From contig OZ024929.1 in the NCBI GenBank assembly GCA_964017235.1, positions 22,007,464 through 22,071,463 of the forward strand: DNA of 64,000 bases, in the 5' to 3' direction. Origin of the DNA: Sabellastarte sp. h YS-2021 (taxonomy: Eukaryota; Annelida; Polychaeta; Sabellida; Sabellidae). This document shows positions 1-64,000 of this stretch, piece by piece. The position numbers and the translations under genes were made by a program. The notes below the pieces were generated by a model. That model had not been told where the DNA came from and did no database searches. It saw nothing but the letters and a program-made list of their open reading frames with translations. Position 1 is the first letter of the stretch. The number at the start of each line of letters is the position of its first letter.

Positions 1-215
1 AATACTTCATCTTTACATGCATTTTCTTTTGCTTAAATATTATTTTCTTTAGTAGAACCTTTATATAACTGGACCTTTGTATAACTAAGACTGCTCTGAA
101 AGTATCCTGATCTATGTACTCTTTCACTACTTCTATATCTGATAGTGTTGGAAATTATTTCTCCAGGTTGTAGGGTACCGGCATCTCTGATGCTATTTTA
201 GTCAAAACTGCCATT
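1..215 (+). repeat. 3' tail of a family C minisatellite element (cut by window start)
   Basis: This stretch matches the tail of the complete family C copy ending near 27360 almost base for base (the ATACTTCATCTTTACATGCAT block, then GAAAGTATCCTGA). It ends with a decayed 3' arm, GGTTGTAGGGTA at 166-177 (intact form GGCTGTGGGGTA), followed at once by the stem-loop GCATC-tct-GATGC at 181-193. The 5' part lies outside the window. Nothing else is seen up to 480. Confidence 0.6.
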
Positions 216-1649
216 GTTTTTATTTTGATAAATTTTACTCCCTGTTAGAAGTTGGGGTATGCAAGAATAAAACATTTTCGGTATCCCAGATTCCGCCTAT
301 TTGGTAGACAATATCTCCCCCTCCAATATTGGCCGATATTGAAATATTTTACATTCATTATATCTATATGCACACAGCCAAATGATTTACCCACTATATA
401 CATAGCTCGTTTCCACAAATAACATGGGTGAAACCCAATATTCCATCAGATTTGCTACCCAATATCAGTCTAACCAATAATTATATCCCCAGACGAAAGT
501 CGGGGATATATTGGAGTCAGGTCAGTCGCGCCGCCGCTGTAGAAATTTCCTTGTGTACGCGATAACTCAAAACGGGTCAGTATTTTTTTTTCAAACTTGG
601 TACACATGTTAAGGGTGCCCAAAGGAAGATCCCTATTTTAAGGTGACCTTAAATTCCAAATAATAAAGAACTTATGGCCACCTTAAGGTCAGAAATTTGA
701 CTTGGCCACTTAGAGCCCTCTATGTCACAAACTGTGAAGCTCATCTTGCTAAAATTTTACCTGAGAACACATTAATATACTCTTAGTACATGTGCCGAAA
801 ATCAAGACTTTACATTGAGGATTAAATTGTGTTTGAGGCCCATAAAGACCCTACTGGGACTTAGGGATTTTTTCCTGTATTTTTCACATATTTTGCCCTA
901 TAATTTGGAAGTGGTAATTCTGATGAGTCTCAAACTGCACTGGATATAACTTTCATATGTAATCTGTGAAAAATTTAAAGGCTGTAGGTTTAACTATAAG
1001 GTCGACTCAAGGTCTCAATATTGTCCACAGAGACCCAATTTATGGACTTTTTGCCACTTTAAAGCACTGTAGCTTTCAAACAATGTCTCTCATCTAAGTG
1101 AAATATCATCTGGGAATATATTGATATGTTTTCCTTATATGTGCCAAACATCTAGGGCTTTAAGAGACATTTAACCTGTGAATGAGGACCTTAAACACCC
1201 TACTCAAGTGATGTTTTTCCACATTTTTCACATATTTTGCCTTTTAACTTTGAAATGGTAAGTCTGAAAAGTCTCAAACTATGTTAGATATAACTCCTAT
1301 ATGTAATCTCCCTCTGTAGAAAATTTAAAGTCTGTAGTTTAAGGTCACTTTAAGGCCTCTAAAATGCCAACAGAGACCCAATTTATAGACTTTTTGCCAC
1401 TTTTAAGCCTATAGCTGTCATACTATATGACTGATAGAACTGAAATCTCGTACGGGAATATATTAATATGTTCTTTTTACATATGCCAAAAATAAAGGTT
1501 TAAATAGACATTTAACCTTCATATGAGGACCCTAAACACCAACCTGAGTGACCCTTTTTGACATTTTTCACTTATTTTGCCCTGTAACTTGGAATTGTAA
1601 GTCTGATAAGTATCATATTGTATTAAATATATTTTCTATATGCAGTATT

Positions 1650-1879
1650 GGGGCCACGGTGGCAGAGTGGTAACACTCCTGCCTTCCACCTCTGAGGCCG
1701 GGATTCGATCCCCGTGACGGCTTTAAGTGGGAAAGCTGGTAGTTGCTTGCCGTTGGTCGGCAGTTTACAGTACACAACCCTAGCGAACTCTATGTACTGG
1801 TTTCCTCTGCCCTTCCAACTACCCGTCGTGATATGACCTGTATAGTGTTGAAAGCGACGTAAAACCCCAAATAAATAAA
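1650..1879 (+). mobile_element. tRNA-derived SINE with 13-bp target duplication
   Basis: The head is tRNA-like: an A-box-like segment (TGGCAGAGTGG) at about 1661 and a B box (GGGATTCGATCCCC) at about 1713. A non-tRNA body ends in GCGACGTAAAACCCCAAATAA. The element is flanked by the perfect 13-bp duplication TATATGCAGTATT (1637-1649 and 1880-1892), which proves retroposition into the family A array. The same body segment (TTTAAGTGGGAAAGCTGG) recurs, diverged, on the minus strand near 35640. Confidence 0.85.
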
Positions 1880-2542
1880 TATATGCAGTATTTGTTTGTA
1901 AAAAATTTAAAGTCTGTGGCTTTGATTTAAGGTCACCTTGAGATCTCTAAAATGTGTACAGTGACCTAGTTTATAGACTAATGGCTCTTTGAAGCCCTGT
2001 AGCTGTCAAACTATGTGACTGATAGAGCTGAAATCTCATCGGGGAATATATTAATCTATTGTTTTAATTTATCAGTGACATTGAAATTTTTCTAAGGAAG
2101 GTCTGCTAAGTTGCCAACTTAAAATTTGAATATTAATAATGTTATGGCTATATTAAGCTTTAAGAAATTGTGTTTTTATTCCTCCGCTCAAGCGTTTTTA
2201 ACTTTTTAAAAGCAAACTGCTTACATACATTAAAACAGGCTGAAGGGACATTTTTATCATCTGGTGAGCTTAAACTGCTAATAGTAATGACATTATAGCC
2301 TACTTACAGTGAAAAAGGGGATTTTCAGCCCTTAACGAGTCCAGTACAATTTAACTTACCTCAGTTAATTTTGATACAGCTCATGCAGTCATGAACACAC
2401 TTCATTTGATAATAACACATATATAAACACAAATTTTAAGTACATTTTACAACACTTTTTTCATGTGGCTTAGTCATTTATAAATCTTGATTATACAATT
2501 TTCCTGTTGGGCACCCCTTATTGATATGTTTGACTTTATTAT

Positions 2543-3973
2543 TATGTCCACCCCCCAGTGCTTGCTTTTTCCGCCGTCCGGCGTCACACTTGGTTTCCAG
2601 ACATTTTAGGCAACAGTTCTTATCCTATCTTTACCAAATTTAGCATGCAGGTTTATTGGGTTAATAGCTTGTATGGGATTGCTTTTGGTGATGATAGCTC
2701 TATAGCTAACTCAGAGTAATAGCTACTTTGCTACTTTTGAGTATCTCTTTGGTTTCCAGACATTTAAGGAATGCTATTAAGCCTTGCTTTCTGAAATTTG
2801 GTATGGAGGTTCATTGGGTTAATAGCTTGTATGTGATTGCTTTTGGGGGGAATTGCTTCATAGATGAGCGAGTAATTAATTAAATAAATGAGTGATTGGC
2901 TATTTTGAGTACTGAAAAAGGCTGAAAAGAGTGATTTCGTCGAAATTTTCGACCCACAGGGTATCTGAGAAATGTACTCTTTGCAATTTTCAAAAGAGTT
3001 TCCCCTCCCCAAAAATGGCGACCATTTTGAATTTTCGAATTTTTGCCCAAAATGGCAAAGCACAAAATTGCTTCTGTCTGCTTAACCGTGCGAGATAGAG
3101 CGATTTCGTCGAAATTATCAAGCAACAGGGTATCTGAGCACTGTACTCTTGGAAATTTAAATAAAATTTTCCCCTCCCCAAAAATGACAGCCATTTTGAA
3201 TTTTCGAATTTTTGCCAAAAATGGCAAAACACAAAATTGCTTCTATCTCCTTAACTGTGTGAGATAGAGGGATTTCGTCAAAATTTTCAACCCACAGGGT
3301 ATCTGAGTAATGTACTCTTCGTAATTTTCAAAAATTTTCCTCTTCCCACATATGGCGGACATATTGAATTTTCGAATTTTTGCCCAAAATGGCAAAACAC
3401 AAAATTGCTTCTATCTACTTACCGTGCGAGATAGAGCGATTTCGTCGAAATTTTCGACCCACAGGGTATCTAAGAAATGTACTCTTGGCAATTTTCAAAA
3501 AATTTTCCCCTCCCCACATATGGCGGCCATTTTGAATTTTCGAATTTTTGCCCAAAATGGAAAAACACAAATTTGCCTTAACCGTGCAAAATAGAGTTAT
3601 TTCGTTGAAATTTTCGACCCATAGGGTATCTAAGAAATGTACTCTTGGCAATTTTCAAAAAATTTTCCTCTTCCCAAAAATGGCGGCCATTTTGAATTTT
3701 CAAATTTTTGCCAAAATAGAAAAACAGAAATTTGCTTCTATCTTCTTAACCGTGCAAAAAGGCATGAAGCTGAAATAATTTACATGTACACTAATAAATA
3801 TTTAAGCATCATTGATATATTTTACAAATGAAACAGGGTCTTGTAAGACTACTGTACAATTTTGGCAAAAGGTTCATGGGGTGGACATTACACATGATAA
3901 TGTGTGTTCTTCTATGCTATCCTGTTTCTATTCATATGTCGCAGCTACTATCAACAGGGCGTCCTATTTCTAG
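2543..3973 (+). mobile_element. Family B element copy 1 (Helentron/HINE-like)
   Basis: It begins TTATGTCCACCCCCC; the second half of the 5' hairpin is lost here but present in copy 2. A leader with GCCGTCCGGCGTCA and a 169-bp tandem array (2915-3770) follow. Near the 3' end the inverted arm GGGGTGGACAT lies at 3878-3888, followed by the perfect stem-loop ACACAT-gata-ATGTGT at 3890-3905. Similarity to copy 2 stops at CTAG (3970-3973) before T. It interrupts family A copy 1, so it inserted later. The many short frames it contains are products of the repeat. Confidence 0.6.
2915..3770 (+). repeat. 169-bp tandem array (family B core)
   Basis: About five units carry GATTTCGTCGAAATTTTC, GACCCACAGGGTATCT and the odd palindrome AAAATGGC-G-GCCATTTT. 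The same monomer forms the arrays at 12180-13245 and, about a fifth diverged by eye, at 7500-8473. Confidence 0.85.
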
Positions 3974-5255
3974 TTGCTAATATTAGATTAACCAAGCCTT
4001 TTGGGGGCAAATTTGTAAAATGGATACTAAATCAACCATTGATTATTTCTGAGTATTTTTTACCCCTTTTACATACATTAGAGTGTACGGGGATTTCATT
4101 GGTAGCCATGAAGTTATTTCAGTTGATAATCACACATTTATAAATTCCAATTTTAAGTACAGTATCTCTTATCCAACACTTTGTTCTTGTGGCTTAATAA
4201 TTTATAAATCTGAATATATAATTTTCCTGTCGGGAATTCCTCATTGATATTTATTTGATTTTTTATTGCTTTAGCTCTATAAATTGTCATTGATATTAAA
4301 ATCCTTCAAAGGAAAGCCCTGTCTACTTTCAATATATTAATGATATTATGGCTATCTTACACTTTAAAAATGGTGTTTTTATCCCTATGCACACTGAGTT
4401 TTTAAACATTTGAAAATCAAAATTGTTACCCCTATTAAAATTGCCAAAGAGGAATACTCTTCATTTGTGGTCACCTTGAAGTCCCATTAGAACTAATTTC
4501 ACTTCAGTCACTTAATAGTCACACATGTATAAATTCCCAATTATACAACATAATATAACACTTTTTCTGATTTTTATAAACAGATCTTTGGGGATAAGTT
4601 GTGCAAATTGCATATAGATTGGAGCATTGAGACAGCTACAGAAGAAAAACACTATTCACAACACCCACTGAGCCATATTGTTCAATTGTTATCTATATTT
4701 ATTGACACAGTGTCAGAAAGAGATGTGGGGGAGGAGAGGGGGACTTCATTACCTAATAAAACAAAGGGGACGGAGGACTGAGATTGTGTTGCATATGCAA
4801 TGTATATGGACCACATATATAGGTAATGAGGAACTGAGTAACTGAAAAACAGTGCAAATTCTAAAAATAATATAACAAAATAATACTATAAATAATATTT
4901 TTTTTAAAATAATGTTTTATTTGCCTACAAATATAGAAACAGATAAGCTCTCTTGGGATTATTAATTTAGAATGGACATTCAATCATCAATCATTTAAAT
5001 ACTTTGAAAATAGGTTCAGCGTTATCATTGCATAAAGATTGAAAATATGATATGTACAATAATTTTTGTTTTAGTTGAGTTATGTATTCGACGTCTGGGG
5101 ATACACCATTTTCCTTGGAAAATAAAATCATAGTAGACTGAAGTACTGAAGTTCATATATTAGTGGGTAATTGTGTTTTCCTAATATTTATGGCATACAG
5201 CAAATGGCTTCCATCAAAAATTCCCAATCAAAACCTGTGGCATGAGTGATGACCT
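3974..5255 (+). repeat. Right-hand part of family A copy 1
   Basis: AT-rich sequence homologous to 29600-30870 of the second family A copy. A block with TGTTCTTGTGGCTTAATAAT and AATTTTCCTGT also occurs around 2460-2510, so this tail module is itself duplicated. From about 4780 the two copies align well (GGACCACATATATAGG). No gene is visible; the 60-codon frame at 4599-4781 has no recognisable motif. Confidence 0.5.
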
Positions 5256-5734
5256 GTCTGGGGATATGTTGGCGCCGAGTTGGCCCAATCTAGTTAATTA
5301 AGCGTCCCTGAAAAGGGCGCTTATTTGGTTTCGAGTCAGTTTCCTTGCCGCCGCCGCATTATGGTCTACCTTGAATATTACACCCTTATTATTGGAGGCT
5401 TTTTAACCATATTTGGCAGTTATATACCTTAGGTGTGGGAAAATTTTTCCACATGCTTAAATTTGACCTTTCATCTTTATCAAGGTCACATGATCAAAAA
5501 TAGTTTTTTCGGGTACACCCGCCCGTCATCGCAGTTCAAGAAAATCTACTGACCGCAGAGGCTTGTAACTTCATACATGTGTTCATACTATCAAAAACGC
5601 GAGCTGATTAGATTTTGGGAGCAATCCGATGAAAATTGACCGATTTATGGGCGATTTTCTCACAGGTACCAATCAGAAAGCTTAAAATTCATGTGAACCC
5701 CCCTATTATCTTCTTAAGTATTGCATTTAGAGCC

Positions 5735-7119
5735 ATAAAATGTATTGGGAGGTAGTAGGAAACCATATGTGGAGAGTTTAGAAAGCAAGTCAAATTTCCC
5801 CTACGACCCCCCTGTGGGGGCCAAACTGGGGTCATAAAAGAGCCAATTTCGTCTTTTTCCCTTATATCTCCTTTATTCTTGCTTCTACAGCTTTAGAATT
5901 AAGAGGTATTGGGAAACCATATGTGAAAAGTCAAGATAGCAGGTCAGATTTACCCCCAGACCCCGCCTTATGGGTCAAACTGGGGCGCATAAAATAGCCG
6001 ATTTTGTGTTTGTGCCTTATATCTCCTTTATTCTTGCTTTTAGAATTTTACAATGTACAAATGTATTAAGATGTATTGGGAAACCGTATGTGAAGAGTCT
6101 AGATAGCCGGTCAGATTTACCCCTGGACCCCCCCTTACGGGTCAAACTGGGGTCATAAAATCGCCTATTTTGTGTTTTTGTCTTTTATCACTTTTATTCA
6201 TCCTTTTACAACTTTAGAATGCATTAAAAGGTATTGGAAAACCTTATGTGAAGAGTCTAGATAGCTGGTCAGATTTACCCCTGGACCCCCCCTTACGGGT
6301 CAAACTGGGGTCATAAAATCACCTATTTTGTGTTTTTGTCTTTTATCACTTTTATTCTTCCTTTTACAACTTTAGAATGCATTAAGAGGTATTGGGAAAC
6401 CATATGTGAAGAGTCTAGATAGCTGGTCAGATTTACCCCTGGACCCCCCCTTACGGGTCAAACTGGGGTCATAAAATGGCCGATTTTGTGTTTTTGCCTT
6501 ATATCTCCTTTATTTTTGATTTTAGAGTTTAGAATGTATTAAGAGGTATTGGGAAACCTTATGTGAAAAGTCTCGATTTACCTCCGGATCCCCCCTTATG
6601 GGTCAAACTGGGGTGATAAAATAGCCGATTTTGTGTTTTGGCCTTTTATCTCCTTTATTCTTGCTTTCACAGCTTTAGAATGTATTAAGAGGTATTGGGA
6701 AACTTTATGTGATGAGTCTAGATAGCTGGTCAGATTTACCCCCGGATCACCCCCCATGGGTCAAACTGTGGGTCGTAAAATAGCCGATTTGGTGTTTTTA
6801 CCTCTTATCTCCTTTATTCTTGCTTTTAGAGTTTTAGAATATATTAAGAGGTATTGGAAACCTTATGTGATGAGTCTAGATAGCTGGTCAGATTTACCCC
6901 CGGATCACCGCTTATGGGTCAAACTGGGGTCATAAAATAGCCGATTTTGTGTTTTTGCCTTTTATCTCCTTTGTTCTTGCTTTTAGAGCTTTAGAATGTA
7001 TTAAGAGGTGTTGGGAAACCTTATGTGAAGAGGCTAGATAGCCGGTCACATTTACCCCCGACCCCCCCTTATGGATCAAACTGGGGTCATGAAATAGCCA
7101 ATTTTGTGTTTTTGTCTTT
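5735..7119 (+). repeat. 158-bp tandem array
   Basis: The landmark GTCAAACTGGGGTCATAAAA recurs at 5974, 6141, 6299, 6457, 6602, 6760, 6918 and 7075. Spacing is mostly 158 bp, with one 145-bp and one 167-bp unit. It forms the core of family D copy 1; single units also occur at 11365-11552 and 33427-33480. Confidence 0.9.
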
Positions 7120-7499
7120 AGTTATATCTATTTAAGCGTCCCGCAAGGGACGCTTGTTTGTGTATGGGAGAGCTTCCGGCTCCGCCGGCTCCGCATTTTG
7201 TTTTCCTTATAACTCTGTAACCGTTAGGCGGATTCTTTTCAAATTTGGCAGGTTTAGGCAGTATCCTTGGGGAATTTTTTTGAATATGCTGCAGTGACAT
7301 TTCAACCAATCAGAGAGGTCACATGACCAAAAATGTCTTTTTTCGATGGGGAAGCTTGTCCGGATGATAACTTGAAAGGAATTTTATCAATTCACCTGAA
7401 ACTTGGCAAATACATTCATTCTATTAAAATCTGGAAATCATTAGATTTTGGCATTGATTGGTCAAGAAATGGCCGAGTAATTAATGATTAATTAATCAT

Positions 7500-8473
7500 T
7501 ACGAATTTTCCAAATAAGGAAAACACAAAAATGCTTATATCTCGAAAACCGTGCTAGAATAGCTAGATAGAGCGATTTCGACGAAATTTTTGACCCACAG
7601 GGTATCTCTGCGGAGTAGTTTTCCCAATTTTCAAAAAATTTTTGTCTCGCCCAAAATGGCGGCCATTTTGAATTTTCGAAATTTTCGCAAAAATTGCAAA
7701 ACACAAAAATGCTTATATCTCAAAAACCGTGCTAGATAGAGCAATTTCGACAAAATTTTTGACCCGCAGGATATGTCTGCGGAGTACTTTTCCCAATTTT
7801 GAAAAAATTTTTGTCTCGCCAAAAATGGCGGCCATTTTGAATTTTCGAATTTTTCGCAAAAATTGCAAAACATAAAAATGCTTATATCTCGAAAACCCTG
7901 CTAGATAGAGCGATTTCGACGAAATTTTTGACCCACAGGGTATATCTGCAGAGTAGCCATGCCAATTTTCAAAAAAATTTTATCTCGCCAAAAATGGCGG
8001 CCATTTTGAATTTTCGAATTTTTCGCAAAAATTGCAAAACATAAAAATGCTTATATCTCAAAAACCCTGCTAGATAGAGCGATTTCGACGAAATTTTTGA
8101 CCCACAGGTTATCTCTGCAGAGTAACCATGCCAATTTTCAAACAAAAAATTTCTCGCAAAAAATGGCGGCCATTTTGAATTTTCGAATTTTTCGCAAAAT
8201 TGCAAAACACAAAAATGCTTATATCTCGAAAACCGTGCTAGATAGAACGATTTCGACGAAATTTTTGACCCACTGGGTATCTCTGCAGAGTAGCCATGCC
8301 AATTTTCAAAAAAATTTTATCTTGCCAAAAATGGCGGCCATTTTGAATTTTCGAATTTTTGTGCAAAAATTGCAAAACACAAAAATGCTAATATTTCGAA
8401 AACCGTGCTACATAGAGCGATTTCGACAAAATTTTTTATCTTCAGGGTATCTCTGCAGAGCAGCTATCCCAAA
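7500..8473 (+). repeat. 169-bp tandem array (family D copy 2, left block)
   Basis: Units with AAATGGCGGCC at 7654, 7823 and 7992 are exactly 169 bp apart. It is the same monomer as in family B but uses TCGACGAAATTTTT and CTTATATCTCGAAAACCGTG. The apparent 70-140 codon frames on both strands are repeat artefacts. Confidence 0.85.
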
Positions 8474-10864
8474 GAGCTTTCACTTGGTGAAGTTTCAGAC
8501 CCATAGCTAATTGCTCACCTACTCAAAAAGAGTAAATGCGAATTACCTCTAAAAGTATTGCAGATGGCCAATTTTTCTCAAATAACTCATTCACCTACTT
8601 TTGGAAGAGCTTTCACATGGTGAAGTTTCAGACCCATAGCCAATTACTCACCTACTCAAAATGAGTAAATGCGAATTATCTCTAAAAGTATTGCAGATAG
8701 CCAATTTTTCTCAAATAACTCATTCACCTACTTTTGGGAGAGCTTTCACATGGTGAAGTTTCAGACCCATAGCTAATTATTTACCTACTCAAAATGAGTA
8801 AATGCTAATTATCTGTAAAAGTATTGCGGATACCCAATTTTTATCAAATAACTCATTCATCTACTTGTGGGAGAGCTTTCACATGGTGAAGTTTCAGACC
8901 CATAGCTAATTACTCACCTACTCAAAATGAGTAAATGCGAATTATCTCTAAAAGTATTGCAGATAGCCAATTTTTCTCAAATAACTCATTCACCTACTTT
9001 TGGGAGAGCTTTCACTCTGTGAAGTTTCAGACCCATAGCTAATTACTCACCTACTCAAAATGAGTAAATGCGAATTATCTCTAAAAGTATTGCAGATAGC
9101 CAATTTTTCTCAAATAACTCATTCACCTACTTTTGGGAGAGCTTTCACTTGGTGAAGTTTCAGACCCATAGCTAATTACTCACCTACTCAAAATGAGTAA
9201 ATGCGAATTATCTCTAAAAGTATTGCAGATAGCCAATTTTTGTCAAATTAATCATTCACCTACTTTTGGGAGAGCTTTTACTTGGTGAAGTTTCAGACCC
9301 ATAGCTAATTACTCACCTACTCAAAATGAGTAAATGCGAATTATCTCTAAAAGTATTGCAGATAGCCAATTTTTCTCAAATAACTCATTCACCTACTTTT
9401 GGGAGAGCTTTCACTCTGTGAAGTTTCAGACCCATAGCTAATTACTCACCTACTCAAAATGAGTAAATGCGAATTATCTCTAAAAGTATTGCAGATAGCC
9501 AATTTTTGTCAAATAAGTCATTCACCTACTTTTGGCAGAGCTTTCACATGGTGAAGTTTCAGACCCATAGCTAATTACTCACCTACTGAAAATGAGTAAA
9601 TGTGAATTATCTCTAAAAGTATTGCAGATAGCCAATTTTTCTCAAATAACTCATTCACCTACTTTTGGGAGAGCTTTCACTTGGTGAAGTTTCAGACCCA
9701 TAGCTAATTACTCACCTACTCAAAATGAGTAAATGCGAATTATCTCTAAAAGTATTGCAGATAGCCAATTTTTCTCAAATAACTCATTCACCTACTTTTG
9801 GGAGAGCTTTCACTTGGTGAAGTTTCAGACCCATAGCTAATTACTCACCTACTCAAAATGAGTAAATGCGAATTATCTCTAAAAGTATTGCAGATAGCCA
9901 GTTTTTCTCAAATTAATCATTCACCTACTTTTGGGAGAGCTTTCACTCTGTGAAGTTTCAGACCCATAGCTAATTACTCACCTACTCAAAATGAGTAAAT
10001 GCGAATTATCTCTAAAAGTATTGCAGATAGCCAATTTTTCTCAAATAACTCATTCACCTACTTTTGGGAGAGCTTTCACTTCGTGAAGTTTCAGACCCAT
10101 AGCTAATTACTCACCTACTCAAAATGAGTAAATGCGAATTATCTCTAAAAGTATTGCAGATAGCCAATTTTTCTCAAATTAATCATTCACCTACTTTTGG
10201 GAGAGCTTTCACTTGGTGAAGTTTCAGACCCATAGCTAATTACTCGTCTACTCAAAATGAGTAAATGCGAATTATCTCTAAAAGTATTGCAGATAGCCAA
10301 TTTTTCTCAAATAACTCATTCACCTACTTTTGGGAGAGCTTTTACTTGGTGAAGTTTCAGACCCATAGCAAATTACTCACCTACTCAAAATGAGTAAATG
10401 CGAATTATCTCTAAAAGTATTGCAGATAGCCAATTTTTCTCAAATAACTCATTCACCTACTTTTGGCAGAGCTTTCACTCTGTGAAGTTTCAGACCCATA
10501 GCTATTTATTCACCTCAAAATGAGTAAATGCTAATTATCTGTAAAAGTATTGCGGATACCCAATTTTTATCAAATACTCATTCATCTACTTGTGGGAGAG
10601 CTTTCACATGGTGAAGTTTCAGACCCATAGCTAATTATTCACCTACTCAAAATGAGTAAATGCGAATTATCTCTAAAAGTATTGCAGATAGCCAATTTTT
10701 CTCAAATAACTCATTCACCTACTTTTGGGAGAGCTTTCACTTGGTGAAGTTTCAGACCCATAGATAATTATTCACCTACTCAAAATGAGTAAATGTGAAT
10801 TATCTCTTAATAGTATTGCAGATAGCCAATTTTTCTCAAATAACTAATTCACCTACTTTTGGAA
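8474..10864 (+). repeat. 133-bp tandem satellite, about 18 units
   Basis: GAGCTTTCAC recurs at 8474, 8607, 9006, 9139 and so on, at 133-bp steps. The unit contains GAAGTTTCAGACCCATAGC, a small inverted motif ACTC-aaaat-GAGT, and GTATTGCAGATAGCCAA. Most units are nearly identical. Edge units and one unit near 10500 (small deletion) are more diverged, the usual sign of homogenisation from the centre. Confidence 0.95.
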
Positions 10865-10929
10865 GACCTTTCACACACGAAAATGAAAAATTGTGAATAT
10901 CTCGGAAAAGCTATTTCTTCTGCTTTAAT

Positions 10930-11225
10930 GCTCGGCGGGAGATACACACCACGGCAGTGGTCTTGGCAAAAATTTTTGTCTCCCCAAAAATGGTGGCCAT
11001 TTTGAATTTTCAAAGTTTTTGCAAAACACAAAAATGCTTATATCTCGAAAACCGTGCTATATGGAGTGAACTCAACAAAATTTTGGACCTGCTGGGCATC
11101 TCTGCAGAGTAGCCATGCCAATTTTCAAAATATTTTTGTCTCGCCAAATATAGCGGACATTTTTAATTTTTTTATTTTTTGCAAAACACAAAAATGCTTA
11201 TATCTTGAAAACCGTGCTAGATAGA
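10930..11225 (+). repeat. 169-bp monomer remnants right of the 133-bp array
   Basis: Two diverged units (AAAATGGTGGCCATTTT near 10986; ATATCTCGAAAACCGTGC) match the block at 7500-8473. The 133-bp satellite therefore sits between two halves of a 169-bp array. Confidence 0.75.
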
Positions 11226-11337
11226 GCAGACTGCGCTGACTTTGGTTGCCACAACAGTATAAGGCTAGAAACGAAGCATTTTCTTAATACTTTAGCACTC
11301 ACCTTTATATCCTTTTCGGGACGCTTTGTTTTTGCTA

Positions 11338-11364
11338 CCCCCCCCCCCCCCCCCCCCCCCCCCC
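11338..11364 (+). repeat. Poly-C tract, 27 bases
   Basis: An uninterrupted run of C at the 3' stem-loop position of family D copy 2, just before the 158-bp array resumes. It is able to form i-motif and G-quadruplex structures. The length may be imprecise for technical reasons. Confidence 0.9.
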
Positions 11365-11552
11365 ATGGGTCGAATTGCGGTCATAACATACCCGAATTTG
11401 TGTTTTTGCCTTACATCTACTTTAGTCTTGCTTCTACAGCTTATTAAGAGGTATTGGGAAACCTTTTGTGAAGAGTCTAGATAGCCGGTCAGATTTACCC
11501 TCTGACCCTCCCTTATGGGTCAAACTGGGGTCATAAAATAGCCGATTTTCAA
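11365..11552 (+). repeat. 158-bp array resumes
   Basis: About 1.2 units of the family D copy 1 monomer (GGTCGAATTGCGGTCATAAC; GGTCAAACTGGGGTCATAAAA near 11518). They continue the array interrupted at about 7120. AT-rich tail sequence without a gene follows to 11756. Confidence 0.75.
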
Positions 11553-11756
11553 TTATATCTAAATAGAAATGAGCATTATTCATAAGATATAAATAGGCTT
11601 GTGGGAACATTGACCTTTTATTTACTCATTGGGATAGATGTGGTCACAGCATTGTGTCATAAACTTCTTGCCTTTCCAAAGGCTTAAATTTTACTATGCC
11701 TTTTTCTAAAATGTATATGACATTTATAAAGCACTGTTACTCTTTAATTAAGTAGT

Positions 11757-13448
11757 TATGTCCACCCCCCTGGGGGGTGGATATATTATTTTTGCTTTTT
11801 TCGCCGTCCGGCGTCCGATGTCCGGCGTCACGCATGGTTTCCGCTCATTTAAAGGAAAAGTATTAGAGCTATTGTCACCAAATTTGGTATGCAGGTTTAT
11901 TGGGTCAGTAGCTTGCTTGGGATTGCTTTTGGCTGTTGTGCCTCTTTTGCTTACTGAGTAATACTTAAGTACAGCTATTTTCAGTACCCATTGGTTTCCG
12001 TGCATTTAAGCCAAAATAATAAGAGATATTTTACTACAATTTTGAATACAAGATTGTTATGTCCATAGCTCGCTTGGTATTGCATTTGGGACTGATAGCT
12101 TTGTCAGTACATGAGTAATAGCCATTTAGGTACTTCATTGTGTATTTTCAGTACTACTTTTGAGTAATTTGCTAATATCTCAGAAACCGTAAGAGATAGA
12201 GCGATTTCGTCGAAATTTTCGACCCACAGGGTATCTAAGGAATGTAATATTTGCAATTTTCAAAAAATTTTCCCCTCCCCAAAAATGGCGGCCATTTTGA
12301 ATTTTCGAATTTTTGCCAAAAATGGCAAAACACAAATTTGCTTCTATCTCCTTAACCGTGTGAGATAGAGCGATTTCGTCGAAATTTTCAACCCACAGGG
12401 TATCTAAGGAATGCAATCTTTGCAATTTTCCAAAAATTTTCCCCTCCCCAAAAATGGCGGACATTTTGAATTTTCGAATTTTTGCCAAAAATGGCAAAAC
12501 ACAAATTTGCTTCTATCTCCTTAACCGTGCCAGATAGAGCGATTTCGTCAAAATTTTCGACCCACAGGGTATCTGAGCATTGTACTCTTGGCAATTTTTA
12601 AAAAATTTTCCCCTCCCCAAAAATGGCGGCCATTTTGAATTTTCGAATTTTTGCCAAAAATGGCAAAACACAAATTTGCTTCTATCTCCTTAACCGTGCG
12701 AGATAGAGCGATTTCGTCGAAATTTTCGACCCACAGGGTATCTGATCATTGTACTCTTGGTAATTTAAAAAAAATTTTCCCCTCCCCAAAAATGGCGGCC
12801 ATTTTGAATTTTCGAATTTTTGCCAAAAATGGCAAAACACAAATTTGCTTCTATCTCCTTAACCATGCGAGATAGAGCGATTTCGTCGAATTTTCAACCC
12901 ACAGGGTATCTAAGGAATGTAATCTTTGCAATTTTCAAAAAATTTTCCCCTCCCCAAAAATGGCAGCCATTTTGAATTTTCGAATTTTTGCCCAAAATGG
13001 AAAAACACAAACTGGCCTTAACCGTGCAAAATAGAGTTATTTCGTTGAAATTTTCGACCCATAGGGTATCTAAGAAATGTACTCTTGGCAATTTTCAAAA
13101 AAATTTCCTTTTCCCAAAAATGGCGGCCATTTTGAATTTTCAAATTTTTGCCAAAAATAGAAAAACAGGAATTTGCTTCTATCTTCTTAACCGTGCAAGA
13201 TAGAGTGATTTCGTCAAAATTTTCAACCCAACCAATGCAAAAAGGCATGAAGCTGAAATAATTTACATCTACACTAACAAATATTTAAGCATCATTGATA
13301 TATTTTACAAATGAAACAGGGTCTTGTAAGACTACTGTACAATTTGGGCAAAAGGTTCATGGGTGGACATTACACATGATAATGTGTGTTCTTCTATGCT
13401 ATCCTGTTTCTATTCGCATCTACTATCAACAGGGCGGCCTATTTCTAG
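11757..13448 (+). mobile_element. Family B element copy 2
   Basis: The complete 5' hairpin at 11758-11784 has arms ATGTCCACCCCCC and TGGGGGGTGGATAT. A leader with GCCGTCCGGCGTCC and a 169-bp array (12180-13245) follow. The inverted arm GGGTGGACAT lies at 13361-13370 and the stem-loop ACACAT-gata-ATGTGT at 13372-13387. Homology to copy 1 ends at TTTCTAG before TT (13445-13448). It lies inside the tail of family D copy 1. Confidence 0.65.
12180..13245 (+). repeat. 169-bp tandem array (family B copy 2)
   Basis: Landmark AAATGGCGG at 12283, 12452, 12621 and 12790, exactly 169 bp apart; about six units. Several overlapping 65-105 codon frames on both strands are explained by the absence of stops in one phase of the monomer. 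Confidence 0.9.
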
Positions 13449-13731
13449 TTTTATGGTGTAATTTTCAACCTGTTATAAGTATTGATGCTTTATGCTTTCT
13501 GAGCCAGAGCATTTATTCAATTAACTTTTCACAATTTATAACCATAGAAAACAAAATAAAGCTTAAATTTTTCTTTCATGTTAATGCATAAACTTCCACA
13601 CTGTCTGGTTAACTTTCACTTCTTCTCTCAGCACTGCATATTTTTATTTTCAAAAACCTTTTTCTACTGTATATTATATTGCGGTGAACCTTTTGGGACG
13701 CTTAGTTTTTGTTAGCAAAACATTCTTCTAG

Positions 13732-14649
13732 TTTTCCTTGTTTGCACAGATATTTTTGCTTTTGGTAAATTTGTTCTCATCTGCTATATTTCATTCACTG
13801 GTACTTCCAGTTGATTGCAAGTATAACTTGTGTAAGCATGATTTTGTGTCAGTTATTTCATAAGATATACCTGATCATATTTTTTCACACCTACAGTATT
13901 CGGGACCCTGTACCAGCCCCAACAAAAAAGTACTGGAAATTTTTTAAAGCAGTTCTAAAAAAAGTACAGATTTTGCCATCATTTCTTGCTCATGTAGGAT
14001 GAGACCAAGATAAGTTTCCATCACAATTAGTTAACAGTTATGGCAGGGATGTGATGAGTACAATTATTGTCAGATAATTGAGGAATTTGAGATCCATTGA
14101 TCGAGGGTAAATTTCAACTCGACATCGAATCCTAGTGATATTTAGTATAATTTACCTTGACAAGAAACAAAATCAAATATGGTGGCTGCCGTAAACAAAA
14201 AGTTTAAAGATAAAAGCCTTAAATCGTTTGAATTGGCTGATTTCACCATATAAATTACTGATTATTATGTCCAAAATTGGTGTATTATGCAATTTGATGT
14301 AAGAAAAGTGTGTTGTTAATGTTTACTAGGTATAAACATAACCACTTTAATGGTACTTTATATATGCAGAAACACTCAAGCCTTAATACTAGGAGTAAAT
14401 TTTCATGAAATTTGGCTCATTTTTAAAGTTTCAGCTACTTGGTTGCAAGATGAAGGTAAATATCATAAAGTAAAGTTTATCCAAATTCATGACCAAAGTC
14501 TTAGATCCAAGACTAAGCTGAGATCTTTTCGTGAATGTGGTCCTGATACCTAATTTTGATATACATATATAATTATGTATATACTATTCCACTTATGTTG
14601 AGATTTATGTGTGAAAGTACATATCCATGAATATTGTTTTTTTTTTCAG
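13732..14649. other. No gene seen; possible intron upstream of the CZIB-like exons
   Basis: Non-repetitive AT-rich sequence. A frame near 13880-14002 follows a good acceptor (CACCTACAG) but does not resemble the CZIB family and ends in a stop after about 34 residues. The zinc-binding N-terminal exons of CZIB were not found here or further left. Confidence 0.4.
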
Positions 14650-14759
14650 ACATAATAAAAGAGAGTATAAGTTGTTATACAATTGATGACTGCCCGAAAT
14701 TCAAAACTCTGGTGATCTTTGACTGCAGAGGTGTGGAGCCCACAGATCTCTCAACCCGG
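14650..14759 (+). CDS. CZIB: CZIB-like (C1orf123/UPF0587) gene, internal exon
   Basis: This exon is preceded by a strong acceptor (T-run, then TTTTTTCAG at 14641-14649) and followed by the donor CGG|GTAAAG. Entered with two bases of a split codon it encodes 36 residues including KFKTLVIFDCRGVEPTDL. This matches the family block that reads FKTIVEFECRGLEPVDF in the human protein. CZIB is a small, about 160-residue, CXXC-motif zinc-binding protein conserved across eukaryotes; its biochemical role is poorly defined. The exit phase is 0 and matches the next exon. The N-terminal half with the CXXC pairs should lie upstream and was not found. I am confident of the family; the gene is incomplete in this window. 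Confidence 0.85.
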
Positions 14760-15852
14760 GTAAAGTGTTCCATATCATGAAAGAAAAGTCACCACAGTAT
14801 TTGCCACTAGGACTGACAGTATTTGACATTAGTACTCGAATGCTTATTTCAAGAACAGAATAATGAACTATTTTGATCACAAATAAAAGGATACTCATTT
14901 CGTCTTTTGATATTAAACAATTTTGCAAATTTTCCACAAAATAAACCTTGCATGAATTATTTGCGGTTACGTTTTACATGACATATATGTAAATTTGGCT
15001 TTTCTTACACAAAAAGAGAACTGGTTTAACTGAAAGAACAAGGATAAAGAATTCTTCGATACAAAAAAAAAAAATAAATGCTACTTGTTTCCAGCCATAG
15101 TTGCAACTTCCATTTCTTTGCATGATGGTTCATCCTATTACATTTGTGAGTTTATTAGCAGTTTTATGGCGTTTATGATTTATCTGATTATAGTCATGAG
15201 TATTGTAAACTGGTAATCTGCTTTTTAACCCACAGTATTTAAAATGCTGGGCAGGTATGGTTTCAACAATGGTATCTTATTGGTCGGGCTTGAAAAATTT
15301 TGTCCATGCTGTGTCTCAGAAATGCTAAAGTATGGGTAGTTCATAAGTGGTGGGGACATTAGTTGGGAGAATAGGTGTGCAGTGTCATGATGTGACCTTG
15401 ATTTTACATACCATCAGGTTTGATGGCCATGTGCCGTGCAAAAATTAAATATACATCTTGCATAGGGTTTTAAGGATTTGCAAGTGGAATACCTGGGTTT
15501 TAGTTGCTTATGATGGCTCAATGGCTAAATCATTCTGGGAAAAGTAATTTTATTTTTGAACCTTATTATCAGCTGGTACAGAAATTAAGCCCATACTCAG
15601 ATTAGATTATTCTAAGTGAATATGGCCCTTGGTCTGTATTTACCACTACTGAAGACAACTAATAGTCTGTTAAATTATAAAAGTAGGGTATCTTCTATTA
15701 AAAACAGACAAAAAGTACAAACTTATCACTGTGTTTTCAGTGTTAAACTCAAGCAGTGGGTGTGCTAATTTGGGTTACTACATGGTCAAAAAGAAACTCA
15801 GAGTTTTTTTGAAAATGAAACAAATGAATTTTCTTACTTTTTCCTTCTGCAG

Positions 15853-15918
15853 GTTGGATGGAAAGCAGAAGGTACAGAATCAGGAACCAGGTTTGCAGAT
15901 GTGGATCTGACCGAACGG
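15853..15918 (+). CDS. CZIB: CZIB-like gene, internal exon
   Basis: A 22-codon exon between TTCCTTCTGCAG and CGG|GTGAAA, phase 0 in and out. It encodes VGWKAEGTESGTRFADVDLT and two more residues, corresponding to the family segment GFAAEGVESGTAFSDINLQ. The acceptor and donor are both clear. It joins without frame loss to the exon at 18261. A piggyBac-type MITE sits 59 bp downstream in the following intron. Confidence 0.88.
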
Positions 15919-15976
15919 GTGAAACTAACTTTATAAAATGACATCCCACTTGCTGTGTAAACTATTGATGTGGCAT

Positions 15977-16450
15977 TTAACCCTTTCGCTACTGAAGGAT
16001 CGTTATTCTGGGGGACGTCATATCACGTCAGAAACGCCAGTAAAGTAAAACATTAACTCCCTACCTTATACACTTCATTTGCGGTATTTTTCGGCATATT
16101 TCATTAGGAATTGATGAAACTCGAATGGGGAAATTCGTGGGAATTCCCCAAATAAATATAACCACAAGTAAACAATATGCAGTTATATGCGGTAAATACG
16201 GCAATATTTACAGAAACCATTTAAAATAGCTAAAAATAGTGATTTTTGTTTAAAATATGGCATAACATACATATATTTTACTTAAGCAATCGTTTTAATA
16301 CTGATAAACCAAAGAAAACGTATTACAGTATATCGAAGGGAAAGAAGAAATCAATATTATTGCCGTCGACCCTGTGTCGACAGACATGGTACCTGGTAAT
16401 ACACATAAGCGTCGACTGCTAGACGTCATAGATGGTAGCGAAAGGGTTAA
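15977..16450. mobile_element. piggyBac-type MITE flanked by TTAA
   Basis: The terminal inverted repeats CCCTTTCGCTAC (15981-15992) and GTAGCGAAAGGG (16435-16446) are perfect. Each is bordered by TTAA (15977-15980, 16447-16450), the target duplication typical of piggyBac. The 466-bp body has no coding frame. Paired subterminal GACGTCAT motifs occur near both ends. It is a non-autonomous element mobilised in trans, lying in the last intron of the CZIB-like gene. Confidence 0.88.
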
Positions 16451-16612
16451 TAACTTCTCTGTCACCTCTGAAGTTTCAGTTTTGAATGTTGAATAGGGTG
16501 TAAATGGCAAATCTTTAGAAATATTATTAACTTTCCTATTTCTTACAATAGATGATGGGTATCAAACACATCTTACAATCCATTTGGTGAACTCCAAAAA
16601 AAGTATTTTTTT

Positions 16613-17290
16613 TTGCCCCACAGCCCTTAAGGGCTGTCGGGGTATTGTTTTCACCCATGGTGTCCGGATAGGCGGGCAGGTGGGTGGGTGCGCGACTGGA
16701 AAAAGTTTGTCCGGGCTGTATCTCAGAAACTATAAGGTGTGGGAAGTTGATACTTGGTAGGGACATTGGTTAGGAGGTGTAGGTGTACAACATCATGGTC
16801 TGACCTTGTTTTGACCTTTGACCTTGCCGTAGTGACCTTGAGTTTGAAAATCTTGTCCGGGCTATATCTCAGAAACCGTAAGGCGTAGGAAGTTGATACT
16901 CGGTAGGGACATTGGTTAGGGGATGTAGGTGTGCAACGTCTTGGTGTGACCTTGATTTTACCTTTGACCTTGCCGTAGTGATCTTGACCTATAAAATCTT
17001 GTCAGGGCTATATCTCGGAAACCGTAAGATGTAGGATGTTGATACTTGGTAGGGACATTGATGAGGGGGTGTAAGTGTGCAACGTCATGGTGTGACCTTG
17101 ATTTGACCTTTGAACTTGCCATAGTGACCTTGAGTTTGAAAATCTTGTCGTGGCTTTATCTCGGAAACCGTTACGTGTAGGAAGTTGATACTTGGTAGGG
17201 ACATTGGTTAGGGTGTGTAGGTGTGCCTCGTCATGATGTGACCTTGATTTGACCTTTGGCCATGCCATAATGACCTTGAACTATAAAATC
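16613..17290 (+). mobile_element. Family C element, 3'-truncated
   Basis: It opens with the hairpin at 16616-16642, whose arms are CCCCACAGCCC and GGGCTGTCGGGG around a TTAA centre. GTTTTCACCCATGGTGTCCG and about four units of the 146-bp array (CTATATCTCGGAAACCGTAAG; TTGATACTTGGTAGGGACAT) follow. It stops within a unit, without the 3' arm. It lies in the CZIB-like intron. Confidence 0.75.
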
Positions 17291-18260
17291 TTAAAAAAAT
17301 AAGTTAAGACAAAAATAGTAGCCACAATCAAGCTCAATAACTTTGTGAATACAATACCATTTTCATCCCCGCTTGAGCTGATATTTAGTTCATCCTTGAT
17401 TGAACTGTCTTGTGAATATGGCCCAAGAAGCCTGAAACTGCTAGGGATTGTTTATCGAACAATACTCAGACCATTCCTAACTTGGATTTTAGGTGTTACT
17501 TAGATTTCATGTATGAAATAATCCAGTAATGGACATTTTTAAGCTGTCCTTAGGATGTATAAAAGTTAGCTTGGAGTTATGAATGTTTGTGAATATGGTT
17601 TCATAATTTCTTTTGCTTGAAATTTAAGTAATACATAAAGTGTAAGTTAGGAATTGTGTAAGTATTAAGTGTGAATATGGCCCCAGACGTAAGAAGCCAA
17701 CTTTCAAAGACTAACTATGATGATTTTATGTGTTTTCCATTGTGGGAATGTATTTTATATAAATTATATTGTTTACATAACATCTTCCTTGATGTTAATG
17801 GGTAAAAATAACCTGACCCTGCACTGAACACCTGAAAATGACAGTTTTGTAACCAAAGGTTTCAAACATTTTGAAACATTCATCACATCTACGCAGGATA
17901 CAACAGTTGTGACAAATCCAATAGCATGCCGCCTCTCCTCCCCCTGCTCCCCCCAACATTATTGATCAATGTGCTACCATCGTTTGGAACATTTATTAAT
18001 AGTAGCAGTAGTTATGCTTTCCAAATATCTCAAAATATATATAAACTAGTATAATATAAACTAATATATATAAACAAAGTATATATAAACTGAAAATGTC
18101 AAGGATGGCGACAAATGTGACTCTCGATTCTGATATCAAATCATTTCCTAAAATAAATAAATATTTTTATAATGTATAATAACATGTCATCTAAGTTGGT
18201 TCCTTTGAATGAGGTTTTGGTGTTATAGGATTTACATTGCACAGTTCCATGTCTTTGCAG
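17291..18260. other. CZIB-like intron sequence, no further feature
   Basis: AT-rich intronic sequence ending in the acceptor TGTCTTTGCAG at 18260. Apart from a short TA-rich patch (18040-18090) I see no repeat or coding signal. Confidence 0.5.
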
Positions 18261-18341
18261 GAGTGGGCTGACTACGATGAAAAGACTCAGGAATCTGTGG
18301 GTATTTACGAAGTGGAGCATCAGTTTGTCAAAATTAAATAA
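18261..18341 (+). CDS. CZIB: CZIB-like gene, terminal exon
   Basis: This phase-0 exon encodes 26 residues and a TAA stop. It reads EWADYDEKTQESVGIYEV and then EHQFVKIK, against the family ending DWTDYDEKAQESVGIYEVTHQFVKC in which most positions are identical. A candidate AATAAA polyadenylation signal lies at 18402-18407, 61 bp after the stop. With the two upstream exons it gives 84 residues of the C-terminal half of the protein, all in one phase-consistent chain. Conserved coding sequence and good splice sites suggest a functional gene rather than a retrocopy. Confidence 0.92.
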   Translation, partial: EWADYDEKTQESVGIYEVEHQFVKIK

Positions 18342-18990
18342 ACCATAGATGATGCTAGGATGTCATGTTAATTTCCAGATATTATGAATGTGTCAAGTTG
18401 AAATAAACTGCAGAGGATTTCAGTGATAAAGGTTCCAGTTATAAGTATTTCCAGGGGAATAAATTATGTTGGAATTAAAAAGACCTTTCTGTTTCCAATA
18501 GTAGTAAGTACTGTGAGCAAAAATGTGACTGCACTGAAGATGAAACAGAAAACATAGTTGCTAAATAAGAACTGTAGAATGTGTGACAAAAACTTATCCA
18601 TTTTCCAACTTAACTGAAGTTAATCCAAAAAATCATGCAGTTTAAGCAAATTTAATGTTAAGTCAAGTCTCTGTCTCTGTTTTTAACAAGGCCACTGATG
18701 TAGAGTGGGAATATTTTGTATTAAAACAGAGCTTCAAGTTTGATGAGAACAATTAGACTATAAGCACCATTGCATGTTTCAATTTCAGTCAGATTTGATC
18801 AAAAGTTCCAGCTTCTTTGATATCTGAAGGATTATTGTTGTTCAGACCATGTTAAAGAGAAACACATTGATATGATGTGAAACATTACTCCATTACTTCT
18901 GTTATTGTGACAGTGATGGAGTCTTGTAACTGGATCGATTCATCTTGTTTGTGTCAATAGCAGCAATGCTGAAGGGAATACTGGGGTTGC

Positions 18991-20080
18991 TTTTTTACCC
19001 CACAACCTTTAAGAACTGTGTGGGTATTGTTTGCTACCAAGGCATCCGGATGGGTGGGCGGGCAGCTGGAAAAAGTTTGTCCACGCTATATCTCACCATT
19101 AGGTATAGTAAGTGGAAACTTGGTAGGGACATTGGTTGGGGGATGTAGGTGTGTAACTTTATGGTGTGACCTTGATTTCATCTTTGACCTTGCTGTAGTG
19201 ACCTTGAACTTGAAATTCTGGTCCAGGCTATATCATAGAATCCGTTAGATGTAGGAAGTTGAGACTTGGTAGGGACATTAGTTGACATTAGGGATATTAG
19301 GCTATATCATAGAATCCATTAGATGTAGGAAGTTGAGACTTGGCAGGGACATTAGTTGGTCGATGAATGTGTGCAGCGTTCCCTTTTTTAACATGTGACC
19401 TTGCTGTAGTGACCTTGACCCTTAAAGTCTTGTCTGGGCTGTATCTTAGAAACCCTTAGGTGTAGGAAGGTAGGGACATAGGGACATTAGTTAGGCAGTG
19501 CGGGTGTGCAAGGTCAGTGTGTGACATTGATAGTGCCGTAGTGATGTTGACCTTTAAATTTGTCCAGACAATGTCTCAGACGCCCTAAGGTGGAGAAAGT
19601 TGAAACTTGGTAGGGACATTGGTTGGGTTGTAGGTGTACAGCATCATGCTGTGACCTTGATTTGACCTTTGACCTTGCCATAGTGTTTCAAAACCTTGTC
19701 TGGAGATATTTCAAAAACTGCAAGGTGTAGGAAATTGAAACTTTGTAGGGACATTAGTTTTGGGGTGTAGGTATGCAGTGTCATGGTGTGACCTTGATTT
19801 GACCTTCTTGTGTTGACCTTGACATTTAAAACATTGCCAGATCATATAAACCGTAAGGTGTGGAAAATTGATTCTTGGATGGGTAATTGGTTGTGGGTTG
19901 TAGTTATGTTATGTCATGGTGGGATCTTTAACCTTGGCCCTTCCAAATTGTGTACACATTATTTGCTGTGAAAGTCTCCTGATCTTTGTACTGTTTCACT
20001 TGTTCTATATCTCATGGTGTGCAAAACTATTTCCCCAGACTGTGGGGCACAGGAATTGTCAATGCGATTTTTGTATCCAT
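18991..20080 (+). mobile_element. Family C element, diverged
   Basis: A decayed 5' hairpin (TTTTACCCCACAACC... at 18996) and about six degenerate 146-bp units (GGTAGGGACATTGGTTGGG) are followed by the usual tail (TCCTGATCTTTGTACTG). The 3' arm GACTGTGGGGCA lies at 20038-20049. Its high divergence suggests an old copy. Confidence 0.6.
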
Positions 20081-20109
20081 TGGATGCATCTGATGGATAC
20101 TATGGATTA

Positions 20110-20480
20110 TGCATGAGTATGCCACTGCAGAGGAGGACAAGGTAATTTTGAGATGTGAAGCTGACCTTTAGGAAGCCATGGGCTAGGAGTCTTCTGAAGT
20201 GGTCAGATTTGACTTTGGGCCCCTCCCATAAGGTCAAACGAGGATAGCCAAACTTATAAGTGTCTATAACTTGCTTATTATTGGCTCTTGAATTTTGGGA
20301 TCTGAAACCACCTATAGCCAATCATTGGCTAAGAGTCTTCTGATGTGGTAAGATTTGACCTTGGGCCCCTTCTTCAAGGTCAAACTAGGATTGCCAAACT
20401 TCAAAGTGCATATAACTCGCATATTATTGGTCCTAGAGTTTTGGGATGTGGAACCGACCTATGGCTAATCAATACCTAAT
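20110..20480 (+). repeat. Two-copy tandem repeat, about 165 bp
   Basis: GTCAGATTTGACTTTGGGCC and TAAGATTTGACCTTGGGCCC begin two similar units that share TATAACT-GC-TATTATTGG and TTTTGGGAT-TG-AAC. This is a minisatellite core without recognised ends. Confidence 0.55.
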
Positions 20481-20579
20481 CCTTGGGCTTCTCATAAATA
20501 TTGATCATTAGTGTGTAGTAGATTTTAACAAATTGGATGGAGTCAGATGTACTCATTTATTTTTTATGTTTTTAGGCAG

Positions 20580-21190
20580 GTTGCATGTAACCAACCTTGT
20601 GTGTTACATTGATGTCTTCGACGTCTGTTTGTCCATCTGTCTGCCTGTCCATATTTTCATTTCCGGATTATAACTCAAAAACGCTTTGTCCAATCGAATT
20701 CAAACTTGACAGGGAGATAGATCACCATTATAGCCAGGTTCCTTTTGAAATTGTCTGTTCGTCCGGCAACATTTCCGTTTCCGGACTTTAACTTGAAAAT
20801 GCTTTGTCCAATCAAATTCAAACTTGACAGGGAGATACATCACCATCATAGCTAAGTTTGTCTGGCAACATTTCCATTTCCAGACTTTAACTCGAAAACG
20901 CTTTGTCCAGTCGAATTCAAACTTGACAGGGAGATACATCAGTATCATAGCTAAGTTGCTTTCGAAAGTGGTGTAATTCCGTTCTTTCATTTGTCCGTTT
21001 ATAGCATAGATACAATTATGTAACCTAGATTACAAGTTTTATATTTCTTAGCATGTCTAACACATTCATCTTAACTTGGCGACCTAACGTTTCTTTCCTA
21101 AATGTAATTACAGCAGTCACTAACCTTATTGCTGCCTGTGCAACTCGCGTTTTGGGGCATCTTTGACCCTCTTGTTAAAGTTTTGGTTTG
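20580..21190 (+). repeat. Family E dispersed repeat with a 100-118 bp tandem core
   Basis: Three units carry ACGCTTTGTCCAATCGAATT and CAAACTTGACAGGGAGATA, with landmarks at 20683, 20801 and 20900. A small palindrome, GGTTGCATGTAACC, lies to the left at about 20580, and TATGTAACC-taga-TTACA to the right near 21016. The layout resembles families A-D but the ends are weak. Confidence 0.5.
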
Positions 21191-21418
21191 AAGTGTCTCA
21201 GAATAAATTAATTCTGCAGTAATTTAGATTATATTGATATGAGAAGGTATTATTATCACATAAATTAGTAACTTATTCAGTCATCCAGAGGATCTCATAA
21301 TGACTAAATATTCTGAGAATAAAATATTGTTGTATATCTATGTATAGATTTTTTAATGCTTGACGATAGGAGAGGGACATTGAAATTAGTTTTGTTTTTG
21401 GTTCTGTCTTTTTGTTTT
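21191..21418. other. No feature seen
   Basis: AT-rich spacer between the family E repeat and the family C left half. There is no open frame or repeat that I can support. Confidence 0.4.
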
Positions 21419-21774
21419 TACCCCACAGTCCTCAAATGCTGTCAGGGTATTGGTTTCACCCATGCTGTCCGGATGAGGAGGCTGGCAACTAGAAAAAGTT
21501 TGTCAGGGGTGTATCTCAGGAATCAAAGGTGTAGGAAGTTGAAACTTGGTAGGGACATTGGCTAGGGGCTGTACATGCGCAACATCACGGTATGACTTTG
21601 ATTTGATCTTTGACCTTGCTGTAGCCACCTTGAACAACAAACTCTTGTCCGGGCTATATCACAGAAACCGTAAGGTTTAGGAAATTGATACTTGGTAGGA
21701 ACATTGGTTAGGGCGTGTAGGCGTGCATCATCATGGTGTGACCTTGATTTGACCTTTGACCTTGCAGGGTAGCC
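21419..21774 (+). mobile_element. Family C element, left half (split by a 9.35-kb insertion)
   Basis: The 5' hairpin starts at 21419 (TACCCCACAGTCC, imperfect partner), followed by nearly two 146-bp units. It is cut in mid-unit after ...GACCTTTGACCTTG at 21774 and continues at 31123 with CCTTGCCATAGTGACC. Removing the insertion and one CCTTG copy restores the array consensus. Confidence 0.8.
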
Positions 21775-22679
21775 ATGGACACTGGAAAACCTGGAAAAAG
21801 CTAAAAAAAAATTCCAGGTATGGAAAAATCATGGAATTTTATAATTTGGGCAAAATCATGGAAAAATCATGGAATTTTATTTCCAAAGCTCGCGATAATT
21901 TTAAATGGTCATTCTATTGATTGTGTTTTTGAAAACACCTGCAGGAGAACTGAGAACCTGCCCTTTATCACTGGAGTGAAATGTGAGCTCAACTTGGTTT
22001 TCACTATTTGTTTCATACTTATTCTGAAAGCAATTTTTGTGATTCCATGATGAAGTAAACACCAATGAATGGCAAATAAAATGAAACAAATGATGTTACT
22101 TCATCAGATGCCAAGCCCCATATTCAAGCCAGTGGTGTGTAAACTGTCTAAAGTATGTTATCAAACAAAGTCTTGCAGTCCTGAGTCCAACAGTCACAGA
22201 TTAATAGCTTTAATTTTTAATATGGTGTAGCTTCTTCAATGCTTATCACTCGTTCACTTTTATCTCAATATGACTGGCGGCCAAAGAAACTAGTTACATC
22301 AGTAACTCTGCAGTAACTTTCAATAGGTGCATAAGTTGCTGGATGAAATACAACATGTAATGTCATGATTCTATACCAATAACTGAGTGAAGGGAAATCA
22401 GTGGATAAATCATGTCAGGTCGTCACAGAAGATATGTTTTACAGCCTACATCTTTTATCCAGAATGTCACATTTTTGGTGGGGGGCAAGGCAATACATTC
22501 TCTCCTGCAGAAAGGAAGTAGGTGATCTTTCTAGACTTCAGCAATGCTCACTTTCACATCCCTATAAATTAAGGCTGTGAGGAGTGGTTAAAATCCATTC
22601 CGTTATTCAAGCTACCCAAATTCGTCTCGCAGTTCGGTATTTTTGTGTTCGTGTGCACATCTTTTCCTCTCCATAAACA

Positions 22680-23620
22680 AAACAGTGATTTCTGGAAATG
22701 AAATCTTTGCATTGAAATAGTGGTGAAAGGTAATCAAAGAATTGTGACATTTTACAGTGTTGTCATGTTTTGTTGTTCTTAAAAACATGACCAAGTGGTG
22801 ACAATATAATATATTGTAGGAGTTAATCACTATTGATTGGACAAAAAAGCACTCAAGATCTTCCCAAATCAACCCCAACCATGAATACCGACCACCCGGT
22901 CAAAGACTTAATATAACTCAGAGGTCAAGGTGTTCTGGTCTACGGGGCAAATACAAAAGCAATTAACGGTTACTTTCAAGTTGTATCAGGAAAAGAGTTT
23001 CACTTTGCAAATTTATTTAACAATTACAGTAATAATTACAGTCAAGATACCATGATGGTTAAAAATACAATAATAATAAACAAAATGAAACTAGTCCAAC
23101 CACCTACCTAGTCATAGTCCTATCCACCTACTAGTTTGTCCACTCTGTCCAGAAATCTGTCCAGTGATCTGTCTGGTGTTCACCAACACAAAATCTCTGT
23201 ATCCAAGTGTTCCGTATGTCTGTAGAACTCAACTGGTTGCTCCCAAATATGAACAATGTTCGTTGATAAGCAACAATCCACTGTTCAGGATATCCAGCTA
23301 CTAAATCCAGTTCACTCCTATTAGATTTCACCACCTTCTGCATACAAGCAGTTTGTATCCACTTGACACACAGGCAAATAAATCCAGACAAATATCGAAG
23401 TTTTAGAGACGTATGTAGCACACATTATTTCAACACTAACTGTAATCGGGTCTTTTACCCTTAAAGTTTATTATAGCTGGTTCTGGAAACAATTATAAAC
23501 ACATCAGTACATTTCCAGGAAAAACAAATGCACAGAAGGTTCTAGAAGCTTAGCAGTATTTTCCCTTGACCTAAAAATAAATCACTCCAGTTGAGTACAA
23601 GACAGATCAGTGCTGACAAA
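22680..23620. other. Unidentified insert within the DIRS1 relic
   Basis: RT motifs A and C, normally under 100 codons apart, are separated here by about 1.2 kb. The intervening AT-rich block shows no similarity to RT in any frame that I can see. A 96-codon minus-strand frame (23131-23421) has no recognisable motif. Exact edges and target duplication were not determined. Confidence 0.45.
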
Positions 23621-24398
23621 GCCACTAATTCAAAATACAGAGAAAATCAATGATTCAGCATCCTTCTATATTAAAGGAACTCTTGACCTATACACAACTA
23701 TGCTCTGGTACAGTACCCTTACATGTAACAATGTACAAAAATCCACCAGTGCCTAGAAAACTGAATAATCTGTCAACGATGGATTTGTTTCCAAGACACA
23801 AAATCCCACTAGCTGTCTGTCAGAAGTTGGGAATCTCCAGCAGTCGAGGTGGACCCCAAGCAAGTTTTTGACTTTGTGGGTTGTCAGGATGAACTGTTTA
23901 AAGACCCACCACAGAAAGGTGACAGGCCATTGGTCTGAAAATAAAGTACCTGCTGTCAAGACAGTTTGTTCACTATGACAACTCGTGTTTCTAATAGGTC
24001 TGCTGACTGTCACAGAAAAGCAAGTGCCAAGGGCCTTCTTTACAGGGATCCAATTCAGTGGCACCTGAAAAGCAACTGACATGTGCCTAAGTCCCCAGAG
24101 AAGAATATTTCTGCCTTCAAGTCTCTCCACACTTGCACTGGTGGCTAGAGGAAACAAACATGCTTCCAGATGAACCTCTACATCCCTTAAACAGTCATGC
24201 TGTATAAATTATTACAGACATATCAATGGCAGATTGGAGAGCTCACTTAGGAGATTGCACTGCAAAAAGAGTTTTGTCAGTTCCAGAAAGCAAACTACAT
24301 AAACATCTTGGAACTGAAGGAACGTTTGAGCACTTGTGTTTCAGCCAGATCATTCTGATTGCCACAGACAACACCACAGTTGTATCCTGCATAATCAA

Positions 24399-24423
24399 GG
24401 GGGGGGGGGGGGGGGGGGGGGGG
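24399..24423 (+). repeat. Poly-G tract, 25 bases
   Basis: An uninterrupted G run inside the RNase H remnant, where family members have glycine codons. It creates the apparent poly-glycine or poly-proline frames on the two strands and is a potential G-quadruplex. Confidence 0.9.
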
Positions 24424-25204
24424 AAGTATGAGATCATGCTGTCTATGCCCTCCTGTGGAGGCCCCTCTTTGCTGCAAGCTCTGACAGATGATTTAAAAGC
24501 TTGGCATGTTTTGTGTCAACTGAATGTAACTGAAAATGAGGTGTCACAACACAAGACAGATTTTTCAGTCACTCCTCCAGGAGCCATTCAACCAGATCTG
24601 TAACTGGTGGTACCATTTCAAAATAGACTCGTTTGCCACCAGGTACGAACTGGAACTCAATGGATACTCACAGCCTATCTTAGGTGGGTCTGAATCTTTA
24701 TGCCTTCACTCAGTATCTTCTCTGGGCAAAGTGGTCAGCAAAATCATGAGCCACAATTGTAAAGTAATCTTAATAGCTCTGGGCTGGCCCAAAATGTCTT
24801 TGTTCTGTAACCTAGCAATGTTTTTCTCCCAGATACCTGTTAACCCAACTGTTCTAAGGGATTCTGCACAAGGACCTCAAACCTGAACATATATGATTGG
24901 CTACTAGAACAGTGACTATCAAAACAGCATAGCACCTCTGACCAAGTAGCAGCAGGAATTAAGGCTCCTCAGAGAAGCTCAAACAGAGTATCTATGAGGC
25001 TAAGTGGTCCATTTTGTCAGATGGTGTGAGTTAGATCCGATGGACTTCAAAACACCTTTTAAAACATGTCACATATTTCCTCCTACAGGAGAAAAGCCTG
25101 CAGGCCAGTACAATAGATAGATACAGGTTAGCCATTGCAGACAAGACCAGGAAATTCTATTCTCAACAGATGTGATGAGATTTTACAATCACCACTTTGC
25201 TTGT

Positions 25205-25440
25205 CAACACATATATGGAAGACTTAAAATATTAGAAATATACAGAAAATCTGAAGAAATTGTAAGCTTTTATCCCCAATTTTCATGCATTTACAGATTT
25301 TATACAGTATTAGCGATTACGTAGAGTAAATCTGCTATATTTTTGTTACGACAATTTATAACCTCAATCTTGCTTGTCAGCTCATATAATTTGAAGGAAA
25401 ACTTAAAATAACAAGAAACCTGAAGAAATTATAAGCTTTA
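25205..25440 (+). repeat. Imperfect direct duplication interrupting the recombinase remnant
   Basis: The phrase CTTGCTTGTCA...CATATA...AGACTTAAAAT...CTGAAGAAATTGTAAGCTTT occurs twice, about 180 bp apart, in AT-rich sequence. It breaks the DIRS recombinase reading between its N-terminal and catalytic portions. Confidence 0.55.
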
Positions 25441-26271
25441 ACTCATATTTTGTGTATTTGGCCACTTATATTGAGATGTCCATCCATGTTCTTTGGGGTG
25501 TACTAAAACGTGGAGTTCAGGAATCGGTACGGTTTTGCATTGGCAACCTGCGGATATACACATTAGACATTCTAAGAGAGTTCCTTTACCCTTCACCCAG
25601 TTTCTTATCTGAGAATCAACTAGCAAGAACCTAATAATGTGGCCTCAGTGGTCATTCCAGCCCTGGCTCCAGACAAATCTCTCAAGGAGGGCAGGTCAGT
25701 TTGCCCAATCAGAGCCTTTTGCTATTATCTGGACAAAACAAATATCCTGGGGGACAAGAAGATGCTTGTTTTTGTCTCATTCAATAAAGAATTTCAATAA
25801 GGATATCTTTTCTTCAACTCTTTCTTCTTGCATCAGGTGTCCAGTGTTACCATCTGTCTGACCAGAATCCTTTAGCTTGCATCAGGTAAAAGCTTGTGAT
25901 GTTAGAACCTTTTTCTTCTTGGAAGACCTTCCAAGGGGGGTCTCCTTAGAGCTAATTCTCTTGAGCTTGCTATTGGAAGTCCCACAACACCTTCACACAG
26001 TATTACATGAAGAATGTGGGCCATGGTCTGGCCTGACTGAACTTTTTCTCCTCAGTCCTGTGGTTGCTGCCCAGCATATTTGCCCCTAGACCTCAAATTT
26101 GTCGAGTGTTTTTCTACTATAGTGTGTTCAGTATTTGTTTAGTTTGATATAACTTTAAGGCTTAAATTAGCAATAAGATCCTTAATCTTCCTCTTGTACC
26201 TTTTACCTTAGAATCAGGAGTGTCAGGATTTAGGCCCCAGTTAACTTCATTATTAACCACCACAGGCTTTT

Positions 26272-27365
26272 TACCCCACAGCCCTTAAGGGCTGTCGGGG
26301 TATTGTTTTCACCCATGGTGTCCGGATGGGCGGGCGGGCGGCGGGAAAAAGTTTTTTCCGGGCTGTATCTCAGAAACCGTAAGGTGTAGGAAGTTGATAC
26401 TGGGTAGGGACATTGGTTAGGAGGTGTAGGTGTGCAACGTCATGGTCTGACCTTGATTTGACCTTGCCGTTGTGACCTTGACCTATAAAATCTTGTCCGG
26501 GCTATATCTCGGAAACTGTAAGGTGTAGGAAGTTGATACTTGGTAGGGATATTGGTTAGGGGATGTAGGTGTGCGACGTCATGGTGTGACCTTGATTTGA
26601 CCTTTGACCTTGCCGTAGTGACCTTGACCTATAAAATCTTGTCCGGGCTATATCTCGGAAACTGTCAGGTGTAGGAATTTGATATGTGCTAGGGACATTT
26701 GTTAGGGGGTGTAGGTGTGCAACGTCATGGTGTGACCTTGATTTGACCTTTGACCTTCCCGTTGTGACCTTGACCTATAAAATCTTTTCCGGGCTATATC
26801 TCAGAAACCGTAAGGTGTAGGAAGTTGATACTTGGTAGGGACATTGGTTAGGGGATGTAGGTGTGCGACGTCATGGTGTGACCTTGATTTGACCTTTGAC
26901 CTTGCCACAGTGACCTTGCCCTATAAAATCTTGTCCAGGCTATATATTGGAAAGCGTAAGGTGTAGGAAGTTGATATTTGGTAGGGACATTGGTTACGTT
27001 GGGATTTGACCTTTGACCTTGCCGTAGTGATCTTGACATATAAAATCTTGTTCGGACTATATTTCAGAAACCGTAAGGTGTGTGAAGTTGATACTTGGTA
27101 GAGACATAAAGAGTGTTGAATTTTAGTTTACTGATTAATGCTGTCATTTTGTTATTGAATTATCTTGTTTTAATACTTCATCTTTACATGCATTATCTTT
27201 CTTTTAAACATTATTTTCTTCATTTAAACATTGTTTGGAACTTTATATAACTGACAGTGCTCTGAAAGTATCCTGAACTTTGTACTGGTACAATACTTCT
27301 CATGGTGTTGAAAATATTTCCCTAGGCTGTGGGGTACAGGCATCTCTGATACTATTTTTCAAAAA
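26272..27365 (+). mobile_element. Family C element, complete copy
   Basis: The 5' hairpin at 26272-26302 has arms TACCCCACAGCCC and GGGCTGTCGGGGTA. A leader with CACCCATGGTGTCCG and GGCGGGCGGGCGG and an array of about five 146-bp units follow, some 139 bp because ACCTTTG is missing. The AT-rich tail ends in the inverted arm GGCTGTGGGGTA (27325-27336). The expected stem-loop GCATC-tct-GATaC comes next. It is non-coding. This is the best reference for the family in the window. Confidence 0.75.
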
Positions 27366-27728
27366 TCTTTGAGACTTGACTCTAATTCTCTCTTCCCTAT
27401 CTTTTGTTGAGGAAAAGGGGGAGGCACTCCATTCTGGCATTGTTTACCCAGCTATGCCTAGGGCCATCACATTTCGAGTGTGCCCTCCATGCACAGGTCA
27501 AAGTAATGGGTTATAACTTGATATAACTTGATACAAGTAGGAGTCTTTAACTTAGCTTTATAATTTTATATTGCTGTGGTAAGTCCCCATGTAAATATTG
27601 TAGCTATTTTTCTCAGGTCATAAATATTACAGGGTGTTGTACGGCCTGTGTCTCCAACTCAGCCGTCCTACCCCCCTTCCCCTTGAAAATTTCTCTAAGG
27701 CCATGTCATAGGGGTATTCTCATATAGT
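27366..27728. other. No feature seen between family C and family A copies
   Basis: Unique-looking sequence with no supported gene. It contains C-rich patches (CCACCATGC-like and CCCCCCTTCCCC) only. Confidence 0.4.
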
Positions 27729-30700
27729 TATATCCCCAGACGAAAGTCGGGGATATGTTGGATTCAGGTCCGTCGCGCCGCCGCCGCCGTAGAAATTTCC
27801 TTGTGGACGCGATAACTCAAAAAGGGATTAATATTTTTTTTTCAAACTTGGTACACATGTTCAGGATGCCCAAAGGAAGATCCCTATTTTAAGGTGACCT
27901 TAAACTCCCAATAATAAAGAACTTATGGCCACCTTAAGGTCAGAAATTGCACTTTTGACCACTTAGAGCCCTCTAGGTCACAAACTATGAGGCGTATCTG
28001 GCTTAAATTTTACCTGAGAACACATTAATATATTCTTAGTACATGTGCCGAAAATCAAGACTTTAAGTTGAGGAGAAAATTGTGTTTGGGGCCCATAAAG
28101 ACCCCACTTAGGACTTTTTTCCTAGATTTTTAACATATTTTGCCCTATAATTTGGAAGTGGTAATTCTGATGAGTCTCAAACTGCTCTGGGTGTAACTCT
28201 TATATGTAATCCTTGTCTGTGAAAAATTTAAAGGCTGTAGGTTTACCTGTTAGGCCGACTTGAGGTCTCAAAATTGCCCACAGAGACCCAATTTATGGAC
28301 TTTTTGCCACCTTCAAGCACTGTAGCTTTCAAACAATGTCTCTCATCTAAGTGAAATATCATCTGAGAATATATCAATATGTTTTTCTTGTATGTACTCC
28401 AAAATTTAGGCCTTTAATAGACATTTAACCCATGTATGAGGACCATAAATCCCCACCCGAGTGACCCTTTTTAGATATTTTTCACATATTTTGCCCTGTA
28501 ACATGGAAATGGTAAGTCTGAGAAGTTTCAAACTGTATTAGATACATATTCTATGTGTAATCTTAGTATGTGACAAATTTGAAGTCTGAAGCTTTAATTT
28601 GAAGGCAACATTGAGGTCTCTGACGGGCTCCCAAAGACCCAGTATTTGGACTTTTGCCACCTTTAAGCCCTGTGACTGTTAAACTATGTGACTGATAGGG
28701 CTGAAATCTCACCTGGGAATACATTATTATGTTCTTTTTACATGTGCCAAAAATCATGGCTTCAAGTAGACATTTAAACTGTGTATGAGGACCATAAAAA
28801 TTTTCTAAAAGCATATCCACCCTAGCCTGAATCATCCTCCTGGCGTTCTCCGTGGTGTTCGACCCCTGTTATGTCCCTGGACACAGAATTTTGTTGACTG
28901 CTTTTTGTTTTGTTGCGCCTTAGAGTCCTCTTGTTTGGGGAGATTAAGCGCTATAAAAGTCCAATTAGAATAGAATAGAATAGAATAAACACCCACCCGA
29001 GTGACCCTTTTAAGACATTTTTCACATATTTTGCTCTGTAACTTGGAAATGGTAAGTCTGAGAAGTTTCAAACTTTATTAGATATATATTCTATGTATAA
29101 TCTTAGTATGTGACAGATTATAAATCTGAAGCTTTAATTTGAAGGCCACATCGAGATCTCTAAAAGGCCCACAGAGACCCAATATTTGGACTTTTTGCCA
29201 CCTTTAAGCCCTGTGACTGTTAAACTATGTGATTGATGGAGCTGAAATCCCATCTGGGAATGCATTATTATGTCCTTTCTACATGTGCCGAAAATCAAGG
29301 CTTTTAGTAGACATTTAACCTGTGTATGAGGGCCATAAACACTCACCCAAGTGACCTTTTTTGACATTTTTTTCCGTATTTTGCCCTGTTATTTGGAAAT
29401 GCTTAGTGTGACAAGTCTTAAACTGTATTATATATAATTTTTGTTTGTTATGTTTGTCCCCCAAAAAGTTTCAGCTCTGTAGTTTAATTGCTAAGGTCTC
29501 TTTAACAATTGTAAAATGCCCACAGAGACCCAGTTTATGGATATTATACCACTTTAAAGCCCTGTAACTGTCGAACTATGTGGGTCATAGAGCTGAAATC
29601 TTTGAATTTTTCAAAGGAAGTGCCTGTCTATTTAAATTTTTATTAATAATGTTATGGCTATCTTAGGCTTTTAAGTACTTATTTTTGTGTGTTATCTGTG
29701 TGTCAGTTTTTAACTTTTTAAAATGAAACTGGTTAAACATATTCAAGTAGGCAAAATGGACACTGTTATTTTCTGGTGAGCTATAAGTCCAATATTAATG
29801 AAATTATAGCCTTATGTAGTAAAAATAGGGGATTTTTAACCCTCAACTAGCCCAGTTTTATTCAGTTTGCCTCAGTTAATTTTGACACAGTTCCTACAGT
29901 TACTAACTCATTTCAGTTGATAATCACATTCTTAAAATTCTCAATTCTGAATTATTATTATAAATCTGTTCTTGTGGTTTGATAATTTATATTTAATTCT
30001 GGAGGTATATAATTTTCCTGTTGGACATTCCTTATTTATATATTTGATTTTATTGTAGTGATAAGATTAACTGAGCTTTTTGTATTTGATTACCCCTTTT
30101 GTTTGTTTACCATTTGTGCTGTAGCACTCTCTTTGTAGTCCCACCCCCCCCATCCACCTCTGGGACCTCCAGCTATTGAGTGACACTAAATAAACAAAGG
30201 TATTGAATGATATCAAATGAGAAACAAAGAACCAGACTTTTCAGTGGGGTTGCAGATCTTCTGTAACAGTGAGAGAGGTGTGGAGAAGGGGAGAGGGGTG
30301 GGGTGGGGTTGGGAGATGGGGTTTGCTTCATTATCTAATAAGACAAAGGGGAGTCAGAACTGAGATTGTGTCACATATTTAGGTTGCATATATATGGACC
30401 ACATATATAGGAATTGAGGAAATGAATAACTGAAAAACAATGCAAATTCTAAAAATAATATAACAAAATAATAATATAAATAATATATAATTTTTAAATA
30501 ATATTTTATTTGTCAACAAATATAGAAACAGATATGCGCTTTTGGGATTATGAATCATTTAAATAGGTTCAGAGTCACCCTTTGCAGGAAGATATGCTCT
30601 TTTGGGATTATTAATTTGGAATGGACATTCAATCATCAATCATTTAAATACTTTGAAAATAGGTTCAGAGTTATCATTGCAGGAAGATTGAAAATATGCT

Positions 30701-30910
30701 CTGTTGAGTTATGTATTTGGCGTCTGGGGATACACCTTCTTCCTTGGGAAGATATAAACTTAGTAGATTGATGTGCTGAAGTTCATATAACTTTTCCCAA
30801 GATTTATGGCATACAACAAATGGCTTACATAAAAAATTCCCGATCAAAACCTGTGGCATGAGTGATGACCTGTCTGGGGATATGTTGGCGCCGAGTTGGC
30901 CCAATCTAGT
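27729..30910 (+). mobile_element. Family A element copy 2, complete
   Basis: The 5' hairpin at 27730-27756 has arms ATATCCCCAGAC and GTCGGGGATAT. A CpG-rich leader (GTCGCGCCGCCGCCGCCG) and the phrase ATAACTCAAAAAGGG...CAAACTTGGTACACATGTT follow. A roughly 350-bp array (landmarks 28304, 28654, 29195, the last gap widened by an insertion) precedes a long AT-rich tail. The inverted arm GTCTGGGGATAT lies at 30872-30883, the stem-loop TTGG-c-GCC-gagtt-GGC-CCAA at 30885-30904, and TCTAGTT after it. The ends are defined by comparison with copy 1. No coding capacity. Confidence 0.7.
28798..28990 (+). mobile_element. Non-LTR 3' end with (TAGAA)n tail inside family A copy 2
   Basis: About 190 bp ending in GATTAAGCGCTATAAAAGTCC and four TAGAA-type repeats interrupts a family A unit exactly within ATAAACACCCACC. 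The GCGCTATAAAAGT tail motif is typical of LINE or LINE-mobilised SINE 3' ends. Similar tails occur near 37630 and 39526. Confidence 0.6.
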
Positions 30911-31122
30911 TACTTACTGTAGTTGTTTCTTTTAGTATCCTTTATAAAGGCATATGATATCAGTTATTGATCAGTAATGTACCAGTTGTACATACTAGTA
31001 TATGTATGTCAATAATATTGTTTGATATTGCCATTAAATACTTATGGAAAACCTTGAGAAAATCTGGAAAAAATCATGGAAAAATCATGGAATTTCAAAA
31101 TGAAAATCTTGTGGCTACCCTG

Positions 31123-31755
31123 CCTTGCCATAGTGACCTTGACTGTTAAAATTTTATCCGGGCGATTTCTCTGAAACCACAAAGTGTCAGAAGTTCATAG
31201 TTGGTAAGGATATTGCTCAGGAGTTGTAGGTGTGCAACATTATTCTGTGGAGCTTGATTTGACCTTGTTATAGTGACCATGAGTTTTGAAATATTGTCTT
31301 GGCTATTTCTCGGATTCTGTAAGGTGTAGAAGGTTGATACTTGGTAGGGACATTGGATAGGGGGTGTAGCTGTGCATCATGGTGCGACCTGTCACTTTGG
31401 ATCTGCCAAAGTGTGTTCACCTGCCGTATTTGTGACACATTTCTTTCATAACAAAGATATGTGGATTGCTGCAACATATTATTATATATACTTTTACATA
31501 ATTGTGCTATTTTCATTGACAGCTGTTCTCCAATTAATAAATTGCACTGCTTCATAATTTTCAGTTTACTGATTAATGCTGTCATCTTGCTATTGAATTG
31601 TCTTATTTTAATACTCTATATATATCTTTATATTCATTCTTTTTTCTTAGATGTTATTTTCTCTACTTAAACATTTTTTGGACCTTTATACAAATTTCAT
31701 TGCTCTGAAAGTATCCCAATCTTTGTACTTTTTCCACCATCGTCACTTGTGTTAG
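31123..31755 (+). mobile_element. Family C element, right half
   Basis: It continues the unit interrupted at 21774, with two diverged units and then the typical tail (CTGATTAATGCTGTCAT; GAAAGTATCCCAATCTTTG). It lacks a recognisable 3' arm and breaks off near 31755. Confidence 0.65.
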
Positions 31756-31845
31756 GGCTGGGATTTTTAAAAGCGAGTCCCTGGAACTCATTCCCATGAA
31801 AAAAATTGAAATTGAGTCCCTATTCGAATCTGTCAGTCCAGTAAT

Positions 31846-33740
31846 TAAGTGGCCTGTCAGGGACGCTCATTTGTTTTCACTGAAGTTCGACTGATCGCCG
31901 CCACTGCAGGATTATGGCCTCCCTTGAATTACTTCTTGGGCTTTCAAATTTTTCTTTCCTTCTTATCTTTCTTTAAACTATAGGGGTTTATGTTTTTCTT
32001 TCTCCATGGATTATACTGAAAATAACGTCAGAAATTTCATTCAACTTTTGCATGTATATGTAACTGGACATAGGTAAGTGCCATGCAATAAGATGACCTT
32101 AAGCTCATAATAACAGAATGATATTCACTTTAAGTTTGGCAATTTTTGAAAAGTGTTTCAAATACTGTGCAATTCTAGGCATGTTTCAGTTGTGGATATA
32201 ACAAACCTTGGACAGAACCTTCCGGAAAAGATTACATTAAACTCCTTACGTTAAACTATTATTGACTTTAAGGTTGTGACGATTGTTTCAGTGTTTGGAA
32301 GATATTTGATGTGCTAAGATTGTTTCATCGATATTCATCATGTACATATATTTAGACAAAAGAATGGGTCTCTTTTGTAAGTTTACAATAAAACGCTGAT
32401 ATTTTAGGAACTTGTGAGTTTAAGGTTGTAACAGTGTGGTGTCACTCAGCTGTGATGGATCACCTATTAGATTAGCATCTTCTTCACACTTTGTTTCTGG
32501 AAAATATGTCAAAAATTGCTTATAGGATGAAATTCAAATTTGGTATGTGGGTGTTGCTGGTCATTGATATGTGCCTTATTTTAAGATGACCTTAAACTCC
32601 TACTGATAAAACATTTTTAGTGAATTTTACTTTTGCGAATTGTGGGCAGTAGCTAAGAGATGGCAACACAGATTCAAATCAATTTTGTAAGTGGGTGTAA
32701 ATGTTCTTTAAAATGTGGCCTATTTTAAGGTGACCTTAAACTCCTAGGGATAATATAACTATATTGAATTTAGATTTTCCAATTTCAGGAGAGTATTTCA
32801 AATCTGCAGGACAGATTTAATTTAAATTTGGTATGTTGACGAATCTAGTCCTGAAGGTGTGCCCTATTTTAAGATGACTTTAAACTCCCATGTGTAAAAG
32901 AATGTTACTGAGCCAACTTGTATGATTCCAAAAAGTAACCTTGAACAGAGTCTACATGATTAACATGACGTTAAACTCTTGACATTTGCATTGACTTACA
33001 TTCAGTTTAAGGTTAGGACAAATTTAAAAGATATTTTTATGGTTTCTTTGCTTTCTACATTCCTGCACACATTGGAGTGGCTTAGTTTTTTGGCAACACC
33101 TGACAACAAGTGTTGCCATGGCAACACTATGTTTCTTGGGCTTAAAAATCTTCATTGGGGTTCTTTGCATTTCAAACTCCTGCACACATTACCTGATTAA
33201 TTTTTCGGTAATACCTAGCCACAAGTGTTGCTATGGCAACACTTTTTTCTGTTTTGTGTACTCATATTTTTTGTGGGTTCTTTGCATTCCAAACACCTGA
33301 ATGAATAGGAGCTGGTTAGCTTTTCAGCAATATCTGGCAACAAGTGTTGCCATGACAACACTTTTTTCTGTTCCTAGGTTGTGGATATGAAAAGTCCTGA
33401 AGAAGACCTGTATGGTAAAGTGACCTAACACTTATGGGTCAAACTGGGGTCATAAAATAGCAGATTTTCTGTTTTGGCTTTATATCTACTTTAAAACTAC
33501 TCTTACAAACTATAGCATTAAATAAAATTATCTTTACCGAATTTATGACCATAGGAAACCAAATAAAGCTCACATTTTTCTTTTATGTTATTGCATAAAC
33601 TTCCACACTGCTTAATTTTAACTTTTTCTCTCAGTACTGCATGTTTTTCTTTTCAAAATCTTTTTCTATTTTATACTATAAAGCATCTAACCTTTTGGGG
33701 CACTTTGTTTTTGTTAGCAAAAACATTTTTCAGTTAAAAT
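31846..33740 (+). mobile_element. Family D element copy 3, diverged
   Basis: A decayed 5' hairpin lies at about 31846-31868 (right arm GGGACGCT) with a leader CGCCGCCACTG. Degenerate units share TATTTTAAGGTGACCTTAAACTCC. An X-box minisatellite (33060-33370) and one 158-bp unit (33427) follow. The tail is homologous to 13540-13700, with arm GGGGCACTT at 33697-33705 and a perfect stem-loop TTTTTG-ttag-CAAAAA. Its core differs from the other family D copies. Confidence 0.6.
33060..33370 (+). repeat. Three tandem units (115-119 bp) carrying palindromic X-box motifs
   Basis: AGTGTTGCCATGGCAACACT (33109-33128) is a perfect 20-bp palindrome. Near-copies with one or two changes lie at 33224-33243 and 33343-33362. 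The core GTTGCCATGGCAAC equals the canonical RFX (X-box/EF-C) binding palindrome. The units also share CACACATT and GGGTTCTTTGCATT. Confidence 0.8.
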
Positions 33741-33779
33741 TAATTGCTAACTTATACTGTATGTCTCAATATCACCTAG

Positions 33780-34676
33780 GGATATTAACAATAGTCCTTC
33801 TTTGGCAACTCTGAATAGTTGTTTATCTGCAATTAAAACCTGGATGGGAAATAACATGCTAAAACTCAATGATGGTAAAACAGAACTGCTGTTTCTGGGT
33901 TCCCCTTACTTCATTAAGAAAAACCAAGAAATTACAATTGCAGTTGGGGATAGCTACATTGAAAGTGTGTCAGTGGTTCGCGATCTTTGTGCTTTCTTTG
34001 ATGAGCATATGTCAATGGATGTATTTGTTCACAAAAAAATGTGCTGCTATTCAAGGGCAACTTAGAAAGCTGTACAGAATTCGTAAATATTTAACTGTCA
34101 CAGCATGTAAATCTTTGATACAGGCTCTAGTCATTCCACACCTGGACTATTGTTGTAGCCTCCTTCTTGGAACAAAGAAGGTTAATATTGATCACCTACA
34201 GCATCTCCAGAATTGTGCTGCCAGGTTTATTTTTGACATTCCTCAATATGAAAGTGCTAAACCATATTTACAACAGCTTCATTGGCTACCGGTGCAAGAA
34301 AGAATTCATTTTAGAGTTCTCACTTATGTCTTCAAATGCCTAAACTCCCAGGCACCCAGATATCTTTCAGAATTGCTCCAGATTCATTAGTCATCTAGAG
34401 ATACTAGATCCAGCAAGGAATATAGACTCAATCAACTGGTCATCCCTAACAGATTCAGTGTAAAAGCCTTCTCTTACATGGGCCCAGTGCTATGCAACAA
34501 TCTTGATCATTCCATAAGAACTGCTACCTCAGTTGACAAATTCAAAAAGCAATTGAAAACATTTCTTTTTAAAAAGTTTACAACTGTTGATTTTAATTAC
34601 AATATGATAATAGTTTTCTATAACATTGTTAAAGTGCTTTGAGTAATTATAATAAAGCGCTATAGAAATAATAATG
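33780..34676 (+). pseudogene. 5'-truncated LINE (L2/CR1/Jockey-like) reverse transcriptase remnant
   Basis: The C-terminal RT portion is readable: LNDGKTELLFLG near 33863 in one frame, then LRKLYRIRKYLT, VIPHLDYCCSLLLG, LQNCAARFI and LHWLPVQERIHFRVLTYVFK in the next. The frame changes at a run of seven A at about 34034-34040. An in-frame TAG at 34388 interrupts it before the last block (FKKQLKTFLFKK, to about 34570). The 3' tail AAAGCGCTATAGAAATAATA is typical of these elements. The catalytic YxDD part is missing. It is a dead copy. Confidence 0.88.
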
Positions 34677-36650
34677 ATATATGTGGGTCCCATGGAAGCA
34701 TTTCCTTTTAAAATATGTGTCATTTTTAAGGTCCACACATTTTTATATATACTGGACAGTATCCCTGTGATCACTTATCTTAATCTTACAAGGATATTAG
34801 TTAGGTTCAAATTTGTTGAGCAAACAACTCCAAATTTTGCCACTGCTCCTGCTGCTTCGAAAAACAGTTTTTAATACCATGTGCTACATTTGTACAGACA
34901 ATAAGATTTGAAACCAATTATATAGAATATATATACATGTATATATGTTTTCTAACTGGAATCTTGTGTAAAACTACTTCAATTTTATTTTTGTATTATA
35001 TCCAAATAATACTTTTATAATCCAAATTATTATATACTTATTATAATAAACTGATTCCTTATACCTTTTATATGTAAACTTGAACTTAAAAATATGTTCT
35101 CCAAAATCAATATTCAAACTGTACAGTTACACAAAATGCCCCTAACCTCGAGATTGTGTCACATTGCTGGTAACATACAAATACTGAATACATCTCACTG
35201 CACAGACAAGATTCCAAAAGCATTGCTTTTGCAAGCAATTTGTAATTGTATTTGCTGTCTTCACAGCCTAACATAAGAATTATTTTTGAAATATTGGCTG
35301 TCTCCTTACACGGTAACAAATATCAATGCCTTTAAATCTCGCATGCGCAACAAGTAAATGAGTACTTTGCACTTTATTCTCGGCTCACCTCCGTGTGCTC
35401 TTGTTTTAATATTTTGTATTGCAGTTAAGAGACATTTTTAACTCTTTGAAAGTGAGTTAAAATACTTATGGCATCAGATCATTTCTCCATTACTTGTATC
35501 AGTTATATGTTATTGGCGAGTTGTTATGGTTGATTGATGATTTGCGTGTGGCAACACTTATCACATACAACCAGTTGTTCAGTTCATGGATGGCAGCAAT
35601 GCAAATTAGTTGATCAATATTCTGTCAATGTTGGGGCATCAGCATCCGGCTTTCCCCTTAAGGTGTGGGGCCAAAATTGAACCGACAGCCTCAGAGTTGA
35701 GAGGCAAGTGGTCACTACTTCACTGTGCTTTAGTATTTTATTTGACAGAATGCTTGCAAAAAAGTTGACAGTGGTCTGATCAATTTTATTCAAAACACAG
35801 GAGTCTTGTTGGTGTAATATACTGAGACTTTTGATTAATATGCATATAAAATATTGTAACATTTATGCATAGTTTTGGAGCAAAAGTTCTTTTAAGTTGT
35901 GATCATGTAAAGGAGATGATGATTTTGTAGAATGCAAACCTTATTTTGAGATTAAATATGCAGCAATGAATGGACAGATCAGTGACTTGACCTCAAAGAC
36001 CCTTGTTCATCAAACCTTTGATCCCTGCTTCAAGGTTATAAAACTTTTATATCATAAATGCCTTCACCTCCCCCCCCCCCCATCCCATGAAAGTGAAAAA
36101 CAACATTGTGGAGCATTGAGTTTATAAATACAATTCTTTTTGTACATGTCCTGTTAAACAAGTTACAACACTAAATACTATTACATGCCATATAAAACAC
36201 AAAACATGACAAGGTCGATCACCTCAAGGTCAGAGGTCACATGATATCATGTCTTATATCTCCCTGCGAAATAATTATTGGCCTTATGGTTTTGGGATGT
36301 CAATCCCATTACAAAAATAACTGGCTTTAAATCTGTTTAACAGAGACAGAATTCACTTTTGATTCCTGCTTACAAAGGATGCGTTATTCTCTTATTCCTC
36401 TGTAGGTTGGAAATGTCAAAAAGAGCTGGGAAATCACGGGCTGCAAATCCTTTGATGGTGTCAGACTTGACTTGGAAACTTTTTTTCAAAATCAAAAATA
36501 GGTCCGCCTTCCGAAAATGTCATTTCTCTTCATTATTTTTGGTCCCTGCACTTCAGAATTTGAAAGCAGCTGATGGGGCAAATCATATTTAACATACGAC
36601 ACTGTTTCAAAGTCAAGCAGTAGAATTACTATATAGACCTTGTATCTCCC
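34677..36650. other. Mostly featureless AT-rich stretch
   Basis: Apart from the minus-strand SINE remnant at 35620-35735, a short C run near 36070 and a Gag-free AT-rich background, I see no gene. The frames of 60-80 codons lack motifs. Confidence 0.4.
35620..35735 (-). mobile_element. SINE remnant (same family as 1650-1879), minus strand
   Basis: Read on the minus strand, a tRNA-like head (ACTTGCCTCTCAACTCTGAG, GGTTCAATTTTGGCCC) is followed by CCTTAAGGGGAAAGCCGG. That body segment matches TTTAAGTGGGAAAGCTGG of the SINE at 1650-1879. It is diverged, without a visible target duplication. Confidence 0.5.
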
Positions 36651-36654
36651 ATTT

Positions 36655-38005
36655 TATTTTTATTGTTTTCACCCATGGTGTCCGGATCGGACACCTTGAT
36701 TTTACCTTTGACCTTGCTGCAGTGACCTTTAGTTTGCAAATCTTGTCCGGGCTATATCTCGGAAACCGTAAGGTGTAGGAAGTTGATACTTGGTAGGGAC
36801 ATTGGTTAGGGGGTGTAGGTGTGAAACGTCATGGTCTGACCTTGATTTGACCTTGCTGCAGTAACCTTGACCTATAAAATCTTGTCCGGGCTATATCTCG
36901 GAAACCGTAAGGTGTAGGAAGTTGATACTTGGTAGGGACATTAGTTAGGGGGTGTAGTTGTGCAATGTTATGGTCTGACCTTGATTTAACCTTTGACCTT
37001 GCTGTAGTGACATTGACCCTTAAAATCTTGTCCGGGCTATATCTCGGAAACTGTAAGGTGTAGGAAGTTGATATTTGGTAGGGACGTTGGTTTGGGGGTG
37101 TAGGTGTGCAACGTCATGGTCTGACCTTGATTTTACCTTTGACCTTGCTGTAGTGACCTTGAGTTTGAAAATCTTGTCCAGGCTATATCTCAGAAACTGT
37201 AAGGTGTAGGAAGTTGATACTTGGTAGGGGCATTAGTTACGGGGTGTAGGTGTGCAACGTCATGGTCTGACCTTGATTTGACCTTGCCATAGTGACCTTG
37301 ACCTATAAAATCTTGTCCGAGCTATGTCTTGGAAACTGTCAGGTGTAGGAAGTTGATATTTGGTAGAGACATTGGTTAGGGGGTGTAGGTGTGCAACGTC
37401 ATGGTCTGATCTTGACTTGACCTTTGACCTTGCCGTAGTGGCCTTGACCTATAAAATTTGGTCCGGGCTATATCTCGGAAACCGTAAGGTGAAGGAAGAG
37501 GATACTTGGTAGGGACATTGGTTAGGGGCTATAGGTCTGTATTATCATGGTGTGACCTTAATTTGACTTTTGACCTTGCAGTGACCTTGACCTTTAAAAT
37601 CTTGTTGCACCTTTGGATCTGTCTTTTGATGCAGATTAAGCACTGTTAAAGTCATATTAGAATTTATTAAGAATTTTACTTTTATAACTTCCCATTGTAA
37701 GAGATGGAATTTCATCAAGTGAGCCGCAGATATTACCACTTCTGTATGCATGGTAATATTCAAAACATCTAAACCATAATTCAGCCATGCAGATGTAGAT
37801 AAAGAGTGTTGAATTTTAGTTTACTGGTTAATGCTGTCATCTTGTTATTGAATTATCTTGTTTTAACACTTCATCTTTGCATGCATTATCTTTCTTTTAA
37901 AATTATTTATCTTTGCATGCATTATCTTTCTTTTAAACATTATTTTCTCCATTTAAACATTGTTTCGACCAGGTATCTCTGATGCTATTTTGATCCAAAG
38001 GGTTT
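36655..38005 (+). mobile_element. Family C element, 5' hairpin lost
   Basis: It starts inside the leader (TTTTCACCCATGGTGTCCG). About six regular units follow, with landmark TCTTGTCCGG at 36741, 36880, 37026, 37172 and 37311 (alternating 139 and 146 bp). A LINE-like tail fragment (GATTAAGCACTGTTAAAG) interrupts near 37630. The family tail ends in GGTATCTCTGATGCTATTTT, the 3' stem-loop, without a clear arm. Confidence 0.7.
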
Positions 38006-38395
38006 GGGATCTGACATAAATTACGGGCTGCAAATCTTGGCTCTACAAGATTGTTTTCTATTACCATATTTCAGACACATTTCTCCTACCACAAAGATAT
38101 CATTCTGACTAAAACCACGTCGAGGCTCGCCATTTCCACTCCCCATAAAAAGTGAACCGCGCAACATTGGCAACACGAGTATTCATAAGCAAATCAAAAT
38201 GTGTTGGAGGGAGACAGCAGATTAAATTCATTTACATACGCATGTACAGCTCACTTCAAAGATTATAATTCTCTCCGACAAAAAAACTAAACATGAACAT
38301 CAATCACCCCTTAAAATCACTTATTTGTTGGCCATCTTTGTGCATATGCAAGTGATGACAAGACCCCAGAAAATATAAGGTCAAGGAATTCCATT

Positions 38396-40359
38396 AGACA
38401 TTTCTCAGCTTTGGAGGTTTCCCCTACTTAGGTAGTTAGTTTTGCCTCATTTGCATACATTGTTTATGATATAAAGTGGAGATTCTCCTGGTTACTTTTG
38501 TGAAACCCACGGGCAAATTATGCTAACTGACTAGACCATGTGCTTGAGTTTTACATGTTACAAAGTTAGGTATATTAAAAGTAAATAAGCCAAAAGGGAA
38601 CACCCATCATCATAAAATTTCATGTGCTTTGTTGTTTTATGATAAAATAAAGGTATTTCCTTATTGTCTATGTATTGTTCTTATTATTAATTTAATTACT
38701 TTTGTAACATTGAGTTGAGAGTTTGGGCCAAAAGGTCATCATTTTTGAATGAAGTTGCTAGTGAAAACACTCTCTTTGACACACTTGCTTTCCCCACAAA
38801 GTCAATGAGTACAAAACCCATAAAATCTAATATTGATAGTGTTGCCAGTATTATTTGTAAATAAACAAATCAAACAGAAATTTAACTTTTCATTCAGACA
38901 AAAAAAGCAGTTAAAACAATTCTTAGGCTTTAAAAACCATAAAATTTACATACATGGAGCACTAATGCTTTTAAAAATATACTGTATGGTGTAGATAATG
39001 TATAGAAAACAAATGAAAGCCCACAAAAGAGAGTCAATGTTAGGTTAATATATGTGATGAAGTTCATCCAGCCAACATAATTGCAAATGCAGAGAAACAA
39101 TTTGGATAAAAGTATTTGAATACTGAAGAGATTATTTGTAATTATATAAAAAAATATATTTGTCTTCAGTATTATCTTTTTGTTGTAAAACTAATACCCC
39201 TGTTCCACTGCAGCAAGTTTTCTTCTTGACTGCCCTGATCATGTTGGCTATGATCATTGGGGACAGTCAAATACATTAAGGATGTTTCAGTAAGCATTTA
39301 TTTCCCAAGTTGTTGTAACTGATATTTTGGCAAATCGACCCCCTGAAATCTTGAAAAATGTAAACTTGGTCTCTAGTTGGAAACAATCAATTAATGTAAT
39401 GAAGGTGCTTAACATCCTTCATATCATTTCTTGATGATTTTCGATGTTTTAATCAATGCTTTTCATGGTTTGTCATTTGCTCACTTATTTAGTTAGATAC
39501 ATGAAAAGTGAAGTTGGTTTGATGGAGATTAAGTGCTATAAAAGTTTTATTGAATCATACATTAGATTAAACCCATACCTTCCGTTCACCAAATGTAAAC
39601 TTTTATGATCTTTTCCCTTTGTTTAACATAATCTCTTTGAAAACACAATAATTTTCTGGGGCAAATTTGAAGAAGGTATTTTTATCCTGCAGGCCAATTT
39701 AACCAGGTTTTTTATGAGGGCCTATTGGATTTGACTATTTTATCTTGGGATCAATCTGGTGGGAGCCAATTTGGTAAAAACGCCATTTTATGTATGATTC
39801 ATTTACGACCAATCTGTTCGGTGAAAAAGCCTATGTTGCCCACATTTCCAATGATGCAACAAATCTTTCCCAAGAGTGATTGCAACTCCGTGATATCGAG
39901 TTATTTTCATCAATTGTGGTAGTCATAGAGTAGGTTACAAGTGCAATATTTGGCTGGTGAAGCCAATCTTTTTATTTTATGAAAATTTTATAGATTTTTT
40001 TTTAGTGTTACCTGATCTCCCCCAATTTTAACATTGGTTGTGTCTTGAGGTCAATCACAAAAGTGGGACAGGGGTAAACCTAATGTTTATTAGAGTCTAC
40101 CTTGATTAATCTGTTCATGGTTTACCATTTGTTGTATTTGGCTTTGTGTTTTATATAATTTACTTCAAAATTATATTGGTTTATATGGCACATTGAATTA
40201 GCATAATGTCAGCTGACACCAAATTAACATGATCGACTTATCCCTGGGTGTTTCACAAAAGTGACCAGGAGAATCTCCACTTATATCGTAAACAGTGTAT
40301 GCAAATGAGGCAAAACTAACTACCAAGGAAGGGGAAATATCCACAGATGAGAAATGTCT
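38396..40359. mobile_element. About 1.96-kb element with long terminal inverted repeats
   Basis: The left arm begins AGACATTTCTCAG (38396) and runs through TTAGTTTTGCCTCATTTGCA and GGAGATTCTCCTGGT to about 38530. The right arm is its inverted, roughly 85-90% similar copy (about 40200-40359, ending GAGAAATGTCT). The interior is AT-rich with no recognised transposase and includes GATTAAGTGCTATAAAAGTT near 39526, a LINE-type tail. It is a non-autonomous DNA transposon or a pair of inverted copies; no target duplication was found. Confidence 0.6.
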
Positions 40360-40559
40360 GCTGGGTTTTCTATTTTATTCACAAAAACGTTGATTTATGG
40401 CTTCTATTTAGTCAAGTGTCCATGGAATAACAAATTAAAAGAAACATATTGTCTCCTGTCACATGTTTTAAGTTGCTAACGTATTTTCATGTCTTGCAGG
40501 TTTCCTTTTGGTGAAGCTTGGAAGTAAAACACTACATTATTGCTGTGAAAATGTGGCTT

Positions 40560-40885
40560 TAGTATTACCGTAAGATACATATGGATTGCTGCAACTGAAC
40601 ATTTGGGCCACCTAGAACAAGTTGCATTAACAGATGTACCTCAATATAAGAAATTTTACGGATTAATAACTTTTAGTATCCCTAATTAATGCTGTCACCC
40701 TGCTGTTGAATTGTCATACTTAGTCTTTGCATACATTTTCTCTCTCGTAAGTATATATTTTTTTCGTGCAGCTATACATTACACTGTTCTGGTGATCTTT
40801 ATACTGTTTTGCCTCTTCTACATCTCATGATGTCCTAATATCATTTCCCCAGGCTGTTAGGTTTCTGATCTGATGCTATTTTAAA
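40560..40885 (+). repeat. Solo 3' tail of a family C element
   Basis: ATGGATTGCTGCAAC, TAATTAATGCTGTCACC and CCCCAGGCTGTTAGG...CTGATGCTATTTT match the tails at 31460-31750 and 27120-27360. There is no array or 5' hairpin. Confidence 0.55.
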
Positions 40886-41639
40886 TTACCTAATTTTTTA
40901 AGCTCTGGGACTGCTTTGTCTTTAAAATGTTAAGGGTATAACAAGAACACCCAATATTCATAAGAAATGCTTCTAAGATTGACTATTTTCCAGCTGTACC
41001 TCCAAAATTAGAGCACTGTTTTTTGTTCGGACCTAAGTACGATTAAAACTAGCTCCATTGATCTATAAAGTCTACATGTATACTGTATATACCATTACCT
41101 CAAGGCCAGGAAATGGGAATATATATTTTATTTTCCAACTACAATTTATGTACACAATTATAAAACGTAATGAAAAATGCCATGTAACGACTTATTTTGT
41201 ATTAGCCGACTTATTTTGTATCAATTTTTGACTTATTTCGTATTACCGACTTATTTTGTAGTAAAATTGCCTTATTTTGTATTACTTGGCCAACTTATTT
41301 CGTACTAACAGCTGACTTAATATGTTACAAAATGGTGCGCAGAATTTTCACAAGATCTCAGGGTGAAACAAACTAAGTTGATAATACAAAATAAGCTGCT
41401 CTATAGACAACTTGTTTTGTATCACTGACTTATTTTGTAGTAATTTCAATTCACCTTTTATAGTGGCTTGTTAAAATGTACACTTCGTACACTCAAGAAA
41501 CATCTCCCTAAATATTATATTCATGTTCAACATTACAGAGTAAAAGTTATAGGGAGCATTGATGTAAGACTATGAAGTTGAACAATACACCTGTCCCCCG
41601 GCCAATGTTCATGTGAAGTATCAACCTTTTAAAGACTAT

Positions 41640-42010
41640 AAAGGTCAGAATTATTATGACAAGCTCAAAGGTCAACATGTTACACTGCACACTGCTAACC
41701 TATACTTCCTAACCAATATCCTACAAAGTATCAACATCCTACACGTTACAGTTTGGAAGATATGGGCTGGATAAGATTTTAAAGATTAAAGTCACTACGG
41801 TAAGGTCAAAGGTCAAATCAAAGTCATAATATGATGCTGCACACCTACACCCCTTAACAAATGTCTCTCAATGTCTCTATCAAGTTTCAACATCCTATCC
41901 CTTATGGTTTATGAAATACAGCAGGGATGAATTATTACTGAAGCCAGTCTGTCCACTTGGCTGAGAGACCGCCCAACTGCCCAGCCTGACACCAATACCT
42001 GGGTGACAAC
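41640..42010 (-). repeat. Family C array fragment, minus strand
   Basis: On the minus strand it shows GATGTTGAAACTTGATAG, TTTGATTTGACCTTTGACC and GTGTAGGATGTTGATACTTT, two diverged 146-bp units. It lies inside the long-TIR element. Confidence 0.7.
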
Positions 42011-43084
42011 AATAATTGTGCAGCGTAAAAGCTACATATGTCCCAAACACTGTTTTGCAAAATGTCCAATTCTATAGACAACAGGCAAATGGTAATCACA
42101 TGTCAGCTCAGCATTATTCAATAGAACATAGAGAAGGTGGCACATGTGTTGATCCATTGGTAGCATTAAGCATTTTTTATGTGTCAGAAAGAAAACAATA
42201 ATGAATGTGTATCATTTTAATAACCAAAATCTTTGCAATGCTAAAATTTCAGGGATAAATACAATTTTACCAATTCTTATGTGCTAATTACCATTGTAAG
42301 AAGTCCTCGTTCTGCAAAATTATCATGAAAATTACATGAAAAGGATAAAAAAATAATGTTAAGTTTGGCACATTGATCATCATTCCAAAAGACTGCTATC
42401 TTCAATTTGCAATAGGAATGGTTACACATCCAAGGAAAATTGCATGGTCTTTCATGGAATGGCTAATAAGAGGCAAATTTTTGATAATTATAACAATTTG
42501 GATGTATTTTCTAACTTATGATCTATGTTTTATGTAATCTATGCCAAAGTGTTAATGTAACATTAAAATAATGAATAAACAAAGAATTCCACAGTTTTAA
42601 AAACAAAATTCCTTACACAGTTTGGAGTTTTATAACCTGATAATACAAAATAAGTCAGTGATGCAACATAAGTTGTCTATATTGCAGCTTATTTTGTATT
42701 ATTATTAGATAGGCAGGCATTCCTTAGTTCATTAATGTTTTTTTAAAGGTCCATAAAACACCATATTTGCACAGGTTCTTTCATTATCCGCCCGCTATTT
42801 TGGGAATAATAATATTAATGCATGTTTTAATGTTTCTCGTAAGTTTGTTTACAAGCGATTTGCTCCCACTTGAAAATTTCAAAATGCCATATCTCCCTTA
42901 TAATTTGATGGATTTTAATGAAATAAAAGGAAAATAAACAGCTTAAAGGCATTTTTACAATGGTATGAGTACAAATAGTTTGAGTTAAAGATAAGAAATG
43001 AAAAATCGTGAAACGTGAATGTTTTGAATGAGTGCATTATTGATGAAGGAATAAATAGCATTTTACAGTTCCAAAAATTACTGA

Positions 43085-43160
43085 ATTGTGTGGCCGTGAG
43101 TGTTAAGTGCTCAATGTTTTAATCGTGAGGTTGGGGTTCGAATCCCGGCAGGTCAGTTTA
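43085..43160 (+). pseudogene. tRNA-like sequence (degenerate tRNA or SINE head)
   Basis: An A-box-like segment (TGGCCGTGAGTGTTAAGTGC) and a perfect B box (GGTTCGAATCC at 43134-43144) are spaced as in a long-variable-arm tRNA. The acceptor arm does not pair (5' GAATTGTG against 3' GGCAGGTCA), so a working tRNA is unlikely. A T-rich tract follows. Confidence 0.5.
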
Positions 43161-43848
43161 TTTATTTTTTTTTTTTCTGCATTCAGCTTTTTTAAGCAAT
43201 CTTAACCAAAGGGTTTTAACATTAAAAATACGCTACCTATTGCAGAGTGAAAATGTTAAAAATAATACCATTTATGAAAACTTAGGTGAATAATGATGAC
43301 AAATGCAGATCTAATAATAATAGTAATAATGTGATTTTGCCCTCGGGCTGTAATGATTCATGGCGTGCCTGTAAAAACCTATAATGCCATACAAAATCAC
43401 ATTATTGTACTATTATCGACTTATTTTGTATCAATATCAGTGCTAAAAATAAGAATTACTATCAGGCAAATGGTAAATGGACTACAAGATTGAGTCCAGT
43501 AAGGATTAAATTCCTTTGAGTCCATCCTTTGATGGAGACAAGCCACTATAAAAGGTGAATTGAAATTACTACAAAATAAGTCAGTGATACAAAACAAGTT
43601 GTCTATAGAGCAGTTTATTTTGTATTATTAACTTATTTTGTATCACCCTGAAAGCTTGTGAAAATTCTGCGCACCATTTTGTAACATATTAAGTCAACTG
43701 TTGGTACGAAATAAGTCGGCCAAGTAATACAAAGTAAGGCAATTTTACTACAAAATAAGTCGGTAATACGAAATAAGTCAAAAATTGATACAAAATAAGT
43801 CAGGTAATACAAAATAAGTCATTGATACAAAATAAGTTGTTACATGCC

Positions 43849-45317
43849 ACCTTAAATTACTGAAACAGAAACACATTTACGCAAGTATTTACATTTACAA
43901 CAGTGAGGTGGCCTCAACTTTAAGATATGTTTACTTAGAGTGATGTTACTTTTAAGTTTAGGTTACCTTGCACTCAAGTGAGTGAGTTTACTGGATTATA
44001 GTTTACAGACTTTTATAAGGTTGAGTAAACTGCTCAGTTTACGCATTTAAGTTAAGGTTGGCATACTCTAAAGTACTCATACTCTTACAACTAAAATATT
44101 ACACCTTTCTATTGAGTTTAAGTTCAGCTGTGCTTAAATGGAAAAAAAAATGTAGGTAATTTTAGGAGAGAAGGGCCCCTTCTGAGTATAGTTTAAATCA
44201 AATACATTATGATACAATTGTATATGTAAACATCAAAATAAAAGCAATTCTTGTAAAATTAATTAAATGTAATGTGTGTATAAATGTAAATTTGTAAAAT
44301 ATAATTCTATGCACCAGTTCTAACTAGTGATGTTGACAAGGTGTGTCAAATTCAGCCGCCATGCTCAATATTTAAACCTTAAGTCACTGAGCAATACAGC
44401 CCCTTACAGCCCCTTCACATACATATGCCCTATGGTTGACCTTGGCAGTGACCTCCAAGGTGAATAATGCATCCTCAATCTATGGTGCTTCATTTCTGTA
44501 TAGTGGATGTATATGCGCCAATCTGCTTTGATAGTCAATTTTTTCTCTATTTAGACAAGTATCTGCTAGATGCTAAAATTTGTATGTATTATCCGTGCAA
44601 TGCATTTTTTTATAATTTACATATAAATCAAGTGTACTACTCATATTTCCCAAAAATATGTCTTCCAGATAACTTTAAGCTGGTTGAACTTTCTACAGCC
44701 CTTATCAGATCTAGTAAATGCTGATGCTTCTTCCATGGATCTTGTTTGATCCCAACTATTCCCATCAGGATCAGGATATATGATCAGATTGCCAAACTAG
44801 AACAATCCTCTAACTGGCAACAGGGGGTCAAAATATGCTTTCCGAGTTGTCAGGTTAAATAGCATATGTGGTGAACAATAAAATATGCAAAGTAATACTG
44901 ACTTAATTATACCTTCAAAGTAATCACACACTTGAAAACAGGTATTATCTAAGATCATGATAGAAATTGTGATATTTTTTAATTATTCATTCCTAATCTA
45001 GTTTTACATTTTAAAGATACTAATGAAATATTAAATTACTGCAAACTGGCAGCATCATATCATGAAGTAAGTGACTAGTTTGGAGCTATTCTTTTGATAT
45101 AGTTTAATTTTTATCAAAATTTAGTTTCATGACGGTTTTTGTGTTGTGGAAGTATAATTTCTGAGAAAAGTCTGAAAACGTTAACTGTATGATTATCAGT
45201 GCATATATCGGCTTTATAAAGTCACAGAAAATGGATAATATAGGAATAGCATAATGACGAAAGCTAGTTATAATTTGTAGTTTCCTTCAGTGCTTGTTTT
45301 GATATGCATGCCACATT
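43849..45317. other. Downstream flank of the MIEAP-like gene; no gene seen
   Basis: AT-rich sequence. A minus-strand ATTAAA (plus-strand 45103-45108) about 210 bp past the MIEAP-like stop is a candidate polyadenylation signal. The 85-codon frame at 44467-44724 has no recognisable motif. Confidence 0.4.
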
Positions 45318-45478
45318 TCACATGGGTGCGATATACACACGACCTTTTGTCATGAGGGTGTCCCCATGGTTCAGTGCAGGGTGTACATAAAACTTCACCA
45401 CATTTCCTGGCTTTGTTGGATCATCACTGCCAAAATACACATCTTGGTACGTATCACCCTTCCATTTCTCATGTTTAC
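45318..45478 (-). CDS. MIEAP-like gene, terminal exon
   Basis: The acceptor is TTTTCTAG|GT, and the first two bases complete a codon begun by the previous exon. The exon encodes KHEKWKGDTYQDVYFGSDD, then a proline-glycine turn and VVKFYVHPALNHGDTLMTKG, ending RVYIAPM and TGA. The hydrophobic V-x-F-Y-V-x-P-A-L block followed by a KG dipeptide is the hallmark end of MIEAP-type C-terminal domains. The open frame is interrupted only by its own stop, and the phase match with 47110-47296 is exact. Confidence 0.8.
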
Positions 45479-45644
45479 CTAGAAAACATTTGGGGTTTGT
45501 CTAACTGTAATTGCTATCAATGTTAAAAACATTTTTTGCCTACTTGTGAACATAACATTATCTTTCAGAAGACAAAGTATAAAGCAGCATATCTTTACTA
45601 TTACAAATAATAGTGTTGTGATCACACAAGTCAGTGTAGAGTTT

Positions 45645-45725
45645 AGGTTGGGGGTTTTATGTCCGGCTCAATAGCCAGGGTCATATTGTGACAGGCCGTC
45701 AGTTTTGCCACTTGTAAGATGTCAA
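45645..45725 (-). mobile_element. SINE tail fragment, minus strand
   Basis: The minus strand reads TGTCACAATATGACCCTGGC...GAGCCGGACATAAAACCCCC, the same 3' body as the SINE at 47314-47473 (CCCAATATGACCCTGGCTG...GACGTAAAACCCC). The head is not recognisable. Confidence 0.65.
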
Positions 45726-45954
45726 ACACATACAAAGGGGATAGCCTGTACTTAGATGCCAAACATGCTAGCCCCTGATCAAATCACTGAGGTCCTTCTA
45801 TCAAAATTTTCTTTTTCTCTACAACTAATCACTCAGTGGTTAAAACCATTATAGGAAAATGGTAAAGCAAACTTACATGGATTCATCATGCTGAAATTGC
45901 TGGAGTTGTTTTAATGAATGGATTCACTGATTTCATAAAGGATAAAGGAGTGTT

Positions 45955-45959
<5 letters not shown>

Positions 45960-45986
<27 letters not shown>
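45960..45986 (+). repeat. Poly-G tract, 27 bases
   Basis: An uninterrupted G run in the last intron of the MIEAP-like gene (poly-C in the sense of the gene). Potential G-quadruplex; length uncertain. Confidence 0.9.
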
Positions 45987-47109
45987 TTATAAGAAAGGAA
46001 AAATCTGGCACAGATATAACTTGTTTCATCACTTGTTCGGAAAATTACTCTCTGGTTAGAAGCCACTGCAAGCCAATTTTTATTTTGCTCAGTGTCTTTT
46101 TCAGCATTTTAATTCATTGTCATTGCTTAAACAGCTTAAAAGGATAGCTTAGATCAAAGTATTGACCACAGTGATGGAAACATACCATACTGGTAGTACT
46201 GGTTGTATCATTCTGGAATGGTGATTTTGTGCCTCTGAATCAGTAAAGAGATTAACCACAGTAAAAGTTCCAAAAGATATAAAAGGCTAGGTTAGATACT
46301 AAAATTAGCTGTTTAGTAAGTTTGGATTGTTGCCAGAGTATATGTCATAAATGGTAGAACTATTAATTTTAAAATCTATTCATAATACTTCTGTGTTGGT
46401 TTCCTTTTCACAAGATAAATATGTTAAATAGGTCAAAACAAGAAAACTGCCTTTGTTGGTATTTGTTTTGATTATATTCTGAAGGAGTGGATATACGCAC
46501 ATGCCAAACATGAATGAAATCCATGCAGTCACTTTTGAATATAAGCCATAATGGTGGTATACATAAGTTTCATATAATGAAGTTACATTTGGGGGTTTAA
46601 GGGCACCGTGAAGTGGACATCTTTCTGTGGCTTAAGAACACCAACATACCCAGCACAGATGAAATTTGTCCTGTAGGGTTTGAAATATTAGCCGTTGGAA
46701 TGTTTCCCAGTCACTTGTTGACTGAAATGCTGCCACAAAATGAACATATTTTAGGGGCATAACCCCATTCATATTCAAATATAAATAAATTCCATCATGT
46801 ATATTTTATAATATTGGTCATTGAAGTATTGTCCTAAAAGTCTGAACAACTTTATGCTTGCAATAAACTGGACAACTTTCTTACGCCTAGGTACATCTAC
46901 ATGGTAGATATAAATTGATTCCACCATGCACATTTAAAAGTAAAGTAATTGAAGTAATTGTGAAAATTAGGAAACCTAAGAAATGCAAGTACATTTGCAC
47001 AGTCAGCAGTTTATTATCTTATACCAAGTGGGCCATTGAGAGATAATAACCTTGGCACTGACCAAGGATATAAATCTCATAGTTATTTACATGAGTGATC
47101 TTTCCTCAC

Positions 47110-47296
47110 CAGTTTTGCTGTCGAATGACATTGGTGGTCTCTGAATTGCCATCTTCCAGGTGAGTTGAGCACAAGTTGTAAGATATTCTTCAAGCTTGAG
47201 TACTTCAATGGAGAAATTTTTACTTCCTTGTATAGTGCTGCAACGTTTCTTGATGCTTGCATTTGCTCTGGGTCTCAGTTTACTTTCCATGATTCC
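47110..47296 (-). CDS. MIEAP-like gene, exon 7 of those found
   Basis: Acceptor TATATTTTCAG|GGAATC, donor AAAACTG|GTGAGG, 187 bp, phase 0 in and 1 out. It encodes MESKLRPRANASIKKRC, a helical stretch with LKLEEYLTTCAQLTWKMAI, and QRPPMSFDSKTG. The W-x-M-x-x-Q-x-P-P-M signature fits the MIEAP C-terminal domain. If the donor were ignored the frame would stop after EERSLM, but the phase fit to the terminal exon and its motif content favour splicing. A SINE begins only 17 bp upstream of the acceptor. Confidence 0.8.
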
Positions 47297-47313
47297 CTGA
47301 AAATATAGGAATG

Positions 47314-47473
47314 AGGTCCACAGTGGCCTAGTGGTTAGCAAGTTTGGCATCTAACCACAAGTTGTTACCTCTATGTGGGATTCGACTCCCAAAAGTGGCA
47401 ATACTGAGGACCTGTCCCAATATGACCCTGGCTGTTGAACAGGACGTAAAACCCCAACTTGGAACTTTGAAAG
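47314..47473 (+). mobile_element. tRNA-derived SINE in a MIEAP-like intron
   Basis: The head has an A-box-like segment (TGGCCTAGTGGTTAGC) and a B box (GGGATTCGACTCCC). The body CCAATATGACCCTGGCTG ends GGACGTAAAACCCCAAC. The flanks TATAGGAATGA (47303-47313) and TATAAGAATGA (47474-47484) form an 11-bp target duplication with one change. It is oriented antisense to the gene, close to a splice acceptor. Confidence 0.8.
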
Positions 47474-48428
47474 TATAAGAATGATGGAAAATATATTACT
47501 TACATAAATATTGTTTTATTTATGAAGTAAGCCATTGAAATAATTTTGTACTATAATATGCATTAAACATTTTTCAAGAGCAGACAACTTATTTACCTTG
47601 TTTAAGAGGTAGGATGGATCAGCTGATATAAGGTATAACATAGCACATAATTCTAAACTCTGAAGTTATGGGTGAAAGTGAAATGTTAACAGGTGTCACT
47701 TTGCTTGCCAATATTTTGCAGAATCTTGAGAAACTAATTTATTGCATTGTATATTAAATCTTAGTCCAAAGATCAAAGTTGATGTTTTACATTAACAGCT
47801 AGGCTACATTCATACAGGAACTCAGCATATAATTGTCACTTTATATTACGTCTATGGTCTCCTGTACTACATGATTCAAAGTTCCATTTGAACAAACCTG
47901 GCTGCACAAGTAGAGTCAACACTACTACCTGACACTCCCCAAACTTGAAAAGTATCAACGAGGACCATTTGTGAACATCTCTGGGGTTCTTTAGCCTGCC
48001 ATTGGCTTTGGCGCCCAATGACAGAGGACCACAACTTAAAGTGGTCATCCAGGCCACTAATAAAGTATGTATCTGCCTGTACATGACATTTAACCCAGGT
48101 CAACTGTGTTTCTGGGATAGTAATAAATAAAAAGATTAAAATAAATAATAAATAAATAATATGATTTCTTATCTGTGCATTGTATATTGACCCTGTTAGT
48201 AATTCAAAATTACTGGTATTTTCAGCCAGTTTTTATCTTTTTTTCATGATAGAATTGTTGTCCACCAATGTAAAACTGGTTTAATACAGCAATGAAACTG
48301 ACCATTACAATATGCAATAAACAGACTAAAGACCTGTTAAGTCATAATATACTCAATGGTATTAAATATATGATTTTTAATAATAGCACTGTGGAAAGAG
48401 TACTAAATAGATTTACATAGCATTTTAC
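47474..48428. other. MIEAP-like intron sequence
   Basis: No exon signal. A GC-richer patch at 47880-48110 with minus-strand frames of 75-82 codons has no recognised motif and could be an unclassified repeat. Confidence 0.4.
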
Positions 48429-48695
48429 CTGTACTATAATTGACACATCTGCTGTATCAGCAGTGATTCGGAGAAAATCTCCAATACCATTTTTCACCCC
48501 ATCTGGAATCCTTTTCACGGCCATGGTGTCAACTTTACTTTTCATGTTAATGGATGAAAAATCCAGAGGAGTTGGTGCATTTTCTCCTTGTTTAGATATG
48601 GCATGATAAATAGCATTCTGAATCTCCTGATGTCTCATGAAAGCTTCAGACTCAGCGCTCTGTATAGCAAGTACAAAAGCTGAAGTCAGTAAATG
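48429..48695 (-). CDS. MIEAP-like gene, exon 6 of those found
   Basis: 267 bp, phase 0 in and out, with donor GTACAG|GTAAAA. It encodes 89 residues, including SAFVLAIQSAESEAFMRHQE, IQNAIYHAISK and GIGDFLRITADTADVSIIVQ. Two acceptors are possible. ACTTCAG at 48680 would put the exon out of frame with its upstream partner. TTCAAG at 48696 keeps phase 0 and adds HLLTS, so I chose it. The intron upstream, 7.0 kb long, houses the DIRS-order element. Confidence 0.72.
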
Positions 48696-49355
48696 CTTGA
48701 ACATTATAAATATGTAATAATTTTGTAAATTTTATTCATATTGAATGTCATAATAATTATGAAGTTTGTTAATATTTAAAGCCTGTTTTTCTGATGCGGA
48801 ATTACCAAAAATGGAGAATTATAAAAAAATATTAAAGCAAACATTCTTAAATTATGCTATTAGCTCAATTATATTTTTTACTCTATTTGTAAAATGAGCA
48901 TAAAGCAGTTTTACACATTCACAGGAACATAAACAGTACTTCACATTTCCAGAAACATTTTTATGAACTACTTCACACTTATATATGTTTATATTGCCCT
49001 GATCTTGGTGAGAATTTAAAATAAAAATTTTGTTGGGAAAAATACCAATTATTCACATCAGAATAAGTGTAATTAAAACTGAACCTGTTGGCTTGGCCTA
49101 ATAGGGGCTTAGCCTCTCAAGCCAGAAGTTACGACAGTATTTGTAGACCTACCTTAAGCCCTTAATAGGTTGGGATGTTTGTCACATGACCATAGTTTGG
49201 CGCCTTATGTTGTTTACTGTGGAACTTGGAAGGGATCAGACGTGGAATATTGGAAAGGAAAATCTTGTGTGGAATAATAACAAGAGTTTTACCGCTATTT
49301 TATCAATTGTGTTTTAGTTATCAGTTTTTAGTATTCTTAACAATCACTAACTTTT

Positions 49356-51107
49356 ATGGAACAATTTTGTTACAAGTGTGATACGGCACATATTAGACCT
49401 GTTGGAAGACGCTGTTATAGGACAGGTATGGCAACAAACATCACATCTGACCAAGCAACAGTGGCGGCCAGTGCCCTTATCTCCCAGCAGTCGGTAGGAG
49501 GACTCCCAAGCCCTATACAGGCCGGCCCCTCAGGTAGTTCGCTTAATAGCAACACATCTAACACCATGATCACTACAAGTAATTCACAAACTCAACACAC
49601 AAACCTCAGGACAGATGAACTGATCCTAGCTGAACTCCAGAAATTATCAGCTAGAATGACTCAAGTCGAACAGGAGCTACATACGGATACCTTCGCCTCC
49701 ACCCCCAGGAGGCGGAAGAGGACAGGCCCTAACAGACAGGCAAGTGACAGTTCAATGTTTGGTGCAATTAACAGAACAGGGGCCTATACATCTGTAGACG
49801 AAAGTGCAGTTCAGCCCAGGAATCCAGAAGTTCGAATCCCAGTACATGTTCATTCCAACAGCACCACCATTACCACCACATCCAGCCTGTTCGCCCAGGC
49901 CCACCAAGTGAGTGCACAGCAAGGGAATGTAGCCACTAACACACAAACTGTCTTCTCCACGTGTCGTACCTCGAATCACACTCACCAGGTACAAACAGCA
50001 CCTAATGCAGTTACATTTACAACCACACAAAGGGGACCAGTGTTGTCAACAGCAATCCAAGGTACGGGACCCTGGCTGGGGCCAGTACCCACAACAAATC
50101 TGCAAGTAGTTTCTTCTATTCCCCACCAAGCGACAGTCGTTGGCACATCACAGCAATCCCAGGTCGCACAGAATGGGCTGCAACAACACCACATCCAAGC
50201 GACCCATATGCAGGGTTCACACTTGCCAGGGCAAGTACCTCCTGGGGTAGGGCAAGTACCCCTCCTACCAACAGGAATAACACAGGCACCATTGCTTAAC
50301 ACCCACATGGCTCATGCAACAGTTCCACAAACTAGCAATCAAGCAGTGACCCGGGACCACACCATTATCCCCAGCATCCAAGCCTTGAGGACAACCGCAG
50401 TGAACCAGGACCTAGTGCAGCAACGACTTCAAGAACTGAATCACCTTGCCCTCCCTCAGCAGCAAGGTAACTACATTCATTATAACCCACCACAAGTTAC
50501 CCAAACACATGTGGCCACCAAACCCAAGGGGAAGAAGGAAAAGGTCGAGGTCGTATGGCCCCAAGATTGTGCTTTTGTGGGCCATCTCAGAGCAAGGGTA
50601 AGCTATGAACAGCTAACGCAAGCCCAATTTGTGCTGGGCTTCCTGAGATCTTTCCTGGAGGAACAGGATGGTGTCATAAAGGGTAATATGGTAGAGTACC
50701 TCACAGAACTCTTTCAGAACGTCTGTGATCACAGCTGGCAAGCAGCGAAAGGAGCCCATCTGGTGGTCATGACCAAGATGGAGGAAGGGCTCATCGCTTG
50801 GAACGACCTCAAGAAAGTTAATAAGGTTAGAAAAACATATGTCAGGGCTACTAGCAACCCCAGTAGCAGTCAACCAGACAACACCAACAGTAGCAACAAG
50901 AAAGGACCCAGAAAATCAAGCTCCATCCCGTGTAAAGACTATAATGAGGGTAGGTGTTCTAAAACAGCTGATCATGATCAGGGGCTCATAACACACAAGC
51001 ATGTGTGTGCGTATTGTATGTATACGTATAGCAGGCTGTATAACCACCCTGAAGCACAATGCAATAACAAGAGACGGAAAAACAGTAATGGTATGCCACA
51101 ACAGTGA
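49356..51107 (+). CDS. Gag-like protein of the DIRS-order element
   Basis: 583 residues from ATG at 49356 to TGA. The N-terminus has a small Cys cluster (FCYKCDTAHIRP then CYRTG). A long low-complexity Q/T/S/N-rich middle (about residues 40-390) follows, with coiled-coil character near residues 90-110. A charged globular part comes after (KGKKEKVEVVWPQDCAFVG; YEQLTQAQFVLGFLRSFLEE). The C-terminus (about 526-569) carries a Cys/His cluster (PCKDYNEGRC, HVCAYC, YNHPEAQC) resembling the zinc-binding end seen in ORF1 of DIRS-type elements. It probably packages the element RNA. The assignment rests on position and Cys/His pattern; Gag sequences of these elements are poorly conserved. Confidence 0.72.
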   Translation: MEQFCYKCDTAHIRPVGRRCYRTGMATNITSDQATVAASALISQQSVGGLPSPIQAGPSGSSLNSNTSNTMITTSNSQTQHTNLRTDELILAELQKLSARMTQVEQELHTDTFASTPRRRKRTGPNRQASDSSMFGAINRTGAYTSVDESAVQPRNPEVRIPVHVHSNSTTITTTSSLFAQAHQVSAQQGNVATNTQTVFSTCRTSNHTHQVQTAPNAVTFTTTQRGPVLSTAIQGTGPWLGPVPTTNLQVVSSIPHQATVVGTSQQSQVAQNGLQQHHIQATHMQGSHLPGQVPPGVGQVPLLPTGITQAPLLNTHMAHATVPQTSNQAVTRDHTIIPSIQALRTTAVNQDLVQQRLQELNHLALPQQQGNYIHYNPPQVTQTHVATKPKGKKEKVEVVWPQDCAFVGHLRARVSYEQLTQAQFVLGFLRSFLEEQDGVIKGNMVEYLTELFQNVCDHSWQAAKGAHLVVMTKMEEGLIAWNDLKKVNKVRKTYVRATSNPSSSQPDNTNSSNKKGPRKSSSIPCKDYNEGRCSKTADHDQGLITHKHVCAYCMYTYSRLYNHPEAQCNNKRRKNSNGMPQQ

Positions 51108-51241
51108 CAAAATGTTGAGTTAACATCTATGGAGGCTAACTGTAATGTTAATAACAGAAAGCATGAACATGACATTTGTAAAAAAGTAGTTAAAGTAGAT
51201 CAGTCGTCAGTACACAGTTATGTGAAGAATAATGATAATGG

Positions 51242-53167
51242 TTGCACTGGTCCCAGTGGGAACCAGGTGCCAAATGCATCATGGCATTTGACCCCAATAT
51301 TGCAATTAGAGATCTAGGTCAACATTCTTGGGCCAAAGTGTCCAAAAAACAATTGAACCAAATTGACATTCAATTACTTGACAATAAGTGTCAAGACCTT
51401 TCACGCTTCATGGACCAACACACACAGCATACGGGTTTTATTCCTCTGTCTCCCTTGCAATTTGGGGAAATTAAAGAATGTGACAAATGTATTCATGACC
51501 CAGAGCTTTGTAAAGATCCTGTCAAGTTATATGACATTGTTAACAGTTTCCAATGCCCCAATTTTTTGGGAGCACGTGTACAAGTCAATTATGATATGAA
51601 TTTAGACCTGATTGACAAATTAGCTGAAGGTTACTGGGATTGGCATCTCCCACTATTTTTACGCTACGGATTCCCTATGGACTTTAAGGGTTCCCATGGG
51701 GATCTCATTTCAGCTTCTGACAGTCACCCCTCAGCACTACAATTCCCTGAGCATGTTACAGCTTATTTAACAGATGAAATGGATCACCAAGCTATATACG
51801 GTCCTTTCAAAAATAAACCCTTTGGTGGTATAACACACATTTCCCCCTTTATCACTCACCAGAAGCAAGACAGCAACAAACGTAGGGTCATCATAGACCT
51901 TTCCTGGCCCAATGGGGCCAGTGTTAATCACTATACACACAGTAATGAATACATGGGTACCGCCTTTAAACTGTGCTACCCTTCTGTCGATACCTTTACG
52001 GATAGACTACGGAAACTCGGTAGAGGAGCCTTGATGCACAAAATCGACCTCTCTCGGGCCTTCAGACAGCTGAAGGTAGATCCAGCAGATTACCCCCTTC
52101 TGTGTCTCTTCTGGCAAGGTAACTACTATGTAGACGGGTCGTACGCGTTCGGCCATCGTACGGGAGCAATGGGGTGCAGTAGGCTCACAGATTTCTTAAG
52201 ATATGTACATTCAAAGCAAGGATACTACCTCATGTCATATATTGACGATTTACTTGGGGCGGAAGTGGGCGACAAAGCCCAGAAAAGCTTCGATACCATG
52301 TGCACCTTACTCAGGGACCTCAATATTCCCACTAGCCCTGCAAAGCTGACCCCTCCCACCACCCGTATCATTTGCTTGGGCATTGAGATAGACTCAGTAA
52401 AAGCATCCATGTCCATTCCTGAAAATAAACTAGAAGAAATTCTTCTGGCCTGTAAGAATTTTAAAAAATTAACCCAATTTACAAAGAAACAGCTACAGAG
52501 TCTGTTGGGAAGCCTCATGTTTATACACAAGGTAGTCCACCCAGCTAGGTACTTTGTAAACAGGTTACTAGAAACCCTAAGAGGAATGGATAGGGAAAGA
52601 ATCCCCATGTCAGAGCCAGTTCAACGTGATATTAATTGGTTTTTGAAATTTGTAAAGAGCTTCAATGGTACTGCCACGTACATTCATACTAAGTTGTATA
52701 GCACTGATTGTATTCAATTAGATGCCTGTCTTACGGGTATTGGTGGCAGATTCAATGAATGTGTATACACATACCAATTTAGACACAATGAAATACCCTC
52801 AATGTTTACTATAGTGCATCTAGAGATGTGGAATGTCCTAGTAGCCCTGAGGTTATGGGGCCATATGTGGGCCAAAAAACAAATAATTATTGAATGTGAT
52901 AATGAAGCAGTTGTTTCTGTGGTGAATAGTGGAGTGACAAAAGACACTGGCCTAGGGGCTCTGGTGCGTAATATATGGCTGGAAACAGCCTTGAAAGACA
53001 TTCAGCTTAAATTAATACATGTCAAAGGAAAAAACAATCAATGTGCTGACTTATTGTCGCGTTGGCACTTAGTAAACAACAATTGGCATAAATTAATGGC
53101 AATGGTTCATCGCCCTGTATGGTTCAATATAACCAGTGACATGTTGTGCATTCAATTGGATATTTAG
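51242..53167 (+). CDS. Reverse transcriptase - RNase H polyprotein of the DIRS-order element
   Basis: 641 residues from the first ATG at 51242; an ATG at 51281 (MAFDPNIAIRDLG) is an equally plausible start. Reverse transcriptase motif A is HKIDLSRAFRQLKVDP (Asp269) and motif C is YIDDLLG (333-336). A fingers segment with RRVIIDLSWPNG precedes them. RNase H follows, with catalytic acidic residues recognisable as Asp494 (QLDACLTGIGG), Glu528 (HLEMWNVLVAL), Asp553 (IECDNEAVVSVV) and Asp603 (NQCADLLSRW). All catalytic residues are present. No methyltransferase domain follows. It copies element RNA into DNA for integration by the neighbouring recombinase. It starts about 135 bp after the Gag-like stop. 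Confidence 0.95.
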   Translation: MHWSQWEPGAKCIMAFDPNIAIRDLGQHSWAKVSKKQLNQIDIQLLDNKCQDLSRFMDQHTQHTGFIPLSPLQFGEIKECDKCIHDPELCKDPVKLYDIVNSFQCPNFLGARVQVNYDMNLDLIDKLAEGYWDWHLPLFLRYGFPMDFKGSHGDLISASDSHPSALQFPEHVTAYLTDEMDHQAIYGPFKNKPFGGITHISPFITHQKQDSNKRRVIIDLSWPNGASVNHYTHSNEYMGTAFKLCYPSVDTFTDRLRKLGRGALMHKIDLSRAFRQLKVDPADYPLLCLFWQGNYYVDGSYAFGHRTGAMGCSRLTDFLRYVHSKQGYYLMSYIDDLLGAEVGDKAQKSFDTMCTLLRDLNIPTSPAKLTPPTTRIICLGIEIDSVKASMSIPENKLEEILLACKNFKKLTQFTKKQLQSLLGSLMFIHKVVHPARYFVNRLLETLRGMDRERIPMSEPVQRDINWFLKFVKSFNGTATYIHTKLYSTDCIQLDACLTGIGGRFNECVYTYQFRHNEIPSMFTIVHLEMWNVLVALRLWGHMWAKKQIIIECDNEAVVSVVNSGVTKDTGLGALVRNIWLETALKDIQLKLIHVKGKNNQCADLLSRWHLVNNNWHKLMAMVHRPVWFNITSDMLCIQLDI

Positions 53168-53226
53168 TTATGTGATGTGTTCCACTTGTTTCAGGTTCTA
53201 GCCCTGCCCTCTGTGCACTGCTGAGG

Positions 53227-54174
53227 ATGGCCAGCGCCAGAATTCCATCAGGCTATCGACCAAAGACTTCAAGGGCCCACCACTCCCACTTTACATTATT
53301 CCTCCAGTTCCTCCAATTCATAAATGTGGATATTCTGGAAATTACCCATTCTTCCATTTTAGCCTTTATCGAATTTTTATGTTTCAATAATCTCTCCCAT
53401 GCTAGCATTCAATCCTACCTCTCCTCCCTCAGGTCCCAGTTCAAACTCTTGTCTCTTTCCCTGGCCCCCCTTTCCCATCATTCGGTCACCCTGGCCCTCA
53501 GGAGTATTGCCCTCCATGTCCCTGTCCCCAAAAAGGTCAAAGGTTTATTCGACCTCCAGTCCCTTTCTTCTATCATTTCAATTTCGGCCCTCCTCCCCTC
53601 CGGCCCTACCTATAAGGCCCTATTCCTAACTGCCTTCTTTGCCTTTTTCCGCCTTTCTAACTTGGTCCCTCCCTCTGTGTCCTCCTTCTCCCCTCTCATT
53701 CACTTATGTAGAGCTGATTTCATCCCCCACCCTGAATTCGCAACCATGGTGGTCAAGTGGTCCAAAACCCTTCAGAAACAGTCCCAATTCGCTACTGTCC
53801 AAATCCCAGTCTTATCACCCTCTGACCTATGCCCTGTCACTGCTCTCAAAGCCATGATTGCTTCCTTCCCACTTCCTCCCAATGCCCCCCTCTTTGCCAT
53901 TCCCCAGGGTCAGTCCTTTGTCCCCCTTACCGAAAGTAAGGTTCGAAAAACCTTGGCCTCCATTATCACCTCCATGGGCCTGGATCCCTCTTCCCACTCC
54001 TTCCACTGCTTTAGGCGATCCGGGGCCTCTTTAGCTTTTAATGCTGACGTTTCCCTTCAGTCGATCCAACAACAGGGAACATGGACTTCTGAGGCCGTAT
54101 GGTCCTACATTGTAGCCAATCCTCAAGCCCAAGGTTCTGTCTCTCTAGCTTTTAAAAAATTACTACAACCATAA
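53227..54174 (+). CDS. Tyrosine recombinase of the DIRS-order element
   Basis: 315 residues. The N-terminal SAM-like core-binding region (RAHHSHFTLFLQFLQF; SIQSYLSSLRSQF) is followed by the catalytic domain. Arg142 (FFAFFRLSNLVP), the His260-x-x-Arg263 box (HCFRRSGAS) and Tyr294 (AVWSYIVANP) give the full R-H-R-Y set, so the enzyme looks intact. Tyrosine recombinases replace the DDE integrase in DIRS-order elements and insert a circular DNA intermediate, usually without target duplication. Codon use is C- and pyrimidine-rich, unlike the two upstream ORFs; this is odd for genes of one element and may reflect a different origin or constraint. It starts 59 bp after the RT stop. Confidence 0.95.
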   Translation: MASARIPSGYRPKTSRAHHSHFTLFLQFLQFINVDILEITHSSILAFIEFLCFNNLSHASIQSYLSSLRSQFKLLSLSLAPLSHHSVTLALRSIALHVPVPKKVKGLFDLQSLSSIISISALLPSGPTYKALFLTAFFAFFRLSNLVPPSVSSFSPLIHLCRADFIPHPEFATMVVKWSKTLQKQSQFATVQIPVLSPSDLCPVTALKAMIASFPLPPNAPLFAIPQGQSFVPLTESKVRKTLASIITSMGLDPSSHSFHCFRRSGASLAFNADVSLQSIQQQGTWTSEAVWSYIVANPQAQGSVSLAFKKLLQP

Positions 54175-54580
54175 CTACCACTATCTGGCACTTGGGTAAA
54201 TCATATCACAGTTAAACCCAACTACTATGAACACTTTACACTTAGTAATCTTTGTGGTACATATACTCCAGAAAGGCTGGTAGAAAAGCCTGGGTGATTT
54301 ATATTTGTATACAGCAAAAAATTATTTATTGTACATTTTAACTAATCGAAAACTCAAGTATTAGTAACTTTTATTAGTTTTAGTAACTTAGTAATCTCAA
54401 CAAGTTCGCTCATATCTGTTATACTTAGTATTAATAGTAACTTTCTTAGTGGTTAGTTTTAACTTAGTATCTTAGTATTGTTTTAGTATTAATGTTAGAT
54501 GTTAGTATATGTTGTTTGTACTGTGTATGTCGGTATTAATAAATAATTTTTATCCCAACCTGGCTTACTTCTTGGCTTGA

Positions 54581-55062
54581 AATTGAAATAGCGTTATTTG
54601 TTTTTCTAATAGATTAATACATTTGCCACTAACACTTTAAACAATTACCTGTCATAACATAATTAGATGGGAGTTTAGACAACTCTTTGTATTATATGAA
54701 TCAGTCCAAACTCAGCGGCATTGGATTTGTTTATTGTATAGAAGCTGCTATCATGAATAATAAATTTGGGATTATACACTTGCACTTTCATGATCTCCGA
54801 CTTGATTGTCAAGTCAGAGATTTGGCTTGCATGTTAGTGGCTGTTGTATAGGAGTTTTACCCTGAGACAAGGAAAATAAAATGCACTGGGTATTCAAATA
54901 TATGAATTATAATCAACCAGAAAAAACACAGGAAAATTATAAATCACCATCAGGCATATGAATGTTTCTGCCTTGTTGTTCCATTTCTCGTGTAGTGTGA
55001 AAGCCCCACAGTTTCTAAACCATTCTTTCATTACATTTACGTTTGCGTTTCTGTTCTGTTAA
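54581..55062. other. MIEAP-like intron, no feature
   Basis: AT-rich intronic sequence between the DIRS-order element and the mariner-type MITE; no exon signal. Confidence 0.4.
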
Positions 55063-55520
55063 TAGAGAGGTTTAGTGATGCGTTTGACAGCAACCTAACG
55101 CAAAATAATTTCCGTAAGAGATACGTTAAGTTTGAAGAGGATAGGTTTGTTAAATAAGGGTTTAGCAATACGTCCATATCAAAGAGTGCAGGTCAGCTTA
55201 GTTTCTTTGATGTGATAAAAAAGAAGCATCGTTTGTAAACAGACCTCTGGTATTCATATAGGAAAATATAGTGAACTGAAACCTGGCCAAAACGTGGTGT
55301 ACATATTTATCTGTCTATGGGGTTGTGGCAAATTTATTTGTAGTGTGTAGTTTTTATATATAATAGATAGGGGTGAGTGAACGTAAATAAGCCAGCCTTT
55401 ACGTATAAAACGTAACGTAATTGACCCCCAAAACCTTAAAAGTCATCTGATATACATCTAATGCTGACGTAAATATGTTTGCGTTTAATGTTTTGTTGGC
55501 CAAAACGTAACACCTCTCTA
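55063..55520. mobile_element. Tc1/mariner-type MITE with TA target duplication
   Basis: A TA at 55063 and at 55519 flanks inverted ends GAGAGGTTTAGTGATGCGTTT and GAGAGGTGTTACGTTTTGG (the right end read on the minus strand). The 454-bp body is rich in AACGTAA/TTACGTT motifs in both orientations. It has no transposase frame. It is a non-autonomous element in a MIEAP-like intron. Confidence 0.65.
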
Positions 55521-55729
55521 GTGTGTGAAACAAATTTTAGTGAAAAAAATATGACCAGAAAACCAGAAAGAAATTTTGTCCTTTCCCATATCGAACAACG
55601 TGCCAAATTTACTGCTCCATTTATATATTTTAAGACATTTTTAGAACAAAAATCTATGGCAACAGTGGTAAATGACTTATGGTGCAAATTGTCTGCGGGT
55701 TACAGTAAATAAATTCTTGAATAACATAC

Positions 55730-55928
55730 CTTCATAATAGAAACAAGAGTCTTCAAGGCTATTTCATTTGGGACATTGGAATTATCCAGCCTTTCCTTTG
55801 CTTCGAGCCAGTCATTACTGAGAAAGAGCTGATATTCTTCAGCTATTTTCATCGGTCTGTTCTTTATCCCAATGTTTTCTAGTGCTCCTTCATCACAGCT
55901 TACTTTGGAGTTCATTTCTGCAGCCAGT
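55730..55928 (-). CDS. MIEAP-like gene, exon 5 of those found (start of the C-terminal domain)
   Basis: Acceptor TGTGTTTTAG|A, donor ATGAAG|GTATGT, 199 bp, entering at the third codon base and leaving at phase 0. It encodes LAAEMNSKVSCDEG, then NRPMKIAEEYQLFLSNDWLE and a helical end ALKTLVSIMK. The NRP-x-K-x-A-E-x-Y/F ... N-x-W pattern marks the start of the MIEAP-type domain. It joins in phase to both 57174-57278 and 48429-48695. Confidence 0.8.
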
Positions 55929-57173
55929 CTAAAACACATAGAAGAGAGTAAAGTAATGAAAAGTGAGGTTATGTTTGTGGCTTGATCAGGAAAAGGTGAC
56001 TTTGGGGTAATACTCTATTTCCCCATAAATCCAAAAGTCCTAATTGCAACAAATAGAAGCTCCCAAAATTCAATAGTAAAGGCAATATTTGATAGTTTAT
56101 GGATCTGAGTTACCTCTTCAGAATATACAACCAAAATTTCTACTGTAAAACTAGGTATAAGCTCATTGCTGGAAATTCGCTGAAATACATGAAAAGGATA
56201 AACATTAGCAGCAGCATTGATAAGGAAAGTATCAGGAGTACCTTTACGAATGTACTAGGCTCTTAAAGAAGTCATGAATATGGCAGTCTGAAATGCTCCA
56301 TGTTGAAATTCTATCTGCATTGATCCACCAAAATGGCAGATACTCTTCCATTCTTGAAAACTCTTTAGATATATGAGATGATGTGACATAAGCTTTAGCA
56401 GCAAATATCAAAGTGAAACATACCATACCAACATGCCACCTAGATTGCCAGGGGGTGGCTGAATAAGTTAATACATTCTTGGAAACTCAAATATCATAGA
56501 CCAGGTAAAGCTATGGCGTCTAATTTATCTACAAGAACATCATCTTTCTTATCAACTAATAAAGGGGAAATCAGTTTATCTTATTTTATAATTATTTTCA
56601 AAAGAGATGCCCTTAGGTGAAACTTTGTTGAACATTATGTTATTGATTATATACTCTGTCACAAATGTGCATCTTCGTAAATCTAAATTGCATCATCTAA
56701 AATTTGAAGCAAAATTAATTTCTGTTTTTCATGCTGTTTACAGTTTGTGACAAATACTGCAATATCAACATACTTTTCTTTCATTATCTTTTCTTTTTAC
56801 AGAGTTTATGTAATATATGATTATATTCAGTAAATATGTATCTATTTATTAACAACTAAAATTCTACCTTCACCACCAATATGAAATATTAGGCAAAAGC
56901 CACAAATTAAATCATTGAATCATTCATAACTAAATCTGATTGATTGATCACTTGAATTAACACAAAGAGAGAGATCCTATCTAATAATCTAATAATGAAT
57001 TTTATAGCAATTTCAACTCAATGTTTTACTGAATTTAATGTATTCAATTTGGAGAGGGTATGTACTTCTAAATACTTCTCTTTAGAGACTTTTGGTAGAT
57101 GGTTTATGTTATGATTTTAAGTTTGTATTTGAGCAAGAACTACATAGTTTCTAAAATTATTTGTACCGAGTAC
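55929..57173. other. MIEAP-like intron, no feature
   Basis: AT-rich. A 60-codon minus-strand frame at 56244-56426 lacks family similarity and its flanking bases do not give phase-compatible splice sites. Confidence 0.4.
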
Positions 57174-57278
57174 CTATGTGTGACTTCATTCAGTTGTTTT
57201 CTCAGTGTTCTGTGGTCTCCACGTATTTGTTCCAGCTCTATCTGAAGCTGGCGGATGTTGTCATCTTTCTCTTTTAAT
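57174..57278 (-). CDS. MIEAP-like gene, coiled-coil exon 4 of those found
   Basis: 105 bp between GTGAATAG|A and CATAG|GTACTC, same phase in and out. It encodes LKEKDDNIRQLQIELEQI and RGDHRTLRKQLNEVTHR, with leucine/isoleucine heptads typical of a coiled coil. The split AG|A codon rejoins exactly to the next exon as Arg-Leu. Confidence 0.8.
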
Positions 57279-59275
57279 CTATTCACAAGTACAAAACAAG
57301 GCTGTTTCATCTCACATATCCAAGAAACAGATTGATCTGCTTGTTTCCACCGAAACATCTCATAATTAGACCATTTTCAGGTGTTAATTTCACATTGTTA
57401 ATTGTTAATTCAAAAACAAAAATTGCTGTTTGTGAGCCTTCTGTGAAACAATGGCTCTGATACAATCAGTACTATTGGAATTTGAGGAAAAATCTACCTA
57501 CAGAGTACTGTTGCATGATATTTTAAGTCAGTGTATCTAATTTTCATCCACATTTTGAATTGTTAATTATTAATAAATTATTATGAACAGAAGTCACTAT
57601 GTGCTTCTGTTATAATAGCCCACTTAAAAAGTAAAGTTTGCTATTCAGAGGTAACTTTGCAGGAAGTTTATTCTGAATAATCAACTTCCTTGGGATGATT
57701 CAGTTGTCTTAGCCGCTATCAATGTGTATAATGTCATGGCATGTTTATTTGAATTGCTCATATTAGATCATTAGATTATTTCTACATTTTTTGGTCAACT
57801 GTGACAGCTCATTTATCTAGTATGTTATATATCATATTTATCACATTATCTTAAAAAAGTTTTGCAAAGATTTAGGCATACTACTTGAATGGTGGATTTT
57901 TCCATTTCTTCAAAACTACATGATGGATTTAACTTTTATTTGTTAGTGTACATGAGCCCTGGGGAGGTGTTCACCTTAAAGCTCTAAAGTTTACTTAACT
58001 ATTATGCTTTACACTATCATTCTAATAATGATGCTGTTCATGAATTGTATGCTCCTGAAAATCAATTTACCTTCACTCTTATTGGTTACCTGATACTTGA
58101 CACAGGTTTTACTTATTTTAATTATCAATAGTGTATTTTACATACATTAGCATTGCATTTGCCTCTTTTACACCAAACAAAGAGTTTTGTGTTACACCTT
58201 GCATCAATTTAGTCGTTGATTGCTTGAATCATGGTACAATTGCCAAGTCTTGTTGCCAAGCTTCAGTGGTACAGGATTTGTAATCATTTGCTATATTTTG
58301 CAAAATAGAGGGAAATAGAAACCTCTCAGTTATGTCTGATTTACACTTATCCATTCTGTTGTCTCTGATGTATTTCTGAGACGTTATGTTTAGGCAGGAT
58401 CTGATGGCTGCAAAACTGACAAAAAAGTGCAAATGGTCATGTACATGTTGTGGGGAAATGTGACATTCATGGAAGGATTGTGATATTCATATTCATGATT
58501 TGCACGATTGCCATTCTGTCTGTTAACGTTCTATCTGTTAATATTGACACAGTATGGATCATGACATCTATGAAGAGCAGAAGGCTCTCCTGTAACTCAG
58601 TAACAGTGTCTTAGATTTTTCATTACAAATAGTAAATGTTACTGCTTACACTGACAAAATAAGTCATGGCAATTTGATATAGATAGCTGCCATAAACAAT
58701 GAAATCTTTAAATCTTGTCACAGCAAGTTTTAAGCTTTTGGGTTCTATTTGTGTGTAATTAAAGTAGCACCTACAAGTACAAACCTAAATACACCCACTT
58801 AAATTGCATGTTTTATTTTAAGTAGATATAGTCTCTAGCTCAGGGTCATTAGGGCACTATAATTTTAAATGTAAAGTACAGCTTCTCACTAGATTTTAAT
58901 AGTGCTGGAGCTTCAATGAACATCATTGAGACCCTGATATCTGAGTAGCCTCCTGGGCTTCAATGACCCATGACACAACTTAGTCAATCTGTTTAAAGTG
59001 ATAAAATTAAAAGCCTACCCAACAGGATTAAATGAAAAATTTTAATTTGACAGATTTGTACCACTTATGACTGGTTGTAGTTTAAAAAGTGGAATTATAG
59101 AGAGATATACTGAAGCAGCTGACAAAGGGCACATTTAGATATTATAGCTTGATGATATATGGAATAGTTTACAACTCACAAATTGTTTTATGCACTTATA
59201 TTTTCAGAGAAAATAGCACTGTCATTATCTCAAGTAGCTACCAATTTAAACAGAAGTAGAAGGTTGAACCCATAC
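57279..59275. other. MIEAP-like intron, no feature
   Basis: 2.0 kb of AT-rich sequence with no repeat, exon or RNA gene that I can support. Confidence 0.45.
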
Positions 59276-59386
59276 TTGTCTTTCAATTGCTGTAATTCTC
59301 TCCTCTTTGTGCTACTCAGTGTTTCAGCTCGTTGTAGTTGTGTTTTCACATCATCTTCCTTTTGTAACTGAATCATCTCTATAATT
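59276..59386 (-). CDS. MIEAP-like gene, coiled-coil exon 3 of those found
   Basis: 111 bp between GGTTACAG|AATT and GACAA|GTATGG. It encodes IIEMIQLQKEDDVKTQLQ and RAETLSSTKRRELQQLKD, a charged coiled coil. The exit leaves AA, which becomes Lys with the A that opens exon 57174-57278; the phases agree. Confidence 0.78.
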
Positions 59387-59735
59387 CTGTAACCAGTAAA
59401 AGATATGAAACAAGAAAAATAAAATCATATTTTGACAATATGTTCCATACAAAATAGAACTGCTTAGGGTTTTCTATTTTGTTGCATATTTTCGTTTGAA
59501 ATTACTAACCATCAATCACTTTCTCTGGTTAGTTTTCGGCCAAGTTACCCTGTCAAAATTGCCCACAAGATTGCCACGAATTGCTGACGTGGTAAACAAC
59601 CTGACCAGCACTAGCATGTAGCAGGCTTTCACAGAATTCTGCTGTATTTGCCCTGACAGTGGTTTAGATTTAATTTTTTTTTTGCTATAAATATCTCATT
59701 ACAGTTTAATATTGCACAAAAACTTTCAGAAATAC

Positions 59736-59834
59736 CTTTTTTCAAGATCTTCTATTTCTGTTTCACGTGCTTTCACAACATTGTTTAGACGATCATTTTC
59801 CAGCTGAATGGATTCGATCTTCAAATCTGTTTCA
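59736..59834 (-). CDS. MIEAP-like gene, coiled-coil exon 2 of those found
   Basis: 99 bp between ATGTCTTCAG|T and AAAAAG|GTATTT. It encodes ETDLKIESIQLENDRLNN and VVKARETEIEDLEKR, a strongly predicted coiled coil by its heptads. Phases match both neighbours. Confidence 0.78.
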
Positions 59835-60134
59835 CTGAAGACATAAAAGTATTATAACTATAGTTCATACAAATTTATAAGTTAGTAGGTATAACTAATA
59901 GTCAACACTGATGATTAAAAATTAAGATGTGAGAATCAGATAAAAAATTCCCAGTTACGCGAAAATACTGATAAATTGTGGATGTAGCATTGAATATTCA
60001 CTTACTACTCATTTTATCCCTTCATTATGGCAGGTATGAATAAAACAAATTGAAAATAAGATCAAATGTATGTGACACTAAATGAACATATAATATTGGT
60101 TTGCTGGTTGATTGAAATCTCAAACCATAACTAC

Positions 60135-60218
60135 CTTTGGAATTCTTTGGCCTCATCTTGGCAAACTTTTAAATCTTTCTTCAGCTGGACATTTTCTTCT
60201 TTCATGGCAAAAGGGCTA
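60135..60218 (-). CDS. MIEAP-like gene, coiled-coil exon 1 of those found
   Basis: 84 bp between TTGTTGCAG|T and CCAAAG|GTAGTT. It encodes SPFAMKEENVQLKKDL and KVCQDEAKEFQ. It contains a Met, but its acceptor and conserved entry phase show that it is internal, so more 5' exons should exist at higher coordinates or beyond the window. Confidence 0.7.
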
Positions 60219-63180
60219 CTGCAACAAATTCAGTGAAGAACCAGTGAAGCGGCTGTAACATTTACCCACCGGATTAGGATGAATCGGCCCTTAAAGAAAT
60301 CATCCCCGGCAAAGTAGCCCCAAAATGATTCCAAGGACGTTTATGGACATCCAGAAAGCATTTGACTCTATAAGAATGAAAGTGCGGTTTATTTTAAGAA
60401 ATATATGGTACAAGAGGCATAAATAGCATTAGAAAAATAAATATCACGAAGTGGAGTAAAAAGCCGACATATTGTTTTTCTCGTAGAAGATGATTGATGA
60501 CGTCACAGGTTCATAACGAAGTTCTGTTTAGTTGGAGATATAATGTATATATTTACAAACTGAAGGAAGATAACATGTTTCTTTGCCAGAAAAAAGCCCA
60601 CTAGCCTTTATGTTTTCCAGATGCTGTTTTTTTTCTCAAGCTTTACATAATTTTTAACCACTAACAGTTCTAACAAACATAGATATACTCTATATAAGTA
60701 GGCCTGTCTTGGAATGCAGAAAGCATAAACATTTGTATGGGATATTGCCTCCTCCCATTTTTTTCAAGGTTTTTAAACTGTGATGGGAAAGTAGCCTTTC
60801 ACTAGTTAAATATTTACATAAAACTAAGGATCTGTTGATAAATTCAAAAGTTGTCATTAAAATGTACTGAATTTTTTTTTGCCTTTTATCACCAGTACTT
60901 AGATCTATCAAGATAAAGTATGATGTAAAGTGAAATCAAAATATACAATTTGATTCATTTGCATAAATCATTTATAAAAGCATGCTGTTGTAGTAAAATT
61001 TATTAAATTTATTCTGAAAGAATCCTTAAAGTTCTAACTTTTATATTATCAGTTCATGAAATAATTCAGTATATCATGGGTTTTCCTTAAGATATATAGT
61101 AGTTCAGTACTTCTTGACCTTATGTTTGGATAATTTTAAGTTTTGGAAATTAGTTAGTAACATTTTTTTCTCCATTTAAGCCTTTGTTGAGACCAAGAAA
61201 AAGGAATTGTGTTTGGGAGATCAACAGTATACATTTCAGATGGCTAGACAGCATTATGTATACTATGAAAATAACATTGTTTACAGTTTTGGTGGGAAAG
61301 TTCTGAACTAATTTGGGGAACATATATGATTATCCTTGCTTGAGGCCCAGTTCTAAAGACATTTATGTTGTATTTATTTCATCTCCTAGCAATAATTAGT
61401 TTTCAAAATTAAAAAATAACTATCAAAACTCATCTCAGAGTTGAACCTGGTTGACTGCATTGTTTTGTGATTTTTATCCAACTTGCTCAATACCTCTCTA
61501 AATATTTTTTTTTTATCTGAAACAAATATAAAAAATGTTCTCAAGGCTATTTCAGAAACTTACTGTGGCAGAATGATGTCTTGCTTTATAAACAAATAAA
61601 CTTCATAAAAACAGATACTGCAATCTTTTAAATATATATGTATGTATTAAAAGGCTTACAAAAACAATACTTTGTTTACATTGTCATGAACCTGTGACGT
61701 CAGGGCTAGTACTTTTTACGGGAGTTGTCGAGTGAAAAATAATGGCACAGTTGTGAAAATCTTGAAAAAATAGCCAGAAAGTGACTGAATATACCATGTA
61801 ACCTTGTCCAGACGCATCTTATTTTTACAGAAATTGAACTTTCACATGCATATGTAATTATTGATGAATGATCTGAAAAGGTTTCCTATGACCTTTAAAT
61901 AATTTCCTTTTCTCGTATAAATTTTTTATTTCAGCGTTATAAATTAAAGTTACTTGTCGGCATTTATGGCTGGAAAGTGTGTTCAGAAAGTTGAAAAATA
62001 GTTTTAAAAATAATGGGCCCTTTTATGCAGGAACTGCATCCCTTAATTATAATCTGATTCCTATTTATGTCAATTAAAATAGGGGAAGGGATAATTCTGT
62101 GTGATCATATTATGACAAGGGTGATAACTCCTTAACTGATATTTGGCTAAGTGTGACTGACACACATAAAAATGTTTAGATTCCGTAATAAGATCCTTTT
62201 CACTTATGTTAGACACTTGTTTATATAGAAATTATTTCAAGTGTAAATGTTATCTTTAGTATTGTTTAATACATTCACTTGCTTGGACATAAAAGAGAAC
62301 AATAAGCTTTAAATGTCTGTTACTGTTTGATTAAAATTTGAGCCTCAAAGTGGAAAATGGGCTTTTGTGCCCACTATTAAATTATATGATAAAAACATGA
62401 ATAAAGATTTCACATTATCAGAATTTTATATTTTCTTTTTTTATATTTTTGTTTAATTTAATCTTATTACCTAGGTTTCTAAGTCTATTTTGAAATTATT
62501 ATTTCATATTTTTTATTTCATTATTTATCCTATTAATTTTGTTTAATAAGCTTCTGATTTACTACATTTTGGTTCCCATGTGACCAGGGGGGCGATTTGA
62601 CTTTTTTCACAGGGGGCAAATTTGACTAGGTAATATTTTCTGGGGACCGATTTGACGCTGTCCGATTTGGAAAAGGGCCGATTTCTTTATAATTTTTACC
62701 CATTGCCATGTTCTTGTGTTGTCCCAGTTGTACAATAAGTGTATTTGTATTAATTAATTGGTTAATGTATCCCATATTTTATATTTTATTTTTTTTTCAA
62801 AATAGGATATGTTTTTGAAACTGATTTGATTGTTTTGAAATGAGTAAAACTATAATGATGCATGACCAAGCCATGTCATTTAAGACATCACTAGAGGGTA
62901 AAACAGTTAATTGTTCCAAACAGACCTCCCGCAGTAACAGCATACATATTCAGAAATACAATAAGGAAAACGTTAGTCAAACAGCTTGTGTCTGTAACCT
63001 TTCACAAGTTTCTGGTAAAATGGCATGGAATGTGTCTTTTCTAGTAATCCGTAAATGCTACTGTGCCCAAATTTCACTGATATTAATGAAGCTTTCAAAC
63101 ATGCTGGGATTATTGTATTTTCAAAATACCATGATACAACATTTTTATTGCATTAATACATCCTATCCAATGGAAAATTC
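60219..63180. other. Intron or upstream region of the MIEAP-like gene; no gene seen
   Basis: AT-rich sequence. It holds a perfect 17-bp inverted pair, TGACGTCACAGGTTCAT at 60498-60514 and its reverse complement at 61686-61702. A short GGGCGATTTGAC-type G-rich patch lies near 62590-62690. The 157-codon frame at 62840-63313 has no known motif and runs into the next element. Confidence 0.45.
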
Positions 63181-63456
63181 CTTTACTGGTCGGCGCGACC
63201 AGTCCCGCCAAACGTCAGAAAAAGACGTCCTGTATATACTACCGGCAGGACCGGTCACAGAGTGTGCATTCGCCAGGTGGCGCATCGTACTTCATTTCCT
63301 GTTTACCTATTGACGTCATAGCATCTTTTTTGTTTGGCGCGAAAGAGTGTGCAGAAGATTTTCTTCAGAGATACGTTTTTGAAGTTTTACAACGAACTCT
63401 TCCAAGTTTCTTGTTTTTTATTAGTACGGAGTAATTATACAACGTTACTGATCATT
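63181..63456 (+). mobile_element. Probable left end and leader of a second DIRS-type element
   Basis: GC content rises sharply at about 63185. The segment starts with a palindrome, CTGGTCG-gcg-CGACCAG (63186-63202), and contains ACCGG-cagg-ACCGGT. It leads directly into the Gag-like ORF at 63457. It is the likely left inverted repeat, but the right end lies outside the window. Confidence 0.45.
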
Positions 63457-64000
63457 ATGTCGTCTCCTGGACAGAAACGAGGTTCTTGCGGGCACGTTAT
63501 GGCCCTTTTTGACAACCACCAGAAATGCTCGCGTTGTCGTGACAAGGGGGTGGGAGACGACCCCTGTGTTAAAAAGCTGGATTGCCAGATCTGTAAGTCT
63601 TTTACGCCTGCGCAGATCCACCAGTTAGCAACTCCGACCTACAAGGAAAGGAAGGAACGTTCTGAGCAGAAGAGGGCTGAAGGTAATGCAAGCACGACCC
63701 CCACTCTAGTGGACCCTTCAGAAGTTACACTGTTGGGACGGGTTAGCTGTGACAAGTCCTCCCCTGTTGATTCTACTCCAAAGAAGAAGAAGCGTTCTGA
63801 TGGCTCTCCAAAGTCGAGTAAACGGAAGCATAGCAGCAAACCTACTTCAGACAACCTCAAGTCCCTTGATGACAAGTGGAGTGAGAGATTTTCACGTCTA
63901 GAAGCTATGCTGATTAACCAATCCTTTGCTGTTCCGGTGAGACCAGTGACCTCTGCCTCTGTGGTGCCTAGAGAACACCCTTTCTTTGATCCGGGTGCTT
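63457..64000 (+). CDS. Gag-like ORF1 of a DIRS-type retrotransposon (partial, open at window end)
   Basis: 181 residues from ATG at 63457 with no stop before the window edge. The N-terminus holds a Cys/His cluster (GSCGHVMALFDNHQKCSRCR, then DPCVKKLDCQICKSF). LATPTYKERKERSEQKR, a Ser/Lys-rich linker with KKKKR and KRKH basic runs, and a coiled-coil-like WSERFSRLEAMLINQ follow. This arrangement is characteristic of ORF1 of DIRS elements from marine invertebrates and fishes, as I recall the family. It differs from the Gag of the 49-kb element, so it is another lineage. It probably continues into RT and recombinase ORFs to the right. Confidence 0.78.
   Translation, partial: MSSPGQKRGSCGHVMALFDNHQKCSRCRDKGVGDDPCVKKLDCQICKSFTPAQIHQLATPTYKERKERSEQKRAEGNASTTPTLVDPSEVTLLGRVSCDKSSPVDSTPKKKKRSDGSPKSSKRKHSSKPTSDNLKSLDDKWSERFSRLEAMLINQSFAVPVRPVTSASVVPREHPFFDPGA

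Follow-up and report, generated by a model that had tools for sequence, protein, structure and literature searches.

Four nested repeat families in the genome of Sabellastarte sp. fit the published plan of Helentron/Helitron2 transposons

Described elements with hairpin ends

In Helitron2 elements, the 5′-ATIR pairs with the bases just downstream of it to give a 5′ hairpin, and the 3′-ATIR lies immediately upstream of the 3′ hairpin, as set out in the part of Bao & Jurka 2013 (PMC3627910) used here. Likewise, oyster HINEs are described in a section of Vojvoda Zeljko 2020 (PMC7492417) as having an 11-12 bp subTIR followed, 1-12 bp away, by a complementary repeat of 7-12 bp, and the portion of PMC5148889 consulted gives hairpins at both termini for FoHeli1/2. 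A 64,000-nucleotide stretch of Sabellastarte sp. h YS-2021 (OZ024929.1, positions 22,007,464 to 22,071,463; hereafter the window) carries four repeat families, A to D, that fit this plan, front-end hairpin included. An initial annotation of the window had put the palindromic 5′ end forward as possibly undescribed; going by the same parts of these three sources, it was already published.

The 5′ hairpin and the subterminal 3′-ATIR just ahead of a 3′ hairpin are common to Helitron2 and the present families, and insertion of Helitron2 between TTTT and T/C resembles that of family C, a likeness drawn from the description (PMC3627910, in part). Differences concern the distance of the 3′ arm from the end, 78-85 bp in family B against roughly 20-30 bp in Helitron2, and a bulge in the A and C hairpins, which the same part of that paper does not mention for Helitron2. 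With Cg_HINE elements of the oyster, as covered in the section of PMC7492417 cited above, the families share an 11-12 bp subTIR with a complementary repeat on the 5′ side, a satellite-like core, a 3′ subTIR plus palindrome, T-rich sites with no TSD and, again judged from the description, related flanks around unrelated arrays; that section mentions no coding partner. DINE-1/HINE elements and Helentrons, in the passages of Thomas 2014 (PMC4067079) drawn on here, are alike in having a Rep/Hel/EN partner, subTIRs, a 3′ stem-loop, TT insertion, variable terminal Ts and empty sites. The same passages report inverted-repeat or palindromic subTIRs in other species, whereas A and C have a one-base bulge. 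FoHeli1/2 share the hairpin at each end and a 3′ end in ATTTT like that of C, and differ in being fungal and in inserting between TNAT and T (PMC5148889, in part).

Structure of the four families

We regard A, B, C and D as nested HINEs, non-autonomous members of the Helitron2/Helentron group of rolling-circle transposons, with a probability of roughly 0.95. Positions 1-38005 of the window contain 10 rows of hairpins that are preceded by TT and have an inverted copy of their arm 0.8-9 kb further downstream; 40 dinucleotide shuffles gave 0.6 such rows on average and 3 at most. Eight of these rows represent six distinct family ends (A1, A2, B2, C, D1 and D2), as two of these ends each account for a pair of rows shifted by a single base; the remaining rows, at 14315 and 29080, belong to no family end. 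Across the 1.79-Gb genome the 5′ hairpins number thousands per family, and these many copies are seen directly. All features below lie on the forward strand.

The HINE-like element A1 (483-5293) opens with the hairpin ATATCCCC-A-GAC GAAA GTC-GGGGATAT (483-509), in which a single A is bulged. Its 3′ end (5256-5293) consists of the 3′ ATIR (5256-5267), that is the arm inverted, a stem-loop and CTAG (5290-5293) ahead of TT. Upstream of this lies an inner 3′-like module (5093-5123), formed by GTCTGGGGATAC with a stem-loop directly after it. A2 (27730-30909) is built in the same way, with a hairpin at 27730-27756, an inner module at 30722, a 3′ ATIR at 30872-30883 and CTAG at 30906-30909. In family A the inverted arm thus occurs twice towards the 3′ end (5093 and 5256 in A1, 30722 and 30872 in A2) where the initial annotation gave one to each family. 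The stem of the inner module appears to be kept by paired changes.

Polar pairing of the ends was seen directly for family A. Among the matches listed, 82 of 100 A 5′ ends were followed on their own strand by a 3′ end at most 10 kb downstream (median 3,242 bp), and none was paired with one on the opposite strand; for nine, a 3′ end of the same strand lay on the wrong side, and 18 had none within 10 kb. In 14 of 20 A loci (L039-L058), the 3′ end was not found within the 6 kb covered. CTAG-TT closes all eight A 3′ ends found (six in the 20 loci, two in the window), and TT precedes the arm in 20/20 of these loci, the queries themselves also starting with TT. Genome-wide, 8,230 A 3′ ends were counted at up to 3 mismatches. 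All six exact A 3′ arms carry the T; a single apparent 3′ arm lacking it proved to be the A2 5′ hairpin, which also occurs in L009. The 5′ end of another family follows three of the eight A 3′ ends, at once in L039 and L051 and after 6 bases at A1 in the window. End-to-end stacking is not general, with 8 exact A-to-C junctions genome-wide against 8,230 A 3′ ends; the 8 are a lower bound, since the exact pattern misses two known A-to-C cases, and no enrichment is claimed.

B1 (2544-3973) is inserted in A1. It has lost the inner 5′ arm and with it the hairpin, but retains a 169-bp array (2928-3755), an arm at 3878-3888 and CTAG at 3970-3973. B2 (11758-13448), inside D1, opens with a hairpin containing a G.T wobble (11758-11784), followed by a 169-bp array (12166-13230) and CTAG (13445-13448). 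Family C is represented by a copy at 26272-27358 with a bulged C in its 5′ hairpin, a 146-bp array, a 3′ ATIR at 27325-27336 and the terminus CTATTTT instead of CTAG, in line with the initial annotation, which had claimed CTAG for A, B and D alone. Further C-type sequences are a 5′ end with array at 16614-17292, whose 3′ end was not seen, a diverged copy at 18996-20056 (5′ end 18996, 3′ arm near 20038) and a 5′ fragment at 21419-21765.

D1 (5300-13731) contains both D2 and B2 and comprises a hairpin (5300-5322), a 158-bp array (5739-7119), an arm at 13695-13703 and CTAG at 13728-13731. D2 (7134-11337, right border approximate) lies inside the 158-bp array and has a perfect hairpin (7134-7155) and arrays of 169 and 133 bp; it occurs in 10 places at 96-100% identity. 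Its 3′ end is truncated, the arm at 11318 running into poly-C with neither stem-loop nor CTAG. TT stands ahead of the arm in all eight D loci, the window copy included, again with queries that started with TT. A diverged D-type copy, D3 (31847-33733), was missing from the initial list; it has a mismatched 5′ hairpin, 119-bp repeats and, by eye, a D-type 3′ stem-loop.

The arms, the inverted 3′ copies and most of the stem-loops quoted in the initial annotation are present at the positions it gives, and its account of the families needs several amendments. The opening hairpin holds for B2 and fails for B1. A central tandem array was ascribed to each family, yet the one at 2928-3755 in A1 belongs to the nested B1, and A's own repeats (period about 350 bp, 72% alike) are diverged. 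The stem-loop follows the 3′ subTIR in A, B, C, D1 and D3 (by eye) and is absent in the truncated D2 and in L051, and the CTAG terminus applies to A, B and D1 and not to D2. Finally, no relation links the ends of the families, yet some of the cores are related: the 169-bp arrays of B and of D2 show about 75-80% identity. Paired changes on both arm sides were found in D (T-A to G-C, L054) and between A and A′ (A-T to G-C). None of the four arms was found in a hairpin and arm scan of L059 and L060.

Insertion sites, coding relative and alternative readings

Empty sites were found for B1, C and D, and none for A. They were seen directly and place the insertions in TT or T runs, with no host duplication beyond the ambiguous Ts. 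The B1 empty site is in L051; of the nine alignments spanning the site in this comparison, eight could not be read cleanly because of divergence at the junction. For C inserted in A, L041/L052 were compared with L054, L046, L058 and others, and a further C site came from L028 against L046/L058. Comparisons for C in D3-type repeats and for D in A (L046) were made by eye. Empty-site tests of B2 in D1 and of D1 gave no spanning match; the B2 right flank used started one base early. At the loci seen, flanks were unlike outside the proposed ends; neither similarity running beyond the ends nor, apart from Ts, a duplication was encountered there, two observations that the initial annotation had named as refuting its reading.

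An open frame of 2,245 codons (G000:C3:168671532-168678266) encodes Rep, a Pif1 helicase and an AP-type endonuclease in one protein; domain matches were Helitron_like_N (4.4e-26), PIF1 (7.4e-28) and Exo_endo_phos (3.6e-6, over its cut-off). D-type 5′ sequence lies 5.9 kb upstream, so that one open Rep/Hel/EN frame is directly seen in an element with such an end. L071 1170-2183 is 86% identical to D1 5295-6319 over 1,034 bp, the comparison covering the 5′ side only, and the interior of D3 matches DNA downstream of the frame. Since the element with the Rep/helicase/endonuclease frame matches D1 at 86% identity over its 5′ kilobase, family D is, judged from sequence, probably Helentron-derived. 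This relative backs the initial Helentron/HINE reading for D; the genome search that yielded it gave no coding partner for A, B or C, one of 24 Helitron_like_N places having been examined. A, B and C have the same design as D.

Derivation as MITEs from a cut-and-paste (DDE) transposon that has subterminal inverted repeats and duplicates a TT target appears very improbable. The inverted arms are short and close to both ends, and at B1 TT flanks the filled site on both sides and occurs once in the empty site, formally a 2-bp duplication that is indistinguishable from T-T insertion with terminal Ts. Against it, variable Ts are the sole difference at the C sites, the ends are asymmetric (the 5′ arm sits at the tip, the 3′ arm 22-85 bp inwards with a stem-loop after it) instead of forming symmetric terminal inverted repeats, and the relative of D encodes Rep/Hel/EN. 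The 5′ repeat near the tip with the 3′ one inside is the Helentron/HINE arrangement. Canonical Helitrons (Helitron1), defined by 5′ TC, 3′ CTRR and A-T insertion, are an equally poor prospect: the CTAG of A, B and D1 fits CTRR, but a hairpin stands in place of the 5′ TC, C ends in CTATTTT, and the empty sites contradict insertion at A-T, lying in T runs or TT. That satellite arrays spread by recombination with incidental terminal motifs is the least credible reading, for although the arrays are long, B and D2 have arrays in common and B hairpins are spaced about 4,673 bp on C1, thousands of copies have fixed paired ends and the precise empty sites contradict it.

Hairpin bulge and replication ends

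Families A to D were probably copied by a rolling circle. Rep/helicase/endonuclease, supplied in trans, would nick the 5′ end next to the T, and a single strand would be displaced as far as the 3′ signal of inverted arm and stem-loop. Pairing of the 5′ and 3′ arms could then fix the end or close a circle, and the displaced strand would be inserted between two Ts, leaving the target unduplicated.

The terminal hairpin made from the 5′-ATIR, a Helitron2 trait, is present in the families and lost in B1. In A and C it contains a single bulged base, and the 3′ arm has no bulge. Counts of this bulge are large but non-independent, as copies share descent, and the class count took only pattern-fitting hairpins (A, 22 against 26 rows listed otherwise). 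The bulge is not a universal rule. Genome-wide, B has 4,220 exact hairpins with the wobble beside 2,508 exact perfect ones, and D is likewise mixed, with a perfect hairpin in D2, a bulged one in D1 and mismatched ones in D3 and L055. The one-base bulge of A and C may, within a narrow literature search, be a new point; the second, inner 3′-end module of A may be another.

A joint reading of these two features is speculative and rather unlikely. The A and C 5′ hairpin would be deliberately imperfect and act as a switch, and the serial 3′-end modules of A would represent a terminator bypassed and then retained. The bulged base, which does not vary in A or in C, would weaken the 5′ hairpin or mark it for Rep; the displaced 3′ arm, an exact match of the 5′ arm, would outcompete the hairpin and so set the replication end. 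Such a switch would refine the arm-pairing idea contained in the part of PMC3627910 cited.

This repeat-rich stretch of a large genome thus consists of nested Helentron-type elements with satellite-like arrays, and one family, D, is tied to an element in which a Rep/Hel/EN frame is open. Tests of end recognition could draw on a single genome that has both a coding element and non-autonomous partners whose ends number in the thousands. If the bulge is functional, it would allow the published model, in which arm pairing sets the replication endpoint, to be tested directly.

Element layout and terminal motifs

The arm motifs of families A to D and their inverted copies were all found at the positions in the initial annotation. 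The end plan proposed there for every family (arm hairpin at the 5′ end, arm inverted once more near the 3′ end, then a stem-loop) held for the arms and inverted copies, while B1 was without a 5′ hairpin and D2 without a 3′ stem-loop. The central tandem array inside A1 belongs to B1. A1 (483-5293) contains B1 (2544-3973). D1 (5300-13731) begins six bases past A1 and contains D2 (7134 to ∼11337) as well as B2 (11758-13448). A full C copy (26272-27358), with CTATTTT as its family's 3′ terminus, is followed by A2 (27730-30909) and a diverged D3 (31847-33733). The 3′ end coordinates were verified a second time for all elements except D2 and D3.

Within window positions 1-38005, 27 TT-preceded hairpins were counted versus a dinucleotide-shuffle mean of 10.25. 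The arm was inverted again 0.8-9 kb downstream for 10 of the 27 (mean 0.6, maximum 3 in 40 dinucleotide shuffles), eight of these rows representing six distinct family ends. B and D2 have 169-bp arrays that are ∼75-80% identical although the family ends differ; thus, ends and cores mix. Excerpts on oyster HINEs (PMC7492417) describe the converse pattern, with related flanks and unrelated arrays.

Three further features were noted. A segment within A1 (1643-1879), outside the A1-A2 alignments and ending in AAATAAATAAAT, resembles by eye a SINE or tRNA-like repeat. A remnant at 33880-34640 resembles, by eye only, a reverse transcriptase. A 286-bp inverted repeat (41186-41471 and 43538-43823; 95% complementary, 2,066 bp between) is possibly a TIR element.

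Genome-wide copies and insertion sites

The whole genome (1.786 Gb, 647 contigs), in which the window occupies G000:C3:22007464-22071463, was searched, and all reversed-pattern controls gave zero matches. The A 3′ end (≤3 mismatches) occurred at 8,230 places, the exact A 5′ hairpin at 7,191, the exact C hairpin at 5,847 and the exact B hairpin, with wobble, at 4,220. Totals for the perfect B hairpin (2,508) and the exact D-type hairpin (11,292) may be inflated, since a perfect palindrome can register once per strand. Polarity was assessed by comparing 100 A 5′ ends with 100 A 3′ ends among the matches listed, all on contig C1. A same-strand 3′ end lay ≤10 kb downstream for 82/100 of these 5′ ends and on the wrong side for 9/100, and an opposite-strand one was found for 0/100. 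Among the same matches, the 5′-to-3′ distance had a median of 3,242 bp and clustered around 1.62, 3.23, and 3.69 kb.

A 209-base D2 probe matched 23 places; D2 looks young because 10 of these carry 96-100% identity across the full probe. Two D2 copies (G000:C3:55558980 and 55563515) lie 4,535 bp apart with an identical left flank, representing either duplication in tandem or a rolling-circle multimer. Four B hairpins spaced 4,673-4,674 bp (G000:C1:17091016-17105064) apparently mark a B-bearing unit that is repeated in tandem.

TT preceded the arm at 20/20 A loci and 8/8 D loci, the queries themselves containing that TT. CTAG followed by TT closed 8/8 observed A 3′ ends (6 of 20 loci and the two window copies). 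The C set held 17 rows with one copy entered twice; the resulting 16 distinct copies with both ends extend from TT or a run of Ts to CTATTTT. For B1, the filled site TTTATTATT|...CTAG|TTGCTAATAT was compared with the empty site TTTTATTGCTAATAT in locus L051; in the remaining eight B1-spanning alignments the junction was too diverged for clean reading. For C in A, the filled site GAGTTTTT|...|TAACTT corresponds to GAGTTTTTAACTT in several A copies. By eye, C in D3-type repeats (CACTTTTTT|...CTATTTT|CTG) corresponds to CACTTTTTTCTG in the window, and the D-in-A case at locus L046 was read in the same way. These comparisons bear out the proposed insertion into TT or a T run: the B1, C, and D sites differ in Ts only. 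No host duplication is therefore shown, and a target duplication of TT may be compatible with the observed sites. At locus L068, a D 5′ end abuts a C 3′ end (GATGCTAT-TTAAGCG), another insertion at the 3′ T run of an element.

A coding relative of family D

Helitron_like_N was detected at 24 places in the genome. One, on contig C3, lies within a 2,245-codon stop-to-stop frame (168671532-168678266) carrying Helitron_like_N, PIF1, and a C-terminal Exo_endo_phos domain above its cut-off. A D-type 5′ end, TT-AAGCTTCCCTGAAAAGGGCGCAT, is located 5,860 bp upstream and is followed by 1,034 aligned bases that share 86% identity with D1 5295-6319 and take in some of the 158-bp array. The DNA downstream of the frame shares 67-83% identity with portions of the D3 interior. 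This downstream DNA is interrupted by two stretches judged LINE-like by eye from their frames and also holds two C elements, the second containing a D2-type element. Given the D-type end and D1-like sequence upstream of this Rep/Hel/EN frame, together with the D3-like DNA downstream, D is taken as Helentron-derived. Sharing of ends with a Rep/Hel Helentron was seen for the D 5′ end, in a stretch that stops before the 3′ end of the coding element. A, B, and C were assigned to the Helentron type from design, ends, and target alone. At locus L059 (2033-4501), the N-terminal part of the Helentron frame contains DUF6570 along with a basic stretch that is highly repeated.

Hairpin bulge and double 3′ module

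In the A 5′ hairpin, a T was absent from 22/22 distinct pattern-fitting copies examined, resulting in a bulged A; the same T was present in 6/6 exact A 3′ arms examined. C hairpins carried one extra base in 35/35 examined (28 C, 7 T), which was missing from 18/18 C 3′ arms. Among the matches listed, hairpin length was as predicted at 99/100 A and 100/100 C places, a test on few displayed letters in which other loop lengths could yield equal totals. Computed DNA energies, not strictly comparable between duplex and hairpin, were lower for the arm-arm duplex in 6/6 cases tried (for example, A, -13.6 versus -8.7 kcal/mol; C, -16.1 versus -12.6 kcal/mol). A bulge as a general rule was ruled out, B and D hairpins being mixed. 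One narrow literature search returned no paper pairing helentron with bulge, and the bulge in the A and C 5′ hairpins may be a new feature.

An inner 3′-like module was located 150-163 bp ahead of the A 3′ arm in 6/8 copies with a 3′ end (window 5093-5123 and 30722-30753; loci L049, L051, L057, and L058). The arm of this module corresponds to the 5′ arm found in A′, a sister subfamily (loci L021 and L031). In an alignment of the six, read by eye, the stem of the module varies from copy to copy on both sides (ATTTTC/GAAAAT, ATCTTCC/GGGAAGAT, ATTTTG/CAAAAT); D subfamilies are likewise told apart by paired changes. This double 3′ module of A may also be new. The A′ subfamily, with GTATCCCC arms, was seen at L021 3030 (+), L031 2547 (-), and L022 292 (-); its possible 3′ end is TGTCTAG, then TTTT.

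The palindromic 5′ end had been suggested to be undescribed. Excerpts from Bao and Jurka 2013 (PMC3627910) already give Helitron2 a 5′ hairpin, with the idea that 5′-3′ arm pairing opens it and fixes the replication endpoint. The same general design appears in excerpts from Thomas 2014 (PMC4067079), Vojvoda Zeljko 2020 (PMC7492417), and work on Fusarium Helitron2 (PMC5148889). The window families are ordinary in kind and well explained, adding members to a published design, and the hairpin bulge together with the double 3′ module makes a modest testable point.
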